Part shown: one piece after another, positions 1 to 33,504 of the stretch | Layout of the letters: every line of letters starts with the position of its first letter | Position numbering within the stretch: position 1 is the first letter of the stretch | Source of the DNA: a virus | Strand: one strand, 5' to 3' | Length of the DNA stretch: 33,504 bases | Virus record (IMG/VR): IMGVR_UViG_3300025122_006649 | Span: 1 to 33,504 of that record | Position numbers and translations under genes: made by a program | The notes under the pieces: generated by a model | Told to the model about the DNA's origin: nothing | The model's database searches: none | Seen by the model: the letters and a program-made list of their open reading frames with translations, nothing else

Positions 1-660
1 ATGCCAGTAGAGAACCTTGATGAAGTCCGAACATGGCTCACTGAGAACAAAGACACCGAAGAGGTGAAAGGGTTCTTCACTGAGATCGCACCTACACCGG
101 AAGCACCAGAGATTACCGCAGCGAATGTGCTTCCGTTTCTGGAGACGCCAGAAGGGAAAGCGCTGATAGAACCGCGCATTGATCAGCGCGTTACCAGTGC
201 AGTACAAACTCACGACGTAAAAACGCAAGAGGCAAACGAGCAAAAGGTGAAAGCCACAATCGCAGCCGAAATGCTGAAACTGAATCCTGAAGAAACCGTA
301 GAGATGAAAGAGATACGGGAGCTAAAGGAACAGGTTAATGCGGTCACAACCAAGAGCGAGAAAGATACGTTGATGCGACAAGTCGTCGAAGCGGTAGCCG
401 CCAAAGAGTTACCTTCGTGGTTTGCCGATTTCATTGTGAATCCAATTGGTACGCCCGAAGAGGGCACGCTTGTGGCCGAGAGATTGCGAACATTCCTTTC
501 TGAGCACGACACAGAAACGACAAATAAACTGATGGCAAGCGGATTCAAGCCCGGCGCTGGTTCTGAAAAGGAACCGAAAGTTGATGTTGCCGGTCTTTCT
601 CCAGATGAGATTCTTCAAATGGAGATTGCGGGCACGCTCGACGACGCTATGGCGACTTAA
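1..660 (+). CDS. Phage scaffolding protein
   Basis: The 219-residue product is acidic and helical, rich in Glu, Lys and Thr, with a central coiled-coil-like stretch (about residues 75-125) and a flexible C-terminus. This composition, and its place directly before the coat gene, match phage scaffold proteins of the DUF4355 kind, which nucleate procapsid assembly and then leave the shell. The ATG sits on the first base of the window, so no upstream ribosome site can be seen and a longer gene cannot be excluded. Function is inferred from composition and position; no catalytic motif is present. Confidence 0.75.
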   Translation: MPVENLDEVRTWLTENKDTEEVKGFFTEIAPTPEAPEITAANVLPFLETPEGKALIEPRIDQRVTSAVQTHDVKTQEANEQKVKATIAAEMLKLNPEETVEMKEIRELKEQVNAVTTKSEKDTLMRQVVEAVAAKELPSWFADFIVNPIGTPEEGTLVAERLRTFLSEHDTETTNKLMASGFKPGAGSEKEPKVDVAGLSPDEILQMEIAGTLDDAMAT

Positions 661-675
661 CCAGGAGGGCCATAA

Positions 676-1542
676 ATGGCTATTGACAATTTTATTCCTT
701 CCATCTGGTCAGCGAAGTTATTCGTTCGACTGCGGAAGGCGCTCGTTTTTGGAAACATCGTCAACACGGATTACGAAGGCGAGATTTCCGGATTCGGGAG
801 TTCGGTACGGATCAACGAGATAGGTCCGATCACCGTCAGCGACTATACGAAATATAGCGCGATGACATGGCAGGAGCTTGAGTCCGCGCAGAAGATTCTC
901 AACATCGATCAGGGCAAAAGTTTCTCGTTCGCCATCGACGACATCGACACCGCACAGAGCAAACCGAAGGTCATGAACGACGCGATGGGCGAGGCCTCCT
1001 ATGCCATTGCCGATACCGTTGACCAGTACATCGCTGGTAAGTACGCCGAGGCTGGGGTAACCGGATCTTCGACGTTCATCGGCTCGGCGAGTTCGTCTAT
1101 CGCGGTATCGTCCGGGAACGTCATCGAAACCATCTCATACGTGCAACGGTATCTAAACGAGTCGAATGTACCGACCGGCGATCGGTTCGGTATCATCACA
1201 CCTTGGCTGCATCAAAAACTGATCATCGCCGAGACTGGCGGTATCGCATCAACCGGGGTTCCGAAAGTCCGAGATGACGGTGTTATCATGAACGGCTTTG
1301 TCGGTCGAGCGTTCGGCTTCGATCTCATGATGTCGAACAACGTCAGCACCGATGAAACCCAGTATCGTATGATGTTCGGCACTCGGCAGGCGATTTCATA
1401 TGCGGGGCAGGTTGCGAAAACGCGGGCTGTCCAGCGCGAGGACTACTGGGACGACGGCGTCAAGGGGCTGTACGTCTATGGATGTAAGGTGGTCCGACCC
1501 AACGCACTCTGCACGCTCTACGCGTCAGAGGGCACGGGTTAG
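676..1542 (+). CDS. Major capsid (coat) protein
   Basis: The 288-residue product begins MAIDNFIPSIWSAKL and has the general features of P22-type/HK97-fold coat proteins: an N-terminal 'IPSIWS..L' segment, a middle region with 'SFAIDDIDTAQ', and a late 'RAVQREDYWDDGVKGLYVYG' segment that resembles the end of the coat fold. A strong ribosome site (AGGAGG) stands at 662-667. It follows the scaffold gene and precedes the connector genes, the normal order in siphovirus head modules. It forms the icosahedral shell. Identification rests on motif memory and synteny, not on a search. Confidence 0.85.
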   Translation: MAIDNFIPSIWSAKLFVRLRKALVFGNIVNTDYEGEISGFGSSVRINEIGPITVSDYTKYSAMTWQELESAQKILNIDQGKSFSFAIDDIDTAQSKPKVMNDAMGEASYAIADTVDQYIAGKYAEAGVTGSSTFIGSASSSIAVSSGNVIETISYVQRYLNESNVPTGDRFGIITPWLHQKLIIAETGGIASTGVPKVRDDGVIMNGFVGRAFGFDLMMSNNVSTDETQYRMMFGTRQAISYAGQVAKTRAVQREDYWDDGVKGLYVYGCKVVRPNALCTLYASEGTG

Positions 1543-1552
1543 GGGGTAGAAC

Positions 1553-1969
1553 ATGGCTTCAGGAACACTGACTATTACGACCCCGGTTATTACCGGGACG
1601 CTTTTGGGTACAGGTCCGACCGTAATACACGCTACTAACGCAATACTCGGAGTAGCGAGCGGACAGACTGCGACCATCCAGAATTCGACTGCGCAGTCAT
1701 CGATCGACTTTGCCAGTTGTTACGTGCGGGTGCAGAACACTTCGAGCACGTCAAGCGTGACTTTCTCTGTGGGGGTTGGAACCGAATACTCCTCGATTGG
1801 GATAGGTGCTGCATCGATCTCGCTTGCGACGAACTCGACTATCATCGTCGGCGGAAAATCGTGGGAGAGCGCACGATTCCAGACCAGCGCCGAGACGGTT
1901 GTTTTCACCCAGACCGGAAGTGGGCCTACCTCGTGGGAGGCGTATCAAAGTCCGCGAGCAACTGAGTAA
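1553..1969 (+). CDS. Small Thr/Ser-rich protein, possible capsid decoration protein
   Basis: The 138-residue product is rich in Thr, Ser, Gly and Val with alternating beta-type segments and almost no charge in the first half. It follows the coat gene by 10 bases and has a GGGGG-type ribosome site just upstream. Small beta-rich proteins at this position are often capsid decoration or cement proteins, but I recognise no specific family. A strong hairpin lies just after the gene, which may limit expression of downstream genes relative to the coat. Confidence 0.6.
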   Translation: MASGTLTITTPVITGTLLGTGPTVIHATNAILGVASGQTATIQNSTAQSSIDFASCYVRVQNTSSTSSVTFSVGVGTEYSSIGIGAASISLATNSTIIVGGKSWESARFQTSAETVVFTQTGSGPTSWEAYQSPRATE

Positions 1970-1978
1970 AATTCTAAC

Positions 1979-1996
1979 GGGGGCAGTAATGCCCCC
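1979..1996 (+). other. Stem-loop after the coat/decoration genes
   Basis: GGGGGCA (1979-1985) and TGCCCCC (1990-1996) form a perfect 7-bp stem with a GTAA loop. No T-run follows, so it is not a standard terminator. Placed between the highly expressed capsid genes and the connector genes, it could stabilise the upstream mRNA 3' end or act as a partial terminator or processing site. Confidence 0.55.
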
Positions 1997-2008
1997 TTGG
2001 AGTAACGC

Positions 2009-2164
2009 ATGGCAAGTAATCCTTTTCTTCAAGGTGAAATCGATACCATAAACACGGCTGGCGTGTGGTTTATCGGCGACAGCGATAGATATTTGATGCA
2101 GTTTACAGCCGGGGCGGCGTCCAGCGTTATCACGATGAGAATTCACTACGATCAGGAGATATAG
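2009..2164 (+). CDS. Small 51-residue protein in head module
   Basis: This short gene encodes 51 residues (starts MASNPFLQGEID, ends MRIHYDQEI). It has a GGAG ribosome site at 1999-2002 and its TAG stop overlaps the GTG start of the next gene by one base, which supports real, coupled translation. The product has a beta-like middle (VWFIGDSDRYLMQFTAG) and no recognisable family. It lies between capsid and connector genes, so a structural or head-completion role is possible but not shown. Confidence 0.65.
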   Translation: MASNPFLQGEIDTINTAGVWFIGDSDRYLMQFTAGAASSVITMRIHYDQEI

Positions 2165-2733
2165 TGCCGATAGTAACTGCGACAGAAGTGACGGTCTTCT
2201 CAGATATCTCAGCTTCGGCAGCTACTATCACCACGAGCGGACTCATCCCCATAGTGCAGGAACGGGTCAACTACATAACCAATAATTATTTTACGACAGA
2301 CCTATGCCTGCAAGACACCTTGACGTTCAACGCTACCGCTCGAACCATCGTCGCAGTGAACTCATTCGCCGATCAGAACTTCCTCGCAGCCGATGAGATA
2401 TGGGTGTACTACTCGTATCGCAACGATGGCTACTACACGATACTCACCGTCGACGACAAGACGTTGACACTTGCTACAGGCTCAACGGTCATCGATGAGC
2501 TTTCGGGCAGGTCCATACTCGTAGCCGTTGTCTCATGGGCGCCCGAACTAAAGTACATCGCATCGCAGATGGTGTACTACAATTATGATTTCAGGGCGGA
2601 TCGAGTAGATGGCGTGAAAAGTAAACGACTTGGCCCATGGTCTGAATCTTACGATGATACTGTTCAGGGTGGAGGGTACCCTACAGATCTCGTATCTCCT
2701 CTAAATGAATACCGAGTGGTAAAGATGTCATGA
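2164..2733 (+). CDS. Head-tail connector / adaptor protein
   Basis: The 189-residue product starts at a GTG that overlaps the stop of the previous gene and has AGGAG five bases upstream. The N-terminal half predicts a helical/beta adaptor ('VQERVNYITNNYF', 'AADEIWVYYSYRNDGYYTI') like gp6-family head-tail connectors, which extend the portal ring. The C-terminal segment ends with a Gly-rich 'VQGGGYPTDLVSPLNEYRV' tail typical of such proteins. It overlaps the next gene by an ATGA junction. The role is inferred from gene order and size. Confidence 0.65.
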   Translation: MPIVTATEVTVFSDISASAATITTSGLIPIVQERVNYITNNYFTTDLCLQDTLTFNATARTIVAVNSFADQNFLAADEIWVYYSYRNDGYYTILTVDDKTLTLATGSTVIDELSGRSILVAVVSWAPELKYIASQMVYYNYDFRADRVDGVKSKRLGPWSESYDDTVQGGGYPTDLVSPLNEYRVVKMS

Positions 2734-3062
2734 GCTTGCGTAGTGTCCTGCCTTTAACCACAGTGCAAGTCGCTCGAGAAGTAGAGACCACTGACGGCAT
2801 GGGCGGCATATCATCCGCGACTACGTTGACTACGCTCGGCTATGCGTCTATTTGGCAGAACAATGGGCACAGTCAGTTCTTCTCGGACAAGGTAAACCGT
2901 GTATCAACGCACGTGCTTGCGACCGAGCCAAGCGGATATGCATGGACGAGCCTCGACCGATACGTTGTCTATGATTCAGACCGATACAAGATTGTCGGCC
3001 GGCCAGACGATGTCTCGCAGAAAAACGAGCTCACCATAGTCAACATGGATATCATCACATGA
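2730..3062 (+). CDS. Head closure (stopper-like) protein
   Basis: The 110-residue, beta-rich product has the shape of head-closure proteins (SPP1 gp16-like): a start with 'VQVAREVETTDGMGGIS' and a late 'YVVYDSDRYKIVGRPDDVSQKNELTIVNMDII' strand run that closely resembles the 'D.v.vdG..y.V.gvpdd....h.e..l' pattern of that family. It overlaps the preceding and following genes by ATGA, so it belongs to a tightly coupled head-tail joining set. It would plug the portal after packaging. Confidence 0.65.
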   Translation: MSLRSVLPLTTVQVAREVETTDGMGGISSATTLTTLGYASIWQNNGHSQFFSDKVNRVSTHVLATEPSGYAWTSLDRYVVYDSDRYKIVGRPDDVSQKNELTIVNMDIIT

Positions 3063-3508
3063 GCACTGAAGTAGATGTCAAGCTCAAATGGTACGGCAAC
3101 CGGGCCATACTCCAAGGCAAAAAGGCGACCGGCAAATCAGCCTTTGAAATCGGGCTCATAGTCGAGGGGCAAGCTAAATTGTTGGCGCCGGTAAACTATG
3201 GGTATCTTGCTGCGAGCATCACGACCCAAGCGCATGATATCGGCACTGCTCCCGATGAACCGAAGAAAGGCGGCACGCCACTTGGCCCAGATCCCGGGCG
3301 ACCGTCAAGGATGGAAATCGATAGGCCGTCTAACCCGAATGTGGTACTCGTTGGTACGCCGGTAGACTACGCCCCATGGCAAGAGTTCGGCACCGGACGC
3401 ATGGAAGCTCAACCGTTTTTACGTCCAGCATTGGCATTGGCAAGAGGTCAGAAATTGACCATCCTCGGGAAGAACGGGAAGTTCTATCTGAAAGAGTTCA
3501 TGCGGTGA
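3059..3508 (+). CDS. HK97 gp10-family tail completion protein
   Basis: The 149-residue product has the HK97-gp10 layout: an N-terminal helix with 'FEIGLIVEGQAKLLAPVNYG' , then 'LAASI', a central loop, and the diagnostic 'YAPWQEFGTGRMEAQPFLRPAL' segment (about residues 103-124). Proteins of this family join tail to head. The gene overlaps the previous one by ATGA. The Pro/Gly-rich insert around residues 60-85 makes it a little longer than usual members. Confidence 0.8.
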   Translation: MSTEVDVKLKWYGNRAILQGKKATGKSAFEIGLIVEGQAKLLAPVNYGYLAASITTQAHDIGTAPDEPKKGGTPLGPDPGRPSRMEIDRPSNPNVVLVGTPVDYAPWQEFGTGRMEAQPFLRPALALARGQKLTILGKNGKFYLKEFMR

Positions 3509-3521
3509 AAGGTAGCGTGAA

Positions 3522-3926
3522 ATGAAACCGTACGAGGCCATGGGCTGGTCGATGATAAACGCCACCGCGATAACTGCGTTGGTTACGACGACGAACATCA
3601 TCCACGGGCTTCGACCGAAGAATTCGGATGAGCCGAGCATAAACTATTATGAGTTGTCAGGATTGAGATTCAACGGCATAGAGAACCAGCCGTATTCGGT
3701 AAATTGCCGATCGACTGATCCTGGAATCGCAAACGATATAGCGCGCGAAGTCGTCGCGCTGTTCAACGGTTCCGTGCAGACTGGTATTTACGGAACACAA
3801 AACGGCTTTGATTTTGCGAGGGCGCATACACCTGATACCGGGGGCTTGATACCAGAGCCGACCGATGACTTATATAATGCGCCTGTTACAGTTACAATCG
3901 TATATCCGTCATCGACGGTAAGTTAG
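3522..3926 (+). CDS. Tail terminator protein
   Basis: The 134-residue product matches the size and pattern of siphovirus tail terminators: an N-terminal helix ('AMGWSMINATAITALVTT'), a middle 'NYYELSGLRFNGIENQPYSVNCRS' strand pair, a helix ('ANDIAREVVALFNG') and a final 'LYNAPVTVTIVYP' strand. These hexamers cap the tail tube before head joining. It sits between the gp10-like gene and the major tail gene, which is the expected place. Confidence 0.7.
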   Translation: MKPYEAMGWSMINATAITALVTTTNIIHGLRPKNSDEPSINYYELSGLRFNGIENQPYSVNCRSTDPGIANDIAREVVALFNGSVQTGIYGTQNGFDFARAHTPDTGGLIPEPTDDLYNAPVTVTIVYPSSTVS

Positions 3927-3939
3927 AGGAGGGCATAGG

Positions 3940-4503
3940 ATGCCTATTTATCAAAACTCAACAGTAGATCAAGACAAGCTCATAATCGGTAACTATACGG
4001 TAGAGGTTGCCGCGAGCGCCGCAGCTACGTTTGTCAACGTCGGTGCCGGCATTCTCAACTCATTCAATCACAATACGACTCCGTACGACGCGCAGGCAGG
4101 TAACGCCCCCGACCCGATCGAGGGTATAGCGAACGAGGTCTGTGTTGCCGACATGGAAATGATCGAGTATGACAGCTCGGTAATTTCGATTATCCAAGGT
4201 GGACTCATAGCGAGCTCCACTTCGTCGTCGGTTGAGACCATCCATGCTGGAGGTTATGCCGATACGACCATTACGCCAAAAGCGTGGAGGCTGACAAACA
4301 CGCGAACCATCAGCGGTGCGACCATTCAGAGCATAATCACCGTGTATTACGCGACACCGGACGCCGGGCCGCAATGGTCGTTCAAAAGTGACAATGACAC
4401 CGACCCTGTAGCTGTGATGCCGTTGTCAATAACCGGCAAGCTCGAAACGAGTAGAGCGCCAGGCGACCAGCTCTATAAAAAAACGCGCACCGTAGTGCCA
4501 TAA
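3940..4503 (+). CDS. Major tail (tube) protein
   Basis: The 187-residue product follows the tail terminator and precedes the tail chaperone with its frameshift, so by position it is the tube subunit. It starts after a strong AGAGGAGG ribosome site (3927-3934), consistent with high expression. The sequence is beta-rich, with short strands and Asn/Asp/Thr loops, as expected for a tube protein. No family signature is certain. Confidence 0.75.
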   Translation: MPIYQNSTVDQDKLIIGNYTVEVAASAAATFVNVGAGILNSFNHNTTPYDAQAGNAPDPIEGIANEVCVADMEMIEYDSSVISIIQGGLIASSTSSSVETIHAGGYADTTITPKAWRLTNTRTISGATIQSIITVYYATPDAGPQWSFKSDNDTDPVAVMPLSITGKLETSRAPGDQLYKKTRTVVP

Positions 4504-4520
4504 TAAAGGGGATTATTTGA

Positions 4521-4880
4521 ATGCCACAAGTTGTAGATCTTGATGTACTGAGGCCAAGCCGAAAGATTTTCAAGCTCAACGATAAACAGTTTGACATGTC
4601 GTTTATACCGACCGGCATAACGTTTGACGTTGATGAAATCGTGCAGGAACTCGCAAAGATTACCCCGGATGACTTGAAGGTCGGCGGCAAGAACTCAAAG
4701 TCGGCATATGATTTGTCGGTGAAGCTATGCGTGATTTTCTGCTCGTGCCATTATCCAGAAATGGATTCCGATTGGTTTGCCCTTAATACGTCACCCGAAC
4801 AGATCGAACCTCTGGCAAGCGCCATAACTGATACCCTCGTGGCTTCCCTCGAAGCCATGGAGGGCTACCAAAAAAACTGA
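4521..4880 (+). CDS. Tail assembly chaperone, short (G-like) form
   Basis: The 119-residue product is small, acidic at its end, and sits between the major tail and tape-measure genes, the place of lambda gpG-type chaperones. It ends in a slippery site and TGA, so most ribosomes make this short form. Ribosomes that slip back make the longer gpGT-like fusion described in the next entry. Chaperones of this kind coat the tape measure during tail assembly and are absent from virions. The start has an AAGGGG site about nine bases upstream. Confidence 0.85.
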   Translation: MPQVVDLDVLRPSRKIFKLNDKQFDMSFIPTGITFDVDEIVQELAKITPDDLKVGGKNSKSAYDLSVKLCVIFCSCHYPEMDSDWFALNTSPEQIEPLASAITDTLVASLEAMEGYQKN

Positions 4881-4917
4881 CAGATGAGCCAGGTGATGGC
4901 AAGATACACCTGGCTCA
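4871..4917 (+). promoter_or_regulatory. Programmed -1 ribosomal frameshift signal
   Basis: The heptamer A AAA AAC lies at 4871-4877 in the correct register (codons CAA AAA AAC) and is followed at once by the zero-frame TGA (4878-4880). Seven bases further on, TGAGCCAGGTG (4885-4895) pairs perfectly with CACCTGGCTCA (4907-4917): an 11-bp stem with an 11-base loop. Slippery site, spacer and stem are all as in established -1 frameshift elements, and the -1 frame stays open to 5200. Confidence 0.9.
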
Positions 4918-5200
4918 GTTGTTTGTTTCCATGGCGTTGATGTATCCGTGGGCCACCAAGGAATATTTGCTATGGGAAATGTCGCTTTGTCAAATAGTGC
5001 TCTACCACAACATCGGGATCGATATCAAATATCCGAAGCCGCACGGCGCCAAGCCATCATTGAAAGACAAGCCCATACCGGAAGTGAAAGCCATCATCGC
5101 GGATGCGAGACGGCAGAACGCCATCGCGAAAGAAGCACAGGTGCGTATACTAAGTGAACAAAGGAAAGCTCCATACAAAGAAATATACGGTGATGTCTGA
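4877..5200 (+). CDS. Tail assembly chaperone, -1 frameshift extension (T-like part)
   Basis: After a -1 slip at 4877 the reading frame continues CTG ACA GAT GAG and runs to a TGA at 5198-5200. It adds 107 residues to the 119-residue short form, giving a 226-residue fusion. The extension contains 'LAQLFVSMALMYPWATKEYLLWEM' and a charged helical tail ('VKAIIADARRQNAIAKEAQ'), as in lambda T-like domains that recruit the tail tube protein. There is no good independent start or ribosome site near 4919, so it is expected to be made only as the fusion. The stop shares a base with the tape-measure start (TGATG). Confidence 0.85.
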   Translation: MTDEPGDGKIHLAQLFVSMALMYPWATKEYLLWEMSLCQIVLYHNIGIDIKYPKPHGAKPSLKDKPIPEVKAIIADARRQNAIAKEAQVRILSEQRKAPYKEIYGDV

Positions 5201-8200
5201 TGGGTACTAACTCGTCCCTCGGTGATATGGTCGTTAGGATAGTTGGCGATAACTCCGAGTTCGACGCTGCCATAGACAAGTCCAAAAACAAGTTCACGAA
5301 GTTCGCGAAGACAGCAGAACAAGCCGGAAAGAAACTTACCACATTCGTTACACTTCCCTTGCTCGCTGCTGCGGGTGCAATGGTGAAATTTGCCATCGAT
5401 GCTGAGGAGACACGGGATAAATTTACTACTGCATTCCGGGGGATAGAGAATCAAGCTGACGCGACCGCGAGCAATCTCGCTGATAATTTCGGACTCTCAA
5501 CGACTCAGGCAGAGAAATTGCTGTCAGGTACCGGCGACTTGCTCAAGGGCTTTGGAGCTACGGCATCCGAGGCGCTTGATTTATCAGACAGAGTGCAACA
5601 ATTAGCCGTAGACCTCGATAGTTATAACAACCTACAAGGCGGTGCAGATCAAGCAAGTCAGGCATTAACGAGCGCGATGCTCGGAGAACGCGAAGCGTTG
5701 AAGTCTCTTGGTATTGTCGTAAGCGAAGAACTGGTAAACCAGGAATTGCTTCGCCAAGGACAAGAGGATCTCGAAGGTCAGGCGCTGTTGCTTGCGAAAG
5801 CTGAAGCCACGCTTAATCTCGCTATATCACAATCAGGTGATGCGATTGGAAGTTTTGCTGCAACTGCTGATTCGGCAAAAAATAGACTTGTAATACTCAA
5901 GGCCAGTGTGAAAGATATCGCTACCAGCTTCGGGCAAACCATGATGCCGGTTGTCGAGAAGTTGATTGGCCATGTGGAAAGGCTCATTGGTTGGTTTGCC
6001 GATCTCGACGAGCAACAAAGGGAAACCATAATCATCATTGGTGCTGTGGCAGCTTCGATTGGTCCGTTGTTATTGGGTATAAAGGCTGTGTCGTTAGCGA
6101 TTCCGATAGTCACCGCTGCCGTAAAGTTTCTGAGCGGGGCTATGGCATTCCTTTCGGCGCACCCGATTGTTCTGGTTCTTGCTGGAATAGCCGCAATAGT
6201 GACAGTGGTCGCGTTGTTGGTCAAGAGATACAAGCAAGCAAAAATAGATCAAGACAATCTCGGGCATAGCATGGAGGAACTTAAAAGAAATACCGACGAT
6301 GCCACGCGAGGCATAAAAGAACTCAACGATGCGTACAGGACAAACGCTCTTTTCTCAGAGCAACGCCGCCAAGATGTTGACAGAGAAATCGCACAAACCG
6401 AGTTCTTAATCGCCACAATGGAAGCGTCCATCGAATCTCTGCTAAATAACCCTTTGAGTAAATTTGTCATCGTTCCTGAAGTCCAACAGGAGCTCGATGC
6501 TAATATCGCGAAGTTGGCAGAACTCAAAGAGGCACTGATTGAATTAAAACGTAACCGAGAAGCTTTTATTTCAGGGACGTTATGGTCAAAAGGGGATGAC
6601 CCTATTCCCAAGTTTGCGAAATGGCAAGAGGTAAAAGCCGAAGTTTTAGATACGCTAAAAGAGCAACAACGAGCAGTCATAGAGCAAAACAATCTTGCCA
6701 TAGCTCAGGGTGAAACTTTCGACCTGGTTGGCAAACAAAAGGATTTGCTCAGAGACGCTATGCGTGATTTGGTAACTGCCGAAGGAGTAGACGAACCATT
6801 CACGATAACCGATGACTCGATTCAAGACTTGCTCGAATCACTTGCTGCACTGGGGACGACCGAAGCCGAACTTGAAGAAATACGCGCTGAAGCTGGGAGA
6901 TTAGAAGCTGAACGCATAGCGGCGAGGATTGAAGCTATGCGGGAAATTACAGTGGAAGAAGCCAATCAGCTCGTACTCGAAAAAGAAAGAGCGGCAGAAG
7001 TCGCAACATTGATTAGTGCAGAATCTAAGGCGCTAAGAGATAAGGTATCCCTCTCTATAGATGTGCATGAACAAACATCGGCAATAATAGCGGAAGAGAT
7101 CGAAGCGAGACGGAGTGCCGCAGCGGAAAGTGTAGAATCAACTTTAGAGGGTACTACAGCGCGTAGTGATGCTGAAGCGGAATTATTAGCAGCAACTAAA
7201 GACGCGGAATTACACAAACGAAAAACACGCGCAGAATCAAACCGGCTTGCAATTGCAGGGAAGGAAGCGACTCTTGTATTTGAAGTTGCAACTCATCGTG
7301 CAGTATCAGCAATCGCAGAGATCGATGTTGCAGAGGCTGTACGTCGCAGGGCAATGGACCACCAATTCAACCTCGAAAATAGGGATGAGATACAGCAAGA
7401 AATTGATGCCATAAACGAACGTCGCGAAGCTTACATTGATGCCGGCATTGCTAAAGTAGAGGTTGATAAATGGGCTGACGCACAGATAAAAATAATTAGA
7501 GACAATGCTGATAGGGAAGAGCAAAACTCGGAAGCAACACGAATATCAATACGCCAAAAGTTCTACAATAGTCAGAAAACAGAACGCGAGAAAATCCTCC
7601 AAGCCATAAAGGACGAGGCCGAAGCGTACCGTCAAGCTGGAATAGCTGAAGACGAGGTAAACGCATGGGTCATAGAAGAGAGACAGAGAAGGCTTGGACA
7701 GTATTACATCTCGTTCGCCACCACCATCTTATCCAGTGTCTCGAATGTAATCTCGGCAATCGGTAATTTACAAAAACAAAGTACTGACAGGCGGATTGCG
7801 GAAATAGACAGAGAACTTCAAGCGGAGTTGGCGGCGAACGGGCTTGCAGAGGAATCAACTATCGATCGTTTGAAAGATCAACTTACTGCGGCAGAGGAAG
7901 CCAATGATGCCGAAGCAGCTTCTGCTATACGAGCGGAAATCGTTTCGACAACAAAGAGAGAAGCCATCATATCAGACTTCGAAAGCCAGAAAGCTGATAT
8001 TGCATACCAAGGTGCTCTCGTGCAATGGAAATTGAATATTGTATTAGCTATTGCGGATGCTGCGCTCGCTGTATTGAACGCATTACAAATACCTCCACCT
8101 TTGAGTTTTATTACTGCGGGCTTGGCTGGTGTTGCGGGCGCGATTGGTGTTGCCGCTGTCATAGCTGCCAAGCCGCAGAAACCTCCCTCACTCGCGCAAG

Positions 8201-8460
8201 GCGGTATCGCTTTACCATCCCCGGGCGGGCAGATAGTCCGAGTAGCCGAAGCGGGACAACCCGAAGTCATTGCACCGCTCGACAAACTTTCTGATATACT
8301 CTCAACCATACCGAGTGCCGCGGTTCCGAATACGGGCTCAGGTGATTTAGGTAACATTGAATTGGTGGTACAAATGGATTCCGAACCTATCCTGAAAACT
8401 ATATTCCCAGCGACGCGAGATCAACGCGTATTGATATCTGCGAACGCAGTGGTGTCATAG
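5200..8460 (+). CDS. Tape measure protein
   Basis: At 1086 residues this is the longest gene and lies right after the chaperone pair. The N-terminus has the usual 'GDMVVRIVGDNSEFDAAIDKSKNKF' start of phage tape measures. Hydrophobic helices occur at about residues 280-350 and again near 840-860 and 930-990, with long charged coiled coils between (about 390-830). The protein spans the tail tube, sets its length and may help DNA pass the cell envelope. By the usual 1.5 angstrom per residue rule this length implies a tail of about 150-165 nm. Confidence 0.9.
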   Translation: MGTNSSLGDMVVRIVGDNSEFDAAIDKSKNKFTKFAKTAEQAGKKLTTFVTLPLLAAAGAMVKFAIDAEETRDKFTTAFRGIENQADATASNLADNFGLSTTQAEKLLSGTGDLLKGFGATASEALDLSDRVQQLAVDLDSYNNLQGGADQASQALTSAMLGEREALKSLGIVVSEELVNQELLRQGQEDLEGQALLLAKAEATLNLAISQSGDAIGSFAATADSAKNRLVILKASVKDIATSFGQTMMPVVEKLIGHVERLIGWFADLDEQQRETIIIIGAVAASIGPLLLGIKAVSLAIPIVTAAVKFLSGAMAFLSAHPIVLVLAGIAAIVTVVALLVKRYKQAKIDQDNLGHSMEELKRNTDDATRGIKELNDAYRTNALFSEQRRQDVDREIAQTEFLIATMEASIESLLNNPLSKFVIVPEVQQELDANIAKLAELKEALIELKRNREAFISGTLWSKGDDPIPKFAKWQEVKAEVLDTLKEQQRAVIEQNNLAIAQGETFDLVGKQKDLLRDAMRDLVTAEGVDEPFTITDDSIQDLLESLAALGTTEAELEEIRAEAGRLEAERIAARIEAMREITVEEANQLVLEKERAAEVATLISAESKALRDKVSLSIDVHEQTSAIIAEEIEARRSAAAESVESTLEGTTARSDAEAELLAATKDAELHKRKTRAESNRLAIAGKEATLVFEVATHRAVSAIAEIDVAEAVRRRAMDHQFNLENRDEIQQEIDAINERREAYIDAGIAKVEVDKWADAQIKIIRDNADREEQNSEATRISIRQKFYNSQKTEREKILQAIKDEAEAYRQAGIAEDEVNAWVIEERQRRLGQYYISFATTILSSVSNVISAIGNLQKQSTDRRIAEIDRELQAELAANGLAEESTIDRLKDQLTAAEEANDAEAASAIRAEIVSTTKREAIISDFESQKADIAYQGALVQWKLNIVLAIADAALAVLNALQIPPPLSFITAGLAGVAGAIGVAAVIAAKPQKPPSLAQGGIALPSPGGQIVRVAEAGQPEVIAPLDKLSDILSTIPSAAVPNTGSGDLGNIELVVQMDSEPILKTIFPATRDQRVLISANAVVS

Positions 8461-8472
8461 GAGATATATGAA

Positions 8473-10368
8473 ATGCGTATAGCATATTCAAATCAGATAG
8501 ATGCTCTTTCCTCAGCCGAGATAGTACCGTCGACCGAAGTCACTCTATACGAAGCTGTGAACGTGCAGCGCCAACGATTGACCACTCAATGGAATACGTC
8601 ATCCGATACCGACCAGTCTATTGTGTTCAACGCTGGTGGCACTGTGACTGAGGGCGAAGCTCGACAGCCGATGTTTCAAGCGACCACGAATCTTATGTCG
8701 GATCTCAACATTTCATCTTGGACACTTTCCAACGCAGCTGTCACCACGGTCGATAGTATATTGGGTGAAGCTGCTTATAATGTTAGGTCGACAAGCGGGC
8801 AAGCCTTTGCCACATCAGATGATATGACCACTACGTCTTCGCAGCAATCGGTCGTGATGGTTATAAGAAAAGGGAACGTAGACGCTGGCGCACAGCTGAC
8901 GCTCAACAATGCGTCAACAGCCAGTAACATAGCGAATGTAAAAATTACGTTCTCGACGAAAACAATTGCCTATGTAGACGGGGCGGCATCCTTTGATCCT
9001 GAATGGATAGACGATGACACGGTGCGAGTATTTATCACGCCTGATGGGGCGTCTGTTGGTAATGTTCTAAAGATGAGGACATTTGCAGATTTTAATAATG
9101 CCACAGGTTCTGAATCTGTTTATTCTGCACCAATTGTCGTCGACAACGAATACCCCCTCGCCTTCACAGCGACTACGCGGGCGGCGTGGGCTTCGTCTGT
9201 TACCCATCGGATGCCACCGTCAGGCAAGTTTATAATCGACTGTGCATTCTTTCCATATTTTCCATATACTACCGCTATAAATCAGGCGGTAGCATCGTGG
9301 TATGTATCCGGTACGCAACGATTCCGTGTTGTGTTTTCTCCGACTGCCGATACCTACACGCTTGTCTGGCAAGATGGGGGCACAACTCGCACGATGGATA
9401 GTGCGCAATACGACGATGGTTCATCATTCAGGAAGCTGAACCAACAAGCGCGAATAGTCGCGTCGCTTGATATTTCTACTGCCGGAGTGACTACTGGTAG
9501 TAGATTGTTTGTAATGGCCGCAGATGGGAGTTATTTCGGAGAAGATGACACGTCGTGGAGCGGGGCCATAGATGGTTTGTCAACCACGTTCCCTACGCTG
9601 GAAATTGGGGAATACATTAACGCCAATGAGTTAGACGGTCTCATGTCTTACTTCCGCATATACGGCGGTACCCTCGAAAACACCATCACCACCGAAGCCG
9701 CACTCGACGCCGAACTCGCAACCAAACAGCTCACCTATGAGAATGAATTCCAGGGCAAGTTCACCGCAAACACAGTCGCCATCATGGGGCACAACATATC
9801 CGCCGAAGCTGATATCAAAGTACAGCTCAACGACTTCGACGAATGGAACTACACCGACGGCTCGGGTTCATCCATCATCGAGCAAACACTTACATGGTAC
9901 GAGAACACGCCGATTCTCTATTTCTTCTCTGAGCGATACAAGCGGCAGTACGCCAAGTTTTCTATCAACGACCCGAATAACGACGACGCTGCAATCAAGA
10001 TCGGGCGCATGTGGGTTGGTGAGTATGTCACCATCGACCCGTCATCGCTGTACAATTTCAAAGTAACCAAAAAACGAAGCGACCGAAACATCTACGGAAT
10101 CAACCGGCAGAAATGGTCGGACGAGGGCGTAGGGTGGCGCCGGTTTGAGTTGCAGTTTCCGTTGACTGCTACGACTACGCTCAACATTATACAGACTATG
10201 TACGATACGGTTGGCACGTATTCGAGTCTGATATTTGCAAATTTCGACACAATTCGCTCGTTTACCATCGTCGAACCGGTGTACTGTTCGATCGAGGGTG
10301 ACATCGACTTTACGCACCGACAGTATGCGAAGTATGAATATGCTCTCAGTTTGGAAGAGGATCGATAA
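8473..10368 (+). CDS. Distal tail protein with central jelly-roll-like (LamG-like) region
   Basis: The 631-residue product follows the tape measure, where distal tail and baseplate proteins are encoded. The middle (about residues 180-420) reads as a beta sandwich of concanavalin/LamG kind ('FIIDCAFFPYFPYTT', 'RIVASLDIS', 'FPTLEIGEYINANELDGLMSYFRIYGG'), a fold used to bind sugars or to decorate tails. The C-terminal part ('ILYFFSERYKRQYAKFSI', 'FKVTKKRSDRNIYGINRQKW') looks like a distal tail protein core. It may be a Dit-like protein carrying a carbohydrate-binding insert. No exact family can be given. Confidence 0.65.
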   Translation: MRIAYSNQIDALSSAEIVPSTEVTLYEAVNVQRQRLTTQWNTSSDTDQSIVFNAGGTVTEGEARQPMFQATTNLMSDLNISSWTLSNAAVTTVDSILGEAAYNVRSTSGQAFATSDDMTTTSSQQSVVMVIRKGNVDAGAQLTLNNASTASNIANVKITFSTKTIAYVDGAASFDPEWIDDDTVRVFITPDGASVGNVLKMRTFADFNNATGSESVYSAPIVVDNEYPLAFTATTRAAWASSVTHRMPPSGKFIIDCAFFPYFPYTTAINQAVASWYVSGTQRFRVVFSPTADTYTLVWQDGGTTRTMDSAQYDDGSSFRKLNQQARIVASLDISTAGVTTGSRLFVMAADGSYFGEDDTSWSGAIDGLSTTFPTLEIGEYINANELDGLMSYFRIYGGTLENTITTEAALDAELATKQLTYENEFQGKFTANTVAIMGHNISAEADIKVQLNDFDEWNYTDGSGSSIIEQTLTWYENTPILYFFSERYKRQYAKFSINDPNNDDAAIKIGRMWVGEYVTIDPSSLYNFKVTKKRSDRNIYGINRQKWSDEGVGWRRFELQFPLTATTTLNIIQTMYDTVGTYSSLIFANFDTIRSFTIVEPVYCSIEGDIDFTHRQYAKYEYALSLEEDR

Positions 10369-10398
10369 CTTCGCAACAGGCTACATGGAGATGAAAGC

Positions 10399-11178
10399 AT
10401 GAGTATCACGCAAATCAGTACATCGGTGTCAATTTTGAACGTCGGTCTGAAAGGCTGGCAAGCGATTAGTCTGTCCGCATTCGATACGGCGAGCGCACCA
10501 ACGATCACTTCCGGTTCCACCGTCGAAATCGGCGGCGCGTTTTTTCTGGCAGCTTCCGACGAAACACCGCAAGCGACTACCTGGACGCCAATTGTTACTG
10601 GCAACACTTCATATGTTACGCTCACGCCAACGGGGGCGGCTGGAAGTCAGACGATAACGACTCGATGGAGTTCAGACTCCCCAACATGGGACGACGCAAA
10701 ACAGGGATTCTACGACTCAACATCAACGTCGGTAATCCGTTATATCGGAGGTGTGTATAAACAAGGGGCGACTTCATACGAGAAAAAGTTTCTGTTGTCA
10801 GCACATGAGTCGAGTCCGAAGACAGTGTTGGTTTATAACTCGACATACTCAGTTATTGGATCGGGCGCAATCCGGGAAGAAATAATTGAGATCGGCACAT
10901 GGGACATGAATGACGCTGCAATAAAGCATATCACCATAGGGGAGTTGGCTACGCGCTTCGTCGTAAATCTGTCAGCTATTATTTACGACGACGGTGGATT
11001 TGCATCTACACTTCAAGGAACGGATAGTTCTGGGTCTTTGGGCGGTGCGCCCAGCTACGACCGATATAACGGTCGCATCTCCTTGTCGAGATCCACGTCG
11101 GGTCGGTTCGATACGATATCTTACGATGACACGTCAATCAATCGCGGTTACGTCACAATAAAGTATTTATTGATATGA
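10399..11178 (+). CDS. Tail protein, possible fibre or receptor-binding component
   Basis: The 259-residue product is beta-rich with many Ser, Thr and Gly residues and no charged catalytic cluster. It lies between two large tail proteins, has GGAGATG just upstream, and overlaps the next gene by ATGA. The N-terminal 90 residues form a repeated strand pattern; the C-terminal 90 residues ('SYDRYNGRISLSRSTSGRF') look like a compact domain. A tail-tip decoration or receptor-binding function is inferred only from location and composition. Confidence 0.5.
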   Translation: MSITQISTSVSILNVGLKGWQAISLSAFDTASAPTITSGSTVEIGGAFFLAASDETPQATTWTPIVTGNTSYVTLTPTGAAGSQTITTRWSSDSPTWDDAKQGFYDSTSTSVIRYIGGVYKQGATSYEKKFLLSAHESSPKTVLVYNSTYSVIGSGAIREEIIEIGTWDMNDAAIKHITIGELATRFVVNLSAIIYDDGGFASTLQGTDSSGSLGGAPSYDRYNGRISLSRSTSGRFDTISYDDTSINRGYVTIKYLLI

Positions 11179-12614
11179 GCTTCGCCACTGAAGCAGCCAA
11201 ATCAGTAAACGATGCGCGAATCCTTGTTGAGATAGACATAACACCTGTCAATGAGCAATGGGTAAATAACGGCGCTGGGATCTGGGCTTACAATCTTGAC
11301 GTCAATTATCCATGGGTAGATGATTCGTTACTTGATGCTGATTGGATTTCGTCTGCGTTATTGAATGTGGGGTCCGTGCTTTCAGATGGTGCGAATCTTG
11401 TAGGGATAAGCGACACGGCGAACTTGACGCCGCTTGAATATGTATGGGATGCCGCAAACAAGGATCTTTATGTTTGCATCCAGAATTATAATGACCCACA
11501 CATCCATGACGTACGGGTCGGACTTATCTTTGGCTTCTCATACGACGAATTCACACCGTCAGGCATGCTTACACCCCAACCATACGAAGGTCGATTGACC
11601 GGCGTTCCACGCGTAACCCTCGCACGAGATCCACTTTTCTTCGGCAAGATACGATTCGGCGGTGGCTCGATATCCATCAACAACATGGATGGCGAGTTCG
11701 ATACGTTCGTCCAGGACAACAACGTCTATGGCAACGAGGCGCGAGTATTCATCGGGTTCGCTGATCTCGACTATGGCGATTATGAACGTGTGTTCACCGG
11801 GTACATAGACTCAGTAAATGTATCAGAGGAAACGATATCGTTTGCCATAAGCGATCGACGCAAGCAACTCACCCGGCCTATCCAGATTACAGCCACCGCA
11901 CAGAATCCAGTCACCATGATACGAGACATATTGACAACGTCATTCCAAGCCAGCTTTGACACTGACTTTTTCGACACGACCGCATGGAACGTAGCGACTA
12001 CCGATGTCGACAACGACGGGCTCACTGTCAGCTTGAACATGCAGGACCCCGAATCGGCGATTGATGTGATACAAAACTTATGCGTTGCCGCGGCAGGCGT
12101 TTTCTATATCACCCCGGACAACCTCTATTCATTCCGGCAAATTGATCCCGATGCAGCCGACGCGTTTACCGTTCTCAACAACGACATACTCAATCAGAAA
12201 TCAGTGGCATACGATACCGCTGATGTCGTGTCGTCCGTGCGTGTTGGCTACGCTCGAGATTGGGTGACTGCCAGTAACCAATATACTTACCACACTGACG
12301 ACAGCCACGAGACGTCAGTATTCACCGCATACCGGACGTATAATGAAAAGACATTCGACACCTATCTCAATACGCTTACCTCAGCTACCAATTGGGCGAA
12401 CGTGACCTACCCATGGTCGACCGAGGTACACGGCAGCATTGATATACAGGTGCCGATTGCGTACTATGACGACGTGGTGATAACCGAAGTGTTCGCCGCA
12501 CAGTTGAACCGACCGCAGACAACCATGCTCGGTACGGTGTCGACAGAGATTCGGAGCATTTCTTGGAATCTTGAGAAGGTTCCGACCATCACCATAGGCG
12601 GCAAACTGACATGA
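11175..12614 (+). CDS. Tail tip / baseplate hub-like protein
   Basis: The 479-residue product overlaps the previous gene by ATGA and is the last large tail gene. It contains 'RIRFGGGSISINNMDGEFD' -like strand and loop patterns, 'VFIGFADLDYGDYERVFTGYID' and 'QLTRPIQITATAQNPVTMIRDIL', a series resembling hub or tail-associated proteins (gp27/gpD-like), where domains I-III surround the tail tube end. The C-terminal half has a regular strand pattern ending 'SISWNLEKVPTITIGGKL'. A hub role is inferred from these patterns and from gene order. Confidence 0.6.
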   Translation: MSFATEAAKSVNDARILVEIDITPVNEQWVNNGAGIWAYNLDVNYPWVDDSLLDADWISSALLNVGSVLSDGANLVGISDTANLTPLEYVWDAANKDLYVCIQNYNDPHIHDVRVGLIFGFSYDEFTPSGMLTPQPYEGRLTGVPRVTLARDPLFFGKIRFGGGSISINNMDGEFDTFVQDNNVYGNEARVFIGFADLDYGDYERVFTGYIDSVNVSEETISFAISDRRKQLTRPIQITATAQNPVTMIRDILTTSFQASFDTDFFDTTAWNVATTDVDNDGLTVSLNMQDPESAIDVIQNLCVAAAGVFYITPDNLYSFRQIDPDAADAFTVLNNDILNQKSVAYDTADVVSSVRVGYARDWVTASNQYTYHTDDSHETSVFTAYRTYNEKTFDTYLNTLTSATNWANVTYPWSTEVHGSIDIQVPIAYYDDVVITEVFAAQLNRPQTTMLGTVSTEIRSISWNLEKVPTITIGGKLT

Positions 12615-12788
12615 TTCAATGATACTCAAGAGCATGAGGCCAACCATTATTCGCAGCAGATGGATATCGGGTTCGAGAGATATATTTTCGAGAAGGCCAT
12701 ACCGTCTGTTGAGAATAATTGGTTGCGCGGCAGGTATATAACCGAGGATAATATGAACGACTACTTATCCCTACCATGGGAAACATAA
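12611..12788 (+). pseudogene. Small tail-region gene, apparently frame-disrupted
   Basis: An ATG at 12611 overlaps the stop of the hub gene by ATGA, the usual junction here, but reads only three codons before TGA. The frame one base away stays open from 12615 to 12788 and looks like protein (DTQEHEANHYSQQMDIGFE..., ending YLSLPWET). One missing base after the third codon would explain both. As it stands, only an ATG at 12660 could start this frame, giving 42 residues (MDIGFERYIFEKAI...). It could be a real mutation, a sequencing error, or a genuine 42-residue gene. Function unknown. Confidence 0.45.
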
Positions 12789-12800
12789 CAGGAGCACACA

Positions 12801-13037
12801 ATGGGTGAAAAAACGAGCGTATACTGCGAGTTCTGCGCAGCAGAAATGAATCGCGTTGAGAATGAAATAGCGTTCTCAAGCCGGGACGTGGCAGGCCACG
12901 ATGCGATCGTAGAAGCAACATACAACGTATGTGATTCCTGCGCTGAGAAAATAGGTACATGGGCTGCGGAACACAAAACAGCGGCGGATGCAAAATGGAA
13001 CCGCAATCCGCCAACGAAAATAGACGTGTCTTTGTAA
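12801..13037 (+). CDS. Small zinc-ribbon protein
   Basis: The 78-residue product has two CxxC pairs (C9/C12 and C44/C47) spaced as in a zinc ribbon. The remainder is charged and helical. A ribosome site (AGGAG) lies at 12790-12794. It starts the group of three small genes that end the rightward operon. It may bind nucleic acid or a partner protein, but no family is recognised. Confidence 0.7.
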   Translation: MGEKTSVYCEFCAAEMNRVENEIAFSSRDVAGHDAIVEATYNVCDSCAEKIGTWAAEHKTAADAKWNRNPPTKIDVSL

Positions 13038-13071
13038 TCATACATCTTGTCAAAATAACGAAGTGAGCAAC

Positions 13072-13356
13072 ATGGCATCCGACAAAGTAGCAACGTTGAG
13101 CGTCCCTTTATGGGGCGTCATTCTCTTAGTAGCGAGCTTGTCTGCATCGCTTGGGGTCAATGTGCGCGGAGAGATGGCAAGGTATCGCGAGAAGAACACT
13201 ACCGAGCGTCTCGGCACTCACGAACAAGCGATAGTCACGTTACGAGCCGAGGTAGCAGAACAGAACGCGGTTGATTCCATGGTGCTGACAAAGCTGGATA
13301 ATATCGAGAAGAAAGTAGACGACCTCTCATCCGATTTCAGGGGACAGGGGCAATGA
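13072..13356 (+). CDS. Membrane-anchored coiled-coil protein (possible lysis accessory)
   Basis: From the ATG at 13072 the product has 94 residues: a single membrane helix near the N-terminus (VPLWGVILLVASLSASLGV), then a charged heptad-type segment to the end ('HEQAIVTLRAEVAEQNAVDSMVLTKLDNIEKKVDDLSSDF'). A GTG at 13063 in the same frame would add three residues; neither start has a strong ribosome site. Anchored coiled coils at the end of tail modules are often lysis-related or superinfection factors. A separate lysis cassette exists in this window, so this role is uncertain. Confidence 0.6.
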   Translation: MASDKVATLSVPLWGVILLVASLSASLGVNVRGEMARYREKNTTERLGTHEQAIVTLRAEVAEQNAVDSMVLTKLDNIEKKVDDLSSDFRGQGQ

Positions 13357-13583
13357 GTATTTCCGGCATCAAAAAGTGGAAGAAGGTCGCGAATTTACCG
13401 TCAAAGAAGCCTTGGCTGGTATCAACTACTTGGCTTAAAGACCGTTTGGAAAAAGACCCGCAGAAGTATCAGGATATCCAGCCCAATTTCCGCAAGGCCA
13501 ATGCAGCAACACCCGGCGGGCGAATAGGTGCGGTTCTCATGCTGAAACAGCAACCCGCATGGAACGAGTCTGAAGCACAATAG
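13353..13583 (+). CDS. Small basic protein of unknown function
   Basis: The 76-residue product overlaps the previous gene by ATGA. It is Lys-rich and contains 'KKPWLVSTTWLKDRLEKDP' and a Gly-rich turn ('ATPGGRIGAVL'). I recognise no family. It is the last gene of the rightward structural operon. Confidence 0.55.
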   Translation: MSISGIKKWKKVANLPSKKPWLVSTTWLKDRLEKDPQKYQDIQPNFRKANAATPGGRIGAVLMLKQQPAWNESEAQ

Positions 13584-13832
13584 GTTATCGACCTATAAAG
13601 TCGTTCCCATCGTTACGCATTCGATACAAAGCGCGGACGAAGATACTGCGACGCATAAGCAAGAACGCTGTTTTTGATGGGGTTTTTCTGACAAACCGTG
13701 TTATCTAAGCTGCAAGATGCGATTGAATTCTGAGACGGGTATAAAAAACGCCCCATGCGCTACTGCGACGGGGCGTGAATCGATGCAACGCGTTAACGTT
13801 GATATCGACGTTAAGATTTTCCGTAGATAGCG
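13584..13832. other. Convergent intergenic region
   Basis: About 250 bases between the convergent rightward and leftward operons. It holds a weak 6-bp hairpin just after the last rightward gene (ATAGGT/ACCTAT near 13582-13597, no T-run) and the leftward terminator listed separately. I see no coding sequence or RNA gene in the remainder. Confidence 0.6.
13743..13776 (-). terminator. Rho-independent terminator of the leftward operon
   Basis: Read leftward, ACGCCCC (13776-13770) pairs with GGGGCGT (13754-13748), a perfect 7-bp GC-rich stem with a 15-base loop, followed by a run of Ts (13748-13743). It lies just after the last leftward gene. On the other strand no T-run follows, so it serves leftward transcripts only. 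Confidence 0.85.
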
Positions 13833-13937
13833 TTAGCGGCCAAATAGCAAATCTGCATCCGAGGTAACTTCCGGGAGTCTACCGTCCCATTTTTCTATTA
13901 TCAAGCTGACTGCGATCTGAATCAATCTGCTTCGCAT
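13833..13937 (-). CDS. 34-residue small protein
   Basis: A short gene encoding MRSRLIQIAVSLIIEKW... ending DADLLFGR. An AAGGAAG ribosome site overlaps the end of the upstream gene, five bases before the ATG, which suggests coupled translation with the ribbon-helix-helix gene. It is the last leftward gene before the terminator. A short amphipathic helix is the only visible feature. Confidence 0.45.
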   Translation of the reverse strand: MRSRLIQIAVSLIIEKWDGRLPEVTSDADLLFGR

Positions 13938-13946
13938 ATCACTTCC

Positions 13947-14120
13947 TTACAAAACACCTTGTAATTTATCCATGATTTCCTTGTTCTTCGTGGGCGATCG
14001 TCTGATATAGGCATAGAGGGCAACCCCGCAAAGCTGCGACAACGTTAATTTGCGAGTTTTGGCGTATGCCTTCAACGGTTCGTGCAGATCTTCGGGTACC
14101 GAGAAGGATACGCGTTTCAT
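13947..14120 (-). CDS. Small ribbon-helix-helix DNA-binding protein
   Basis: The 57-residue product starts MKRVSFSVPEDLHEPLKAYA, the beta-strand plus helix of Arc/MetJ/CopG-type ribbon-helix-helix proteins, and continues with a second helix ('LTLSQLCGVALYAYIRRSP'). Such dimers bind short palindromes. Several leftward promoters share a 13-bp near-palindrome, so this protein and the similar one at 22391-22594 are candidate regulators. This link is inference. Confidence 0.7.
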   Translation of the reverse strand: MKRVSFSVPEDLHEPLKAYAKTRKLTLSQLCGVALYAYIRRSPTKNKEIMDKLQGVL

Positions 14121-14193
14121 GGATTACATACCACGATCACAAACAACGCAGCCTAACTCAAGGTGAGATAGACTATTGTAGCAATACGGTTTC

Positions 14194-15507
14194 TCACTCA
14201 AACAACTCCCGCTCACCTTCGCCGGCGTCGTGTTCTTTGTTCGCGTCGACTTTGGTTTTGAACTGTCCGGTCAGACTGTTAAGGTTTGGTTGCTCCGGAG
14301 CTTCGTTTACCTCTTTCGCTATCTCCGCGTCGAGCTCAGCATCCGACATGTTTTTTGCCTCGTCATCAATCTCGTCTACCGCTGCGACAAACACGTCCGG
14401 TGGGTCCTCCGGAGTGACATCCTGTACGTTGGTAGGTTCTGTGGGCGCGGCGTCTAATGTCCCAAATGCCACGTTTATGGACGCATCCACCACATCCTCT
14501 ACAGAATCGCCGGCCGATTCCTGGATGGCTGCTTCGGCGTTGCGGACTCTCGCATAGCTTATCAAGAAAGACTTGCCCGCTGCCTTGCGTAGCATTTCCG
14601 GTTGGTCGGCACCCTCGTACGGGTTGTTGATATCGTCGAGGAATAGTTTCTTGTCCCAGGTACCGCCGCCTTTCTTGTGCATGACCTTGACGGCGTACTC
14701 TCTACCGTTCTCGGTTTTGAGCTTGCCCTCGGTTCGCATGCGCTTGAAGGTGGTCGCATCGTCGAGATAGTACCGATACGATTGCGAGTGAATCTTGGCT
14801 TTCGCAAGTAGCCTGTCCTTGTCGTATACCTCACCTACGGTATGGCCGAGACGATTGTTGTGTCCGTAGACGGCGATGGCCTGAAGTTCTCCTCGCGGAA
14901 TGCCCGGGGTGACCTCGCAATGAAACACGCCATCAACGCGGAACACCTTGCGAATGTCGTTCTTATAAATGAGGTCGATTGCGATCCAACTAAACGGGGG
15001 ATTCCCGCCGTTGGTCAACGCGAAAGTAAACGCCTCGATACCGGGGATAAACTCTACCGCACCGCCGAATGGAACGAGCGAGCCCATCTTGCCGAGTTCG
15101 CATCCGAGGCCGAGGGCTTCCTCGATTGCGAATACTATGGACTCTTGTCCTTCGGCGGTTTTCCAACAATCCTTAAAGGCGTTGCTGTCCTGCTTCATGA
15201 CGTAGCGGATGTTGCTCTTTACGAGCCGTGTGAGTGCAGGACGGTCGCGACCCACAAACGGCACGGCGATGCTTGCCAGTTCGTTCATGCGGGAGGCCAT
15301 GTAGGTTGGCAACTGCGAGGCGTTCGTGGCGAGCGCCGGGACTCGCGGTGCACCGGATAGGTTGGCCTCGAAGTTAGCAACGGCCTCTTCGGCTGTTTTG
15401 CCTGCACCCATGTTGCTGCATTTTGTGCAGCTCATGGTGAACACGTTCGTCGCTTTCGATTTCGATTTGGCTACGGGTTCACCGCAGCAGGTTAGTTCGT
15501 TAGGCAT
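14194..15507 (-). CDS. recT: RecT-family single-strand annealing protein
   Basis: The 437-residue product has a RecT core (about residues 75-340): 'ALTRLVKSNIRYVMKQDSN', 'ESIVFAIEEALGLGCELG', 'AVEFIPGIEAFTFALTNGG', 'YDKDRLLAKAKIHSQSYRYYLDD' and 'ADQPEMLRKAAGKSFLISYAR'. RecT anneals complementary strands in phage recombination. Unusually, an N-terminal zinc-knuckle (C7, C8, C27, C30) precedes the core and an acidic tail follows it. A strong AAGGAG site precedes the ATG, which overlaps the end of the upstream gene. The YqaJ exonuclease gene lies two genes upstream, the usual partner. Confidence 0.85.
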   Translation of the reverse strand: MPNELTCCGEPVAKSKSKATNVFTMSCTKCSNMGAGKTAEEAVANFEANLSGAPRVPALATNASQLPTYMASRMNELASIAVPFVGRDRPALTRLVKSNIRYVMKQDSNAFKDCWKTAEGQESIVFAIEEALGLGCELGKMGSLVPFGGAVEFIPGIEAFTFALTNGGNPPFSWIAIDLIYKNDIRKVFRVDGVFHCEVTPGIPRGELQAIAVYGHNNRLGHTVGEVYDKDRLLAKAKIHSQSYRYYLDDATTFKRMRTEGKLKTENGREYAVKVMHKKGGGTWDKKLFLDDINNPYEGADQPEMLRKAAGKSFLISYARVRNAEAAIQESAGDSVEDVVDASINVAFGTLDAAPTEPTNVQDVTPEDPPDVFVAAVDEIDDEAKNMSDAELDAEIAKEVNEAPEQPNLNSLTGQFKTKVDANKEHDAGEGERELFE

Positions 15508-15844
15508 TTGGCGCTCCTTGTGGTTCGAGGTCCAAGTGTGGATCGAGATAGTCAGCGGTTATCAATGCGTTGCGTAACATCGCAAACAACCGATCGGCAG
15601 GCAGATACTTTTTCGCACTGAGCAAATCTCTAAGATCGCACCGGGCACGATGCCGATCGACAATTTCAGTCAATCCTTCATCCGCTTTTTTCATCCGGTT
15701 TCTCGCTATGCGCTTGCCGAGCTTCTTATCGAAATGGTCAACTGGATTGCACAACGACCATCCGACATGCCGGCAAGAAGTAGCTACTATGACGCCGTAT
15801 GGCACACGGGATGCGTCACGTAGGTATCTGATATATTCTTTCAT
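15500..15844 (-). CDS. Small phage protein with GWSLCNP motif
   Basis: The 114-residue product contains 'VGWSLCNPVDHFDKKLGKRIARNR' -like sequence (residues 27 onward), a motif I associate with small phage proteins that sit near recombination genes; function is unknown. It has its own promoter (15862-15890) and ribosome site (AAGGAGAG). Residues 24-35 are encoded by a 37-bp sequence that is repeated exactly in the YqaJ gene. The C-terminal part is helical and basic. Confidence 0.65.
   Translation of the reverse strand: MKEYIRYLRDASRVPYGVIVATSCRHVGWSLCNPVDHFDKKLGKRIARNRMKKADEGLTEIVDRHRARCDLRDLLSAKKYLPADRLFAMLRNALITADYLDPHLDLEPQGAPNA
15741..15777 (+). repeat. 37-bp direct repeat, copy 1
   Basis: These 37 bases recur exactly at 16732-16768 in the same orientation; bases on either side differ. 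Read leftward both copies encode CRHVGWSLCNPV in frame. This copy sits in the 114-residue gene, where the motif fits the rest of the protein. Confidence 0.9.
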
Positions 15845-15861
15845 TCTTCTCTCCTTATGAC

Positions 15862-15890
15862 ATGGTAATACTATGCGGTTGGTTTGGCAA
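15862..15890 (-). promoter_or_regulatory. Leftward promoter with operator-like -10
   Basis: Read leftward, TTGCCA (15890-15885), 17 bases, TACCAT (15867-15862). The -10 lies in the 13-bp near-palindrome ATGGTAATACTAT (15862-15874 on the + strand) shared with other leftward promoters. It drives the 114-residue gene and RecT. Confidence 0.65.
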
Positions 15891-15927
15891 GTTAATCACC
15901 TGCGCTGTCATGAATGACAATCAACCG

Positions 15928-15987
15928 TTACTGACAACCAAATGATAATGCATATACTTTTCCTTTTTGTTGGTAAATAACTTTCAT
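15928..15987 (-). CDS. Possible 19-residue peptide
   Basis: A tiny open frame (MKVIYQQKGKVYALSFGCQ) starts with an ATG that overlaps the stop of the YqaJ gene (TGATG) and has a GGGGGAT stretch upstream. The overlap suggests coupled translation, but the length gives no homology signal. It may be a leader or a gene remnant. Confidence 0.35.
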   Translation of the reverse strand: MKVIYQQKGKVYALSFGCQ

Positions 15988-17177
15988 CACTCATCCCCCT
16001 TCCAAACCACATTCACGCTCCGGCTGCCTTTCTTTTCCTCGATGCATTTTTTGCGTTTGAGGTATCGATACGTAACTGGGTCGTTGTTTCTGATTTTCGA
16101 CAACGCTATTGTTTTTTCGCTCGGCTTCACGACTTTCCATTTTGCGATACAACCTTCACCGTCGCGGATCTCGGGTCGGTCCTGCAATACAACAGAGAGA
16201 CCATCCCGGGCATCCTCTTTCATTTCCTTCCATCGCTTTTCGTTCGATTCGGCCTGGCGATATTTCTTTGCGAGCTCAAGAGCGCTGTCACGTTCCTCGC
16301 CGTTCAGGATGGCGAAGTCGTCTCCCAACACCGGATACAACGCCATGATATCCTTCGCGTTCATCGCGAGATCGGCGGGGGGCGTATCGTTGGCTATGTG
16401 CCACACCATTTTACCGGCAAGGTCAATGAGCTTGGCTTGGTGGCTACGGTTCGCTCGGATGTGCCATACATGGAACTGCGAGGTATCGTGCAGCAATGCG
16501 AGATAGGCGTCCTCAACTTCCATCAACGCAAGCTGGAATTGGATCTGCATGTAATGCTTCAAGGGTATGCCCTGCCATTCGGCGAGCTTGAAGTCATAGC
16601 CTTTGACAATCGAACCTTCCGGGCGTTTCGCTGCCCATGATATGGCGCTTTTTGCTTCTACCAAGAACGGACGGTCGAATCGGACGGTGATGCCGAGAGA
16701 GGATGTTTTGAGATACGTGTACTCAGTAGTGACTGGATTGCACAACGACCATCCGACATGCCGGCAAGCGGGGTCGAATACCAAGTCTGGGTGTACTATC
16801 ATGCCGTCTCGATATACTTGGACAGAGTGCAAGAACGGCGGTGCTTGGTAATCACCTGCATTCACATCGGTCATGTACTCATATGCTCGGCGGTTGGCAG
16901 TCATGGCATTTGCGCTTTCTGCTCCTGCGAACTCACGCACGAACACCTCAAGAATCTTACCCTCAAGATAGTGCCCCATCTCGGCGGGCAGCCCTGCTGG
17001 TTCACGCTCAAGCCGTCCTGTCTTTTCTTGCCAGACAGTTATCGGCGTACGTCCGTAGCCTGCAAGCGTCTCGGTGGGTTTCTCGGGATTGGGTATCAGC
17101 GCGGGTATGTCCGATGCGCCGATACGTCCGCTGCGTTCCTTGAGGAAATCGCCGGTGATAAACCAGTATGATCTCAT
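15987..17177 (-). CDS. YqaJ-family recombination exonuclease
   Basis: The 396-residue product matches the YqaJ/lambda-exonuclease-like PD-(D/E)XK fold: 'RSGRIGASDIPALIPNPE', 'TPITVWQEKTGRL', 'AEMGHYLEGKILEVF', metal ligand region 'IVHPDLVFD' (about residues 127-135) and 'FLVEAKSA' (171-178). It degrades one strand of a duplex to give RecT a substrate. The start overlaps the stop of the upstream gene (ATGA). Between the two catalytic motifs lies an added stretch (about residues 136-165) that contains a 37-bp sequence identical to part of the neighbouring gene; it may alter or disable the enzyme. Confidence 0.8.
   Translation of the reverse strand: MRSYWFITGDFLKERSGRIGASDIPALIPNPEKPTETLAGYGRTPITVWQEKTGRLEREPAGLPAEMGHYLEGKILEVFVREFAGAESANAMTANRRAYEYMTDVNAGDYQAPPFLHSVQVYRDGMIVHPDLVFDPACRHVGWSLCNPVTTEYTYLKTSSLGITVRFDRPFLVEAKSAISWAAKRPEGSIVKGYDFKLAEWQGIPLKHYMQIQFQLALMEVEDAYLALLHDTSQFHVWHIRANRSHQAKLIDLAGKMVWHIANDTPPADLAMNAKDIMALYPVLGDDFAILNGEERDSALELAKKYRQAESNEKRWKEMKEDARDGLSVVLQDRPEIRDGEGCIAKWKVVKPSEKTIALSKIRNNDPVTYRYLKRKKCIEEKKGSRSVNVVWKGDE
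16732..16768 (+). repeat. 37-bp direct repeat, copy 2
   Basis: Exact copy of 15741-15777, here inside the YqaJ gene between its catalytic Asp and Glu-x-Lys motifs. The encoded residues fit poorly into a nuclease of this family, so this copy is the likely acceptor of a local copying event. Confidence 0.9.
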
Positions 17178-17443
17178 CTTTGATTCACTTTCCTCTCAGT
17201 CTTGATCTCGGTCTCGTGCACACCTTCACGCTGGCGTGATTGCTCGAAATGCTCGGTGCACAGATAGACGCGGGTATCCTCAGCAGCGAACGAAGGGTTC
17301 AAAGAAACGGTGTAACCAACCGCACGAGCTATACACAGCTTAATACCGTAGCACAGCCCTAGGTCAAATCTGGGCTCCCATTCCTCGAATCCGCATGTCT
17401 CGCGATGGAAGCCGTTCTCGGGGTTGAACTTTACGTAGATCAT
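17174..17443 (-). CDS. Hypothetical 89-residue protein
   Basis: I place the start at the ATG at 17443, which overlaps the stop of the upstream zinc protein (ATGA) and has GGGAGG just before it; a longer frame to 17569 would run through the upstream gene and is not supported. The product (MIYVKFNPENGFHRE...) has three or four Cys residues (CGFEEW, GLCYG, KLCI, LCTEH) and a beta-like middle. No family is recognised. Its stop overlaps the YqaJ start. Confidence 0.6.
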   Translation of the reverse strand: MIYVKFNPENGFHRETCGFEEWEPRFDLGLCYGIKLCIARAVGYTVSLNPSFAAEDTRVYLCTEHFEQSRQREGVHETEIKTERKVNQR

Positions 17444-17709
17444 TTGGCCTCCCAGAGTTTGCCTTCTCTGCCGCATGGACCACCGCTTAAGCTTCGTTCT
17501 AAGTGACACAGAACGAATGGACGACATATCGCTCCGGGTACTAAATCCATGCTGTAGATAGTGCCCCATGGGCTAATACACGATAAACATTTCAGCTCAT
17601 TGCCGGTAATCTTGCTCATATATTCGCCCATATACGAGTATCTGCAATCCGCGCATATTCTCGGCGTCGGTTCCGGCACGCTTGCGCTGCGCTTTTTGAA
17701 TAGTTTCAT
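17440..17709 (-). CDS. Small Cys-rich zinc-binding protein
   Basis: The 89-residue product has six Cys residues in ribbon-like order (C19xxC22, C41xxC44, C62, C68) after a basic N-terminus. It has a good ribosome site (AAGGAG) and a promoter at 17728-17757 directly upstream. It is the first gene of the recombination group (zinc protein, 89-residue protein, YqaJ). Function unknown; nucleic-acid binding is possible. Confidence 0.65.
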   Translation of the reverse strand: MKLFKKRSASVPEPTPRICADCRYSYMGEYMSKITGNELKCLSCISPWGTIYSMDLVPGAICRPFVLCHLERSLSGGPCGREGKLWEAK

Positions 17710-17727
17710 ACATTACTCCTTGTTTAT

Positions 17728-17757
17728 ATGGTAATGCCATGCCGGTGTTATAGTCAA
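17728..17757 (-). promoter_or_regulatory. Leftward promoter with 13-bp palindrome
   Basis: Read leftward, TTGACT (17757-17752), 18 bases, TACCAT (17733-17728). The near-palindrome ATGGTAATGCCAT covers 17728-17740 and so overlaps the -10 box. It drives the zinc protein and recombination genes. The -35 overlaps the stop of the Mom-like gene. Confidence 0.7.
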
Positions 17758-18344
17758 GGAGGGTAATTAGGTTTCGGGCCGCCATCCCATTTGCGCGATT
17801 GCCAACCACACATAGATGTAAGCAGCTTCCTGTCTCGTTTCGTTCCTGTCGCTATCCAATATCGTATTTTCGATTTGCGCCTGACTTTCGTATACTTGCC
17901 TGATCGGAATGCGTCTCTGCTATGTTTGCCGGTGACTACATAATCATACCTTGGCGTTTTCCGGTCCATGTCCGTCCATTCGGCATAATGGAAATTCATA
18001 GCCCTATAGACCGTCCCGTAATGTCCATGCGCTGTGTCTGCATACGAAGCTATTAACCGTGGAGGCATTTGCCTTAATGCTGACGCGACAAATTGAGATG
18101 CCGTATTGCGCGGCAAATCGTCGCGTATCCACAATCGGCTCAACTCCAATACGCATGATGGGTCAGTAGGGCAAACGCTCTTCTGCATATGCCTCGATGC
18201 GGGACAGCCAAACGTAACCGCGCCGACTATCTCACCCTGCACGTATAACGCGAACGCGTACGACGCGCCCACTTTACGATGCATGTAGTGATTCCTGACG
18301 ATATACGGCATTACGATCTGGCTCGGCACGAGGAGAGCGTTCAC
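17754..18344 (-). CDS. mom: Mom-like DNA adenine modification protein
   Basis: The 196-residue product shows the hallmarks of the phage Mu Mom family, a GNAT-fold enzyme that converts DNA adenine to a carbamoylmethyl form and blocks many restriction enzymes: 'NHYMHRK' (18-24), 'YVQGEIVGAVTFGCPAS' (34-50), 'LELSRLWI' (66-73), 'LPRNTASQFVASAL' (77-90), 'SYADTAHGHYGTVYRAMNFHY' region (100-120) and a basic C-terminus. The GTG start follows directly on the stop of the upstream gene. In Mu a small zinc protein, Com, activates mom translation; the upstream gene here has no zinc motif, so control must differ. Function rests on family motifs. Confidence 0.85.
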   Translation of the reverse strand: MNALLVPSQIVMPYIVRNHYMHRKVGASYAFALYVQGEIVGAVTFGCPASRHMQKSVCPTDPSCVLELSRLWIRDDLPRNTASQFVASALRQMPPRLIASYADTAHGHYGTVYRAMNFHYAEWTDMDRKTPRYDYVVTGKHSRDAFRSGKYTKVRRKSKIRYWIATGTKRDRKLLTSMCGWQSRKWDGGPKPNYPP

Positions 18345-18566
18345 TCAGAACAATTCCAAATTATCAGCGGTATCGTCGGCAGGCAAGGGCTCATCGCGAG
18401 ACATATCAACGATACTCTCAACATCACCACCATGAGATTCTACCCATCGACAAAGCAATGTATTCCTTGCAGTCAGTAGGGTGTTACGTCCCTTGATAGC
18501 CAGGTAGTCATGGTGCAGTTTCGAGAGTCTTGATTCCAGTTCGGCTATTGTGGTTTGCTTTGCCAT
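18345..18566 (-). CDS. Small coiled-coil protein
   Basis: The 73-residue product has a heptad-like N-terminal half (TTIAELESRLSKLHHDYLAIK) and an acidic C-terminus. Its ATG overlaps the helicase stop (TAATG) and its stop abuts the GTG of the Mom-like gene, so the three are translationally linked. It lacks the Cys pairs of Mu Com. Function unknown. Confidence 0.6.
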   Translation of the reverse strand: MAKQTTIAELESRLSKLHHDYLAIKGRNTLLTARNTLLCRWVESHGGDVESIVDMSRDEPLPADDTADNLELF

Positions 18567-21223
18567 TACAGAAAATTCTCCACCGCTTCGGTAAACAGCT
18601 TCCGACGATTGCCCTTGAATAGCTCTGCATGCAACACCGCCGCCTTTTCCGGTGCGGTTATCGGACGGGTACTCTCGGCCTTCCGCCTTTCATCGATTTG
18701 CTTTTGCTGCACTGACATCACCTTGGCCTCGATCTCCGCTGCCTGTCCGTCCGAGCGCACCGCCACGAGTCGACCGTCAACCATTGCCGGCAAGAACCTT
18801 TGCATGTGCTTCCCCTCGGCATCATCGCCAAGCACGGCGCCGCAGAAATGGCACGTCACGTTTTGCGCAGCATTCATCACTCCGCACCTACCGCACATCT
18901 GCATAGGATCGAGGTCAACCACTGGCTCGGGCGCATCGTCGCCACCATCGCCTTCAAGCGACCATACAAAGTCACGATCGGGCATACCGTGGATTACTGA
19001 GTTCCCTACGAAATCTGCGCAGATGTAGAAATCTTTTCCTTCGACAACGCGCTCAGCACGTCCGTTAAACTGAGTCCAGATGATAGGACTAAGGGTTCGT
19101 CTAAGCCAAAGGACACCGTACAAACCATGGATAGACATCCCCTCGATTCCGATACCGACTGTACAAATACCGTTGTTTTTGCCCGCGGCAACAGCTCGCA
19201 AAATTCTTTTACGCTCATGCTTTGCAAGATTGGAGTGGAGGTGTTCAAAGTGCCATCCTTTTTCGGCGAATGCCTCGGTCATCATTTTCGCGTGTTCGTA
19301 GGTTGCACACGGTACGATCACCGGTCGACCTTCGAATGTGCGGGTATAGTAGTCTACCACGTTGCCTACGATTGTAGGCGCTCCGAGTATTTCGGCCTGT
19401 GCTTTCGTGTCGAAGTCGTCGCCGTTTTTCGGTACGTTCTGGCACCATTGCTCGGGGAGCACGAGGAGTGGTTTGGTTATGAAGCCCTGTTCGATAGCTT
19501 GGCTTTTCGAGATGGTCTGTACGACATCGGTATAGAGGTGCTCGAAGCTGCGCAAGCTGCCGTGATAGAGGGTGGCTGTCAGTCCGAGGCGTAGGGCGTT
19601 GGGGAAGTAGCGGTATATCGATTCCCAGCTTGACGCGAGAGCATGCTGACAGTTATGAGACAATATCCCGTTCGTGAAATAGCAATGGTTCGTCTCTACT
19701 TCGACGTCGTAAACCTGTTGGACATCGCGTTTTGAGATTCCAATTATACGCTCGTATTTTGTATTGCATGCACTCCGGAACGAATCCTTTGATTTCGTCG
19801 AGAAACTTTCTCGAAGCCTGAGAGCGAAGACCGACAAAAAAGAGGTCTTTCCTTTTTTCCTCTCTGATATAGCAAGGCCCGTAGCGATCTTGAAAGAAAT
19901 CTTTAATAGTACAGTTCTCATCATAGCTATAGCCGTGTGTGTGGAAATCGACCATATTTGAAATACACGATCCGTCATCGCAGAACCACCACGCCAACCC
20001 TTCGATTGTGAGCCTGTTAAGAGCTTCGATTGTAACTCGCTTTTTCCCGCCCTTGATGAGTAGTTCATGTATCGGCAGTAAGATCGGAAGACTCCGAGAG
20101 CGCCCAACAATTGAAGTCTTGCCATATCCAGCATTTGGGGTGATACGGGTTTCAAGTCCGATAGTTGATAGGTTTGCGGCCTTGTATTCGGCCCATTCTC
20201 GTTGAGGCAACCCATGAGTCCACGTAATGCGCGGAGATTTGCTACGTGCTGCGGGGAAACCAATACTCGAATCGCCAAGCAATGTGCCAATGATTTTCCC
20301 GATTTCCTCATTGGATAAAACGGCATTCCATCCTGGTTGGTGCTTGTCGTGCCCTTTCCGATATTTATTGTATCCGCACGAGCTTCGCATTTTTCTATAT
20401 GATTCAAACTTCCCACATCTCGGAAGTGCATTTTCACCGCATCCGCATTGGCATAACGGTGCTTCGTCAAGTATCTCTTGATATATCTTTCGCCATTCTG
20501 ATTCGGTCCTGTGCGCGTATGTCCGGTGACCTGGTATCCAAACCGGCGAATATCCTTTCTTGTTTCGCTCTGTTCGTTGGCCACATCCGCATTTACAAAG
20601 ATTTCGTCTTTCGATGTCAGGGTTCCAGCTGTCTGCCATCCGTGCTCCCCGTAGATAAGGTGGTCATGAGTGCAGCGCAGTCGCCTACCGGATTCGGTTG
20701 TAATCTCGATAATGTCTCGCTTGCCGCGAGGGATGAACTGAACAACTCGACTGTATTTTTTACGCACTCCATCATACGTCAGTATATACTTAGGGTTGTG
20801 TTGTGTCCATTCGTCTATGCGGATCGGGCCGAATTCGGTGTCAACCATTGTGTCACCGGTAACGCACTCATCGGTGATTATTTCGTCCGGGTATATCGAT
20901 TCTTGGATGTAGCCGAGTTGGTTAATCAAAGACAGCGCCATGCACACATACACCATGCGCCCTTTTCCTCGTACACCCTCATCATTGATATACCCCGGGT
21001 TCAAGCCATGCTCAGAAAGCACCTTCATCCATTCGGCGAATATTTCCATCTGAGGTACGATCACATACACGCGTCGGTTCAGTGAGTTACGGTCATCGAT
21101 GAGCGCTGCTGCGGTGTATGTTTTGCCGGTCCCGCATGGTGCGAGATAGACCGGGTGCCTTGAGTTGTTGAGTAGCATGTTGCAGATTCGGCGTGCTTCG
21201 AGTTGGTATGCTCTGTTGCCCAT
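18566..21223 (-). CDS. SF2 DNA helicase interrupted by an intein
   Basis: I place the start at the ATG at 21223, just before the conserved 'MGNRAYQLEARRICNMLLNN'; the longer frame to 21484 runs through the upstream HTH gene. Motif I is 'APCGTGKT' (residues 28-35). Motif II is split: '..EIITDE' then, after the intein, 'CQHA', which rejoin to DECQH. Motif III is 'GLTATLYHG', and the C-terminal helicase half has 'NNGICTVGIGIEGMSIHG' and 'QFNGRAERV'. A zinc ribbon follows (CGRCG...CHFC). After splicing the helicase would have 480 residues. There is no ribosome site; a promoter -10 lies five bases before the ATG, so the message may be leaderless. It probably acts in phage replication or recombination. 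Confidence 0.85.
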   Translation of the reverse strand: MGNRAYQLEARRICNMLLNNSRHPVYLAPCGTGKTYTAAALIDDRNSLNRRVYVIVPQMEIFAEWMKVLSEHGLNPGYINDEGVRGKGRMVYVCMALSLINQLGYIQESIYPDEIITDECVTGDTMVDTEFGPIRIDEWTQHNPKYILTYDGVRKKYSRVVQFIPRGKRDIIEITTESGRRLRCTHDHLIYGEHGWQTAGTLTSKDEIFVNADVANEQSETRKDIRRFGYQVTGHTRTGPNQNGERYIKRYLTKHRYANADAVKMHFRDVGSLNHIEKCEARADTINIGKGTTSTNQDGMPFYPMRKSGKSLAHCLAIRVLVSPQHVANLRALRGLMGCLNENGPNTRPQTYQLSDLKPVSPQMLDMARLQLLGALGVFRSYCRYMNYSSRAGKSELQSKLLTGSQSKGWRGGSAMTDRVFQIWSISTHTAIAMMRTVLLKISFKIATGLAISERKKGKTSFLSVFALRLRESFSTKSKDSFRSACNTKYERIIGISKRDVQQVYDVEVETNHCYFTNGILSHNCQHALASSWESIYRYFPNALRLGLTATLYHGSLRSFEHLYTDVVQTISKSQAIEQGFITKPLLVLPEQWCQNVPKNGDDFDTKAQAEILGAPTIVGNVVDYYTRTFEGRPVIVPCATYEHAKMMTEAFAEKGWHFEHLHSNLAKHERKRILRAVAAGKNNGICTVGIGIEGMSIHGLYGVLWLRRTLSPIIWTQFNGRAERVVEGKDFYICADFVGNSVIHGMPDRDFVWSLEGDGGDDAPEPVVDLDPMQMCGRCGVMNAAQNVTCHFCGAVLGDDAEGKHMQRFLPAMVDGRLVAVRSDGQAAEIEAKVMSVQQKQIDERRKAESTRPITAPEKAAVLHAELFKGNRRKLFTEAVENFL
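19652..20866 (-). mobile_element. Intein in helicase motif II
   Basis: The 405-residue intein starts at Cys1 (codon 20866-20864; CVTGDTMVDTEFG = block A), has block B with the T-x-x-H pattern (CTHDHLIY) followed by 'GWQTAGTLTSKDEIFV', and ends with block F 'VYDVEVETNHCYF' and block G 'NGILSHN' before a +1 Cys (19651-19649). All splicing residues are present: Cys1, block B Thr/His, penultimate His, terminal Asn, +1 Cys. About 290 residues between the splicing halves show no homing endonuclease motif in this frame; that stretch is the out-of-frame reading of a nested endonuclease gene. The insertion within the DECQH box is a typical conserved intein site. Confidence 0.92.
19653..20639 (-). CDS. 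LAGLIDADG homing endonuclease nested out of frame in the intein
   Basis: The 328-residue product begins at an ATG (20639) with GGGGAG five bases upstream. It has two N-terminal CxCGCG...GH zinc-type modules ('LCKCGCGQRTE...IPGHR', 'LCQCGCGENA...RKGHD'), then LAGLIDADG motif 1 (IGKIIGTLLGDSSIG, 113-127) and motif 2 (TIEGLAWWFCDDGS, 211-224), each with its catalytic Asp. It ends with 'VPECMQYKIRAYNW' and a TAA that lies across the Ser-His-Asn codons of intein block G. It is shifted by one frame from the intein and overlaps both block B and block F/G. It would cut intein-less helicase alleles and so spread the intein. See findings. Confidence 0.9.
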   Translation of the reverse strand: MADSWNPDIERRNLCKCGCGQRTERNKKGYSPVWIPGHRTYAHRTESEWRKIYQEILDEAPLCQCGCGENALPRCGKFESYRKMRSSCGYNKYRKGHDKHQPGWNAVLSNEEIGKIIGTLLGDSSIGFPAARSKSPRITWTHGLPQREWAEYKAANLSTIGLETRITPNAGYGKTSIVGRSRSLPILLPIHELLIKGGKKRVTIEALNRLTIEGLAWWFCDDGSCISNMVDFHTHGYSYDENCTIKDFFQDRYGPCYIREEKRKDLFFVGLRSQASRKFLDEIKGFVPECMQYKIRAYNWNLKTRCPTGLRRRSRDEPLLFHERDIVS

Positions 21224-21228
21224 ATGAT

Positions 21229-21257
21229 ATGGTAATGCTATAGCGTGTATTCGGCAA
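21229..21257 (-). promoter_or_regulatory. Leftward promoter before the helicase
   Basis: Read leftward, TTGCCG (21257-21252), 17 bases, TACCAT (21234-21229), with the near-palindrome ATGGTAATGCTAT at 21229-21241. The helicase ATG begins five bases after the -10, so transcription would begin at or next to the start codon. Confidence 0.6.
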
Positions 21258-21462
21258 CCGTAGCCGTGCCGGATCTGGTTTTCACTTCGATGAGTGTCGA
21301 CTTGATTGCATAGCCCGATGCCTTGAGGTCGTACACTCGAGCAGATAGCCGAGCAACACCGAGTTCGAGGAATGCGTCCATTGGTGTTATGGCGCCGTAG
21401 CGGTTGAGATAATCCAAAACCTTCCGGCCTTGTGGTGACGGGGTGGGGAATAGATCGGTCAT
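21238..21462 (-). CDS. Small winged/helix-turn-helix protein
   Basis: From the ATG at 21462 (ribosome site GGGGAAGAG just upstream) the product has 74 residues: 'GRKVLDYLNRYGAITPMDAFLELGVARLSARVYDLKASGY' is a common phage helix-turn-helix layout with an 'ITPMDAFLELG...L..RVYDLK' recognition core, then a beta wing ('IEVKTRSGTATVAEYTL'). It probably binds DNA. Its ATG overlaps the stop of a 36-residue membrane protein (ATGA). Confidence 0.75.
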   Translation of the reverse strand: MTDLFPTPSPQGRKVLDYLNRYGAITPMDAFLELGVARLSARVYDLKASGYAIKSTLIEVKTRSGTATVAEYTL

Positions 21463-21569
21463 CTCTTCCCCTTCGCCAACGCAACGACGAACCAAATCAG
21501 GACTGCATACTCAGCGATCAGCGCGAGCATGGGTACTATGAAAATTAATACTATGTCAGAGAGTTTCAC
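21459..21569 (-). CDS. 36-residue small membrane protein
   Basis: A GTG-started gene with a strong GGGAGG site encodes MKLSDIVLIFIVPMLALIAEYAVLIWFVVALAKGKR. It is almost entirely one long or two short membrane helices with a basic C-terminus. The stop overlaps the start of the HTH gene (ATGA), supporting translation. Function unknown; such peptides are often membrane or exclusion factors. Confidence 0.6.
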   Translation of the reverse strand: MKLSDIVLIFIVPMLALIAEYAVLIWFVVALAKGKR

Positions 21570-21591
21570 CCTCGATACCTCCCGTATACTA

Positions 21592-21672
21592 TCATCGCAA
21601 AAAACGCGACAAGAAATACAACTTGAGCAAAACCGCGTCTTCCTCGGAAGTCCATGGACGCCCGTTATTCAT
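21592..21672 (-). CDS. 26-residue peptide
   Basis: The frame encodes MNNGRPWTSEEDAVLLKLYF... and overlaps the end of the upstream frame. 'WTSEEDAVLLKLY' resembles the first helix of Myb/SANT-like or phage HTH proteins, so it may be a short DNA-binding peptide or a truncated gene. Support is limited to the overlap and this motif. Confidence 0.4.
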   Translation of the reverse strand: MNNGRPWTSEEDAVLLKLYFLSRFLR

Positions 21673-21826
21673 TTGCCTTCTCTTGCGGGATAACCACATT
21701 CAAAGGACCATATGGGGGACATCGACGCTCTGACAACGACCAACCATTACTCATGCCAGATTGAGGCGCTCGATATTCACCGAACGGCTCAACCCATAGC
21801 GGTGTCTGTTCGTCTATGCTATGCAT
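21665..21826 (-). CDS. Hypothetical 53-residue protein
   Basis: An open frame (MHSIDEQTPLWVEPFGEYRA... ending IPQEKANE) whose start is uncertain: in-frame starts at 21847 (TTG), 21835 and 21826 all lack a clear ribosome site. Its stop overlaps the next frame. The sequence is Pro/Trp-rich with no family. It probably belongs to a run of tiny genes behind the promoter at 22002-22030. Confidence 0.4.
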   Translation of the reverse strand: MHSIDEQTPLWVEPFGEYRAPQSGMSNGWSLSERRCPPYGPLNVVIPQEKANE

Positions 21827-21847
21827 CAAGCCCATCAAGCCATTCAA

Positions 21848-22001
21848 GGGATTTCATGATCCGTTTTACCGTCTTTGAATGTGATTATTGCGCAATAGCT
21901 CATGCATCCTCCAATGAACCCCGACGAGACTTGCAACTACCGGCTCCTTTTGCTATCGCACCGGAGCACTCGCTGCCGTGCCTCATCAAGGTTCTGTGTA
22001 T
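21848..22001 (-). other. Leader region with very short open frames
   Basis: Between the promoter at 22002-22030 and the 53-residue frame lie only tiny frames: 28 codons (MRHGSECSGAIAK..., ATG at about 21988) and 19 codons (MSYCAIITFKDGKTDHEIP, preceded by GGAGG and overlapping the first by ATGA). The second resembles the start of a larger phage protein and may be a truncated or frame-shifted gene. Nothing else is seen here. Confidence 0.4.
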
Positions 22002-22030
22002 ATGGTAATGCCATGAAAGTGCAGTGTCAA
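22002..22030 (-). promoter_or_regulatory. Leftward promoter with 13-bp palindrome
   Basis: Read leftward, TTGACA (22030-22025), 17 bases, TACCAT (22007-22002), with ATGGTAATGCCAT at 22002-22014. The consensus -35 and exact spacing make this one of the best promoters in the window. It drives the run of small genes leading to the HTH protein. Confidence 0.75.
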
Positions 22031-22034
22031 TAGT

Positions 22035-22412
22035 TTAGCGGATTATTTCCCAATCTTTGAGGGCCCGGAGCATGTCCTGAATTGAACGCACGATTACATA
22101 GCGACAGCCCGTAGCCTCGCACCATCGCATGAATCGTTTTTGATTTTCAGTTTGTGTGCCGGTAGGTTTCTTGACCTCGGCGAAGAACGCATGGTCGGCG
22201 TGTGCTATCACGATGTCACTAACGCCGGGAGTTAGGCCCATGCTTTTGAGTTTGTTCATGGTAATCGCTGCTTGTTTGCGATCCATCCACGACAAAAACC
22301 TTTCGTTCGGCACCGAGAAAAACATGAACTTGTTTTGTTCTGCGATGCCGGAGAGGAGGGTTACGATGTTGCGCTGTATCTGCGACTCGGTTAATTGCCC
22401 GGGCTTTGGCAT
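22035..22412 (-). CDS. VRR-NUC domain nuclease
   Basis: The 125-residue product fits the VRR-NUC (PD-(D/E)XK) family: N-terminal 'ESQIQRNIVTLL', 'VPNERFLSWMDRKQAAITMNKLKSMGLTPGVSDIVI' with the catalytic Asp in 'GVSDI', 'AFFAEVKKPTGTQTENQKRFM' with Glu-x-Lys and Gln, and 'CRYVIVRSIQDM'. Stand-alone VRR-NUC proteins in phages are structure-specific nucleases, probably for Holliday junctions or flaps. It overlaps the upstream ribbon-helix-helix gene by about 20 bases. Confidence 0.85.
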   Translation of the reverse strand: MPKPGQLTESQIQRNIVTLLSGIAEQNKFMFFSVPNERFLSWMDRKQAAITMNKLKSMGLTPGVSDIVIAHADHAFFAEVKKPTGTQTENQKRFMRWCEATGCRYVIVRSIQDMLRALKDWEIIR

Positions 22413-22594
22413 AGACTCATTACCGCGTCACGGAATAGGTTCGAACGATACGCGATGCCGTTTGCCTTTTTGTATTTGTCGATTGTAGCGAGCTCGCCAG
22501 CGGTGAACATAACGACAACGCGCTGGTTCCGCTGTTCGCCCGACGGTAGCCGCCTTTTTTTCTTTAGCCGCCTTTTTTTCTTTGTGTGTGCCAT
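22391..22594 (-). CDS. Ribbon-helix-helix-like DNA-binding protein with basic N-terminus
   Basis: I place the start at the ATG at 22594, six bases after a strong promoter -10; the longer frame to 22714 would have to begin upstream of that promoter. The 67-residue product starts with a very basic stretch made by a perfect 18-bp tandem repeat (KKKRRL twice), then a strand-helix-helix 'QRVVVMFTAGELATIDKYKKANGIAYRSNLFRDAVMSL' typical of ribbon-helix-helix proteins. It may regulate the leftward promoters. No ribosome site precedes the ATG, so translation may be leaderless. Confidence 0.7.
   Translation of the reverse strand: MAHTKKKRRLKKKRRLPSGEQRNQRVVVMFTAGELATIDKYKKANGIAYRSNLFRDAVMSLCQSPGN
22548..22583 (+). 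repeat. Two tandem 18-bp units with T7 runs
   Basis: Two identical 18-bp units (22548-22565 and 22566-22583), each containing seven Ts, encode the KKKRRL pairs of the basic N-terminus on the other strand. Such a repeat is prone to gain or loss of whole units in frame. Confidence 0.85.
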
Positions 22595-22600
22595 GCCCGA

Positions 22601-22629
22601 AATATATGATAGTGGTATGGCAATGTCAA
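22601..22629 (-). promoter_or_regulatory. Strong leftward promoter before the ribbon-helix-helix gene
   Basis: Read leftward, TTGACA (22629-22624), 17 bases, TATATT (22606-22601): near-consensus sigma-70. The ATG begins six bases after the -10. The spacer contains a variant of the operator motif (TGGTATGGCAAT on the + strand). Confidence 0.75.
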
Positions 22630-22775
22630 GTGGCGGCGTTCTTCTTGACGATACTGCATGGAGGGCCATTGCAATCGAATCATTGTTGGACGAATGGCGA
22701 GTAGACCTTACCACACTCTTGGCACAGTCGGGAAATTGCCGCCGTCTCTTTTCTGATTGCCTCTATACGTCCGAC
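22630..22775 (-). other. Gap after the holin-like gene
   Basis: About 150 bases between the holin-like gene and the next promoter. One frame contains a CxxC knuckle ('LCQECGKVYSPF') without a start codon; an ATG overlapping the holin stop reads MSRT in another frame. A one-base change would join them into a 32-residue zinc peptide. I do not call a gene here. Confidence 0.35.
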
Positions 22776-22979
22776 TCATGAAGGTGTTTCGTTATTCTTC
22801 TTAACAATTTTGCCGGCAACCATAGAGCCGGTCAATACGCCCATCGGTACGCCAACGCCAAGAGCGAACGTGCCAACTGGAGCAAGGTCTATCGAGGGGT
22901 CGAAGCACCACCGCACGATCGGCACACAGACGAGCATTACAAGACAGAGCAGAAACACTATTTTTGTCGCGACCTTCAT
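22776..22979 (-). CDS. Holin-like small membrane protein
   Basis: The 67-residue product has two hydrophobic helices (about 5-22 and 36-57) separated by a charged/Pro turn (RWCFDPSIDLAPVG) and a basic, polar tail (GKIVKKNNETPS), the layout of class II holins. Its ATG overlaps the stop of the 150-residue spanin-like gene (ATGA) and lacks a ribosome site, so it depends on translation of that gene. Its neighbours are spanin-like genes and an M23 endolysin, which supports a lysis role. Confidence 0.65.
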   Translation of the reverse strand: MKVATKIVFLLCLVMLVCVPIVRWCFDPSIDLAPVGTFALGVGVPMGVLTGSMVAGKIVKKNNETPS

Positions 22980-23428
22980 AGCAACAATTGTATCACCACG
23001 ACCACCAAAAGGACAAGCGAGCTAATCGATGCTGAATAGGTCAATACCTTCCAAGTAGTCAAAGATTTCAATAATTTCGTTGAGGATGCGGATGCTTGAT
23101 TCAATGAGTTCGTCGCCCTCTGTAGCTCCATAGATAAGTCCGTCAAGGCTATTTCGGATGATTCCAAAATTCTCGACAAGTGTATCACGCTCTGCTCGGA
23201 TTCGGTCAAGGCTGTCTCTGAGATATATAGCAGTTGTTTTTGCTTCCGCGAGAGCTGCTTTTGTGCTTGTAAGTTCGCTTTCAAGTCGTTCAGTTTTGAT
23301 TTGGCTATCGCCCAAGACGATTTTATATCGTCCGATTTCGACGCCGCAGTACACGGAGCCGCCGATAATGCCAAGAACAATAATAACAATAATCCAAAAC
23401 ATGACCTTCGTACTCGTGCGTGTCGCAC
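22976..23428 (-). CDS. u-spanin-like protein, nested frame
   Basis: The 150-residue product (GTG start) has a basic N-terminus, a hydrophobic signal (about 11-21) ending in SAAPC26, a polar helical middle with 'AKSKLNDLKANLQAQKQLSRKQKQ', and a C-terminal membrane helix (131-150). Signal/lipobox-like start plus C-terminal membrane anchor is the plan of unimolecular spanins, which join outer and inner membranes during lysis. The lipobox is imperfect (Pro at -1). Its stop overlaps the holin start, and the holin has no other ribosome site, which supports real translation. It is shifted one frame from the gene at 23022-23435, which covers nearly all of it. Confidence 0.6.
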   Translation of the reverse strand: MRHARVRRSCFGLLLLLFLALSAAPCTAASKSDDIKSSWAIAKSKLNDLKANLQAQKQLSRKQKQLLYISETALTESEQSVIHLSRILESSEIALTDLSMELQRATNSLNQASASSTKLLKSLTTWKVLTYSASISSLVLLVVVVIQLLL

Positions 23429-23435
23429 CTATCAT
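23022..23435 (-). CDS. i-spanin-like membrane coiled-coil protein (Rz-like)
   Basis: From the ATG at 23435, which overlaps the stop of the M23 gene (ATGATA), the product has 137 residues: an N-terminal membrane helix (VMFWIIVIIVLGIIGGSVYCG, about 11-31) and a charged coiled coil ('QIKTERLESELTSTKAALAEAKTT', 'LRDSLDRIRAERDTL'), as in Rz-type inner-membrane spanins; the C-terminus is acidic and helical. The longer frame to 23468 would enter the M23 gene. A second open frame nested in it encodes a u-spanin- or Rz1-like protein. Confidence 0.65.
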   Translation of the reverse strand: MIGATRTSTKVMFWIIVIIVLGIIGGSVYCGVEIGRYKIVLGDSQIKTERLESELTSTKAALAEAKTTAIYLRDSLDRIRAERDTLVENFGIIRNSLDGLIYGATEGDELIESSIRILNEIIEIFDYLEGIDLFSID

Positions 23436-24139
23436 ACTCCTACCACCGAGAACGGGTCGACGATGCATATCATGTCACGTCCGATGAATCCGTACTCAGT
23501 TCTCTTGTATTCGGGCAATTGGAACCTGAATATCTCATGCTCTTGCACGAGCCGGAAATCGTCGGTTGCTATTTGTTGGTTGCATTCTGCTATTACATGA
23601 TACCGGTCAAGGCCATGCGCGGATCCACGATCGCCCATCATAGAGACGGTGAACTCGCCGGGGGAGCATTTCAGCACCTCAGCACTCACCAAATTAAGAT
23701 AGAGCTGTACTGAAATCACGACCTCGAAATGCAGGTGCGGAAATGCGGTATACACAGTATCGGGAGTCCCTATGACCGACCCTTGCGATACCCAGTGCCA
23801 TCCATCGTCAGCGAATACGTCACCCGCGACTACGTGCCTCAGATACACGAGACAGTCTGGCACTTCTTTTGAGTGGATGGTCGGCACGTACACAATCATC
23901 TGGTTCGATGCGTCGTAGCCTACGAGTCCGTCGCCGGGCGCTCTCACCTGCTTATCATCGTCATAGCCGTAGTCAACTCCATAGTGAATCGGCCTGTAGC
24001 CTGTACCCGGATACCAGCCTGCACGGTGGCTGTCGGGGTCGACTTCTCCCGGGGGTGCCCAATCGCGATTGGCTCCGAACAGATCGGTGATTCTGCGCTC
24101 GGGTAGTTTCATCGATTTCAGTACGTTGATTGTGTCCAT
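23432..24139 (-). CDS. M23-family peptidase endolysin
   Basis: The 235-residue product has LytM/M23 motifs: HYGVD (52-56; zinc His and Asp), 'VRAPGDGLVGY' (65-75) and HLHFEV (135-140; catalytic and zinc His). It would cut peptide cross-links in peptidoglycan. There is no signal peptide, so release would depend on the holin. The last 90 residues carry an added beta-rich region of unknown role. It lies between rtcB and the spanin-like genes and starts the lysis group. Confidence 0.85.
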   Translation of the reverse strand: MDTINVLKSMKLPERRITDLFGANRDWAPPGEVDPDSHRAGWYPGTGYRPIHYGVDYGYDDDKQVRAPGDGLVGYDASNQMIVYVPTIHSKEVPDCLVYLRHVVAGDVFADDGWHWVSQGSVIGTPDTVYTAFPHLHFEVVISVQLYLNLVSAEVLKCSPGEFTVSMMGDRGSAHGLDRYHVIAECNQQIATDDFRLVQEHEIFRFQLPEYKRTEYGFIGRDMICIVDPFSVVGV

Positions 24140-24142
24140 GGT

Positions 24143-25300
24143 TTATCCTTTGATTACGCCAAGCGGCGTGAGTTCTGTTTTGATTTCTACGAGGTCGCTC
24201 TGTGCTACCATGACAGCGTCGATGTCTTTGTATGCACCGGATGCCTCATCAAGATCCTTTGCATTGCGAATACCATGCACTATGCCTTGGTCGTCGAGTC
24301 GCTTGATTTCAGCAGCAAGGTCAAGTTCGCGCGTTGCTTGCTTGCGGCCCATCCGGCGCCCGGCACCGTGAGAGCATGAGTTGAAGCTCTGCGGATTGCC
24401 TTTGCCTTGTACGATATACGACTTCGTTCCTTGCGAGCCAGGGATAATCCCGATGGTATCTTCACGGGCAAGCGTTGCGCCTTTGCGATGCACGATGACG
24501 TTCTTGCCGAAGTGATTCTCCCATGCCGCGTAGTTGTGGTGGATGTTGATATAGTTGTCATAGACGAACCCGCCAGAACCAACAACCGACTCAAAGCATT
24601 CTAACGCGCGATCAAGCATGAGTTTCCGGTTCTGATATGCGAACGATAGCGCATAGTTCATCGCTTCGAAGTATTCTTTCGCTTCTCGTGTCTCGATCGG
24701 CAGGAACGACAAATCAGGATCGGATATATCCGAATACCACCGCTCACATAACGCCTTTGCTTTGGCGTGATATTCCTTGGCTATCTTGTAGCCGAAATTA
24801 CGCGAGCCGGAATGAACCATGATCCATATCAATCCGTCCTGATCCTGTTGTATCTCTATAAAGTGGTTGCCCCCACCGAGCGTGCCGAGTTGCTTTCGTG
24901 CCGATGATAGTTTGTTCTGAATGATGCGGATATCGGGAGCGTCGTCAAAGCCGTCCCACTCTTGCGCGGTTTCGTGGTGAGCAAATCCAACCGGTATCGC
25001 TTCTCGGATCTTCCCCATGGTGGCCTTTATTTGTTCGACATCCACATTCACGATAGATGTTTTCGCGGCTATCATTCCGCACCCGATGTCGACGCCGACG
25101 CAAAACGGTAACACCGTACCCTCGGTTGCCATAACACCTCCTATGGGTAAACCGTATCCCTGATGTGCGTCAGCCATGACAGCTACATGCTTGAATATGA
25201 AAGGAATATTGGCTACGTTCTTCGCTTGTTGCAGTGCGCCCTCTTCGATATCTTCGGCCCATATTTTGATAGGCTTCTTTTCTGTCGATACAACGTTCAT
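24143..25300 (-). CDS. rtcB: RtcB-family RNA ligase
   Basis: The 385-residue product carries the full RtcB motif set: 'CVGVDIGCGM' (67-76; metal Asp71, Cys74), 'GGGNHFIEI' (142-150), 'VHSGSRNFG' (162-170; His163), 'NIHHNYA' (252-258), 'RKGAT' (272-276) and 'NSCSHGAGR' (307-315) with His311, the guanylylated residue. RtcB joins 2',3'-cyclic phosphate or 3'-phosphate ends to 5'-OH ends using GTP and Mn2+; it splices tRNA introns in archaea and animals and repairs RNA in bacteria. The gene has AAGGAG five bases upstream of the ATG. A co-oriented interrupted tRNA-like gene ends 25 bases upstream, which suggests a joint function. Confidence 0.93.
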   Translation of the reverse strand: MNVVSTEKKPIKIWAEDIEEGALQQAKNVANIPFIFKHVAVMADAHQGYGLPIGGVMATEGTVLPFCVGVDIGCGMIAAKTSIVNVDVEQIKATMGKIREAIPVGFAHHETAQEWDGFDDAPDIRIIQNKLSSARKQLGTLGGGNHFIEIQQDQDGLIWIMVHSGSRNFGYKIAKEYHAKAKALCERWYSDISDPDLSFLPIETREAKEYFEAMNYALSFAYQNRKLMLDRALECFESVVGSGGFVYDNYINIHHNYAAWENHFGKNVIVHRKGATLAREDTIGIIPGSQGTKSYIVQGKGNPQSFNSCSHGAGRRMGRKQATRELDLAAEIKRLDDQGIVHGIRNAKDLDEASGAYKDIDAVMVAQSDLVEIKTELTPLGVIKG

Positions 25301-25325
25301 GGTTACTCCTTACATTTTCGGACTC

Positions 25326-25471
25326 TGGCATCGGCAGGATTCGAACCTGCATGAGTTTGACAGCAGTCATGATTCCGCGTTTGACATCCTCAGCTTGGCA
25401 TGTAACCACAAGCGCGACTGCCACGATTTATGATGTCAACCACTGCGTCTATCCAATTCCGCCACGATGCC
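25326..25471 (-). tRNA. tRNA-like gene interrupted in the anticodon region
   Basis: Read leftward, GGCATCG (25471-25465) pairs perfectly with CGATGCC (25333-25327), followed by A as discriminator; no CCA is encoded. The D arm (25462-25445, GCG...CGC with GG in the loop) is nearly identical to bacterial tRNA-Leu D arms, and the T arm is perfect (GCAGG-TTCGAAT-CCTGC, 25350-25334). Between D and T stems lie 94 bases, versus roughly 23-40 in normal tRNAs. In them TTGACATC (25439-25432) is complementary to GATGTCAA (25388-25381), a canonical-looking loop ATCATAA (25434-25428, anticodon CAU if real) occurs, and TGAC-TGCT-GTCA (25369-25358) could be a variable arm. No single clover-leaf is compelling, so identity is not assigned. 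Confidence 0.6.
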
Positions 25472-25474
25472 ATA

Positions 25475-25500
25475 TGCGGCGCCCCGTCCGAGACGCCGCA
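25475..25500 (-). other. GC-rich hairpin before the tRNA-like gene
   Basis: TGCGGCG and CGCCGCA form a perfect 7-bp stem with a 12-base loop, ending three bases before the tRNA-like 5' end. It lacks a T-run. It could shield the precursor 5' leader or guide processing. Confidence 0.5.
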
Positions 25501-25701
25501 AGTTGAAATATGAAGCCCTACGCTATCGAACGTAAGACAGCAGCTCCTTTGTTTTCGTACATACCGCCCGCATGCGCGGTGCGGCTGTGTTCATCAGTCG
25601 GTAGCGCATTACTACTACCTGGCCGGTTGACGACGGTAATTATTTACGTCTCAGGTCCGGCCTATCTGCATCCGTAGGGACGTCAACGACGTTTGCGGTT
25701 G
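25501..25701 (-). other. Gap between the DpdA-like gene and the tRNA-like gene
   Basis: About 200 bases with no clear gene. Two tiny leftward frames occur: 22 codons starting near 25709 and 28 codons at 25523-25609 (MRYRLMNTAAPRMRAVC...). The second has only a weak AGG upstream. Several short inverted repeats are present. Nothing is called with confidence. Confidence 0.4.
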
Positions 25702-26499
25702 TCAGCATAGTGAAAATAGATCCATTTCAGAATGTCGCTTATCAGGTGATTCGATTGATTCAAAAAAAACTACTGATGCCTTTATCCTTTCGACCATGCC
25801 ATCACGATCATATGATTTGAGCAATTCATAGTCTATGCCAATGGTAAGCATATAGTCGATTACGGATTGTTTGAATGGGTCAATCTCCCATTTCCTCATT
25901 TCAGATTCATTGAATCTCAATGTGCCGATTGGCGTAATTACCATTCCGAATCTTGCCAACCTGAACGCGTATGTCCCATCAACAGAATCGAATGCATATG
26001 TGCTCATGATATGAGTGTCGAGAAACCCGAAACCGTGAATCTTTACATCGTCAGGAATATGGCGGAAGCAATGCTCGATAAAATTACACTTCTTTGGCCT
26101 TGATCCTTTGTTGATGGCAGCGATCCCTACATGCTCTGATCTATCAAGATAGAAATTCAATGTATCTATGCTGTCGTATTCATGGTATATCGGTACCGGA
26201 TTGAACCCGCAATTCAAGCTATGCTCAAATAATTCCATCGATTTTTTCTCATCGCCTATTTCGTCGAGCGCTGCGTAAATATCAATGATGCCATTGTTCA
26301 TATTGATAAACTCATGATATTTTTCGATGTCTATTGGCTTGCCTCGTTTCCATGCAACATACCCTCCTGAATCTATGAATAAGCTATCGGCCCATTTCGG
26401 ACGGTTGTATCCATGTACCTTCCTATTGAAAGCATACAATAGACCGATAGACATTCCCATTTCTATGTCATTTGGGATCGCGCTGTAGTATTTTTTCAC
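25702..26499 (-). CDS. dpdA: DpdA-like 7-deazaguanine DNA transglycosylase
   Basis: The 265-residue product has the layout of the tRNA/DNA-guanine transglycosylase superfamily: 'SLFIDSGGYVAW' (39-50; Asp43), 'YAALDEIGDEK' (75-85), 'PVPIYHEYDS' (101-110), 'HVGIAAINKG' (123-132), 'KIHGFGFLDTHIM' (153-165) and 'AFDSVDGTYAFRLARFG' (169-185) with the likely nucleophile Asp. Length and motifs fit phage DpdA enzymes, which exchange guanine in DNA for a 7-deazaguanine. It lacks the tRNA-enzyme zinc site. The YhhQ transporter gene next to it, overlapping by 32 bases, supports a deazaguanine role. The GTG start has no clear ribosome site. Confidence 0.7.
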   Translation of the reverse strand: MKKYYSAIPNDIEMGMSIGLLYAFNRKVHGYNRPKWADSLFIDSGGYVAWKRGKPIDIEKYHEFINMNNGIIDIYAALDEIGDEKKSMELFEHSLNCGFNPVPIYHEYDSIDTLNFYLDRSEHVGIAAINKGSRPKKCNFIEHCFRHIPDDVKIHGFGFLDTHIMSTYAFDSVDGTYAFRLARFGMVITPIGTLRFNESEMRKWEIDPFKQSVIDYMLTIGIDYELLKSYDRDGMVERIKASVVFFESIESPDKRHSEMDLFSLC

Positions 26500-27079
26500 G
26501 AGTGATCAAATAGAATATGGGAGTATCGATTGCTGCGATTATTAGTTTGAATACATATTGGGCGATTATCATATTCCAGATATCCGGAACGACTCCACCG
26601 AAAGCAATGAGTATGAATATCATCGTATCGATAGCTTGACTTGTCATTGTGGATAGATTGTTGCGTAGCCATTTATGCTTGCCTTTGGTCAATTTCCCTA
26701 TCACGTGGAACGACCTGACATCGATTAATTGTGATATCAAATACGCCACCATTGATCCGATGACTATTCTATAAGATGATGCGAAATATAGATTGTATGC
26801 ATCGATGCCATCCTTTGCCCATACTGGGTATGGTAATATTCCTACTAAATGGATGATCGAGACAGCGAAAGCCGACACTATGAATCCGCACCATACTAAT
26901 TGATTCGATGATTTCCGACCGTACAATTCGGAGATTATATCAGTGCCCAAAAACGTGATGGCATATACCACGAACGCACCTGGCATGATGAATTTTCCGA
27001 TTGCTACAAATCGGCTTGCTATGATATTTGCTAATACCACGCATGCGATAAATACAGATTCGATGATTTTTCTCTTCAT
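26468..27079 (-). CDS. yhhQ: YhhQ-family queuosine/7-deazaguanine precursor transporter
   Basis: The 203-residue product has about six membrane helices and family motifs 'ANIIASRFVAIG', 'YAITFLGTDIISELYGRK', 'VAYLISQLIDVRSFHVIGKLTKGKHKWLRNNLSTMTSQAIDT' and 'YVFKLIIAAIDTPIFYLI'. YhhQ proteins import preQ0/preQ1-type bases. In phages this gives the deazaguanine substrate for DNA modification. It has AGGAG upstream of the ATG and overlaps the DpdA-like gene. Confidence 0.88.
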   Translation of the reverse strand: MKRKIIESVFIACVVLANIIASRFVAIGKFIMPGAFVVYAITFLGTDIISELYGRKSSNQLVWCGFIVSAFAVSIIHLVGILPYPVWAKDGIDAYNLYFASSYRIVIGSMVAYLISQLIDVRSFHVIGKLTKGKHKWLRNNLSTMTSQAIDTMIFILIAFGGVVPDIWNMIIAQYVFKLIIAAIDTPIFYLITREKILQRDPK

Positions 27080-27088
27080 GTGATTCTC

Positions 27089-29332
27089 CTAAAATAATTC
27101 TGTCGTGTTCTTGATCGATTCAGCTTCTTTCAAATTCGCTACGCCTTGCTTCCAATAACTCGGTTTCAGTTCTACCCCCTTGAATTTCCTCCCCATTTTC
27201 ACAGCTTCGAATCCCTCAGATGCTATGCCAGCGAAAGGCGAAACTACCACATCGCCTTCCAGTGACCACAATTGCAATGCACGATGGATTACTTGCAATT
27301 GCAATGGCGCTATATGTCTTTCGTCTTTTTCTTCTCGGGCAGACGATTTCTGCAATGTCTCGGACGCGTTGATATCCATCCACACAGGAGACGCGTATCG
27401 CTGCCATACATCGATACTGTATCGTTCTCCTGCTTTCGCTGTTTGCCGGCCGCCATGCAATTCATCCCCTTCGTAATGGTCGAATTCTCCTGCTATCGGT
27501 TTGCCGTTTTTTCCTGGTTTCCTCATGGTAACCAAATAATCTGGTATTCCTTGACGGCTCATCGCCGAATCTTTAACCACTTGCTTGTGTAGCAACCCGA
27601 TAGATTTTGTGCGTTGCATCGCTGTGACTGGATCTTTCCAGATTACCACTTCCGAATGATAAATGAACCCGGCATCAACGTACAATTTGATCATGTCGCC
27701 TCGGAAGTCGCGCATGCCTATATACCCATTATGGGTGATTGTAGATGGTATGTTCATGCAATGAAATGACAGCAACCGACCAGGGCGGAGTGTGCGGAAT
27801 TGTTCTTTTATCAGGAAATTATAATGATCGAAGAACGCTTTATCATTTGTGCAATTACCCATATCGCGATCGCTCGCAGAGTATGTATATAGGGATGAGA
27901 AGGGAGGTGAAAATATCATATAGTCTACGGAATCATCCGCGAGATTGCGGTGAAAGTTGACGGTATCCCCTAAATGCATTTCCCATCCGGCGCCTTTGGC
28001 GAAATCTTCTACGTATTCGGAATGCGTACTCACGATCCCTTTTACATTTTCCTCGTTTATTGTGTGCATATGCTCCACCATATTTTTTGACATTTCCATA
28101 GCGTCATTTTCTTTTCGTTGGATGTTTTTCACCACTGCGCCTTCCAGTTCGGATGTGATGATTTTCACGTTCACTGTTTCCGATTGTCCGAATCGCCAAC
28201 ACCTACGAACGGCTTGATAGTATTGTTCATAGGAATCAGACAAACCGACGAATGCTACATTGTGGCAATTCTGAAAATTGAGTCCGTATCCGAACATTGA
28301 TGGCTTAGAAATGAGTACACGGATATCACCACTCGCGAATCCCCGCGCCGAATTGACTTTATGGTCCTGGTTGTCAGATCCTTTCACCTCGACAGATCCA
28401 GTTGTCAGTTTTTTTAGCGCGTCCGATTCATCATTCCTGTTGCACCATACGATCCATTGATTGCTATTTCCGTTTACCAGTTCTGCTGCTTTTCGTGCTC
28501 GATCTCCAACTGTCGCTCTTCGTGCTTGTTGTCGTTCTTGCAATGTTTGCGCTTCCATGGTGAATAAACAACCTTCTTGTATAGCTTCGGTGTCGATTAC
28601 TATCTGTTCAATTTCCAATGGTGGCAAAATAAAGTCTCCATCGTCATATCCGAAGTCTGAAGGCTTGCGTAGCATGACAGCCCATGAAGCTACCCATCTC
28701 CAAAATTCATTCTCGGCATGTCCTTTGAGCCTCCATTTTTGTGTCTCTCCGCCATCGTGTACGAAAAACATAGACAGCATTTCCGTCCGAGACATGGCGC
28801 CTACAAACTCGGCATGGTTGCCAAGCTCCATATAATCATTTGGAGCGGGGGTCGCTGTACATGCGAGCTTGAAAGGGATGATTCCGAAACGTTCTATGAT
28901 TTCGTTTCGTATTTTGCCGGTATAGCTTTTGAGAATCGATGATTCATCAAGGACTATCCCTTTATAATTCTCGGGATTAAAATGTTCGAGCCGTTCGTAA
29001 TTGGTGATTGATACCCTGGTAGGAATTTCCCCATGTTGCGAATACTCCATAGGCTCTTTGTGGAATTTCTCAGCTTCGGTTATTGTTTGTTGTGATACCG
29101 CGAGCGGTGCGACTATCAACACATTGCCCGGTACGTGATGAGCCCATTCGAGCTGGATTGGTGTTTTCCCCATACCGCAATCCGCGAATACACAAGCCCG
29201 TCCTCGCTTCAATGCCCAGCGCGTAATATCGCGTTGAAACGGGAATAGCATATCGTTGATGTCTGGTATTTCAGATAATCCGGTAGGCACATCTTCTATG
29301 GCCTTTTGACGTAAAAACTCCTCGTATCGCAT
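27089..29332 (-). CDS. SNF2-type helicase fused to DNA methyltransferase
   Basis: I start at the ATG at 29332 with AGGAGG just upstream; a longer frame to 29482 would cross the promoter. The 747-residue product has an SF2/SNF2 helicase half: 'ADCGMGKT' (50-57), 'VLDESS' (127-132), 'CTATPAPND' (158-166), 'QAVRRCWRFGQ' (373-383), then a methyltransferase half with 'FSPPFSSLYTYS' (474-485; SPPF is motif IV of N4-cytosine/N6-adenine enzymes) and 'SPFAGIASEGFEA' (698-710; motif I, FxGxG-type, with Ala in place of the third Gly) near the C-terminus. Motif order IV-I is circularly permuted, as in beta-class enzymes. It probably methylates phage DNA while tracking along it. Confidence 0.85.
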   Translation of the reverse strand: MRYEEFLRQKAIEDVPTGLSEIPDINDMLFPFQRDITRWALKRGRACVFADCGMGKTPIQLEWAHHVPGNVLIVAPLAVSQQTITEAEKFHKEPMEYSQHGEIPTRVSITNYERLEHFNPENYKGIVLDESSILKSYTGKIRNEIIERFGIIPFKLACTATPAPNDYMELGNHAEFVGAMSRTEMLSMFFVHDGGETQKWRLKGHAENEFWRWVASWAVMLRKPSDFGYDDGDFILPPLEIEQIVIDTEAIQEGCLFTMEAQTLQERQQARRATVGDRARKAAELVNGNSNQWIVWCNRNDESDALKKLTTGSVEVKGSDNQDHKVNSARGFASGDIRVLISKPSMFGYGLNFQNCHNVAFVGLSDSYEQYYQAVRRCWRFGQSETVNVKIITSELEGAVVKNIQRKENDAMEMSKNMVEHMHTINEENVKGIVSTHSEYVEDFAKGAGWEMHLGDTVNFHRNLADDSVDYMIFSPPFSSLYTYSASDRDMGNCTNDKAFFDHYNFLIKEQFRTLRPGRLLSFHCMNIPSTITHNGYIGMRDFRGDMIKLYVDAGFIYHSEVVIWKDPVTAMQRTKSIGLLHKQVVKDSAMSRQGIPDYLVTMRKPGKNGKPIAGEFDHYEGDELHGGRQTAKAGERYSIDVWQRYASPVWMDINASETLQKSSAREEKDERHIAPLQLQVIHRALQLWSLEGDVVVSPFAGIASEGFEAVKMGRKFKGVELKPSYWKQGVANLKEAESIKNTTELF

Positions 29333-29348
29333 CGGTCCTCCTGTCATT

Positions 29349-29377
29349 ACCATAATAAAGCGCCATGGTATTGTCAA
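29349..29377 (-). promoter_or_regulatory. Leftward promoter for the helicase-methyltransferase operon
   Basis: Read leftward, TTGACA (29377-29372), 17 bases, TATGGT (29354-29349). A half-copy of the operator motif (ATGGTAATG) covers the -10. Its -35 overlaps the -35 of a rightward promoter (29371-29376). Confidence 0.65.
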
Positions 29378-29399
29378 CGATGAAAAATAGTTGTATGTT
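29371..29399 (+). promoter_or_regulatory. Rightward promoter of a short RNA
   Basis: TTGTCA (29371-29376), 17 bases, TATGTT (29394-29399). It is back-to-back with the leftward promoter and shares its -35 bases. Transcription would run about 70 bases into a strong terminator. Confidence 0.5.
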
Positions 29400-29401
29400 G
29401 T

Positions 29402-29474
29402 AGAAGACGTTTCGCATACGTCCTCCTTTATTTCCCCTCGGCAGGTTAACTCCTTACTGCCGGGGGTTTTTTTT
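29402..29474 (+). ncRNA. Candidate small RNA
   Basis: Between a rightward promoter and a terminator lies about 70 bases with no open frame: a hairpin (GACGT/ACGTC, 7-base loop), an unpaired pyrimidine stretch (TCCTCCTTTATTTCCCC) complementary to AGGAGG-type ribosome sites, then the terminator stem. This hairpin-plus-CU-stretch-plus-terminator plan is common in bacterial small RNAs. It rests on structure only. Confidence 0.4.
29435..29474 (+). terminator. Strong rightward terminator
   Basis: CCCTCGGCAG (29435-29444) pairs with CTGCCGGGGG (29457-29466) with one T-G pair, a 12-base loop, then eight Ts (29467-29474). Confidence 0.85.
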
Positions 29475-29500
29475 GGGTGCATTGCGCAAAGTGGTATGGT
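29473..29500 (+). promoter_or_regulatory. Probable rightward promoter of the ParB operon
   Basis: Best fit is TTGGGT (29473-29478), 16 bases, TATGGT (29495-29500). The region contains AGTGGTATGGTATTAT, related to the operator motif of the leftward promoters. Other -10 choices (TATTAT, TACTAT) exist nearby, so the exact start is uncertain. Confidence 0.45.
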
Positions 29501-29512
29501 ATTATCTACTAT

Positions 29513-29602
29513 AGGTATTGTCTCGGAAGGGTATCAGACTTCCCGGGCGATAACATCAATCGAGCCGCCTAAAGTGCTGATACCACTGAGGGCGGTTTTT
29601 TT
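29513..29602 (+). ncRNA. Structured leader RNA with complementary loops
   Basis: Hairpin 1: GGAAG/CTTCC (29525-29529/29539-29543), loop GGTATCAGA. Hairpin 2: CCGCC..AGTG / CACT..GGCGG (29565-29595) with loop CTGATAC. The loops contain GTATCAG and CTGATAC, exact 7-base complements, so they could form a kissing pair. Hairpin 2 is followed by seven Ts and lies just before the ParB start, so it can act as a terminator between promoter and gene. Confidence 0.5.
29565..29602 (+). terminator. Leader terminator / attenuator
   Basis: CCGCC (29565-29569) pairs with GGCGG (29591-29595), with an inner AGTG/CACT stem, and is followed by seven Ts (29596-29602). It stands between the promoter and the ParB-like gene, so it probably attenuates that operon or makes a short RNA. 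Confidence 0.7.
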
Positions 29603-29617
29603 ATGAGAGGTAGAGAG

Positions 29618-30817
29618 GTGAAGAGTATCGTGGAAATACCAATCGACAAACTGGTAGCGAATCCGCATCGAAACATTGAGGAATACGAGCTTGACGAAGA
29701 TTTGGTCGAGTCGTTGATGGCGTCGATGAATGCGACTGATGTATGGCTCGGATTGGAAGCAAGGGAACGAAATGACGGGATGTACGAGATCGCATTCGGA
29801 CATCATCGATTGGAGGCAGCGAAGCGGATTGGTGTTAAGTCTGTCGTGGTGTCGGTTTCTGAGCGTTCGGAGTTGGACATGCTCGACATGATGATTCAGG
29901 AGAATCACGCAAGGCGGGATCTGCCCCAGATGGTCGTACTCGAAGAGGTCAGTTCTGCTGCGGCATACTGGAACGAGCTATTACAAAAGCATCCTGACTA
30001 CGACACGGCACCGGATGAGATCAAGTCCAGGATTCCCGATAAGCGACATTACACAAGAGCCGTGAATGAAGGTATCGGAAAGCGCTTTTTAACTGATGTT
30101 CTGGGAGGGAATATTGGTTTTCATGCAATCCAGAATGCGCTTGAAATGTTGGCAGCTATGACGGCGGAACATGATGTTCCGCCGTCAGACGATGATGACG
30201 ACGAACCCGATATCGCTATGGATGACTGGGGTGAAGAACCGACCCCGGAAGAAATAGAACAGATGAGGCTCGACAGAGAGCGACTAAAAACCAAGATCGA
30301 AGATGAACCAGAAGAAAAACCAAACAAGGTTGTATCGAAGGGCGCTCTTGCCATATTCACTTCTCAAGGTCATGCGAAAGCATTCATGGACGAAGTGAAC
30401 GATCCCGACGTAGCCCAAGTTATCGACGTCAAGGAACATACGAAACTTGCAAAACGTATCGTCGATATGTTGGGTTCCGAGATGACCGTAAAGACGATCA
30501 AGAAGAAAATCCGGGATATTGCAGCGGTGCGTATAGCGGCACGCTCGAAAGACGAAGCAGAGAAAGCTGGCAAACTACGCGATTACGAGTTGACCAAGCT
30601 CAAAAATGAAACAGGCGAAATATCGAAGCAATGTAAGAAGCTGTCAGGTTCGCTATCAGAATACACAAACAAGCTCGAATCGCTCGGCGTGTCGGAGCGG
30701 ATGAACGGGATAGAAGTAATGGAGCTTTCCAACGCCATTGTGGATGTAGTGAGAGAAATAGAACGCGTTGCGTTCTACGTAGGATATAACCAAGAAGAGG
30801 ATATCAAAGATGTTTGA
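29618..30817 (+). CDS. ParB/sulfiredoxin-fold domain protein
   Basis: I prefer the GTG at 29618 (399 residues), with AGAGG seven bases upstream; the ATG at 29603 touches the terminator T-run. The N-terminus is a ParB-type nuclease/partition domain: 'IPIDKLVANPHRN', 'LVESLMASMNATDVW', 'FGHHRLEAAKRIGVKSV' with the GHHR motif, and 'MIQENHARRDLPQMVVLEE'. An acidic linker (DDDDDEPDI) and a long helical coiled-coil C-terminus follow. In phages such proteins act in DNA partition, regulation or as nickases/CTP switches. It heads the rightward early operon. Confidence 0.75.
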   Translation: MKSIVEIPIDKLVANPHRNIEEYELDEDLVESLMASMNATDVWLGLEARERNDGMYEIAFGHHRLEAAKRIGVKSVVVSVSERSELDMLDMMIQENHARRDLPQMVVLEEVSSAAAYWNELLQKHPDYDTAPDEIKSRIPDKRHYTRAVNEGIGKRFLTDVLGGNIGFHAIQNALEMLAAMTAEHDVPPSDDDDDEPDIAMDDWGEEPTPEEIEQMRLDRERLKTKIEDEPEEKPNKVVSKGALAIFTSQGHAKAFMDEVNDPDVAQVIDVKEHTKLAKRIVDMLGSEMTVKTIKKKIRDIAAVRIAARSKDEAEKAGKLRDYELTKLKNETGEISKQCKKLSGSLSEYTNKLESLGVSERMNGIEVMELSNAIVDVVREIERVAFYVGYNQEEDIKDV

Positions 30818-31373
30818 TGATGCTCCAGAGGAACAAACAGACCGGATCCAAGAAGCGTATGTCGCAGTTAGAGACGGAATAGATGCGAATGCAATCGTTA
30901 CATGGGAAGAGCTCTGCGGACCTATGTATTTCGATATGTACACAAACGGGAAAATGCCGGAACAAGGCACCGATGAATGGACGGCTTTCGTTCAGCACAG
31001 ATGCAAGATGAAAATCCAAGTCAATAAAAAGGCCGGTCGCATGGGTGCCGAATGGCGCTTGTATTCCCATGTTCCAGGAGAGTCGCTCATCAAGAAACAC
31101 AAAACACACATGGTGAAAGGAGAAATCGTACACAGAATGAAACGTGTAGCCGGTTCGCTTTCGGTCATGGCGTCTGCCGCTCATGAGATGTTGAACGTCA
31201 TGGGATTGACCACCAAAGATAGGCATAGATTGGAGCAGGCTCGATTTTCTGCTGAAGGTGCGCGGTTGAATTATGTAGGCATGATTCAGTCGATGGACGC
31301 ACTGGACAAGGGAACGAAGCAATTATTGTTGAGCATGTTTGACGTTGATACAAGCGAAGGTGAAGAAGAGTAA
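30810..31373 (+). CDS. Hypothetical 187-residue protein
   Basis: The ATG overlaps the ParB stop, so the two are coupled. The product is acidic at its start (FDDAPEEQTDRIQEAY), basic in the middle ('INKKAGRMGAEWRLYSH', 'KKHKTHMVKGEIVHRMKR'), and helical toward an acidic end (DTSEGEEE). I recognise no family. Its link with the ParB-like protein suggests a partner in the same DNA process. Confidence 0.65.
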   Translation: MFDDAPEEQTDRIQEAYVAVRDGIDANAIVTWEELCGPMYFDMYTNGKMPEQGTDEWTAFVQHRCKMKIQVNKKAGRMGAEWRLYSHVPGESLIKKHKTHMVKGEIVHRMKRVAGSLSVMASAAHEMLNVMGLTTKDRHRLEQARFSAEGARLNYVGMIQSMDALDKGTKQLLLSMFDVDTSEGEEE

Positions 31374-31401
31374 GCGAAGCAGATACCCACTCATCCACCA
31401 A

Positions 31402-31440
31402 AGCGACCGTCGCAGCAATCCTGCCGGTCGCTTTCTTTTT
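31402..31440 (+). terminator. Rho-independent terminator
   Basis: AGCGACCG (31402-31409) and CGGTCGCT (31425-31432) form a perfect 8-bp stem, followed by TTCTTTTT. It closes the ParB operon. Confidence 0.85.
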
Positions 31441-31450
31441 GCCCTTTCTG

Positions 31451-31479
31451 TTGACAAGTTATAGACCGTTCTGTACAGT
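31451..31479 (+). promoter_or_regulatory. Rightward promoter for the replication operon
   Basis: TTGACA (31451-31456), 17 bases, TACAGT (31474-31479). The palindrome CTGTACAG covers the -10. The ATG of the HTH gene starts six bases after the -10, so a leaderless transcript is likely. Confidence 0.7.
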
Positions 31480-31485
31480 TATACC

Positions 31486-31671
31486 ATGCAAAACCGAAAT
31501 ACAACATTGCGAGAACTTGCTACCGAGCTTGGCATTTCGCAACCAGGCACGTTGAAGCTCATCAAAAAGTATGGCCTTGGAGTTATGCAAGCGGGAATGT
31601 GGATGCTTTCTGCAAATGAAGTAGAGGTCGCGAAAAGACATTGCCGAGCGTACATGCTTGCGAATAGGTAA
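31486..31671 (+). CDS. Small HTH DNA-binding protein
   Basis: The 61-residue product has a helix-turn-helix like excisionase/MerR starters ('TLRELATELGISQPGTLKLIKKYGLGVMQAGMWMLSANEVEVAK'). It has no ribosome site; the promoter -10 is six bases before the ATG. The palindrome over that -10 makes autoregulation possible. It is followed by the replisome organizer and may control it. Confidence 0.7.
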   Translation: MQNRNTTLRELATELGISQPGTLKLIKKYGLGVMQAGMWMLSANEVEVAKRHCRAYMLANR

Positions 31672-31674
31672 AGC

Positions 31675-32481
31675 ATGGCTAATTGGCTCAAGCTCGATAC
31701 CAACATCATGCATGACGAAAAAATTCTTATCATTCGTAAATACCCAGATGGTGACAAGCTGTTTGTCTTGTGGATCGGCTTGTTGTGCCTTGCTATGAAA
31801 CGCGAAAGCGAGGTGCTCTACATTGCGGATGATATGCCTTACACGCCGGACGATATCGCCGCCTATTTGGATTTGCCTATCAATGTCGTCAATATGGGCC
31901 TCGGCCTATTTGAACGATTGGGTATGATTTGCGCTGTCGGGGACGAAATAATAGTTACCAAGTTCGCAGATCATCAAAACCTTGAGGCTATCAGCAGGCA
32001 ACGAAAACAGAGTAGGGAGCGAATGAAACGGTACCGAGAGCGGTTGGCGCTACCAATTCCAGATGTTACGCGTATCGTTACGCGTATGCAACGCAAAAGT
32101 TACGAGACAGAGTTAGAGAAAGAAGAAGAGAGAGAGAAAGAAGGGGATATTGTCGGGCGCTTGCCCGACGTTGCCCCTAAACCCACTAAGCCTAAACTGC
32201 CTATCGCCGAAACTACAAGACAGATTATCGAATACCTCAACGAAAAAGGCGGGACTAAATGCAACCCGGAGGCTCAAGGCAACCGTGCCAAAGTCGGGAG
32301 GCTTCTCCGTAAAGGGTACACCATCGAGGATATGAAAAAGGTAATCGTCATCAAGTCGCTGAAATGGAAAGACAACGGAAAAATGCGCGACTATTTGAGA
32401 CCGTCTACATTATTCGGGCCTGAGAAGTTTGACGATTACATAGCAGAGTACGAATTGGAGCGAAGCGATGCTGCCAGATGA
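31675..32481 (+). CDS. Phage replisome organizer (DnaD-like)
   Basis: The 268-residue product has the phage replisome-organizer N-terminus ('WLKLDTNIMHDEKILIIRKYPDGDKLFVLWIGLLCLA', 'YTPDDIAAYLDLPINVVNMGLGLFERLGMI'), a winged-helix fold that binds the phage origin, a charged linker, and the conserved phage C-terminal domain ('IIEYLNEKGG', 'RLLRKGYTIEDMKKVIVIKSLKWKDNGKMRDYLRPSTLFGPEKFDDYI'). Such proteins load the host or phage helicase. AGGTAAAG precedes the ATG. The origin is often inside such a gene; I did not see clear iterons. Confidence 0.88.
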   Translation: MANWLKLDTNIMHDEKILIIRKYPDGDKLFVLWIGLLCLAMKRESEVLYIADDMPYTPDDIAAYLDLPINVVNMGLGLFERLGMICAVGDEIIVTKFADHQNLEAISRQRKQSRERMKRYRERLALPIPDVTRIVTRMQRKSYETELEKEEEREKEGDIVGRLPDVAPKPTKPKLPIAETTRQIIEYLNEKGGTKCNPEAQGNRAKVGRLLRKGYTIEDMKKVIVIKSLKWKDNGKMRDYLRPSTLFGPEKFDDYIAEYELERSDAAR

Positions 32482-32929
32482 CGTTTTGAAAGTGGTTACC
32501 CAAGACCACATGTTTGAGTTTCAACGTATCAGATGGGCGCGTATAAAACAGAGTGGCGGCGATTCGTTATTGCTTACCCTCATAGAAAACGAGTCAGCCG
32601 GCGGACCATGCACCCATTGCGGAAAGCCGTGGCGGAAAATAGAGGTAAAAAATCAATTTGCAGACTTCGTGTATTACGACCCGGATTGCGAATGCTATTG
32701 GAGATGCGAGAAATGCAATATGAGTCTACACGGCGTTACCTTTCCAAACAGAGAACCGGGACCGTACGTGTGCCCGAGGTGCGGATATCCTGGCGAAGAA
32801 CGATGGGTGTTGCTTTGTTACGTATGCGCGCAGCGTAGCACTAAGCACATAGGGGAATACGTACGTTGGAAATGTCCTGAATGTTCCGGTGGAAAGGGCT
32901 ACAGAAAACGCAAGGATCTGGAATTATGA
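32468..32929 (+). CDS. Multi-zinc-ribbon protein
   Basis: The 153-residue product has six Cys pairs (C48/C51, C74/C76, C80/C83, C102/C105, C117/C120, C136/C139), giving about three zinc ribbons. It overlaps the organizer gene by 14 bases. Similar proteins in phages are linked to replication or transcription, but no certain family is recognised. Confidence 0.65.
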   Translation: MLPDDVLKVVTQDHMFEFQRIRWARIKQSGGDSLLLTLIENESAGGPCTHCGKPWRKIEVKNQFADFVYYDPDCECYWRCEKCNMSLHGVTFPNREPGPYVCPRCGYPGEERWVLLCYVCAQRSTKHIGEYVRWKCPECSGGKGYRKRKDLEL

Positions 32930-32964
32930 AATTATCTGAGAGATTACAAGGGGAGGAATGAGTG

Positions 32965-33255
32965 ATGAACGGAAAAATTGATGAGAAAGGCTATCTACAT
33001 ATCAAACGTGGCGAAAACATGACGGCGCAAATATGCCCTTTTGACCCGAGTGCTGCAAATCCGGATTTCAGAACACAGGAATGCGGCGATTGGTGTTCGC
33101 TGTTTAGCGAGTCAGAACCTCATGAAGAGTGGGTTGCCGATCGAAAACGGCAACAGATTGATAACGTCTCGGCGAGCCTTGAGAATCAAGACACCCAAAA
33201 AATCGGACACCATAAAGGGGTGATTGATGGCGAAGTCAGGTGGTTTCGCAGATGA
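32965..33255 (+). CDS. Small Cys-containing phage protein
   Basis: About 96 residues from the ATG at 32965; a GTG three bases earlier is also possible, with GGGGAGG upstream of both. The motif 'ICPFDPS...QECGDWCSLF' is a Cys cluster found in small phage proteins. The rest is charged and helical. An 11-codon frame (MKLSERLQGEE) precedes it and overlaps the zinc gene stop. Function unknown. Confidence 0.6.
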   Translation: MNGKIDEKGYLHIKRGENMTAQICPFDPSAANPDFRTQECGDWCSLFSESEPHEEWVADRKRQQIDNVSASLENQDTQKIGHHKGVIDGEVRWFRR

Positions 33256-33440
33256 ACATACTCACCTGGCTATTCGTCGCGTGGCTTATGCTGTGTTGTA
33301 TCGTTGCTGCGATGGTGAATAACGGTTACGGCGCCGATGAGGTTGTGAAGAAATATAGGCACTGGTTGTGGTGCAGGAGGAAGAATGAAAACGATAACAG
33401 TACAAAGGGCCACGGTTCCAACATACAAGACAAAGCCTGA
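33252..33440 (+). CDS. Small membrane protein
   Basis: From the ATG at 33252, which overlaps the previous stop (ATGA), the product has 62 residues with one membrane helix (ILTWLFVAWLMLCCIVAAMV) and a basic, polar C-terminus (WLWCRRKNENDNSTKGHG). No family is recognised. Confidence 0.6.
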   Translation: MNILTWLFVAWLMLCCIVAAMVNNGYGADEVVKKYRHWLWCRRKNENDNSTKGHGSNIQDKA

Positions 33441-33504
33441 CTCCGATCCCGACTTGTCAGATGCGATGGACGAGGTGGACGAATATTTGGAGGCGGTGAA
33501 ATGA
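33385..33504 (+). CDS. 39-residue acidic peptide
   Basis: A short gene (MKTITVQRATVPTYKTK... ending YLEAVK) with a perfect AGGAGG site. It overlaps the preceding gene in another frame and ends on the last base of the window (TGA). The ATGA at the end suggests another gene begins just past the window. Function unknown. Confidence 0.55.
   Translation: MKTITVQRATVPTYKTKPDSDPDLSDAMDEVDEYLEAVK

Follow-up and report, generated by a model that had tools for sequence, protein, structure and literature searches.

Linkage of a queuosine-precursor transporter gene to a DpdA-type transglycosylase gene in a viral contig that also encodes Mom

Does a phage that encodes a Mom-like protein, a DpdA-like transglycosylase with a YhhQ transporter and a helicase-fused methyltransferase mark both the adenines and the guanines of its DNA, and does it import a 7-deazaguanine rather than make it? 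These questions were raised by the IMG/VR virus record IMGVR_UViG_3300025122_006649, a linear entry of 33.5 kb (33,504 nt) analysed here at its full length and called the window below. Because the entry is linear, 33.5 kb long and showed no terminase or portal gene in the Pfam and PHROGs scans (30 window proteins against each), it is probably incomplete, a genome fragment.

Gene content of the region

The four genes named in the sequence-only reading (Mom, DpdA-like, YhhQ and helicase-methyltransferase) were all recovered on the minus strand by Pfam, PHROGs and NCBIfam matches, and their family assignments were borne out. The features of the region are as follows.

17754..18344, minus strand: Mom-family DNA adenine modification protein, 196 aa (PF25680, phrog_1384)
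18566..21484, minus strand: intein-bearing helicase (PF14890, E 5.2e-13; TIGR01445 and TIGR01443)
24143..25300, minus strand: RtcB RNA ligase (PF01139, E 2.1e-112)
25326..25471, minus strand: tRNA-like sequence with an insert of about 66 nt, in the leader of rtcB (RF00005)
25702..26499, minus strand: DpdA-type DNA guanine transglycosylase, 265 aa (phrog_887)
26468..27079, minus strand: YhhQ/QPTR queuosine-precursor (preQ0/preQ1 type) transporter, 203 aa (PF02592, TIGR00697)
27089..29482 (start probably near 29332), minus strand: SNF2-like helicase fused to an N4/N6 DNA methyltransferase (Helicase_C, N6_N4_Mtase, phrog_16)
29603..30817, plus strand: ParB-like protein, divergent from the helicase-methyltransferase, YhhQ and DpdA genes (ParB_N, E 8.2e-7)

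All three predicted systems do lie in this region, but Mom and DpdA are not adjacent: Pfam places between them RtcB, an M23-like peptidase, a VRR-NUC-like nuclease and the intein-bearing helicase.

The Mom protein was matched by PF25680 (E 1.7e-30, 106.6 bits for a curated cut-off of 27.1), by phrog_1384 (E 5.8e-36) and by the Mom structure PDB 8bv8 (E 2.2e-11). It is 53% identical to Mom proteins of Mycobacterium phages and differs more from phage Mu Mom (29% identity), with which it nevertheless shares conserved motifs along the protein; 19 columns are invariant across six Mom proteins, Mu included. From these matches the protein is quite probably active and would modify adenine at N6, the predicted product being N6-carbamoylmethyl.

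The helicase-methyltransferase matched Helicase_C (E 7.7e-10) and N6_N4_Mtase (E 1.3e-10), both above the curated cut-offs, as well as phrog_16 (E 6.4e-74), and carries the motifs CGMGKT at 102, SPPF at 525 and SPFAG at 748. Its open frame reaches 29482; the alignment with the closest homologue begins at M51, near 29332, which agrees with the coordinate first proposed. A homologue at locus L009 is 76% identical.

RtcB is a neighbour of DpdA and lies outside the DNA modification. The tRNA-like sequence ahead of its gene scored 35.1 bits with RF00005 (gathering threshold 29) and was called by ARAGORN when introns were allowed, not otherwise. The intein (TIGR01445 and TIGR01443, both above cut-off) spans residues 207-611 of its helicase host, nt 20866-19652, with the site DE/C...N/CQH, which we read as helicase motif II.

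A transporter gene paired with dpdA

By sequence, the 265-aa protein falls in the same family as the DpdA proteins of phages 9g and CAjan. It matched phrog_887 with E 2.4e-35 (the 9g DpdA, in the same family, gave 2.5e-100), and tblastn matched it to 9g and CAjan (E 6e-11 and 1e-10). Residues L21, D43-S44-G45, H106, H155, G158, S172 and D174 were invariant in 10 proteins, phage 9g DpdA among them; D43 and D174 we take to be the counterparts of the catalytic aspartates of TGT. The tRNA-guanine transglycosylase profile PF01702 reached 13.8 bits, under its cut-off of 26.3. NCBIfam and PADLOC gave no match for it. The structure-based search that had been suggested was less clear-cut. The best Foldseek match of the AlphaFold model, itself weak (mean pLDDT 57.8), was a solved DpdA, 7ui4 (E 2.7e-4), and VIA-align gave Z 12.1 and an rmsd of 3.0 over 154 residues, but TGTs and DpdA fitted about equally well (Z 11.6-12.2 for TGTs and DpdA alike). 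The sequence-profile match to 7ui4 was weak (E 0.15). As far as this low-confidence model goes, the protein has the TGT/DpdA barrel fold.

The adjoining gene, whose frame overlaps dpdA by 32 nt, encodes a member of PF02592 (E 9.6e-51) that scored 149.3 bits with the "queuosine precursor transporter" equivalog TIGR00697 (cut-off 50.95). With NF008406, the 7-cyano/7-aminomethyl-7-deazaguanine transporter model, it scored 43.8 bits, below the cut-off of 252. The standard role of YhhQ is salvage for tRNA queuosine; members of the QPTR family differ in substrate, which is not reliably predicted from sequence (PMC11130926). The window YhhQ is a predicted importer of preQ0 or preQ1.

When viral yhhQ loci were surveyed, dpdA was found at 65 of 80, in a scan whose alignment was rich in DpdA-linked YhhQ; in each of the 65 it shared the strand of yhhQ and was no more than 3 kb away, 58 of the copies being within 1 kb. 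A less biased scan gave DpdA in 10 of 13 yhhQ records. The background in 3-kb flanks was 1 of 80 for mom loci and 0 of 80 for rtcB loci, and the DpdA proteins of the 65 linked loci fall into 48 clusters at 90% identity. Each component of the region is already known, and this linkage is the main new result. So tight a pairing suggests import, rather than synthesis, of the unusual base in some of these phages.

The pair might instead serve tRNA, as YhhQ (TIGR00697) normally supplies tRNA queuosine, the DpdA-like fold is common to tRNA TGTs, and RtcB and the tRNA-like gene follow DpdA immediately downstream. The sequence family, however, is that of phage DpdA, some members of which were shown to act on DNA, and the PF01702 score stays below its cut-off. 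DpdA stands at none of the 80 rtcB loci, therefore the RNA-repair neighbourhood is not conserved, and DpdC-related DUF6884 genes occur in some cassettes elsewhere. We consider a tRNA target quite improbable.

DUF6884 was found at 12 of the 65 linked loci. Two phage-type copies matched DpdC in PADLOC (E 7e-9 and 4e-7), their best match being the candidate defence family PDC-M57A. Bacterial dpd islands combine dpdA-C with the restriction genes dpdD-K, and about 9% of them contain YhhQ (PMC11888242). Phage cassettes resemble them in joining DpdA to partner genes, some including DUF6884. The window, probably a fragment, differs in that its DpdA is unmatched in PADLOC: among 7 window proteins no DpdA, DpdB or DpdC match was found, and the helicase-methylase alone gave a dpd-type match, a weak one to DpdF (E 6e-4, among the best 25 of 36 families).

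Import and synthesis of the 7-deazaguanine

As had been claimed, no deazaguanine-synthesis gene was found in the record: none was seen among the 30 window proteins scanned against PHROGs and the 30 against Pfam, QueC and QueD were absent from searches of the whole 33.5-kb record, probably a fragment, and FolE and QueC models built for this analysis matched nothing in it. Phage 9g served as positive control for the QueC and QueD searches, and both were detected. All 14 records with DpdA and YhhQ that were tested, two of them complete phage genomes, lacked QueD and an above-cut-off QueC. Fusobacterium phage phiFN37 and Faecalibacterium phage Roos, deposited as complete genomes, show this combination, with DpdA close to an above-cut-off YhhQ. 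They differ from the window in that DpdA precedes YhhQ (with a DUF6884 gene between them in phiFN37) and Mom was not found.

These results and the linkage support import in part, though not as the only use of the transporter. A synthesis gene was present near 21 of the 65 linked loci; the DNA fetched for the other 44 contained no FolE, QueC or QueD match. Seven synthesis-type DpdA phages were also tested for a YhhQ-like match, and three gave a weak one with PF02592 (cut-off 27.2 bits): CAjan (24.2), RHEph04 (25.7) and, just above the cut-off, 83AMN (28.6). Thus the transporter could merely boost a supply of preQ0 made by the host or by a missing part of the genome, as may happen in CAjan-like phages. 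The window being probably a fragment also fits this, but phiFN37, Roos and the 44 loci speak against it, and we find it unlikely.

The import idea itself is not new. A 2019 survey already proposed that DpdA phages without synthesis genes could use host-made preQ0 or uptake, and described phage YhhQ as uncorrelated with any specific group (PMC6884629). The linkage turns the uptake option into a concrete and testable one, because the transporter sits inside the modification cassette. Compared with the DpdA systems of 9g, CAjan and Rosebush (PMC6884629), the window has a DpdA of the same phrog_887 family, sharing the invariant D43-S44-G45 and D174 with 9g, and CAjan also has its weak YhhQ-like match. 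In contrast to 9g, CAjan and RHEph04, its record is without synthesis genes and the helicase-methylase replaces their FolE/QueD neighbours; phage DpdA systems also differ from it in that its transporter is full-length, above cut-off and overlaps dpdA.

In the proposed exchange, the membrane transporter YhhQ would take up a precursor (preQ0 or preQ1), which DpdA would swap for guanine in phage DNA by covalent base exchange on the conserved aspartates. We favour this import-fed exchange, a little less firmly than before because synthesis-type phages also show YhhQ-like matches. In CAjan, dpdA was required for dPreQ0, and the survey reports, by mass spectrometry of two DpdA-only phages, no modified G in Orion and about 0.02% of G in 7-11 (PMC6884629), figures that bear on the broad resistance to restriction proposed for the window phage. 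The genes could accordingly be accessory leftovers that modify little or nothing in the natural host, as in Orion; the lack of synthesis genes in the window and the patchy presence of Mom would agree. Intact frames, overlapping genes and invariant residues argue instead for selection, as do the recurrent transporter pairing and a three-gene cassette kept at 57-76% identity. We regard leftovers as improbable.

Two proposed modules rather than one set

The cassette comprising the helicase-methyltransferase, YhhQ and DpdA has a GC content of 0.435, compared with 0.499 elsewhere in the window; none of 298 equal-length stretches (100-nt steps) was as low. It is one low-GC cassette, found in identical order in the related contig G008 (76, 57 and 57% identity; 45% for the MCP), a contig in which no Mom was detected. 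A widespread order elsewhere is ParB, DpdA, YhhQ, reversed in the window lineage, and the window ParB-like protein matched the model of the small ParB of those other cassettes weakly (E 5.3e-4).

The trio does not hold as one set. Mom was found in none of the 13 yhhQ records and at none of the 80 yhhQ loci, and DpdA in 1 of 80 Mom records; Mom is a separate, common gene, unlinked to the cassette. The helicase-methyltransferase is likewise an ordinary, widespread phage gene, found in 353 phage records. Among 41 genome loci that carry it, DpdA was nearby in one and Mom in one. It might well serve in replication or recombination, or act as a methylase in anti-restriction or epigenetic marking, with no tie to hypermodification and with Mom and DpdA-YhhQ alone protecting by base modification, and these counts bring that reading close to an even chance. 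Against it, the gene adjoins YhhQ-DpdA in two related phages, and the Treponema locus L221 has separate helicase and methylase genes beside ParB-DpdA-DUF6884-YhhQ-QueC. That the enzyme places N4/N6 methyl groups on phage DNA is, from its profile matches, a tentative proposal.

We thus lean slightly towards a region in which import-fed guanine exchange and adenine momylation would be two modules, the cassette and a stand-alone Mom, acquired separately. That A and G marks occur together on the phage DNA has a little less than an even chance. The gene identities, the conservation of the cassette and the YhhQ-DpdA linkage are observed; we infer the imported substrate, DNA as the target, the activity of each enzyme and the presence of both marks on one DNA. 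Modification of A and G in one phage would not be new: PMC7824862 describes it in Pseudomonas phage PA5oct, which combines several Mom enzymes with a deazaguanine system. PA5oct differs in being a jumbo phage with QueD-family genes, no phrog_887 or PF02592 match and a single Mom-like match, in a 553-aa frame.

More broadly, a transporter beside a DNA transglycosylase may be a strategy of imported bases in which genome protection relies on environmental or neighbour-made preQ0/preQ1, widespread as ParB, DpdA, YhhQ and, in the window lineage, arranged as helicase-methyltransferase, YhhQ and DpdA plus Mom, with A and G marks on the same DNA; we put this forward as possible and rather doubtful in its full extent. 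If true, protection of a phage from restriction could hinge on a surrounding micronutrient, and a phage with both marks would help to show how far different kinds of modification reinforce one another against restriction.

Mom, DpdA and a transporter recur together in a single unrelated IMG/VR contig, G036 (L237). Its proteins are divergent, DpdA comes before the transporter, and tblastn gave no helicase-methylase in L137; Mom, DpdA (phrog_887, E 7.1e-51) and a Vut_1 transporter lie there within 3.3 kb on one strand.

Gene content of the window

The window spans a linear IMG/VR virus record of 33,504 bases, and the genes named in the sequence-only reading were confirmed in it by PHROGs and Pfam scans, each at the place where that reading had put it. 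Its organisation is as follows.

Main features of the window
within 1-8460, rightward: scaffold, major head protein, neck/tail-completion protein and tape measure (PHROGs/Pfam)
up to 12614, rightward: additional frames
after 12614, leftward: block of Mom, intein helicase, VRR-NUC-like, M23-like, RtcB, DpdA-like, YhhQ and helicase-methyltransferase
17754-18344, minus: Mom
18566-21484, minus: intein-bearing helicase
24143-25300, minus: RtcB
25702-26499, minus: DpdA-like protein
26468-27079, minus: YhhQ, overlapping dpdA
27089 to about 29332, minus: helicase-methyltransferase (open frame extends to 29482)
right end of the record, rightward: ParB and DnaD-type replication genes

Neither a terminase nor a portal turned up among the scanned proteins (30 against PHROGs, 30 against Pfam), and the record is therefore probably a fragment. 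Megablast of the whole region against phages gave no match. The helicase carries an intein of about 405 residues (19652-20866, minus strand) with insertion site DE|C...N|CQH, which we take to be the ATPase active site (helicase motif II). The VRR-NUC-like and M23-like proteins both scored below Pfam cut-offs; the M23-type peptidase gene (23432-24139, minus strand; E 2.1e-6, just below cut-off) lies inside the DNA-metabolism block, far from the tail genes.

Linkage of YhhQ and DpdA in viral contigs

The YhhQ of the window exceeds the cut-off of TIGR00697, the curated queuosine-precursor-transporter model. Used as query, it retrieved 13 viral loci, and the phage DpdA family phrog_887 was present in 10 of the 13 records. 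A scan with a YhhQ alignment, built mostly from DpdA-linked proteins, was evaluated on the best 80 of 102 loci, near-duplicates included: dpdA was found in 65 of these loci, always on the yhhQ strand and no more than 3 kb away, and within 1 kb in 58. Flanks were 5 kb for yhhQ loci and 3 kb for mom and rtcB loci, and all 65 pairs fit within 3 kb. With 3-kb flanks, the same DpdA model matched 0/80 rtcB loci and 1/80 mom loci. Clustering of the DpdA proteins from the 65 linked loci gave 48 groups at 90% identity and 30 at 70%. Linkage was tested in one direction, DpdA being sought near viral YhhQ. These counts are evidence that YhhQ often serves DpdA cassettes of phages as their transporter arm. 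The interpretation given in the sequence-only reading is partly supported, and this evidence on YhhQ is of more value than the trio itself. Among the papers listed in literature searches that covered few subscription papers, none surveyed how DpdA and YhhQ are linked in viral contigs.

Of the 15 yhhQ loci that lack dpdA, 5 gave a QueC match and 1 a FolE match with custom-built models, so that they still touch the pathway. As a separate observation, a locus of a 147-kb contig (L002, contig G001) encodes a YhhQ 56% identical to that of the window, has no phrog_887 match, and carries genes resembling FolE and QueC no more than 4 kb away.

Two further partners were encountered. The order ParB-DpdA-YhhQ was found in 54 of the 65 linked loci (L239-L316, L005, L006), and of the 56 with a ParB, 54 have it no more than 500 nt from DpdA; ParB occurred in 0/15 yhhQ loci lacking dpdA, 2/80 mom loci and 0/80 rtcB loci. 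The ParB-like gene preceding dpdA is small, and the copy of the Fusobacterium phage phiFN37 matches a type II methyltransferase model of 436 positions, PDLC03229, over positions 8-165 (E 5.6e-31). Its product may target DpdA, or may be a cut-down methyltransferase partner. The second partner, DUF6884, named as the dpdC domain (PMC11888242), is present in 12/65 linked loci. Two phage-type copies (L107, L221) match DpdC models (E 7e-9 and 4e-7), more weakly than the candidate defence family PDC-M57A, their best PADLOC match. The phage versions may act on preQ0. In three loci a gene of this type lies between DpdA and YhhQ:

L006, 2218-2628: DUF6884-type gene
L107, 4568-5002: DUF6884-type gene
L221, 14084-14524: DUF6884-type gene

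The window cassette is differently arranged. Its order, helicase-methyltransferase, YhhQ, DpdA, is kept in the related contig G008, at 76, 57 and 57% identity respectively, when the major head proteins of the two are just 45% identical; Mom was not found in G008, a contig that may be incomplete. The cassette is also the lowest-GC stretch of its length in the window (0.435, vs 0.499 elsewhere), dpdA and yhhQ being at 0.40 each. Low GC and conserved order point to acquisition of the three genes together, as a unit. Since YhhQ precedes DpdA in both contigs, the reverse of the common order, with a helicase-methylase upstream, the results further suggest that the YhhQ-DpdA pair arose more than once. 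No preQ1 riboswitch was found: Rfam at E up to 5 returned a tRNA-like match and four weak matches under gathering scores.

The DpdA-like protein and the source of its base

The DpdA-like protein matches phrog_887 (E 2.4e-35), a phage family labelled 'queuine tRNA-ribosyltransferases' that the DpdA of phage 9g matches too (E 2.5e-100). It fell below the cut-off of the Pfam TGT model (13.8 vs 26.3 bits) and had no match in NCBIfam or PADLOC. Ten proteins, 9g DpdA among them, share the invariant residues L21, D43-S44-G45, H106, H155, G158, S172 and D174. Matches were obtained in 188 phage records, every one below 60% identity; among viral contigs the window sequence alone retrieved nothing, and a two-sequence alignment only G008 again. 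An AlphaFold model made with nine sequences was weak overall (mean pLDDT 57.8, pTM 0.60). In the structure-based search run with this model of the 265-residue protein, the top Foldseek match was 7ui4, the solved DNA preQ0 insertase DpdA (E 2.7e-4), an indole-3-glycerol phosphate synthase and tRNA TGTs ranking next, and VIA-align left a tie, with Z 12.1 for 7ui4 vs 11.6-12.2 for the TGTs among the matches listed. Foldseek and VIA-align thus indicate a TGT/DpdA fold, and the phrog_887 match places the protein in the phage DpdA family. In CAjan, a phage with a DpdA of the same family, deletion of dpdA eliminates dPreQ0 from DNA (PMC6884629).

Is the base made or imported? A search for QueC and QueD covered 16 records, 14 of which have DpdA and YhhQ (the window, ten IMG/VR records, phiFN37, the Faecalibacterium phage Roos, and the viral contig G036). 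QueD was detected in 0/14 and above-cut-off QueC in 0/14, with one sub-threshold QueC match, in phiFN37; both genes were detected in the positive control, 9g. Among the 14, complete genomes are deposited for phiFN37 and Roos, and the remaining records are IMG/VR contigs (4 to 55 kb). PMC6884629 also gives no modified G for Orion and about 0.02% for 7-11, both DpdA-only phages; a lack of supply can therefore leave DpdA idle, and a transporter would be expected to solve this missing-precursor problem. Import of preQ0 by YhhQ has been given as a second route before DpdA (PMC11945000), and about 9% of the dpd islands of bacteria are reported to include YhhQ (PMC11888242).

Synthesis is represented as well. 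A FolE, QueC or QueD match was present in 21/65 linked loci, a count made with custom-built models for FolE, QueC and QueD; the QueD counts are unreliable, since some of the sequences behind that model were truncated and probably in the wrong frame. In all six other named DpdA phages inspected, synthesis genes lie near dpdA. Of seven phages, these six and 9g, three have a weak match to the YhhQ family PF02592, just over the cut-off in 83AMN and just under it in the other two:

CAjan, NC_028776, 32129-32368: YhhQ-like match
RHEph04, NC_041908, 45160-45444: YhhQ-like match
83AMN, OR243293, 41986-42210: YhhQ-like match

A tblastn search with the window protein had found none of the three, and a review lists yhhQ in the CAjan cluster (PMC10002423). 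Our estimate was lowered because YhhQ-like genes also occur in synthesis-type phages, and because import and the CAjan yhhQ are already in print; we still regard import-fed guanine exchange in the window phage as reasonably probable. A less likely rival is that YhhQ supplements synthesis instead of replacing it. The best overall explanation, towards which we lean slightly, is import-fed guanine exchange plus adenine momylation, as separately acquired modules. More doubtful is the proposal of imported-base DNA hypermodification as a phage strategy, with Mom-added A + G marks in this lineage.

Mom, the helicase-methyltransferase and the tRNA-like gene

The window Mom matches PF25680 (E 1.7e-30), and by sequence its sole match among solved structures, at E up to 1, is Mom itself (8bv8, E 2.2e-11). 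Nineteen residues are invariant across six Mom proteins including that of Mu, among them H19, Y20, R23, S28, E67, R70, D103, Y113 and N117. The mom gene is common among phages, with matches in 259 of 50,697 phage records; the nearest, at 53% identity, are in Mycobacterium phages, whose homologues are annotated hypothetical protein, acetyltransferase or Mom-like protein. A viral-contig scan with the window Mom alone gave no match.

The proposed trio did not hold as a set. Mom is unlinked, being found in 0/13 yhhQ records (phrog_1384) and 0/80 yhhQ loci, and was not found in 9/9 other named DpdA phages (9g, phiFN37, Roos, ZHS, CAjan, RHEph04, phi38:2, 83AMN, Knocker); the helicase-methyltransferase is widespread. 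In reverse, DpdA was found in 1/80 Mom records; this test covered 80 of at least 480 relatives, with many short contigs among them, and no positive control for its second half. The trio as one system was rejected. G036, an unrelated 7.4-kb viral contig that may be incomplete, nevertheless has Mom, DpdA and a Vut_1 transporter within 3.3 kb on one strand (L237, 753-4037), together with a RusA-like gene identified by reading. Given this contig, and none among the nine named phages, the Mom, DpdA and transporter set is rare, yet with precedent in kind. In the Pseudomonas jumbo phage PA5oct, Mom was matched weakly (E 1.8e-8) and QueD was found, with no phrog_887 or PF02592 match; its deazaguanine incorporation therefore rests on the published paper.

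Matches to the helicase-methyltransferase, as fused or adjacent genes, were found in 353 phage records, 302 of them over at least 80% of its length, and the idea that it is special was rejected on this count. DpdA was nearby in 1 of 41 genome loci, and Mom likewise in 1/41; a viral-contig scan with this protein alone gave one relative. The gene is thus ordinary for phages and linked to the cassette now and then. A fuller form of the same neighbourhood is found on a Treponema MAG contig, where genes were named from tblastn, custom-built models, PADLOC (DUF6884) and reading of translations:

L221, 9953-15988: helicase, methylase, ParB, DpdA, DUF6884, YhhQ and QueC-like gene in a row

Upstream of rtcB, and ending 25 nt from its start, lies a 146-nt tRNA-like sequence (25326-25471, minus strand; RF00005, 35.1 bits). 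Its acceptor stem, D-arm and T-arm are good, and an insert of about 66 nt by ARAGORN's figure, whose border shifts with settings, takes the place of the normal anticodon arm; ARAGORN called the gene only with introns allowed. The fold is only modestly stable (z -1.8); in a constrained fold, a longer stem replaces that arm. Candidate readings of the gene are a phage tRNA that is spliced, a decoy for tRNA or a tRNA mimic. ARAGORN called a tRNA within 900 nt upstream in 10/80 viral rtcB loci. Enlarged tRNA-like genes (90 and 117 nt) were seen upstream of rtcB in L037 (2855-2944), where the gene directly precedes rtcB, and in L030 (1265-1381) and L031 (2243-2359).

Follow-up and report, generated by a model that had tools for sequence, protein, structure and literature searches.

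The window (the whole 33,504-nucleotide stretch of viral DNA that was analyzed) carries, on its minus strand, an SF2 helicase gene interrupted in motif II by an intein and, on the DNA of the intein, a LAGLIDADG endonuclease gene in a different reading frame (Table 1). The helicase precursor frame is open further upstream of its likely start codon, to a TTG at position 21484, and the precursor contains ResIII (3.9e-12) and Helicase_C (4.1e-6) domains in Pfam and matches the DNA helicase family phrog_16 (7.5e-50). The intein matches the Pfam Intein_splicing profile (4.2e-13), the N-terminal profile TIGR01445 (4.5e-9), and the C-terminal profile TIGR01443 (1.7e-6), and exhibits Cys1, block A, a TxxH at residues 66-69, His404-Asn405, and Cys+1. 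A reading of this DNA made from its letters alone (the sequence-only reading) had proposed that the helicase frame stays open through the intein and contains all splicing blocks; the profile matches, and the presence of 0 stops in the 405 codons of the intein frame, confirm the proposal. Since the helicase frame is continuous over the intein, the intein is not a split intein, in which the two halves lie on separate ORFs.

Table 1. Features of the intein-containing helicase gene and of the endonuclease gene in the second frame (positions are those of the window).
Feature	Position	Strand	Details
SF2 helicase precursor ORF with intein	18566..21223	-	885 aa from likely ATG at 21223
N-extein	20867..21223	-	last residues ITDE of helicase motif II
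Intein	19652..20866	-	405 residues, Cys1 to His-Asn405; inserted DE/CQH (slash, insertion point), motif II
Splicing block A, N-terminal	20828..20866	-	CVTGDTMVDTEFG; TIGR01445
Splicing block B region	20645..20686	-	RRLRCTHDHLIYG, TxxH; alignment
Intein-frame linker, residues 95-367	19766..20584	-	predicted disordered, pLDDT mostly 23-37
Splicing blocks F and G, C-terminal	19652..19717	-	QVYDVEVETNHCYFTNGILSHN; wholly overlapped by low-confidence C-terminal tail of endonuclease
C-extein of helicase	18566..19651	-	begins Cys-Gln-His (+1 Cys)
Endonuclease gene	19653..20639	-	328 aa plus TAA; LAGLIDADG_2 (PF03161, Pfam) 1.6e-21
Endonuclease ribosome-binding site GGGGAG	20645..20650	-	5 nt upstream of ATG, within block B codons
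First CxCGCG cysteine module (CKCGCG)	20580..20597	-	sequence, alignment
Second CxCGCG cysteine module (CQCGCG)	20427..20444	-	sequence, alignments
First LAGLIDADG helix motif (IGTLLGDSS)	20265..20291	-	alignment
Second LAGLIDADG helix motif (LAWWFCDDGS)	19968..19997	-	alignment

The second frame encodes a complete LAGLIDADG endonuclease having its own ATG, its own GGGGAG, and two cysteine modules, as the sequence-only reading had proposed. Endonuclease codons begin at the third base of intein codons (that is, the intein frame is the endonuclease frame +1), and the endonuclease start is offset from Cys1 by 227 nt, or 2 mod 3, so that the endonuclease is not an in-frame domain of the intein. 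The endonuclease frame opens just 24 nt upstream of its ATG. The gene spans intein codons 77 to 405; its start lies past the TxxH of block B, and its TAA extends over the last two intein codons, CAT-AAC, as had been noted from the letters. Overlap with both splicing ends had also been claimed; the claim holds for the tail of the intein N half and for the whole C half, but not for block A, which lies outside the endonuclease gene. The residues DEIFV of the intein frame, which had been taken for the end of block B, are placed directly after it. Both LAGLIDADG motifs contain Asp (GTLLGDSS and FCDDGS), and both are in one chain. We conclude that the helicase gene of the window contains a complete intein and a complete endonuclease on common DNA in different frames.

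In an AlphaFold model of the intein, only residues 1-94 and residues 368-405 are confidently predicted, and the best PDB matches of the model are RecA, DnaX, and DnaB mini-inteins, including the DnaX mini-intein 7cfv. In the corresponding model of the endonuclease, the LAGLIDADG core is confident, the N-terminal cysteine modules are weaker, and the last 25 residues are weak; the closest structures identified by Foldseek are I-WcaI (E 6e-12) and I-SceI (E 2e-11). The profile and structural matches assign the predicted endonuclease to the I-SceI type. The DNA of the intein linker encodes, in the other frame, most of the folded endonuclease. According to the models, the folded region of each product is largely the unfolded region of the other.

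The sequence-only reading had held that a stop-free intein frame over the endonuclease gene exceeds chance expectation, and the results bear this out. The intein frame over the endonuclease contains 0 stops, vs. a mean of 11.0 upon synonymous resampling with phage codon usage, with 0 of 20,000 draws stop-free, and permutation of the endonuclease's own codons yields a mean of 7.6 intein-frame stops, again with 0 of 20,000 stop-free. The third frame of the gene contains 19 stops. At related loci having an endonuclease gene nested in an intein (described below), intein-frame stops number 0 in 45 of 45 loci having the +1 offset of the window, with 4 to 37 stops in the third frame, and 0 in 6 of 6 loci having another offset, with 9 to 19 stops in the remaining frame. 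Of the two alternative frames, neither is stop-free in any of 75 related endonuclease genes that are in-frame, free-standing, or unassigned (control set after removal of L163, a dnaX copy cut by a contig end). The nested set was defined partly by its open host frame, and its zero-stop count therefore holds partly by definition; accordingly, we added a test independent of stop counts, which exploits the fact that a Met codon, when the next residue is Ile, Met, Thr, Asn, or Lys, inevitably creates a TGA in the +1 frame. Such stop-forcing pairs occur at 0 of 175 Met positions in +1-offset nested endonucleases, at 11 of 43 in other-offset nested endonucleases, where they are harmless, at 92 of 378 in endonucleases that are in-frame, free-standing, or unassigned, and at 0 of 38 in split copies. 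The weight of the argument rests on the shuffling results, on the stop counts in the third frame, and on the unselected control genes, not on the zero-stop count of the nested set. We conclude that chance is excluded as the source of the open intein frame.

Relatives were collected by endonuclease profile searches of viral and genome contigs and phage records, and architectures were called by frame comparison with HMMs for N-intein, C-intein, and endonuclease. The +1-offset nested architecture is present at 45 non-redundant loci: nine phage or viral loci (the window, L002, Xanthomonas phage FoX3, L009, L010, L013, L019, L097, and L110) and 36 cyanobacterial dnaX genes. Among the independent genomes having this arrangement are that of FoX3, a phage isolate, and a Microcoleus chromosome that is complete. 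Another offset is present at six loci (L020, L027, L039, L105, L115, and L172), the hosts being, where Pfam was run, phage terminase gpA-type ATPases (L020, L027, L039) and a DEAD/DEAH helicase (L115). A ribosome site before the endonuclease ATG is clear at several loci, but not at every locus. A split architecture, in which the helicase is present as two ORFs and the endonuclease overlaps both halves, is present in Escherichia phages ES and AN_ECEAS, in Pectobacterium phages Amona, Ymer, and Sabo, and at viral locus L103 (split loci L005, L089-L091, and L103). At L014, the N half, the endonuclease, and the C half are three non-overlapping ORFs, and inteins fused in frame to an endonuclease of this family exist as well, for example, the terminase intein in L003. 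Stops in the linker frame of homologues had been named as an observation that would speak against the arrangement; such stops do occur in the Escherichia, Pectobacterium, and other phages, but they do not refute the arrangement, because the halves there lie in two ORFs, consistent with a split intein. In a tree of endonuclease cores, the deep branches are poorly resolved, and the split copies, together with L111, form a well-supported clade of their own. The absence of stop-forcing Met pairs from split copies, the only indication of direction, suggests that nested forms may have given rise to split forms. The sequence-only reading had also pictured a free-standing endonuclease that invaded a mini-intein; such an invasion is plausible, but the arrangement is not the outcome of a single recent invasion of one mini-intein, given the presence of the same offset at 45 loci and of a second offset at 6.

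Xanthomonas phage FoX3 provides an occupied allele among empty ones. Removal of 942 nt from the FoX3 helicase gene restores a helicase that is 99.3% identical to that of FoX5, 99.1% identical to that of FoX2, and 98.0% identical to that of FoX1, and the insertion junction is exactly DE/C. We conclude that, for the relative FoX3, the insertion is precise and in-frame and the intein-free allele is present in FoX5, FoX2, and FoX1. The record for FoX3 annotates the helicase and nothing else at the locus.

No close relative of the window helicase was found in searches with its C-extein of viral and genome contigs, and comparison of 25 kb of the window with phages by megablast likewise yielded none; a plasmid search yielded no relative. 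Pairs of cyanobacterial copies therefore stand in for the lineage of the window. Across nine independent cyanobacterial pairs, in which the endonucleases are intact and which comprise 784 differences, the N/S ratio is 0.26 in the endonuclease frame and 1.45 in the intein frame over it. For changes that are synonymous in the endonuclease, the intein N/S ratio is 0.83; that is, nonsynonymous changes are nearly as frequent as synonymous changes. The picture is unchanged for transition biases from 1 to 4. Because the ratio is 0.26 in the one frame vs. 1.45 and 0.83 in the other, we conclude that the cyanobacterial endonuclease protein is under purifying selection and is kept for its amino acids, and that the intein frame over it is constrained mainly for absence of stops. 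The proposal of the sequence-only reading that both frames are selected, for which it had suggested a codon-level comparison of homologues, is supported, but in these cyanobacterial copies selection is not of equal kind in the two frames.

The cyanobacterial dnaX genes also exhibit different states of the element. Internal endonuclease-frame stops are present in 7 of 35 non-redundant 430-residue copies, and intein-frame stops in 0 of 35 (the count is seven rather than eight, since in L133 it is merely the terminal stop that falls within the fixed comparison window). In 386 cyanobacterial genomes, the intein is present in 32 dnaX genes and absent from approximately 347. Of the 32 inteins, 10 have their full length, 5 are partially deleted, and 16 are reduced to mini length; the last has a short open frame of 538 aa, which a contig end has probably truncated. 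The host frame is open in all carriers. Of the alleles that the sequence-only reading had proposed to seek in related phage helicases, intein-free ones are present in FoX5, FoX2, and FoX1; mini-length inteins are present in 16 dnaX genes.

In textbook inteins, the endonuclease is fused to the splicing domain. Actinobacteriophage inteins with a 'non-canonical architecture' are reportedly the subject of work by Gosselin and colleagues in 2025, and 'Non-canonical inteins' is said to be the subject of work by Gorbalenya in 1998. Both works are cited for overlapping reading frames in PMC11855218, and comparable inteins may already be described in them. In the reviews and structural papers covered, the intein endonuclease is described as part of the intein or as a nested domain (PMC3229294; PMC6801210). 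In the window, as in canonical LAGLIDADG inteins of the PI-SceI type, an endonuclease-coding region separates block B from block F of the Hint domain; however, the PI-SceI-type endonuclease is read in frame, as a domain of the intein polypeptide itself, whereas that of the window is a separate ORF in another frame. I-SceI and I-WcaI (LAGLIDADG_2), the best structural and profile matches of the window endonuclease, are intron-encoded, whereas the window endonuclease lies out of frame in an intein and has two N-terminal CxCGCG modules. By profile, the window intein belongs to the cyanobacterial DnaX intein family (1.5e-47), with the DE/C insertion motif common to both and with the same endonuclease family and offset at the 36 cyanobacterial dnaX loci; however, the DnaX inteins (Ssp DnaX; Spl DnaX mini-intein, PDB 7cfv) reside in a clamp loader, not in a phage helicase, and laboratory DnaX inteins are minimized and lack the overlapping region. 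Fractured genes whose split inteins are accompanied by a separate endonuclease have been described (Dassa et al., 2009, as cited in PMC3229294); reportedly, splicing and endonuclease activities are on separate proteins in those systems, as is proposed for the window. In phages ES, Amona, Ymer, and Sabo, the endonuclease lies between, and overlaps, two helicase halves that have split-intein ends, whereas the window intein is one continuous ORF. The closest report in the literature covered concerns the ShiLan element, in which an HNH gene lies out of frame within a mycobacteriophage methylase gene (PMC11855218). The ShiLan element and the Pacc40 insertion resemble the window in having an out-of-frame endonuclease ORF and an open phage host frame, but differ in having an HNH endonuclease, a methylase host, no detectable splicing domain, and no recognized ribosome site (PMC11855218); the window, having a splicing domain, is not of the ShiLan type.

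We propose that the locus is, very probably, a two-frame mobile intein at the motif II (Walker B, DE/C) site of a phage helicase. According to this proposal, which for splicing, internal translation start, and homing draws on known families, the helicase frame would be translated through the intein, and intein residues 1-94 and 368-405 would fold as a Hint splicing domain, which would excise the intein and join the exteins, with residues 95-367 forming a long linker of little defined sequence, as motifs, fold prediction, and solved relatives suggest. From the internal ATG, with its own ribosome site, the second frame would be translated separately into a LAGLIDADG endonuclease of the I-SceI type, which would cut intein-free alleles, with repair copying in the whole two-gene block, as in ordinary intein homing. 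The overlap would cost little, because the folded products would use different parts of the common codons. Endonuclease loss would lead to mini-inteins, and intein-frame stops would accompany split forms.

Four other explanations can be weighed against this proposal. The window is a single metagenomic virus contig, and two compensating indels, arising from assembly or sequencing error, could in principle have displaced a normal in-frame endonuclease; this explanation is already refuted by independent genomes, since the same offset occurs at 45 non-redundant loci, FoX3 and the Microcoleus chromosome among them, and the codon statistics reflect long-term avoidance of stops in the second frame. 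No more credible is the explanation that the open intein frame is an unselected by-product of base composition or endonuclease codon choice, with splicing needing only the two ends. Alternative frames of high-G+C genes do have fewer stops, but the endonuclease gene has a G+C of 0.47 and a third frame rich in stops, the shuffles never yielded an open intein frame, controls of similar or higher G+C contain stops, and the stop-forcing amino-acid pairs are missing from the +1 nested endonucleases.

That the intein is dead or never spliced, with the endonuclease being just an out-of-frame insertion in a tolerant gene, would have its precedent in ShiLan-type endonuclease genes, which leave the host frame open in the absence of splicing domains (PMC11855218). 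This is most improbable: every splicing block is present, a Hint fold is predicted with high confidence, the insert interrupts catalytic motif II in the helicase and the Walker B motif in DnaX, and the Synechocystis DnaX intein, in a 150-aa version, has been observed experimentally to splice (PMC3443213). It is unlikely, if less decidedly so, that ribosomal frameshifting from the helicase frame generates a helicase-N/intein-N/endonuclease fusion with no internal initiation. The 24 nt of frame overlap upstream of the ATG make a shift formally possible; however, a slippery heptamer is absent from this zone of the window (and present in 2 of 9 relatives checked), which renders frameshifting less likely, the ATG is preceded by a well-spaced GGGGAG, and in split relatives the endonuclease remains an independent ORF that overlaps the two halves.

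The two-frame intein recurs in many phages and in cyanobacterial dnaX and, as such, is a lasting design, in which a single stretch of DNA provides for splicing as well as for spreading. As proteins the two functions would be uncoupled, whereas as DNA they are locked together: splicing would not require folding around an endonuclease, and an indel that disrupts the endonuclease would in many cases disrupt the host protein as well. The FoX3/FoX5 pair would offer a laboratory homing system, and, since alleles exist in the empty, full, broken-endonuclease, mini, split, and fully separated states, comparison among them can directly test how split inteins originated. Annotation misses such overlapping genes, as the listing of the helicase alone in the FoX3 record exemplifies. 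Tentatively, and as a possibility that we regard as serious but not yet as the expected outcome, these loci may constitute a widespread, long-lived, and largely undescribed class of intein, in which splicing and homing are carried out by two proteins from overlapping frames, which moves among unrelated P-loop ATPases (SF2 helicases, terminases, and DnaX) by way of their common Walker B DE/C codons, and which may represent the intermediate, so far missing, that connects in-frame inteins with split inteins whose endonuclease is separate.

In the window, an Rfam tRNA match carries an insert of ~75 nt that separates the D and T arms and contains the inverted repeat TTGACATC/GATGTCAA; a gene for RtcB RNA ligase lies 25 nt downstream of the end of the match. 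ARAGORN reports no tRNA. The arrangement may represent an interrupted tRNA adjoining its own ligase.

Further features of the window and of Xanthomonas phage FoX3 (L004, MT161383)
Feature	Record	Coordinates	Strand	Basis
tRNA match with insert	window	25326-25471	-	Rfam, 35.1 bits
RtcB RNA ligase gene	window	24143-25300		PF01139, 2e-112
797-aa ORF, SNF2-like helicase half and DNA methyltransferase half	window	27089-29482	-	judged by eye
Overlapping endonuclease gene	FoX3	2830-3597		

In the public FoX3 record, the helicase is annotated and the overlapping endonuclease gene is not.

The other endonuclease offset defines a second set of six inteins (survey loci L020, L027, L039, L105, L115, and L172). 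The host is a helicase in L115; in the other loci whose host was tested, it is a phage terminase gpA-type ATPase. The first intein residue is Thr or Ser in L020, L027, L039, and L105, and several endonucleases of the set have long, repetitive, lysine/arginine-rich C-terminal extensions.

In seven cyanobacterial dnaX inteins (L137, L147, L153, L154, L157, L158, and L188), one to three stops break the endonuclease frame and the intein frame is intact. In the relatives in which the helicase and intein are split between two ORFs (L005, L089, L090, and L103), as in the +1 nested loci, none of 38 Met positions in the endonucleases belongs to a stop-forcing pair (Met followed by Ile, Met, Thr, Asn, or Lys, which forces TGA in the +1 frame). 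This absence looks as if the split-intein relatives had descended from a nested state.

Follow-up and report, generated by a model that had tools for sequence, protein, structure and literature searches.

A candidate phage tRNA-mimic RNA with a putatively pseudoknotted insert, encoded beside an rtcB gene

The 33,504-nt stretch of IMG/VR virus record IMGVR_UViG_3300025122_006649 that was analysed here (the window) carries, just upstream of a gene for the RNA ligase RtcB, a 146-nt tRNA-like element. The favoured reading, held somewhat more strongly than its negation, is that this is a phage tRNA-mimic non-coding RNA with a pseudoknotted insert, a stable decoy or scaffold that is not spliced, with RtcB as its neighbour and not its processing enzyme. 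A stable tRNA decoy or protein scaffold appears the likeliest function, and it overlaps the bait idea of the preliminary description, which was made from the DNA letters and their open reading frames. The relevant features, all on the minus strand, are as follows.

24143..25300 (-): rtcB, RNA ligase gene, 385 aa
25326..25471 (-): tRNA-like RNA gene, 146 nt, without a convincing anticodon arm
25465..25471 (-): acceptor stem, 5' strand GGCATCG, 7/7 paired with 25327-25333
25327..25333 (-): acceptor stem, 3' strand CGATGCC; discriminator A at 25326, CCA not encoded
25445..25462 (-): Leu-type D arm, GCGGAATTGGATAGACGC, one base longer than in 82 phage clusters (among the matches listed)
25444-25351 (-): segment between D and T arms, 94 nt
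25432..25439 (-): helix P1, 5' strand TTGACATC, half of an inverted repeat
25381..25388 (-): helix P1, 3' strand GATGTCAA, other half of the inverted repeat
25415..25424 (-): predicted pseudoknot helix P2, 5' strand GTGGCAGTCG, from the P1+P2 score against dinucleotide shuffles
25360..25369 (-): predicted pseudoknot helix P2, 3' strand TGACTGCTGT, crossing P1
25334..25350 (-): T arm, GCAGG-TTCGAAT-CCTGC, T stem 5/5, preceded by T at 25351

Several parts of the preliminary description are borne out by these features. The 146-nt element has the complete acceptor (7/7) and T (5/5) stems and the Leu-type D arm reported for it, as well as the 94 nt that separate the D arm from the T arm, a distance that is usually about 35-40 nt in tRNA-Leu. 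The 8-bp inverted repeat is present at 25439-25432 / 25388-25381, and rtcB lies on the same strand, with its start at 25300 leaving 25 bases between the two genes. The identification of RtcB itself is confirmed by a match to PF01139 at 2.1e-112 and by alignment to solved RtcB chains in the PDB. The T at 25351 corresponds to position 48 of the element, giving an A15-U48 pair of the Levitt type.

In an Rfam covariance search the element scores 35.1 bits against RF00005, above the tRNA gathering cut-off of 29 bits (E 6.7e-4 for the window), and its nested fold is modestly beyond that of shuffled sequences (z -1.80, 11/200). A scanner for stretched tRNAs, combining acceptor, D and T arms over 88-200 nt, matched once in reversed sequence totalling 2.9 Mb; over the rtcB loci together with the window (707 kb) it detected only this element and a near-identical pair in loci L008 and L009. 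ARAGORN calls for some caution in annotation, as its default mode overlooks both this element and the relative in Bacteroides phage BS-TP2 described below, and with introns allowed it calls the window element a spliced tRNA-Val with a 66-nt intron. Other ARAGORN "introns", in L016, L017, L027, L061, L073, L080 and L102, were set aside as overlapping ordinary tRNAs, one or two each.

Two scans of IMG/VR with a pattern of D arm, long gap and T arm were used to look for comparable elements; they provide a sample and not a census. At least 242 places in viral contigs could be parsed, of which at least 189 (in 188 loci) have an acceptor of at least 6/7 and a T stem of at least 4/5; the 53 of 242 with a weak acceptor or T stem were left out of the class counts. 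Merging of near-copies reduced 104 Leu-type elements to 82 clusters, 85 elements of another D-arm type to 70, and 26 members of a long-insert set to 19. The long-insert set comes from a third scan, with D loop and insert length like those of the window element, which gave 30 stretches. Position 15 is set by the patterns, as A for the Leu-type clusters and as G for the other type. Among the matches listed, position 48 is T in 81 of the 82 Leu-type clusters and C in 68 of the 70 clusters of the other type, so that the Levitt pair follows the D arm. To judge from these sequences, the class RNAs look as though they are built to retain a functional tRNA elbow. Of the 82 Leu-type clusters, 56 have A as discriminator (among the matches listed), and because the discriminator varies, leucine charging is not a constant trait and a fixed leucine identity is doubtful. 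The window element is, by its sequence features, a member of this large group of tRNA-like phage RNAs, which have a Leu-type elbow and lack an anticodon arm.

The surroundings of the class are varied, with HNH endonucleases, helicase and terminase among the genes that recur by eye within 3 kb and none that is constant. A DNA query with one class member returned nothing in phages, and plasmids gave no match. No report of anticodon-less phage tRNA mimics was found in the literature searched, which lay mostly outside subscription papers and bioRxiv.

The preliminary description considered, among other readings, an intron-bearing tRNA, from which some 42 bases near the anticodon would be excised and whose halves RtcB would join. 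The adjoining RtcB gene and an anticodon-like ATCATAA beside the inverted repeat speak for it, as does locus L015, where a 90-nt tRNA upstream of rtcB has a 28-nt anticodon loop reducible to CTTTAAT. It was examined with an excision test in which the anticodon stem was divided in all possible ways between the D-arm side and a 7-nt loop that has U33 and R37. In the window element no removal yields a Leu anticodon arm in the tRNA register, even at 4/5 pairs, and no convincing 5-bp stem with a 7-nt loop containing U33 is found in register. With any anticodon allowed there is a single 5/5 solution, a 4-nt removal that gives the loop ATCATAA on the stem GTGGT/ATCGT, with three G-U pairs in the stem and a 72-nt variable region left over, and 268 of 1000 shuffled window inserts also have an any-anticodon solution. 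ATCATAA fails to hold up as an anticodon loop: the proposed stem TTGAC/GTCAA, which requires a 42-nt intron, is out of register by four bases, too distant from the D arm, and no supporting relative was found among related elements.

The class behaves in the same way as the window element. A strict excision test is passed by 5 of the 82 Leu-type clusters versus 3.0 in shuffles, and a like test by 21 of the 70 clusters of the other D-arm type versus 0.1 (both among the matches listed); the latter result indicates that the test has power, and the class of the window element fails it. Removal of the insert therefore does not restore an anticodon stem and loop beyond chance in either the window element or its class. 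Given these results, and the absence of rtcB from all 30 class records chosen for inspection (see below), a spliced tRNA sealed by RtcB is very improbable for the window element. The L015 tRNA (L015:2855-2944, 56 nt upstream of rtcB) suits the splicing idea better than the window element does, as it has an intact anticodon stem around its 28-nt loop, and dropping 21 nt leaves CTTTAAT with the anticodon TTA (ochre).

A different structure is suggested for the insert by scoring a pseudoknot layout in which a helix starting just after the D arm is crossed by a second helix ending just before the T arm. The P1+P2 score of the window element is reached by 18 of 3000 dinucleotide shuffles (p about 0.006). 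Against the same kind of shuffles, and among the matches listed, 19 of the 82 Leu-type clusters reach p<=0.05 and 44 reach p<=0.2, compared with 2 and 11 of the 70 clusters of the other D-arm type. The long-insert set, which is like the window element in this respect, is not enriched for pseudoknots (1/19 at p<=0.05, 4/19 at p<=0.2). A rival fold of two hairpins in series is also somewhat enriched in the Leu-type class (12/82 at p<=0.05 and 21/82 at p<=0.2, among the matches listed), and in the window element it shows no enrichment (549/3000 shuffles).

The pattern of substitutions is mixed. Among 16 close pairs of sequences (at least 70% identity), pairing in the predicted helices survives two-sided changes in 8 of 8 cases, with 6 of 16 in a slid control; at 55% identity or more the figures are 27/44 and 72/163. 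One-sided changes are not enriched for pairing (40/220 versus 562/1458 at 55% or more, 9/22 versus 61/173 at 70% or more), and a pooled covariation count, using ordered pairs down to 55% identity and leaving one- and two-sided changes unsplit among the broken pairs, gives no support. No close relative of the window element's own insert was found, so these counts bear on helices of other class members. Taken on sequence and shuffle statistics, a pseudoknot is likely for the Leu-type class and probable for the window element.

The long-insert result also bears on whether the element could be a decayed tRNA-Leu gene with a scrambled or invaded anticodon region. Such decay would account for the lack of a convincing anticodon, for a discriminator that is not always A and for long inserts without pseudoknot enrichment. 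It is made rather unlikely by the acceptor, T stem, D arm and position 48, which are intact across many elements (the patterns themselves select the D and T arms), and by insert structure beyond chance in the main Leu-type set.

One relative of the tRNA-like element is found in a phage with a named host. Bacteroides phage BS-TP2 (PQ571275.1), whose record names B. salyersiae BG8 as host, has an unannotated 108-nt element at 19550-19657 that Rfam recognises as a tRNA (40.1 bits) and ARAGORN does not detect. Its T arm is identical to that of the window element, its acceptor differs by one base pair, and the inserts of both end in CTCAT, whereas its D arm is one base shorter and its insert is 57 nt instead of 94. 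The insert has the predicted pseudoknot GAGTA/TACTC plus GAGCTTT/AAAGCTC; as L287, a member of the class set, has an identical insert, this is no further independent case. The BS-TP2 element lies between DUF2303 and NinG genes, unlike the window element with its rtcB neighbour, and RtcB is absent from the complete 57.6-kb BS-TP2 genome.

Ordinary tRNAs do gather near phage rtcB genes. In 101 loci with 51 ordinary tRNAs, 22 of the 51 lie within 300 nt of rtcB, against a random mean of 6.2 and a maximum of 15 in 2000 draws, with rtcB ends approximate and near-copies not merged. The Leu-type class is another matter: rtcB occurs in none of 30 whole records, many of them fragments, that were hand-chosen from the first two scans, mostly for a clear pseudoknot, and that include L287 and L229. 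Over the first two scans rtcB is seen in 1 of 240 loci, and that locus is of the other D-arm type (among the matches listed). As tRNAs gather by phage rtcB, yet the chosen class records are without it, the window element is in a tRNA-type location and is not tied to RtcB; the mimic is placed where phages keep tRNAs together with a repair enzyme. With rtcB also missing from BS-TP2, an obligatory partnership of the class with RtcB is not supported, and RtcB was rejected as its common partner.

The preliminary description had proposed looking for the same tRNA-rtcB pair in related phages. No element of like build was found in the 101 related rtcB loci from viral contigs, in which a stretched tRNA upstream of rtcB occurs only in L008/L009 and in L015, and these differ in build from the window element (117 nt and about 370 nt from rtcB in the former, 90 nt and 56 nt away in the latter). 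In 80 rtcB loci from genome contigs the scanner found no stretched tRNA, and intron-mode ARAGORN made 11 candidate calls there. The L008/L009 element (L008:1265-1381, L009:2243-2359) is recognised as tRNA-like by Rfam at 40.4 bits; it adjoins an ordinary tRNA-Tyr and has, by eye, a 10-bp extended anticodon stem.

The region immediately upstream of the window element contains two further features.

25472..25701 (-): non-coding, strongly folding leader between a TGT-like gene and the element (fold z -3.59 for 25472-25720)
25475..25500 (-): GC-rich hairpin in the predicted fold, 11 pairs, loop of 4, ending 3 nt before the element

Hairpins in this position show mild enrichment in the class, at 13/82 versus 6/80 and 4/77 further upstream (among the matches listed). 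The leader (25472..25701) has no Rfam match at E<=5, and a possible second pseudoknot can be made out by eye on its minus strand (25472-25701), with GTTGACG/CGTCAAC crossed by GGCCG/CGGCC. Visual inspection suggested hammerhead-like strings in L006 and in the sequence upstream of the window element; these were discarded, as Rfam finds no ribozyme there at E<=5. A terminator-like site at 25538-25515 lies upstream of the element and makes its joint transcription with the preceding genes unsure, and promoter-like sites nearby are at chance level (2 found, 2.3 expected).

The position of the element allows it to be seen as a cis-acting leader of rtcB, in which tRNA-processing enzymes or a tRNA nuclease would cut the tRNA-like fold and so set rtcB expression. 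The shared strand, the 25 nt from element to start codon and the strong hairpin immediately before the element are consistent with such a role. However, relatives such as that in BS-TP2 have other genes downstream and no rtcB, and promoter-like sites do not exceed the chance expectation given above; a cis-acting leader is therefore considered unlikely.

Two genes of separate interest lie upstream of the leader, a queuine tRNA-ribosyltransferase-like gene (25702-26499, minus strand, phrog_887) directly upstream of the tRNA-like RNA and an adjoining Vut_1 transporter gene (26468-27079, minus strand, Pfam). Together they look like a DpdA-type 7-deazaguanine DNA modification set, with DpdA and QueT as the corresponding names. 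A second DNA-modification gene in this phage encodes a Mom-like protein (17754-18344, minus strand, phrog_1384). Elsewhere in the window, a helicase ORF (18566-21484, minus strand) is interrupted by an intein-like segment, and an ORF overlapping this split helicase (19653-20639) appears by eye to be homing endonuclease-like. An identical 37-nt sequence (CRHVGWSLCNPV) occurs in the same frame in two neighbouring ORFs, at 15741-15777 and 16732-16768; one of the two is a RecE-like exonuclease, and no exact copy of the repeat was found in viral contigs.

Other phage tRNAs with insertions were also seen, in at least 22 loci of the other D-arm type (L111, L115, L118, L144, L153, L156, L164, L167, L172, L202 and others). 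These are tRNAs with clean 40-52-nt insertions at 28/29 or 29/30, on the 5' side of the anticodon stem, whose exact removal restores an anticodon arm with varied anticodons; the insertions often contain a hairpin and ACAGCAA. A broader scan for splits after 1-4 stem bases, covering these 22 loci plus 8 others that share the neighbour gene, found 34 inserted tRNAs, at most two per locus. None was found in the 22 loci when their sequence was reversed, nor in the rtcB loci and the window, and loci labelled type b contain 2 in 1.1 Mb.

DUF2828 is encoded in 15 of the 22 insertion records and TROVE/Ro60 in five others, bringing the total to 20/22, and where both are visible the DUF2828 or TROVE/Ro60 gene is often within about 3 kb of the inserted tRNA. 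DUF2828 would appear to be Ro60-like. The inserted tRNAs represent a separate system, in which they may either be spliced with a Ro60-type partner or bear a Y-RNA-like module. A T4-type Rnl1 was considered as a partner of these type-a insertions and set aside, as it is present in only 2 of the 22 records. No report of phage tRNAs with insertions beside Ro60 or DUF2828 was found in the literature searched, again mostly outside subscription papers and bioRxiv.

A third group of stretched tRNAs, in L163, L178, L187, L188, L200, L203, L211 and L217, has GGTRAAGGRCC-like insert motifs, and no neighbour gene common to at least three loci included loci of this group. The L111 phage contig is rich in both ordinary and interrupted tRNAs and also has a tmRNA-like gene (L111:7967-8218; cyano_tmRNA 116 bits, permuted tmRNA 81 bits).

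For the window element as a tRNA mimic, a possible course of events can be outlined. Defences that cut tRNAs are a growing area of phage biology, and phages counter them with tRNAs and ligases. The parts that appear to be retained, a seven-pair acceptor stem, a T arm, a Leu-type D arm and the elbow contacts, are those recognised by enzymes that process or bind tRNA, and a structured insert, probably an H-type pseudoknot, would take the place of the anticodon and variable arms. The element may be transcribed with or ahead of rtcB and trimmed by host tRNA-processing enzymes, a step that would release the rtcB message as well; by analogy with T4 species 1 RNA it may persist as a stable RNA. More tentatively, it could be a decoy or scaffold for some protein that holds tRNAs by their elbow or acceptor end, such as a tRNA-cutting defence nuclease, with RtcB perhaps resealing genuine cut tRNAs from the same tRNA-maintenance region. 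A bolder version, in which the elements form a widespread unnamed class of anticodon-less tRNAs whose Leu-type elbow and acceptor stem bear a pseudoknot and serve to be gripped by tRNA-binding proteins, the window mimic absorbs or blocks a nuclease of tRNA-cutting immunity while RtcB reseals the cut tRNAs, and T4 species 1 RNA is of the same kind, is speculative and judged doubtful.

Three known systems may be compared with the window element. Intron-bearing tRNAs of archaea and eukaryotes, which are joined by RtcB in archaea and animals, resemble it in combining extra sequence in a tRNA gene with an RtcB ligase; unlike them, the window element has no anticodon arm that is restored beyond chance.

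YrlA, a bacterial Y RNA, is likewise a tRNA-like RNA encoded beside rtcB, and in Salmonella the layout is rsr-yrlBA-rtcBA (PMC7790460). Hughes et al. consider YrlA a possible competitive inhibitor of an anticodon nuclease (PMC7790460). The shared layout would fit a true Y RNA of the YrlA kind, partner of a Ro60 encoded elsewhere. Against this, the YrlA model (RF02553) scores 10.7 bits over 17 positions of the element with a cut-off of 69, the 33.5-kb window record (a fragment) has no match to TROVE or DUF2828, and the chosen class records contain TROVE in 1/30 and DUF2828 in 0/30. A Y RNA identity is accordingly quite improbable.

A close structural parallel to the proposed tRNA mimic may be species 1 RNA (rnaC) of T4 and other T-even phages, known since the 1970s. 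It is described as a late RNA of unknown function (PMC9697503). It is annotated as a small and stable RNA and is 139 nt long; no rnaC record is among the blastn matches of the window element at E<=1. The gene has tRNA genes as neighbours, and the 4-kb stretch inspected has no annotated rtcB. Its predicted fold is similar in that an acceptor stem and T arm close a domain consisting of P1 and then a crossing P2 just before the T arm, and the window element likewise has an acceptor and T arm closing a predicted P1/P2 domain (p about 0.006 in the window). It differs in having no Leu-type D arm and in forming P2 with the loop of a second hairpin.

In nine T4-like phages, compensatory changes are seen in P1, the P3 hairpin and the T stem, with the strands picked by pattern for this count. 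The acceptor also stays paired when the best 7-mer per sequence is taken, at only 5/7 in phage Moon, and P2 (TTGACG/CGTCAA) is invariant in 9/9. A class with one member in a phage whose host strain is named, and with a structural counterpart in T4, makes the old question of T4 species 1 RNA directly testable.
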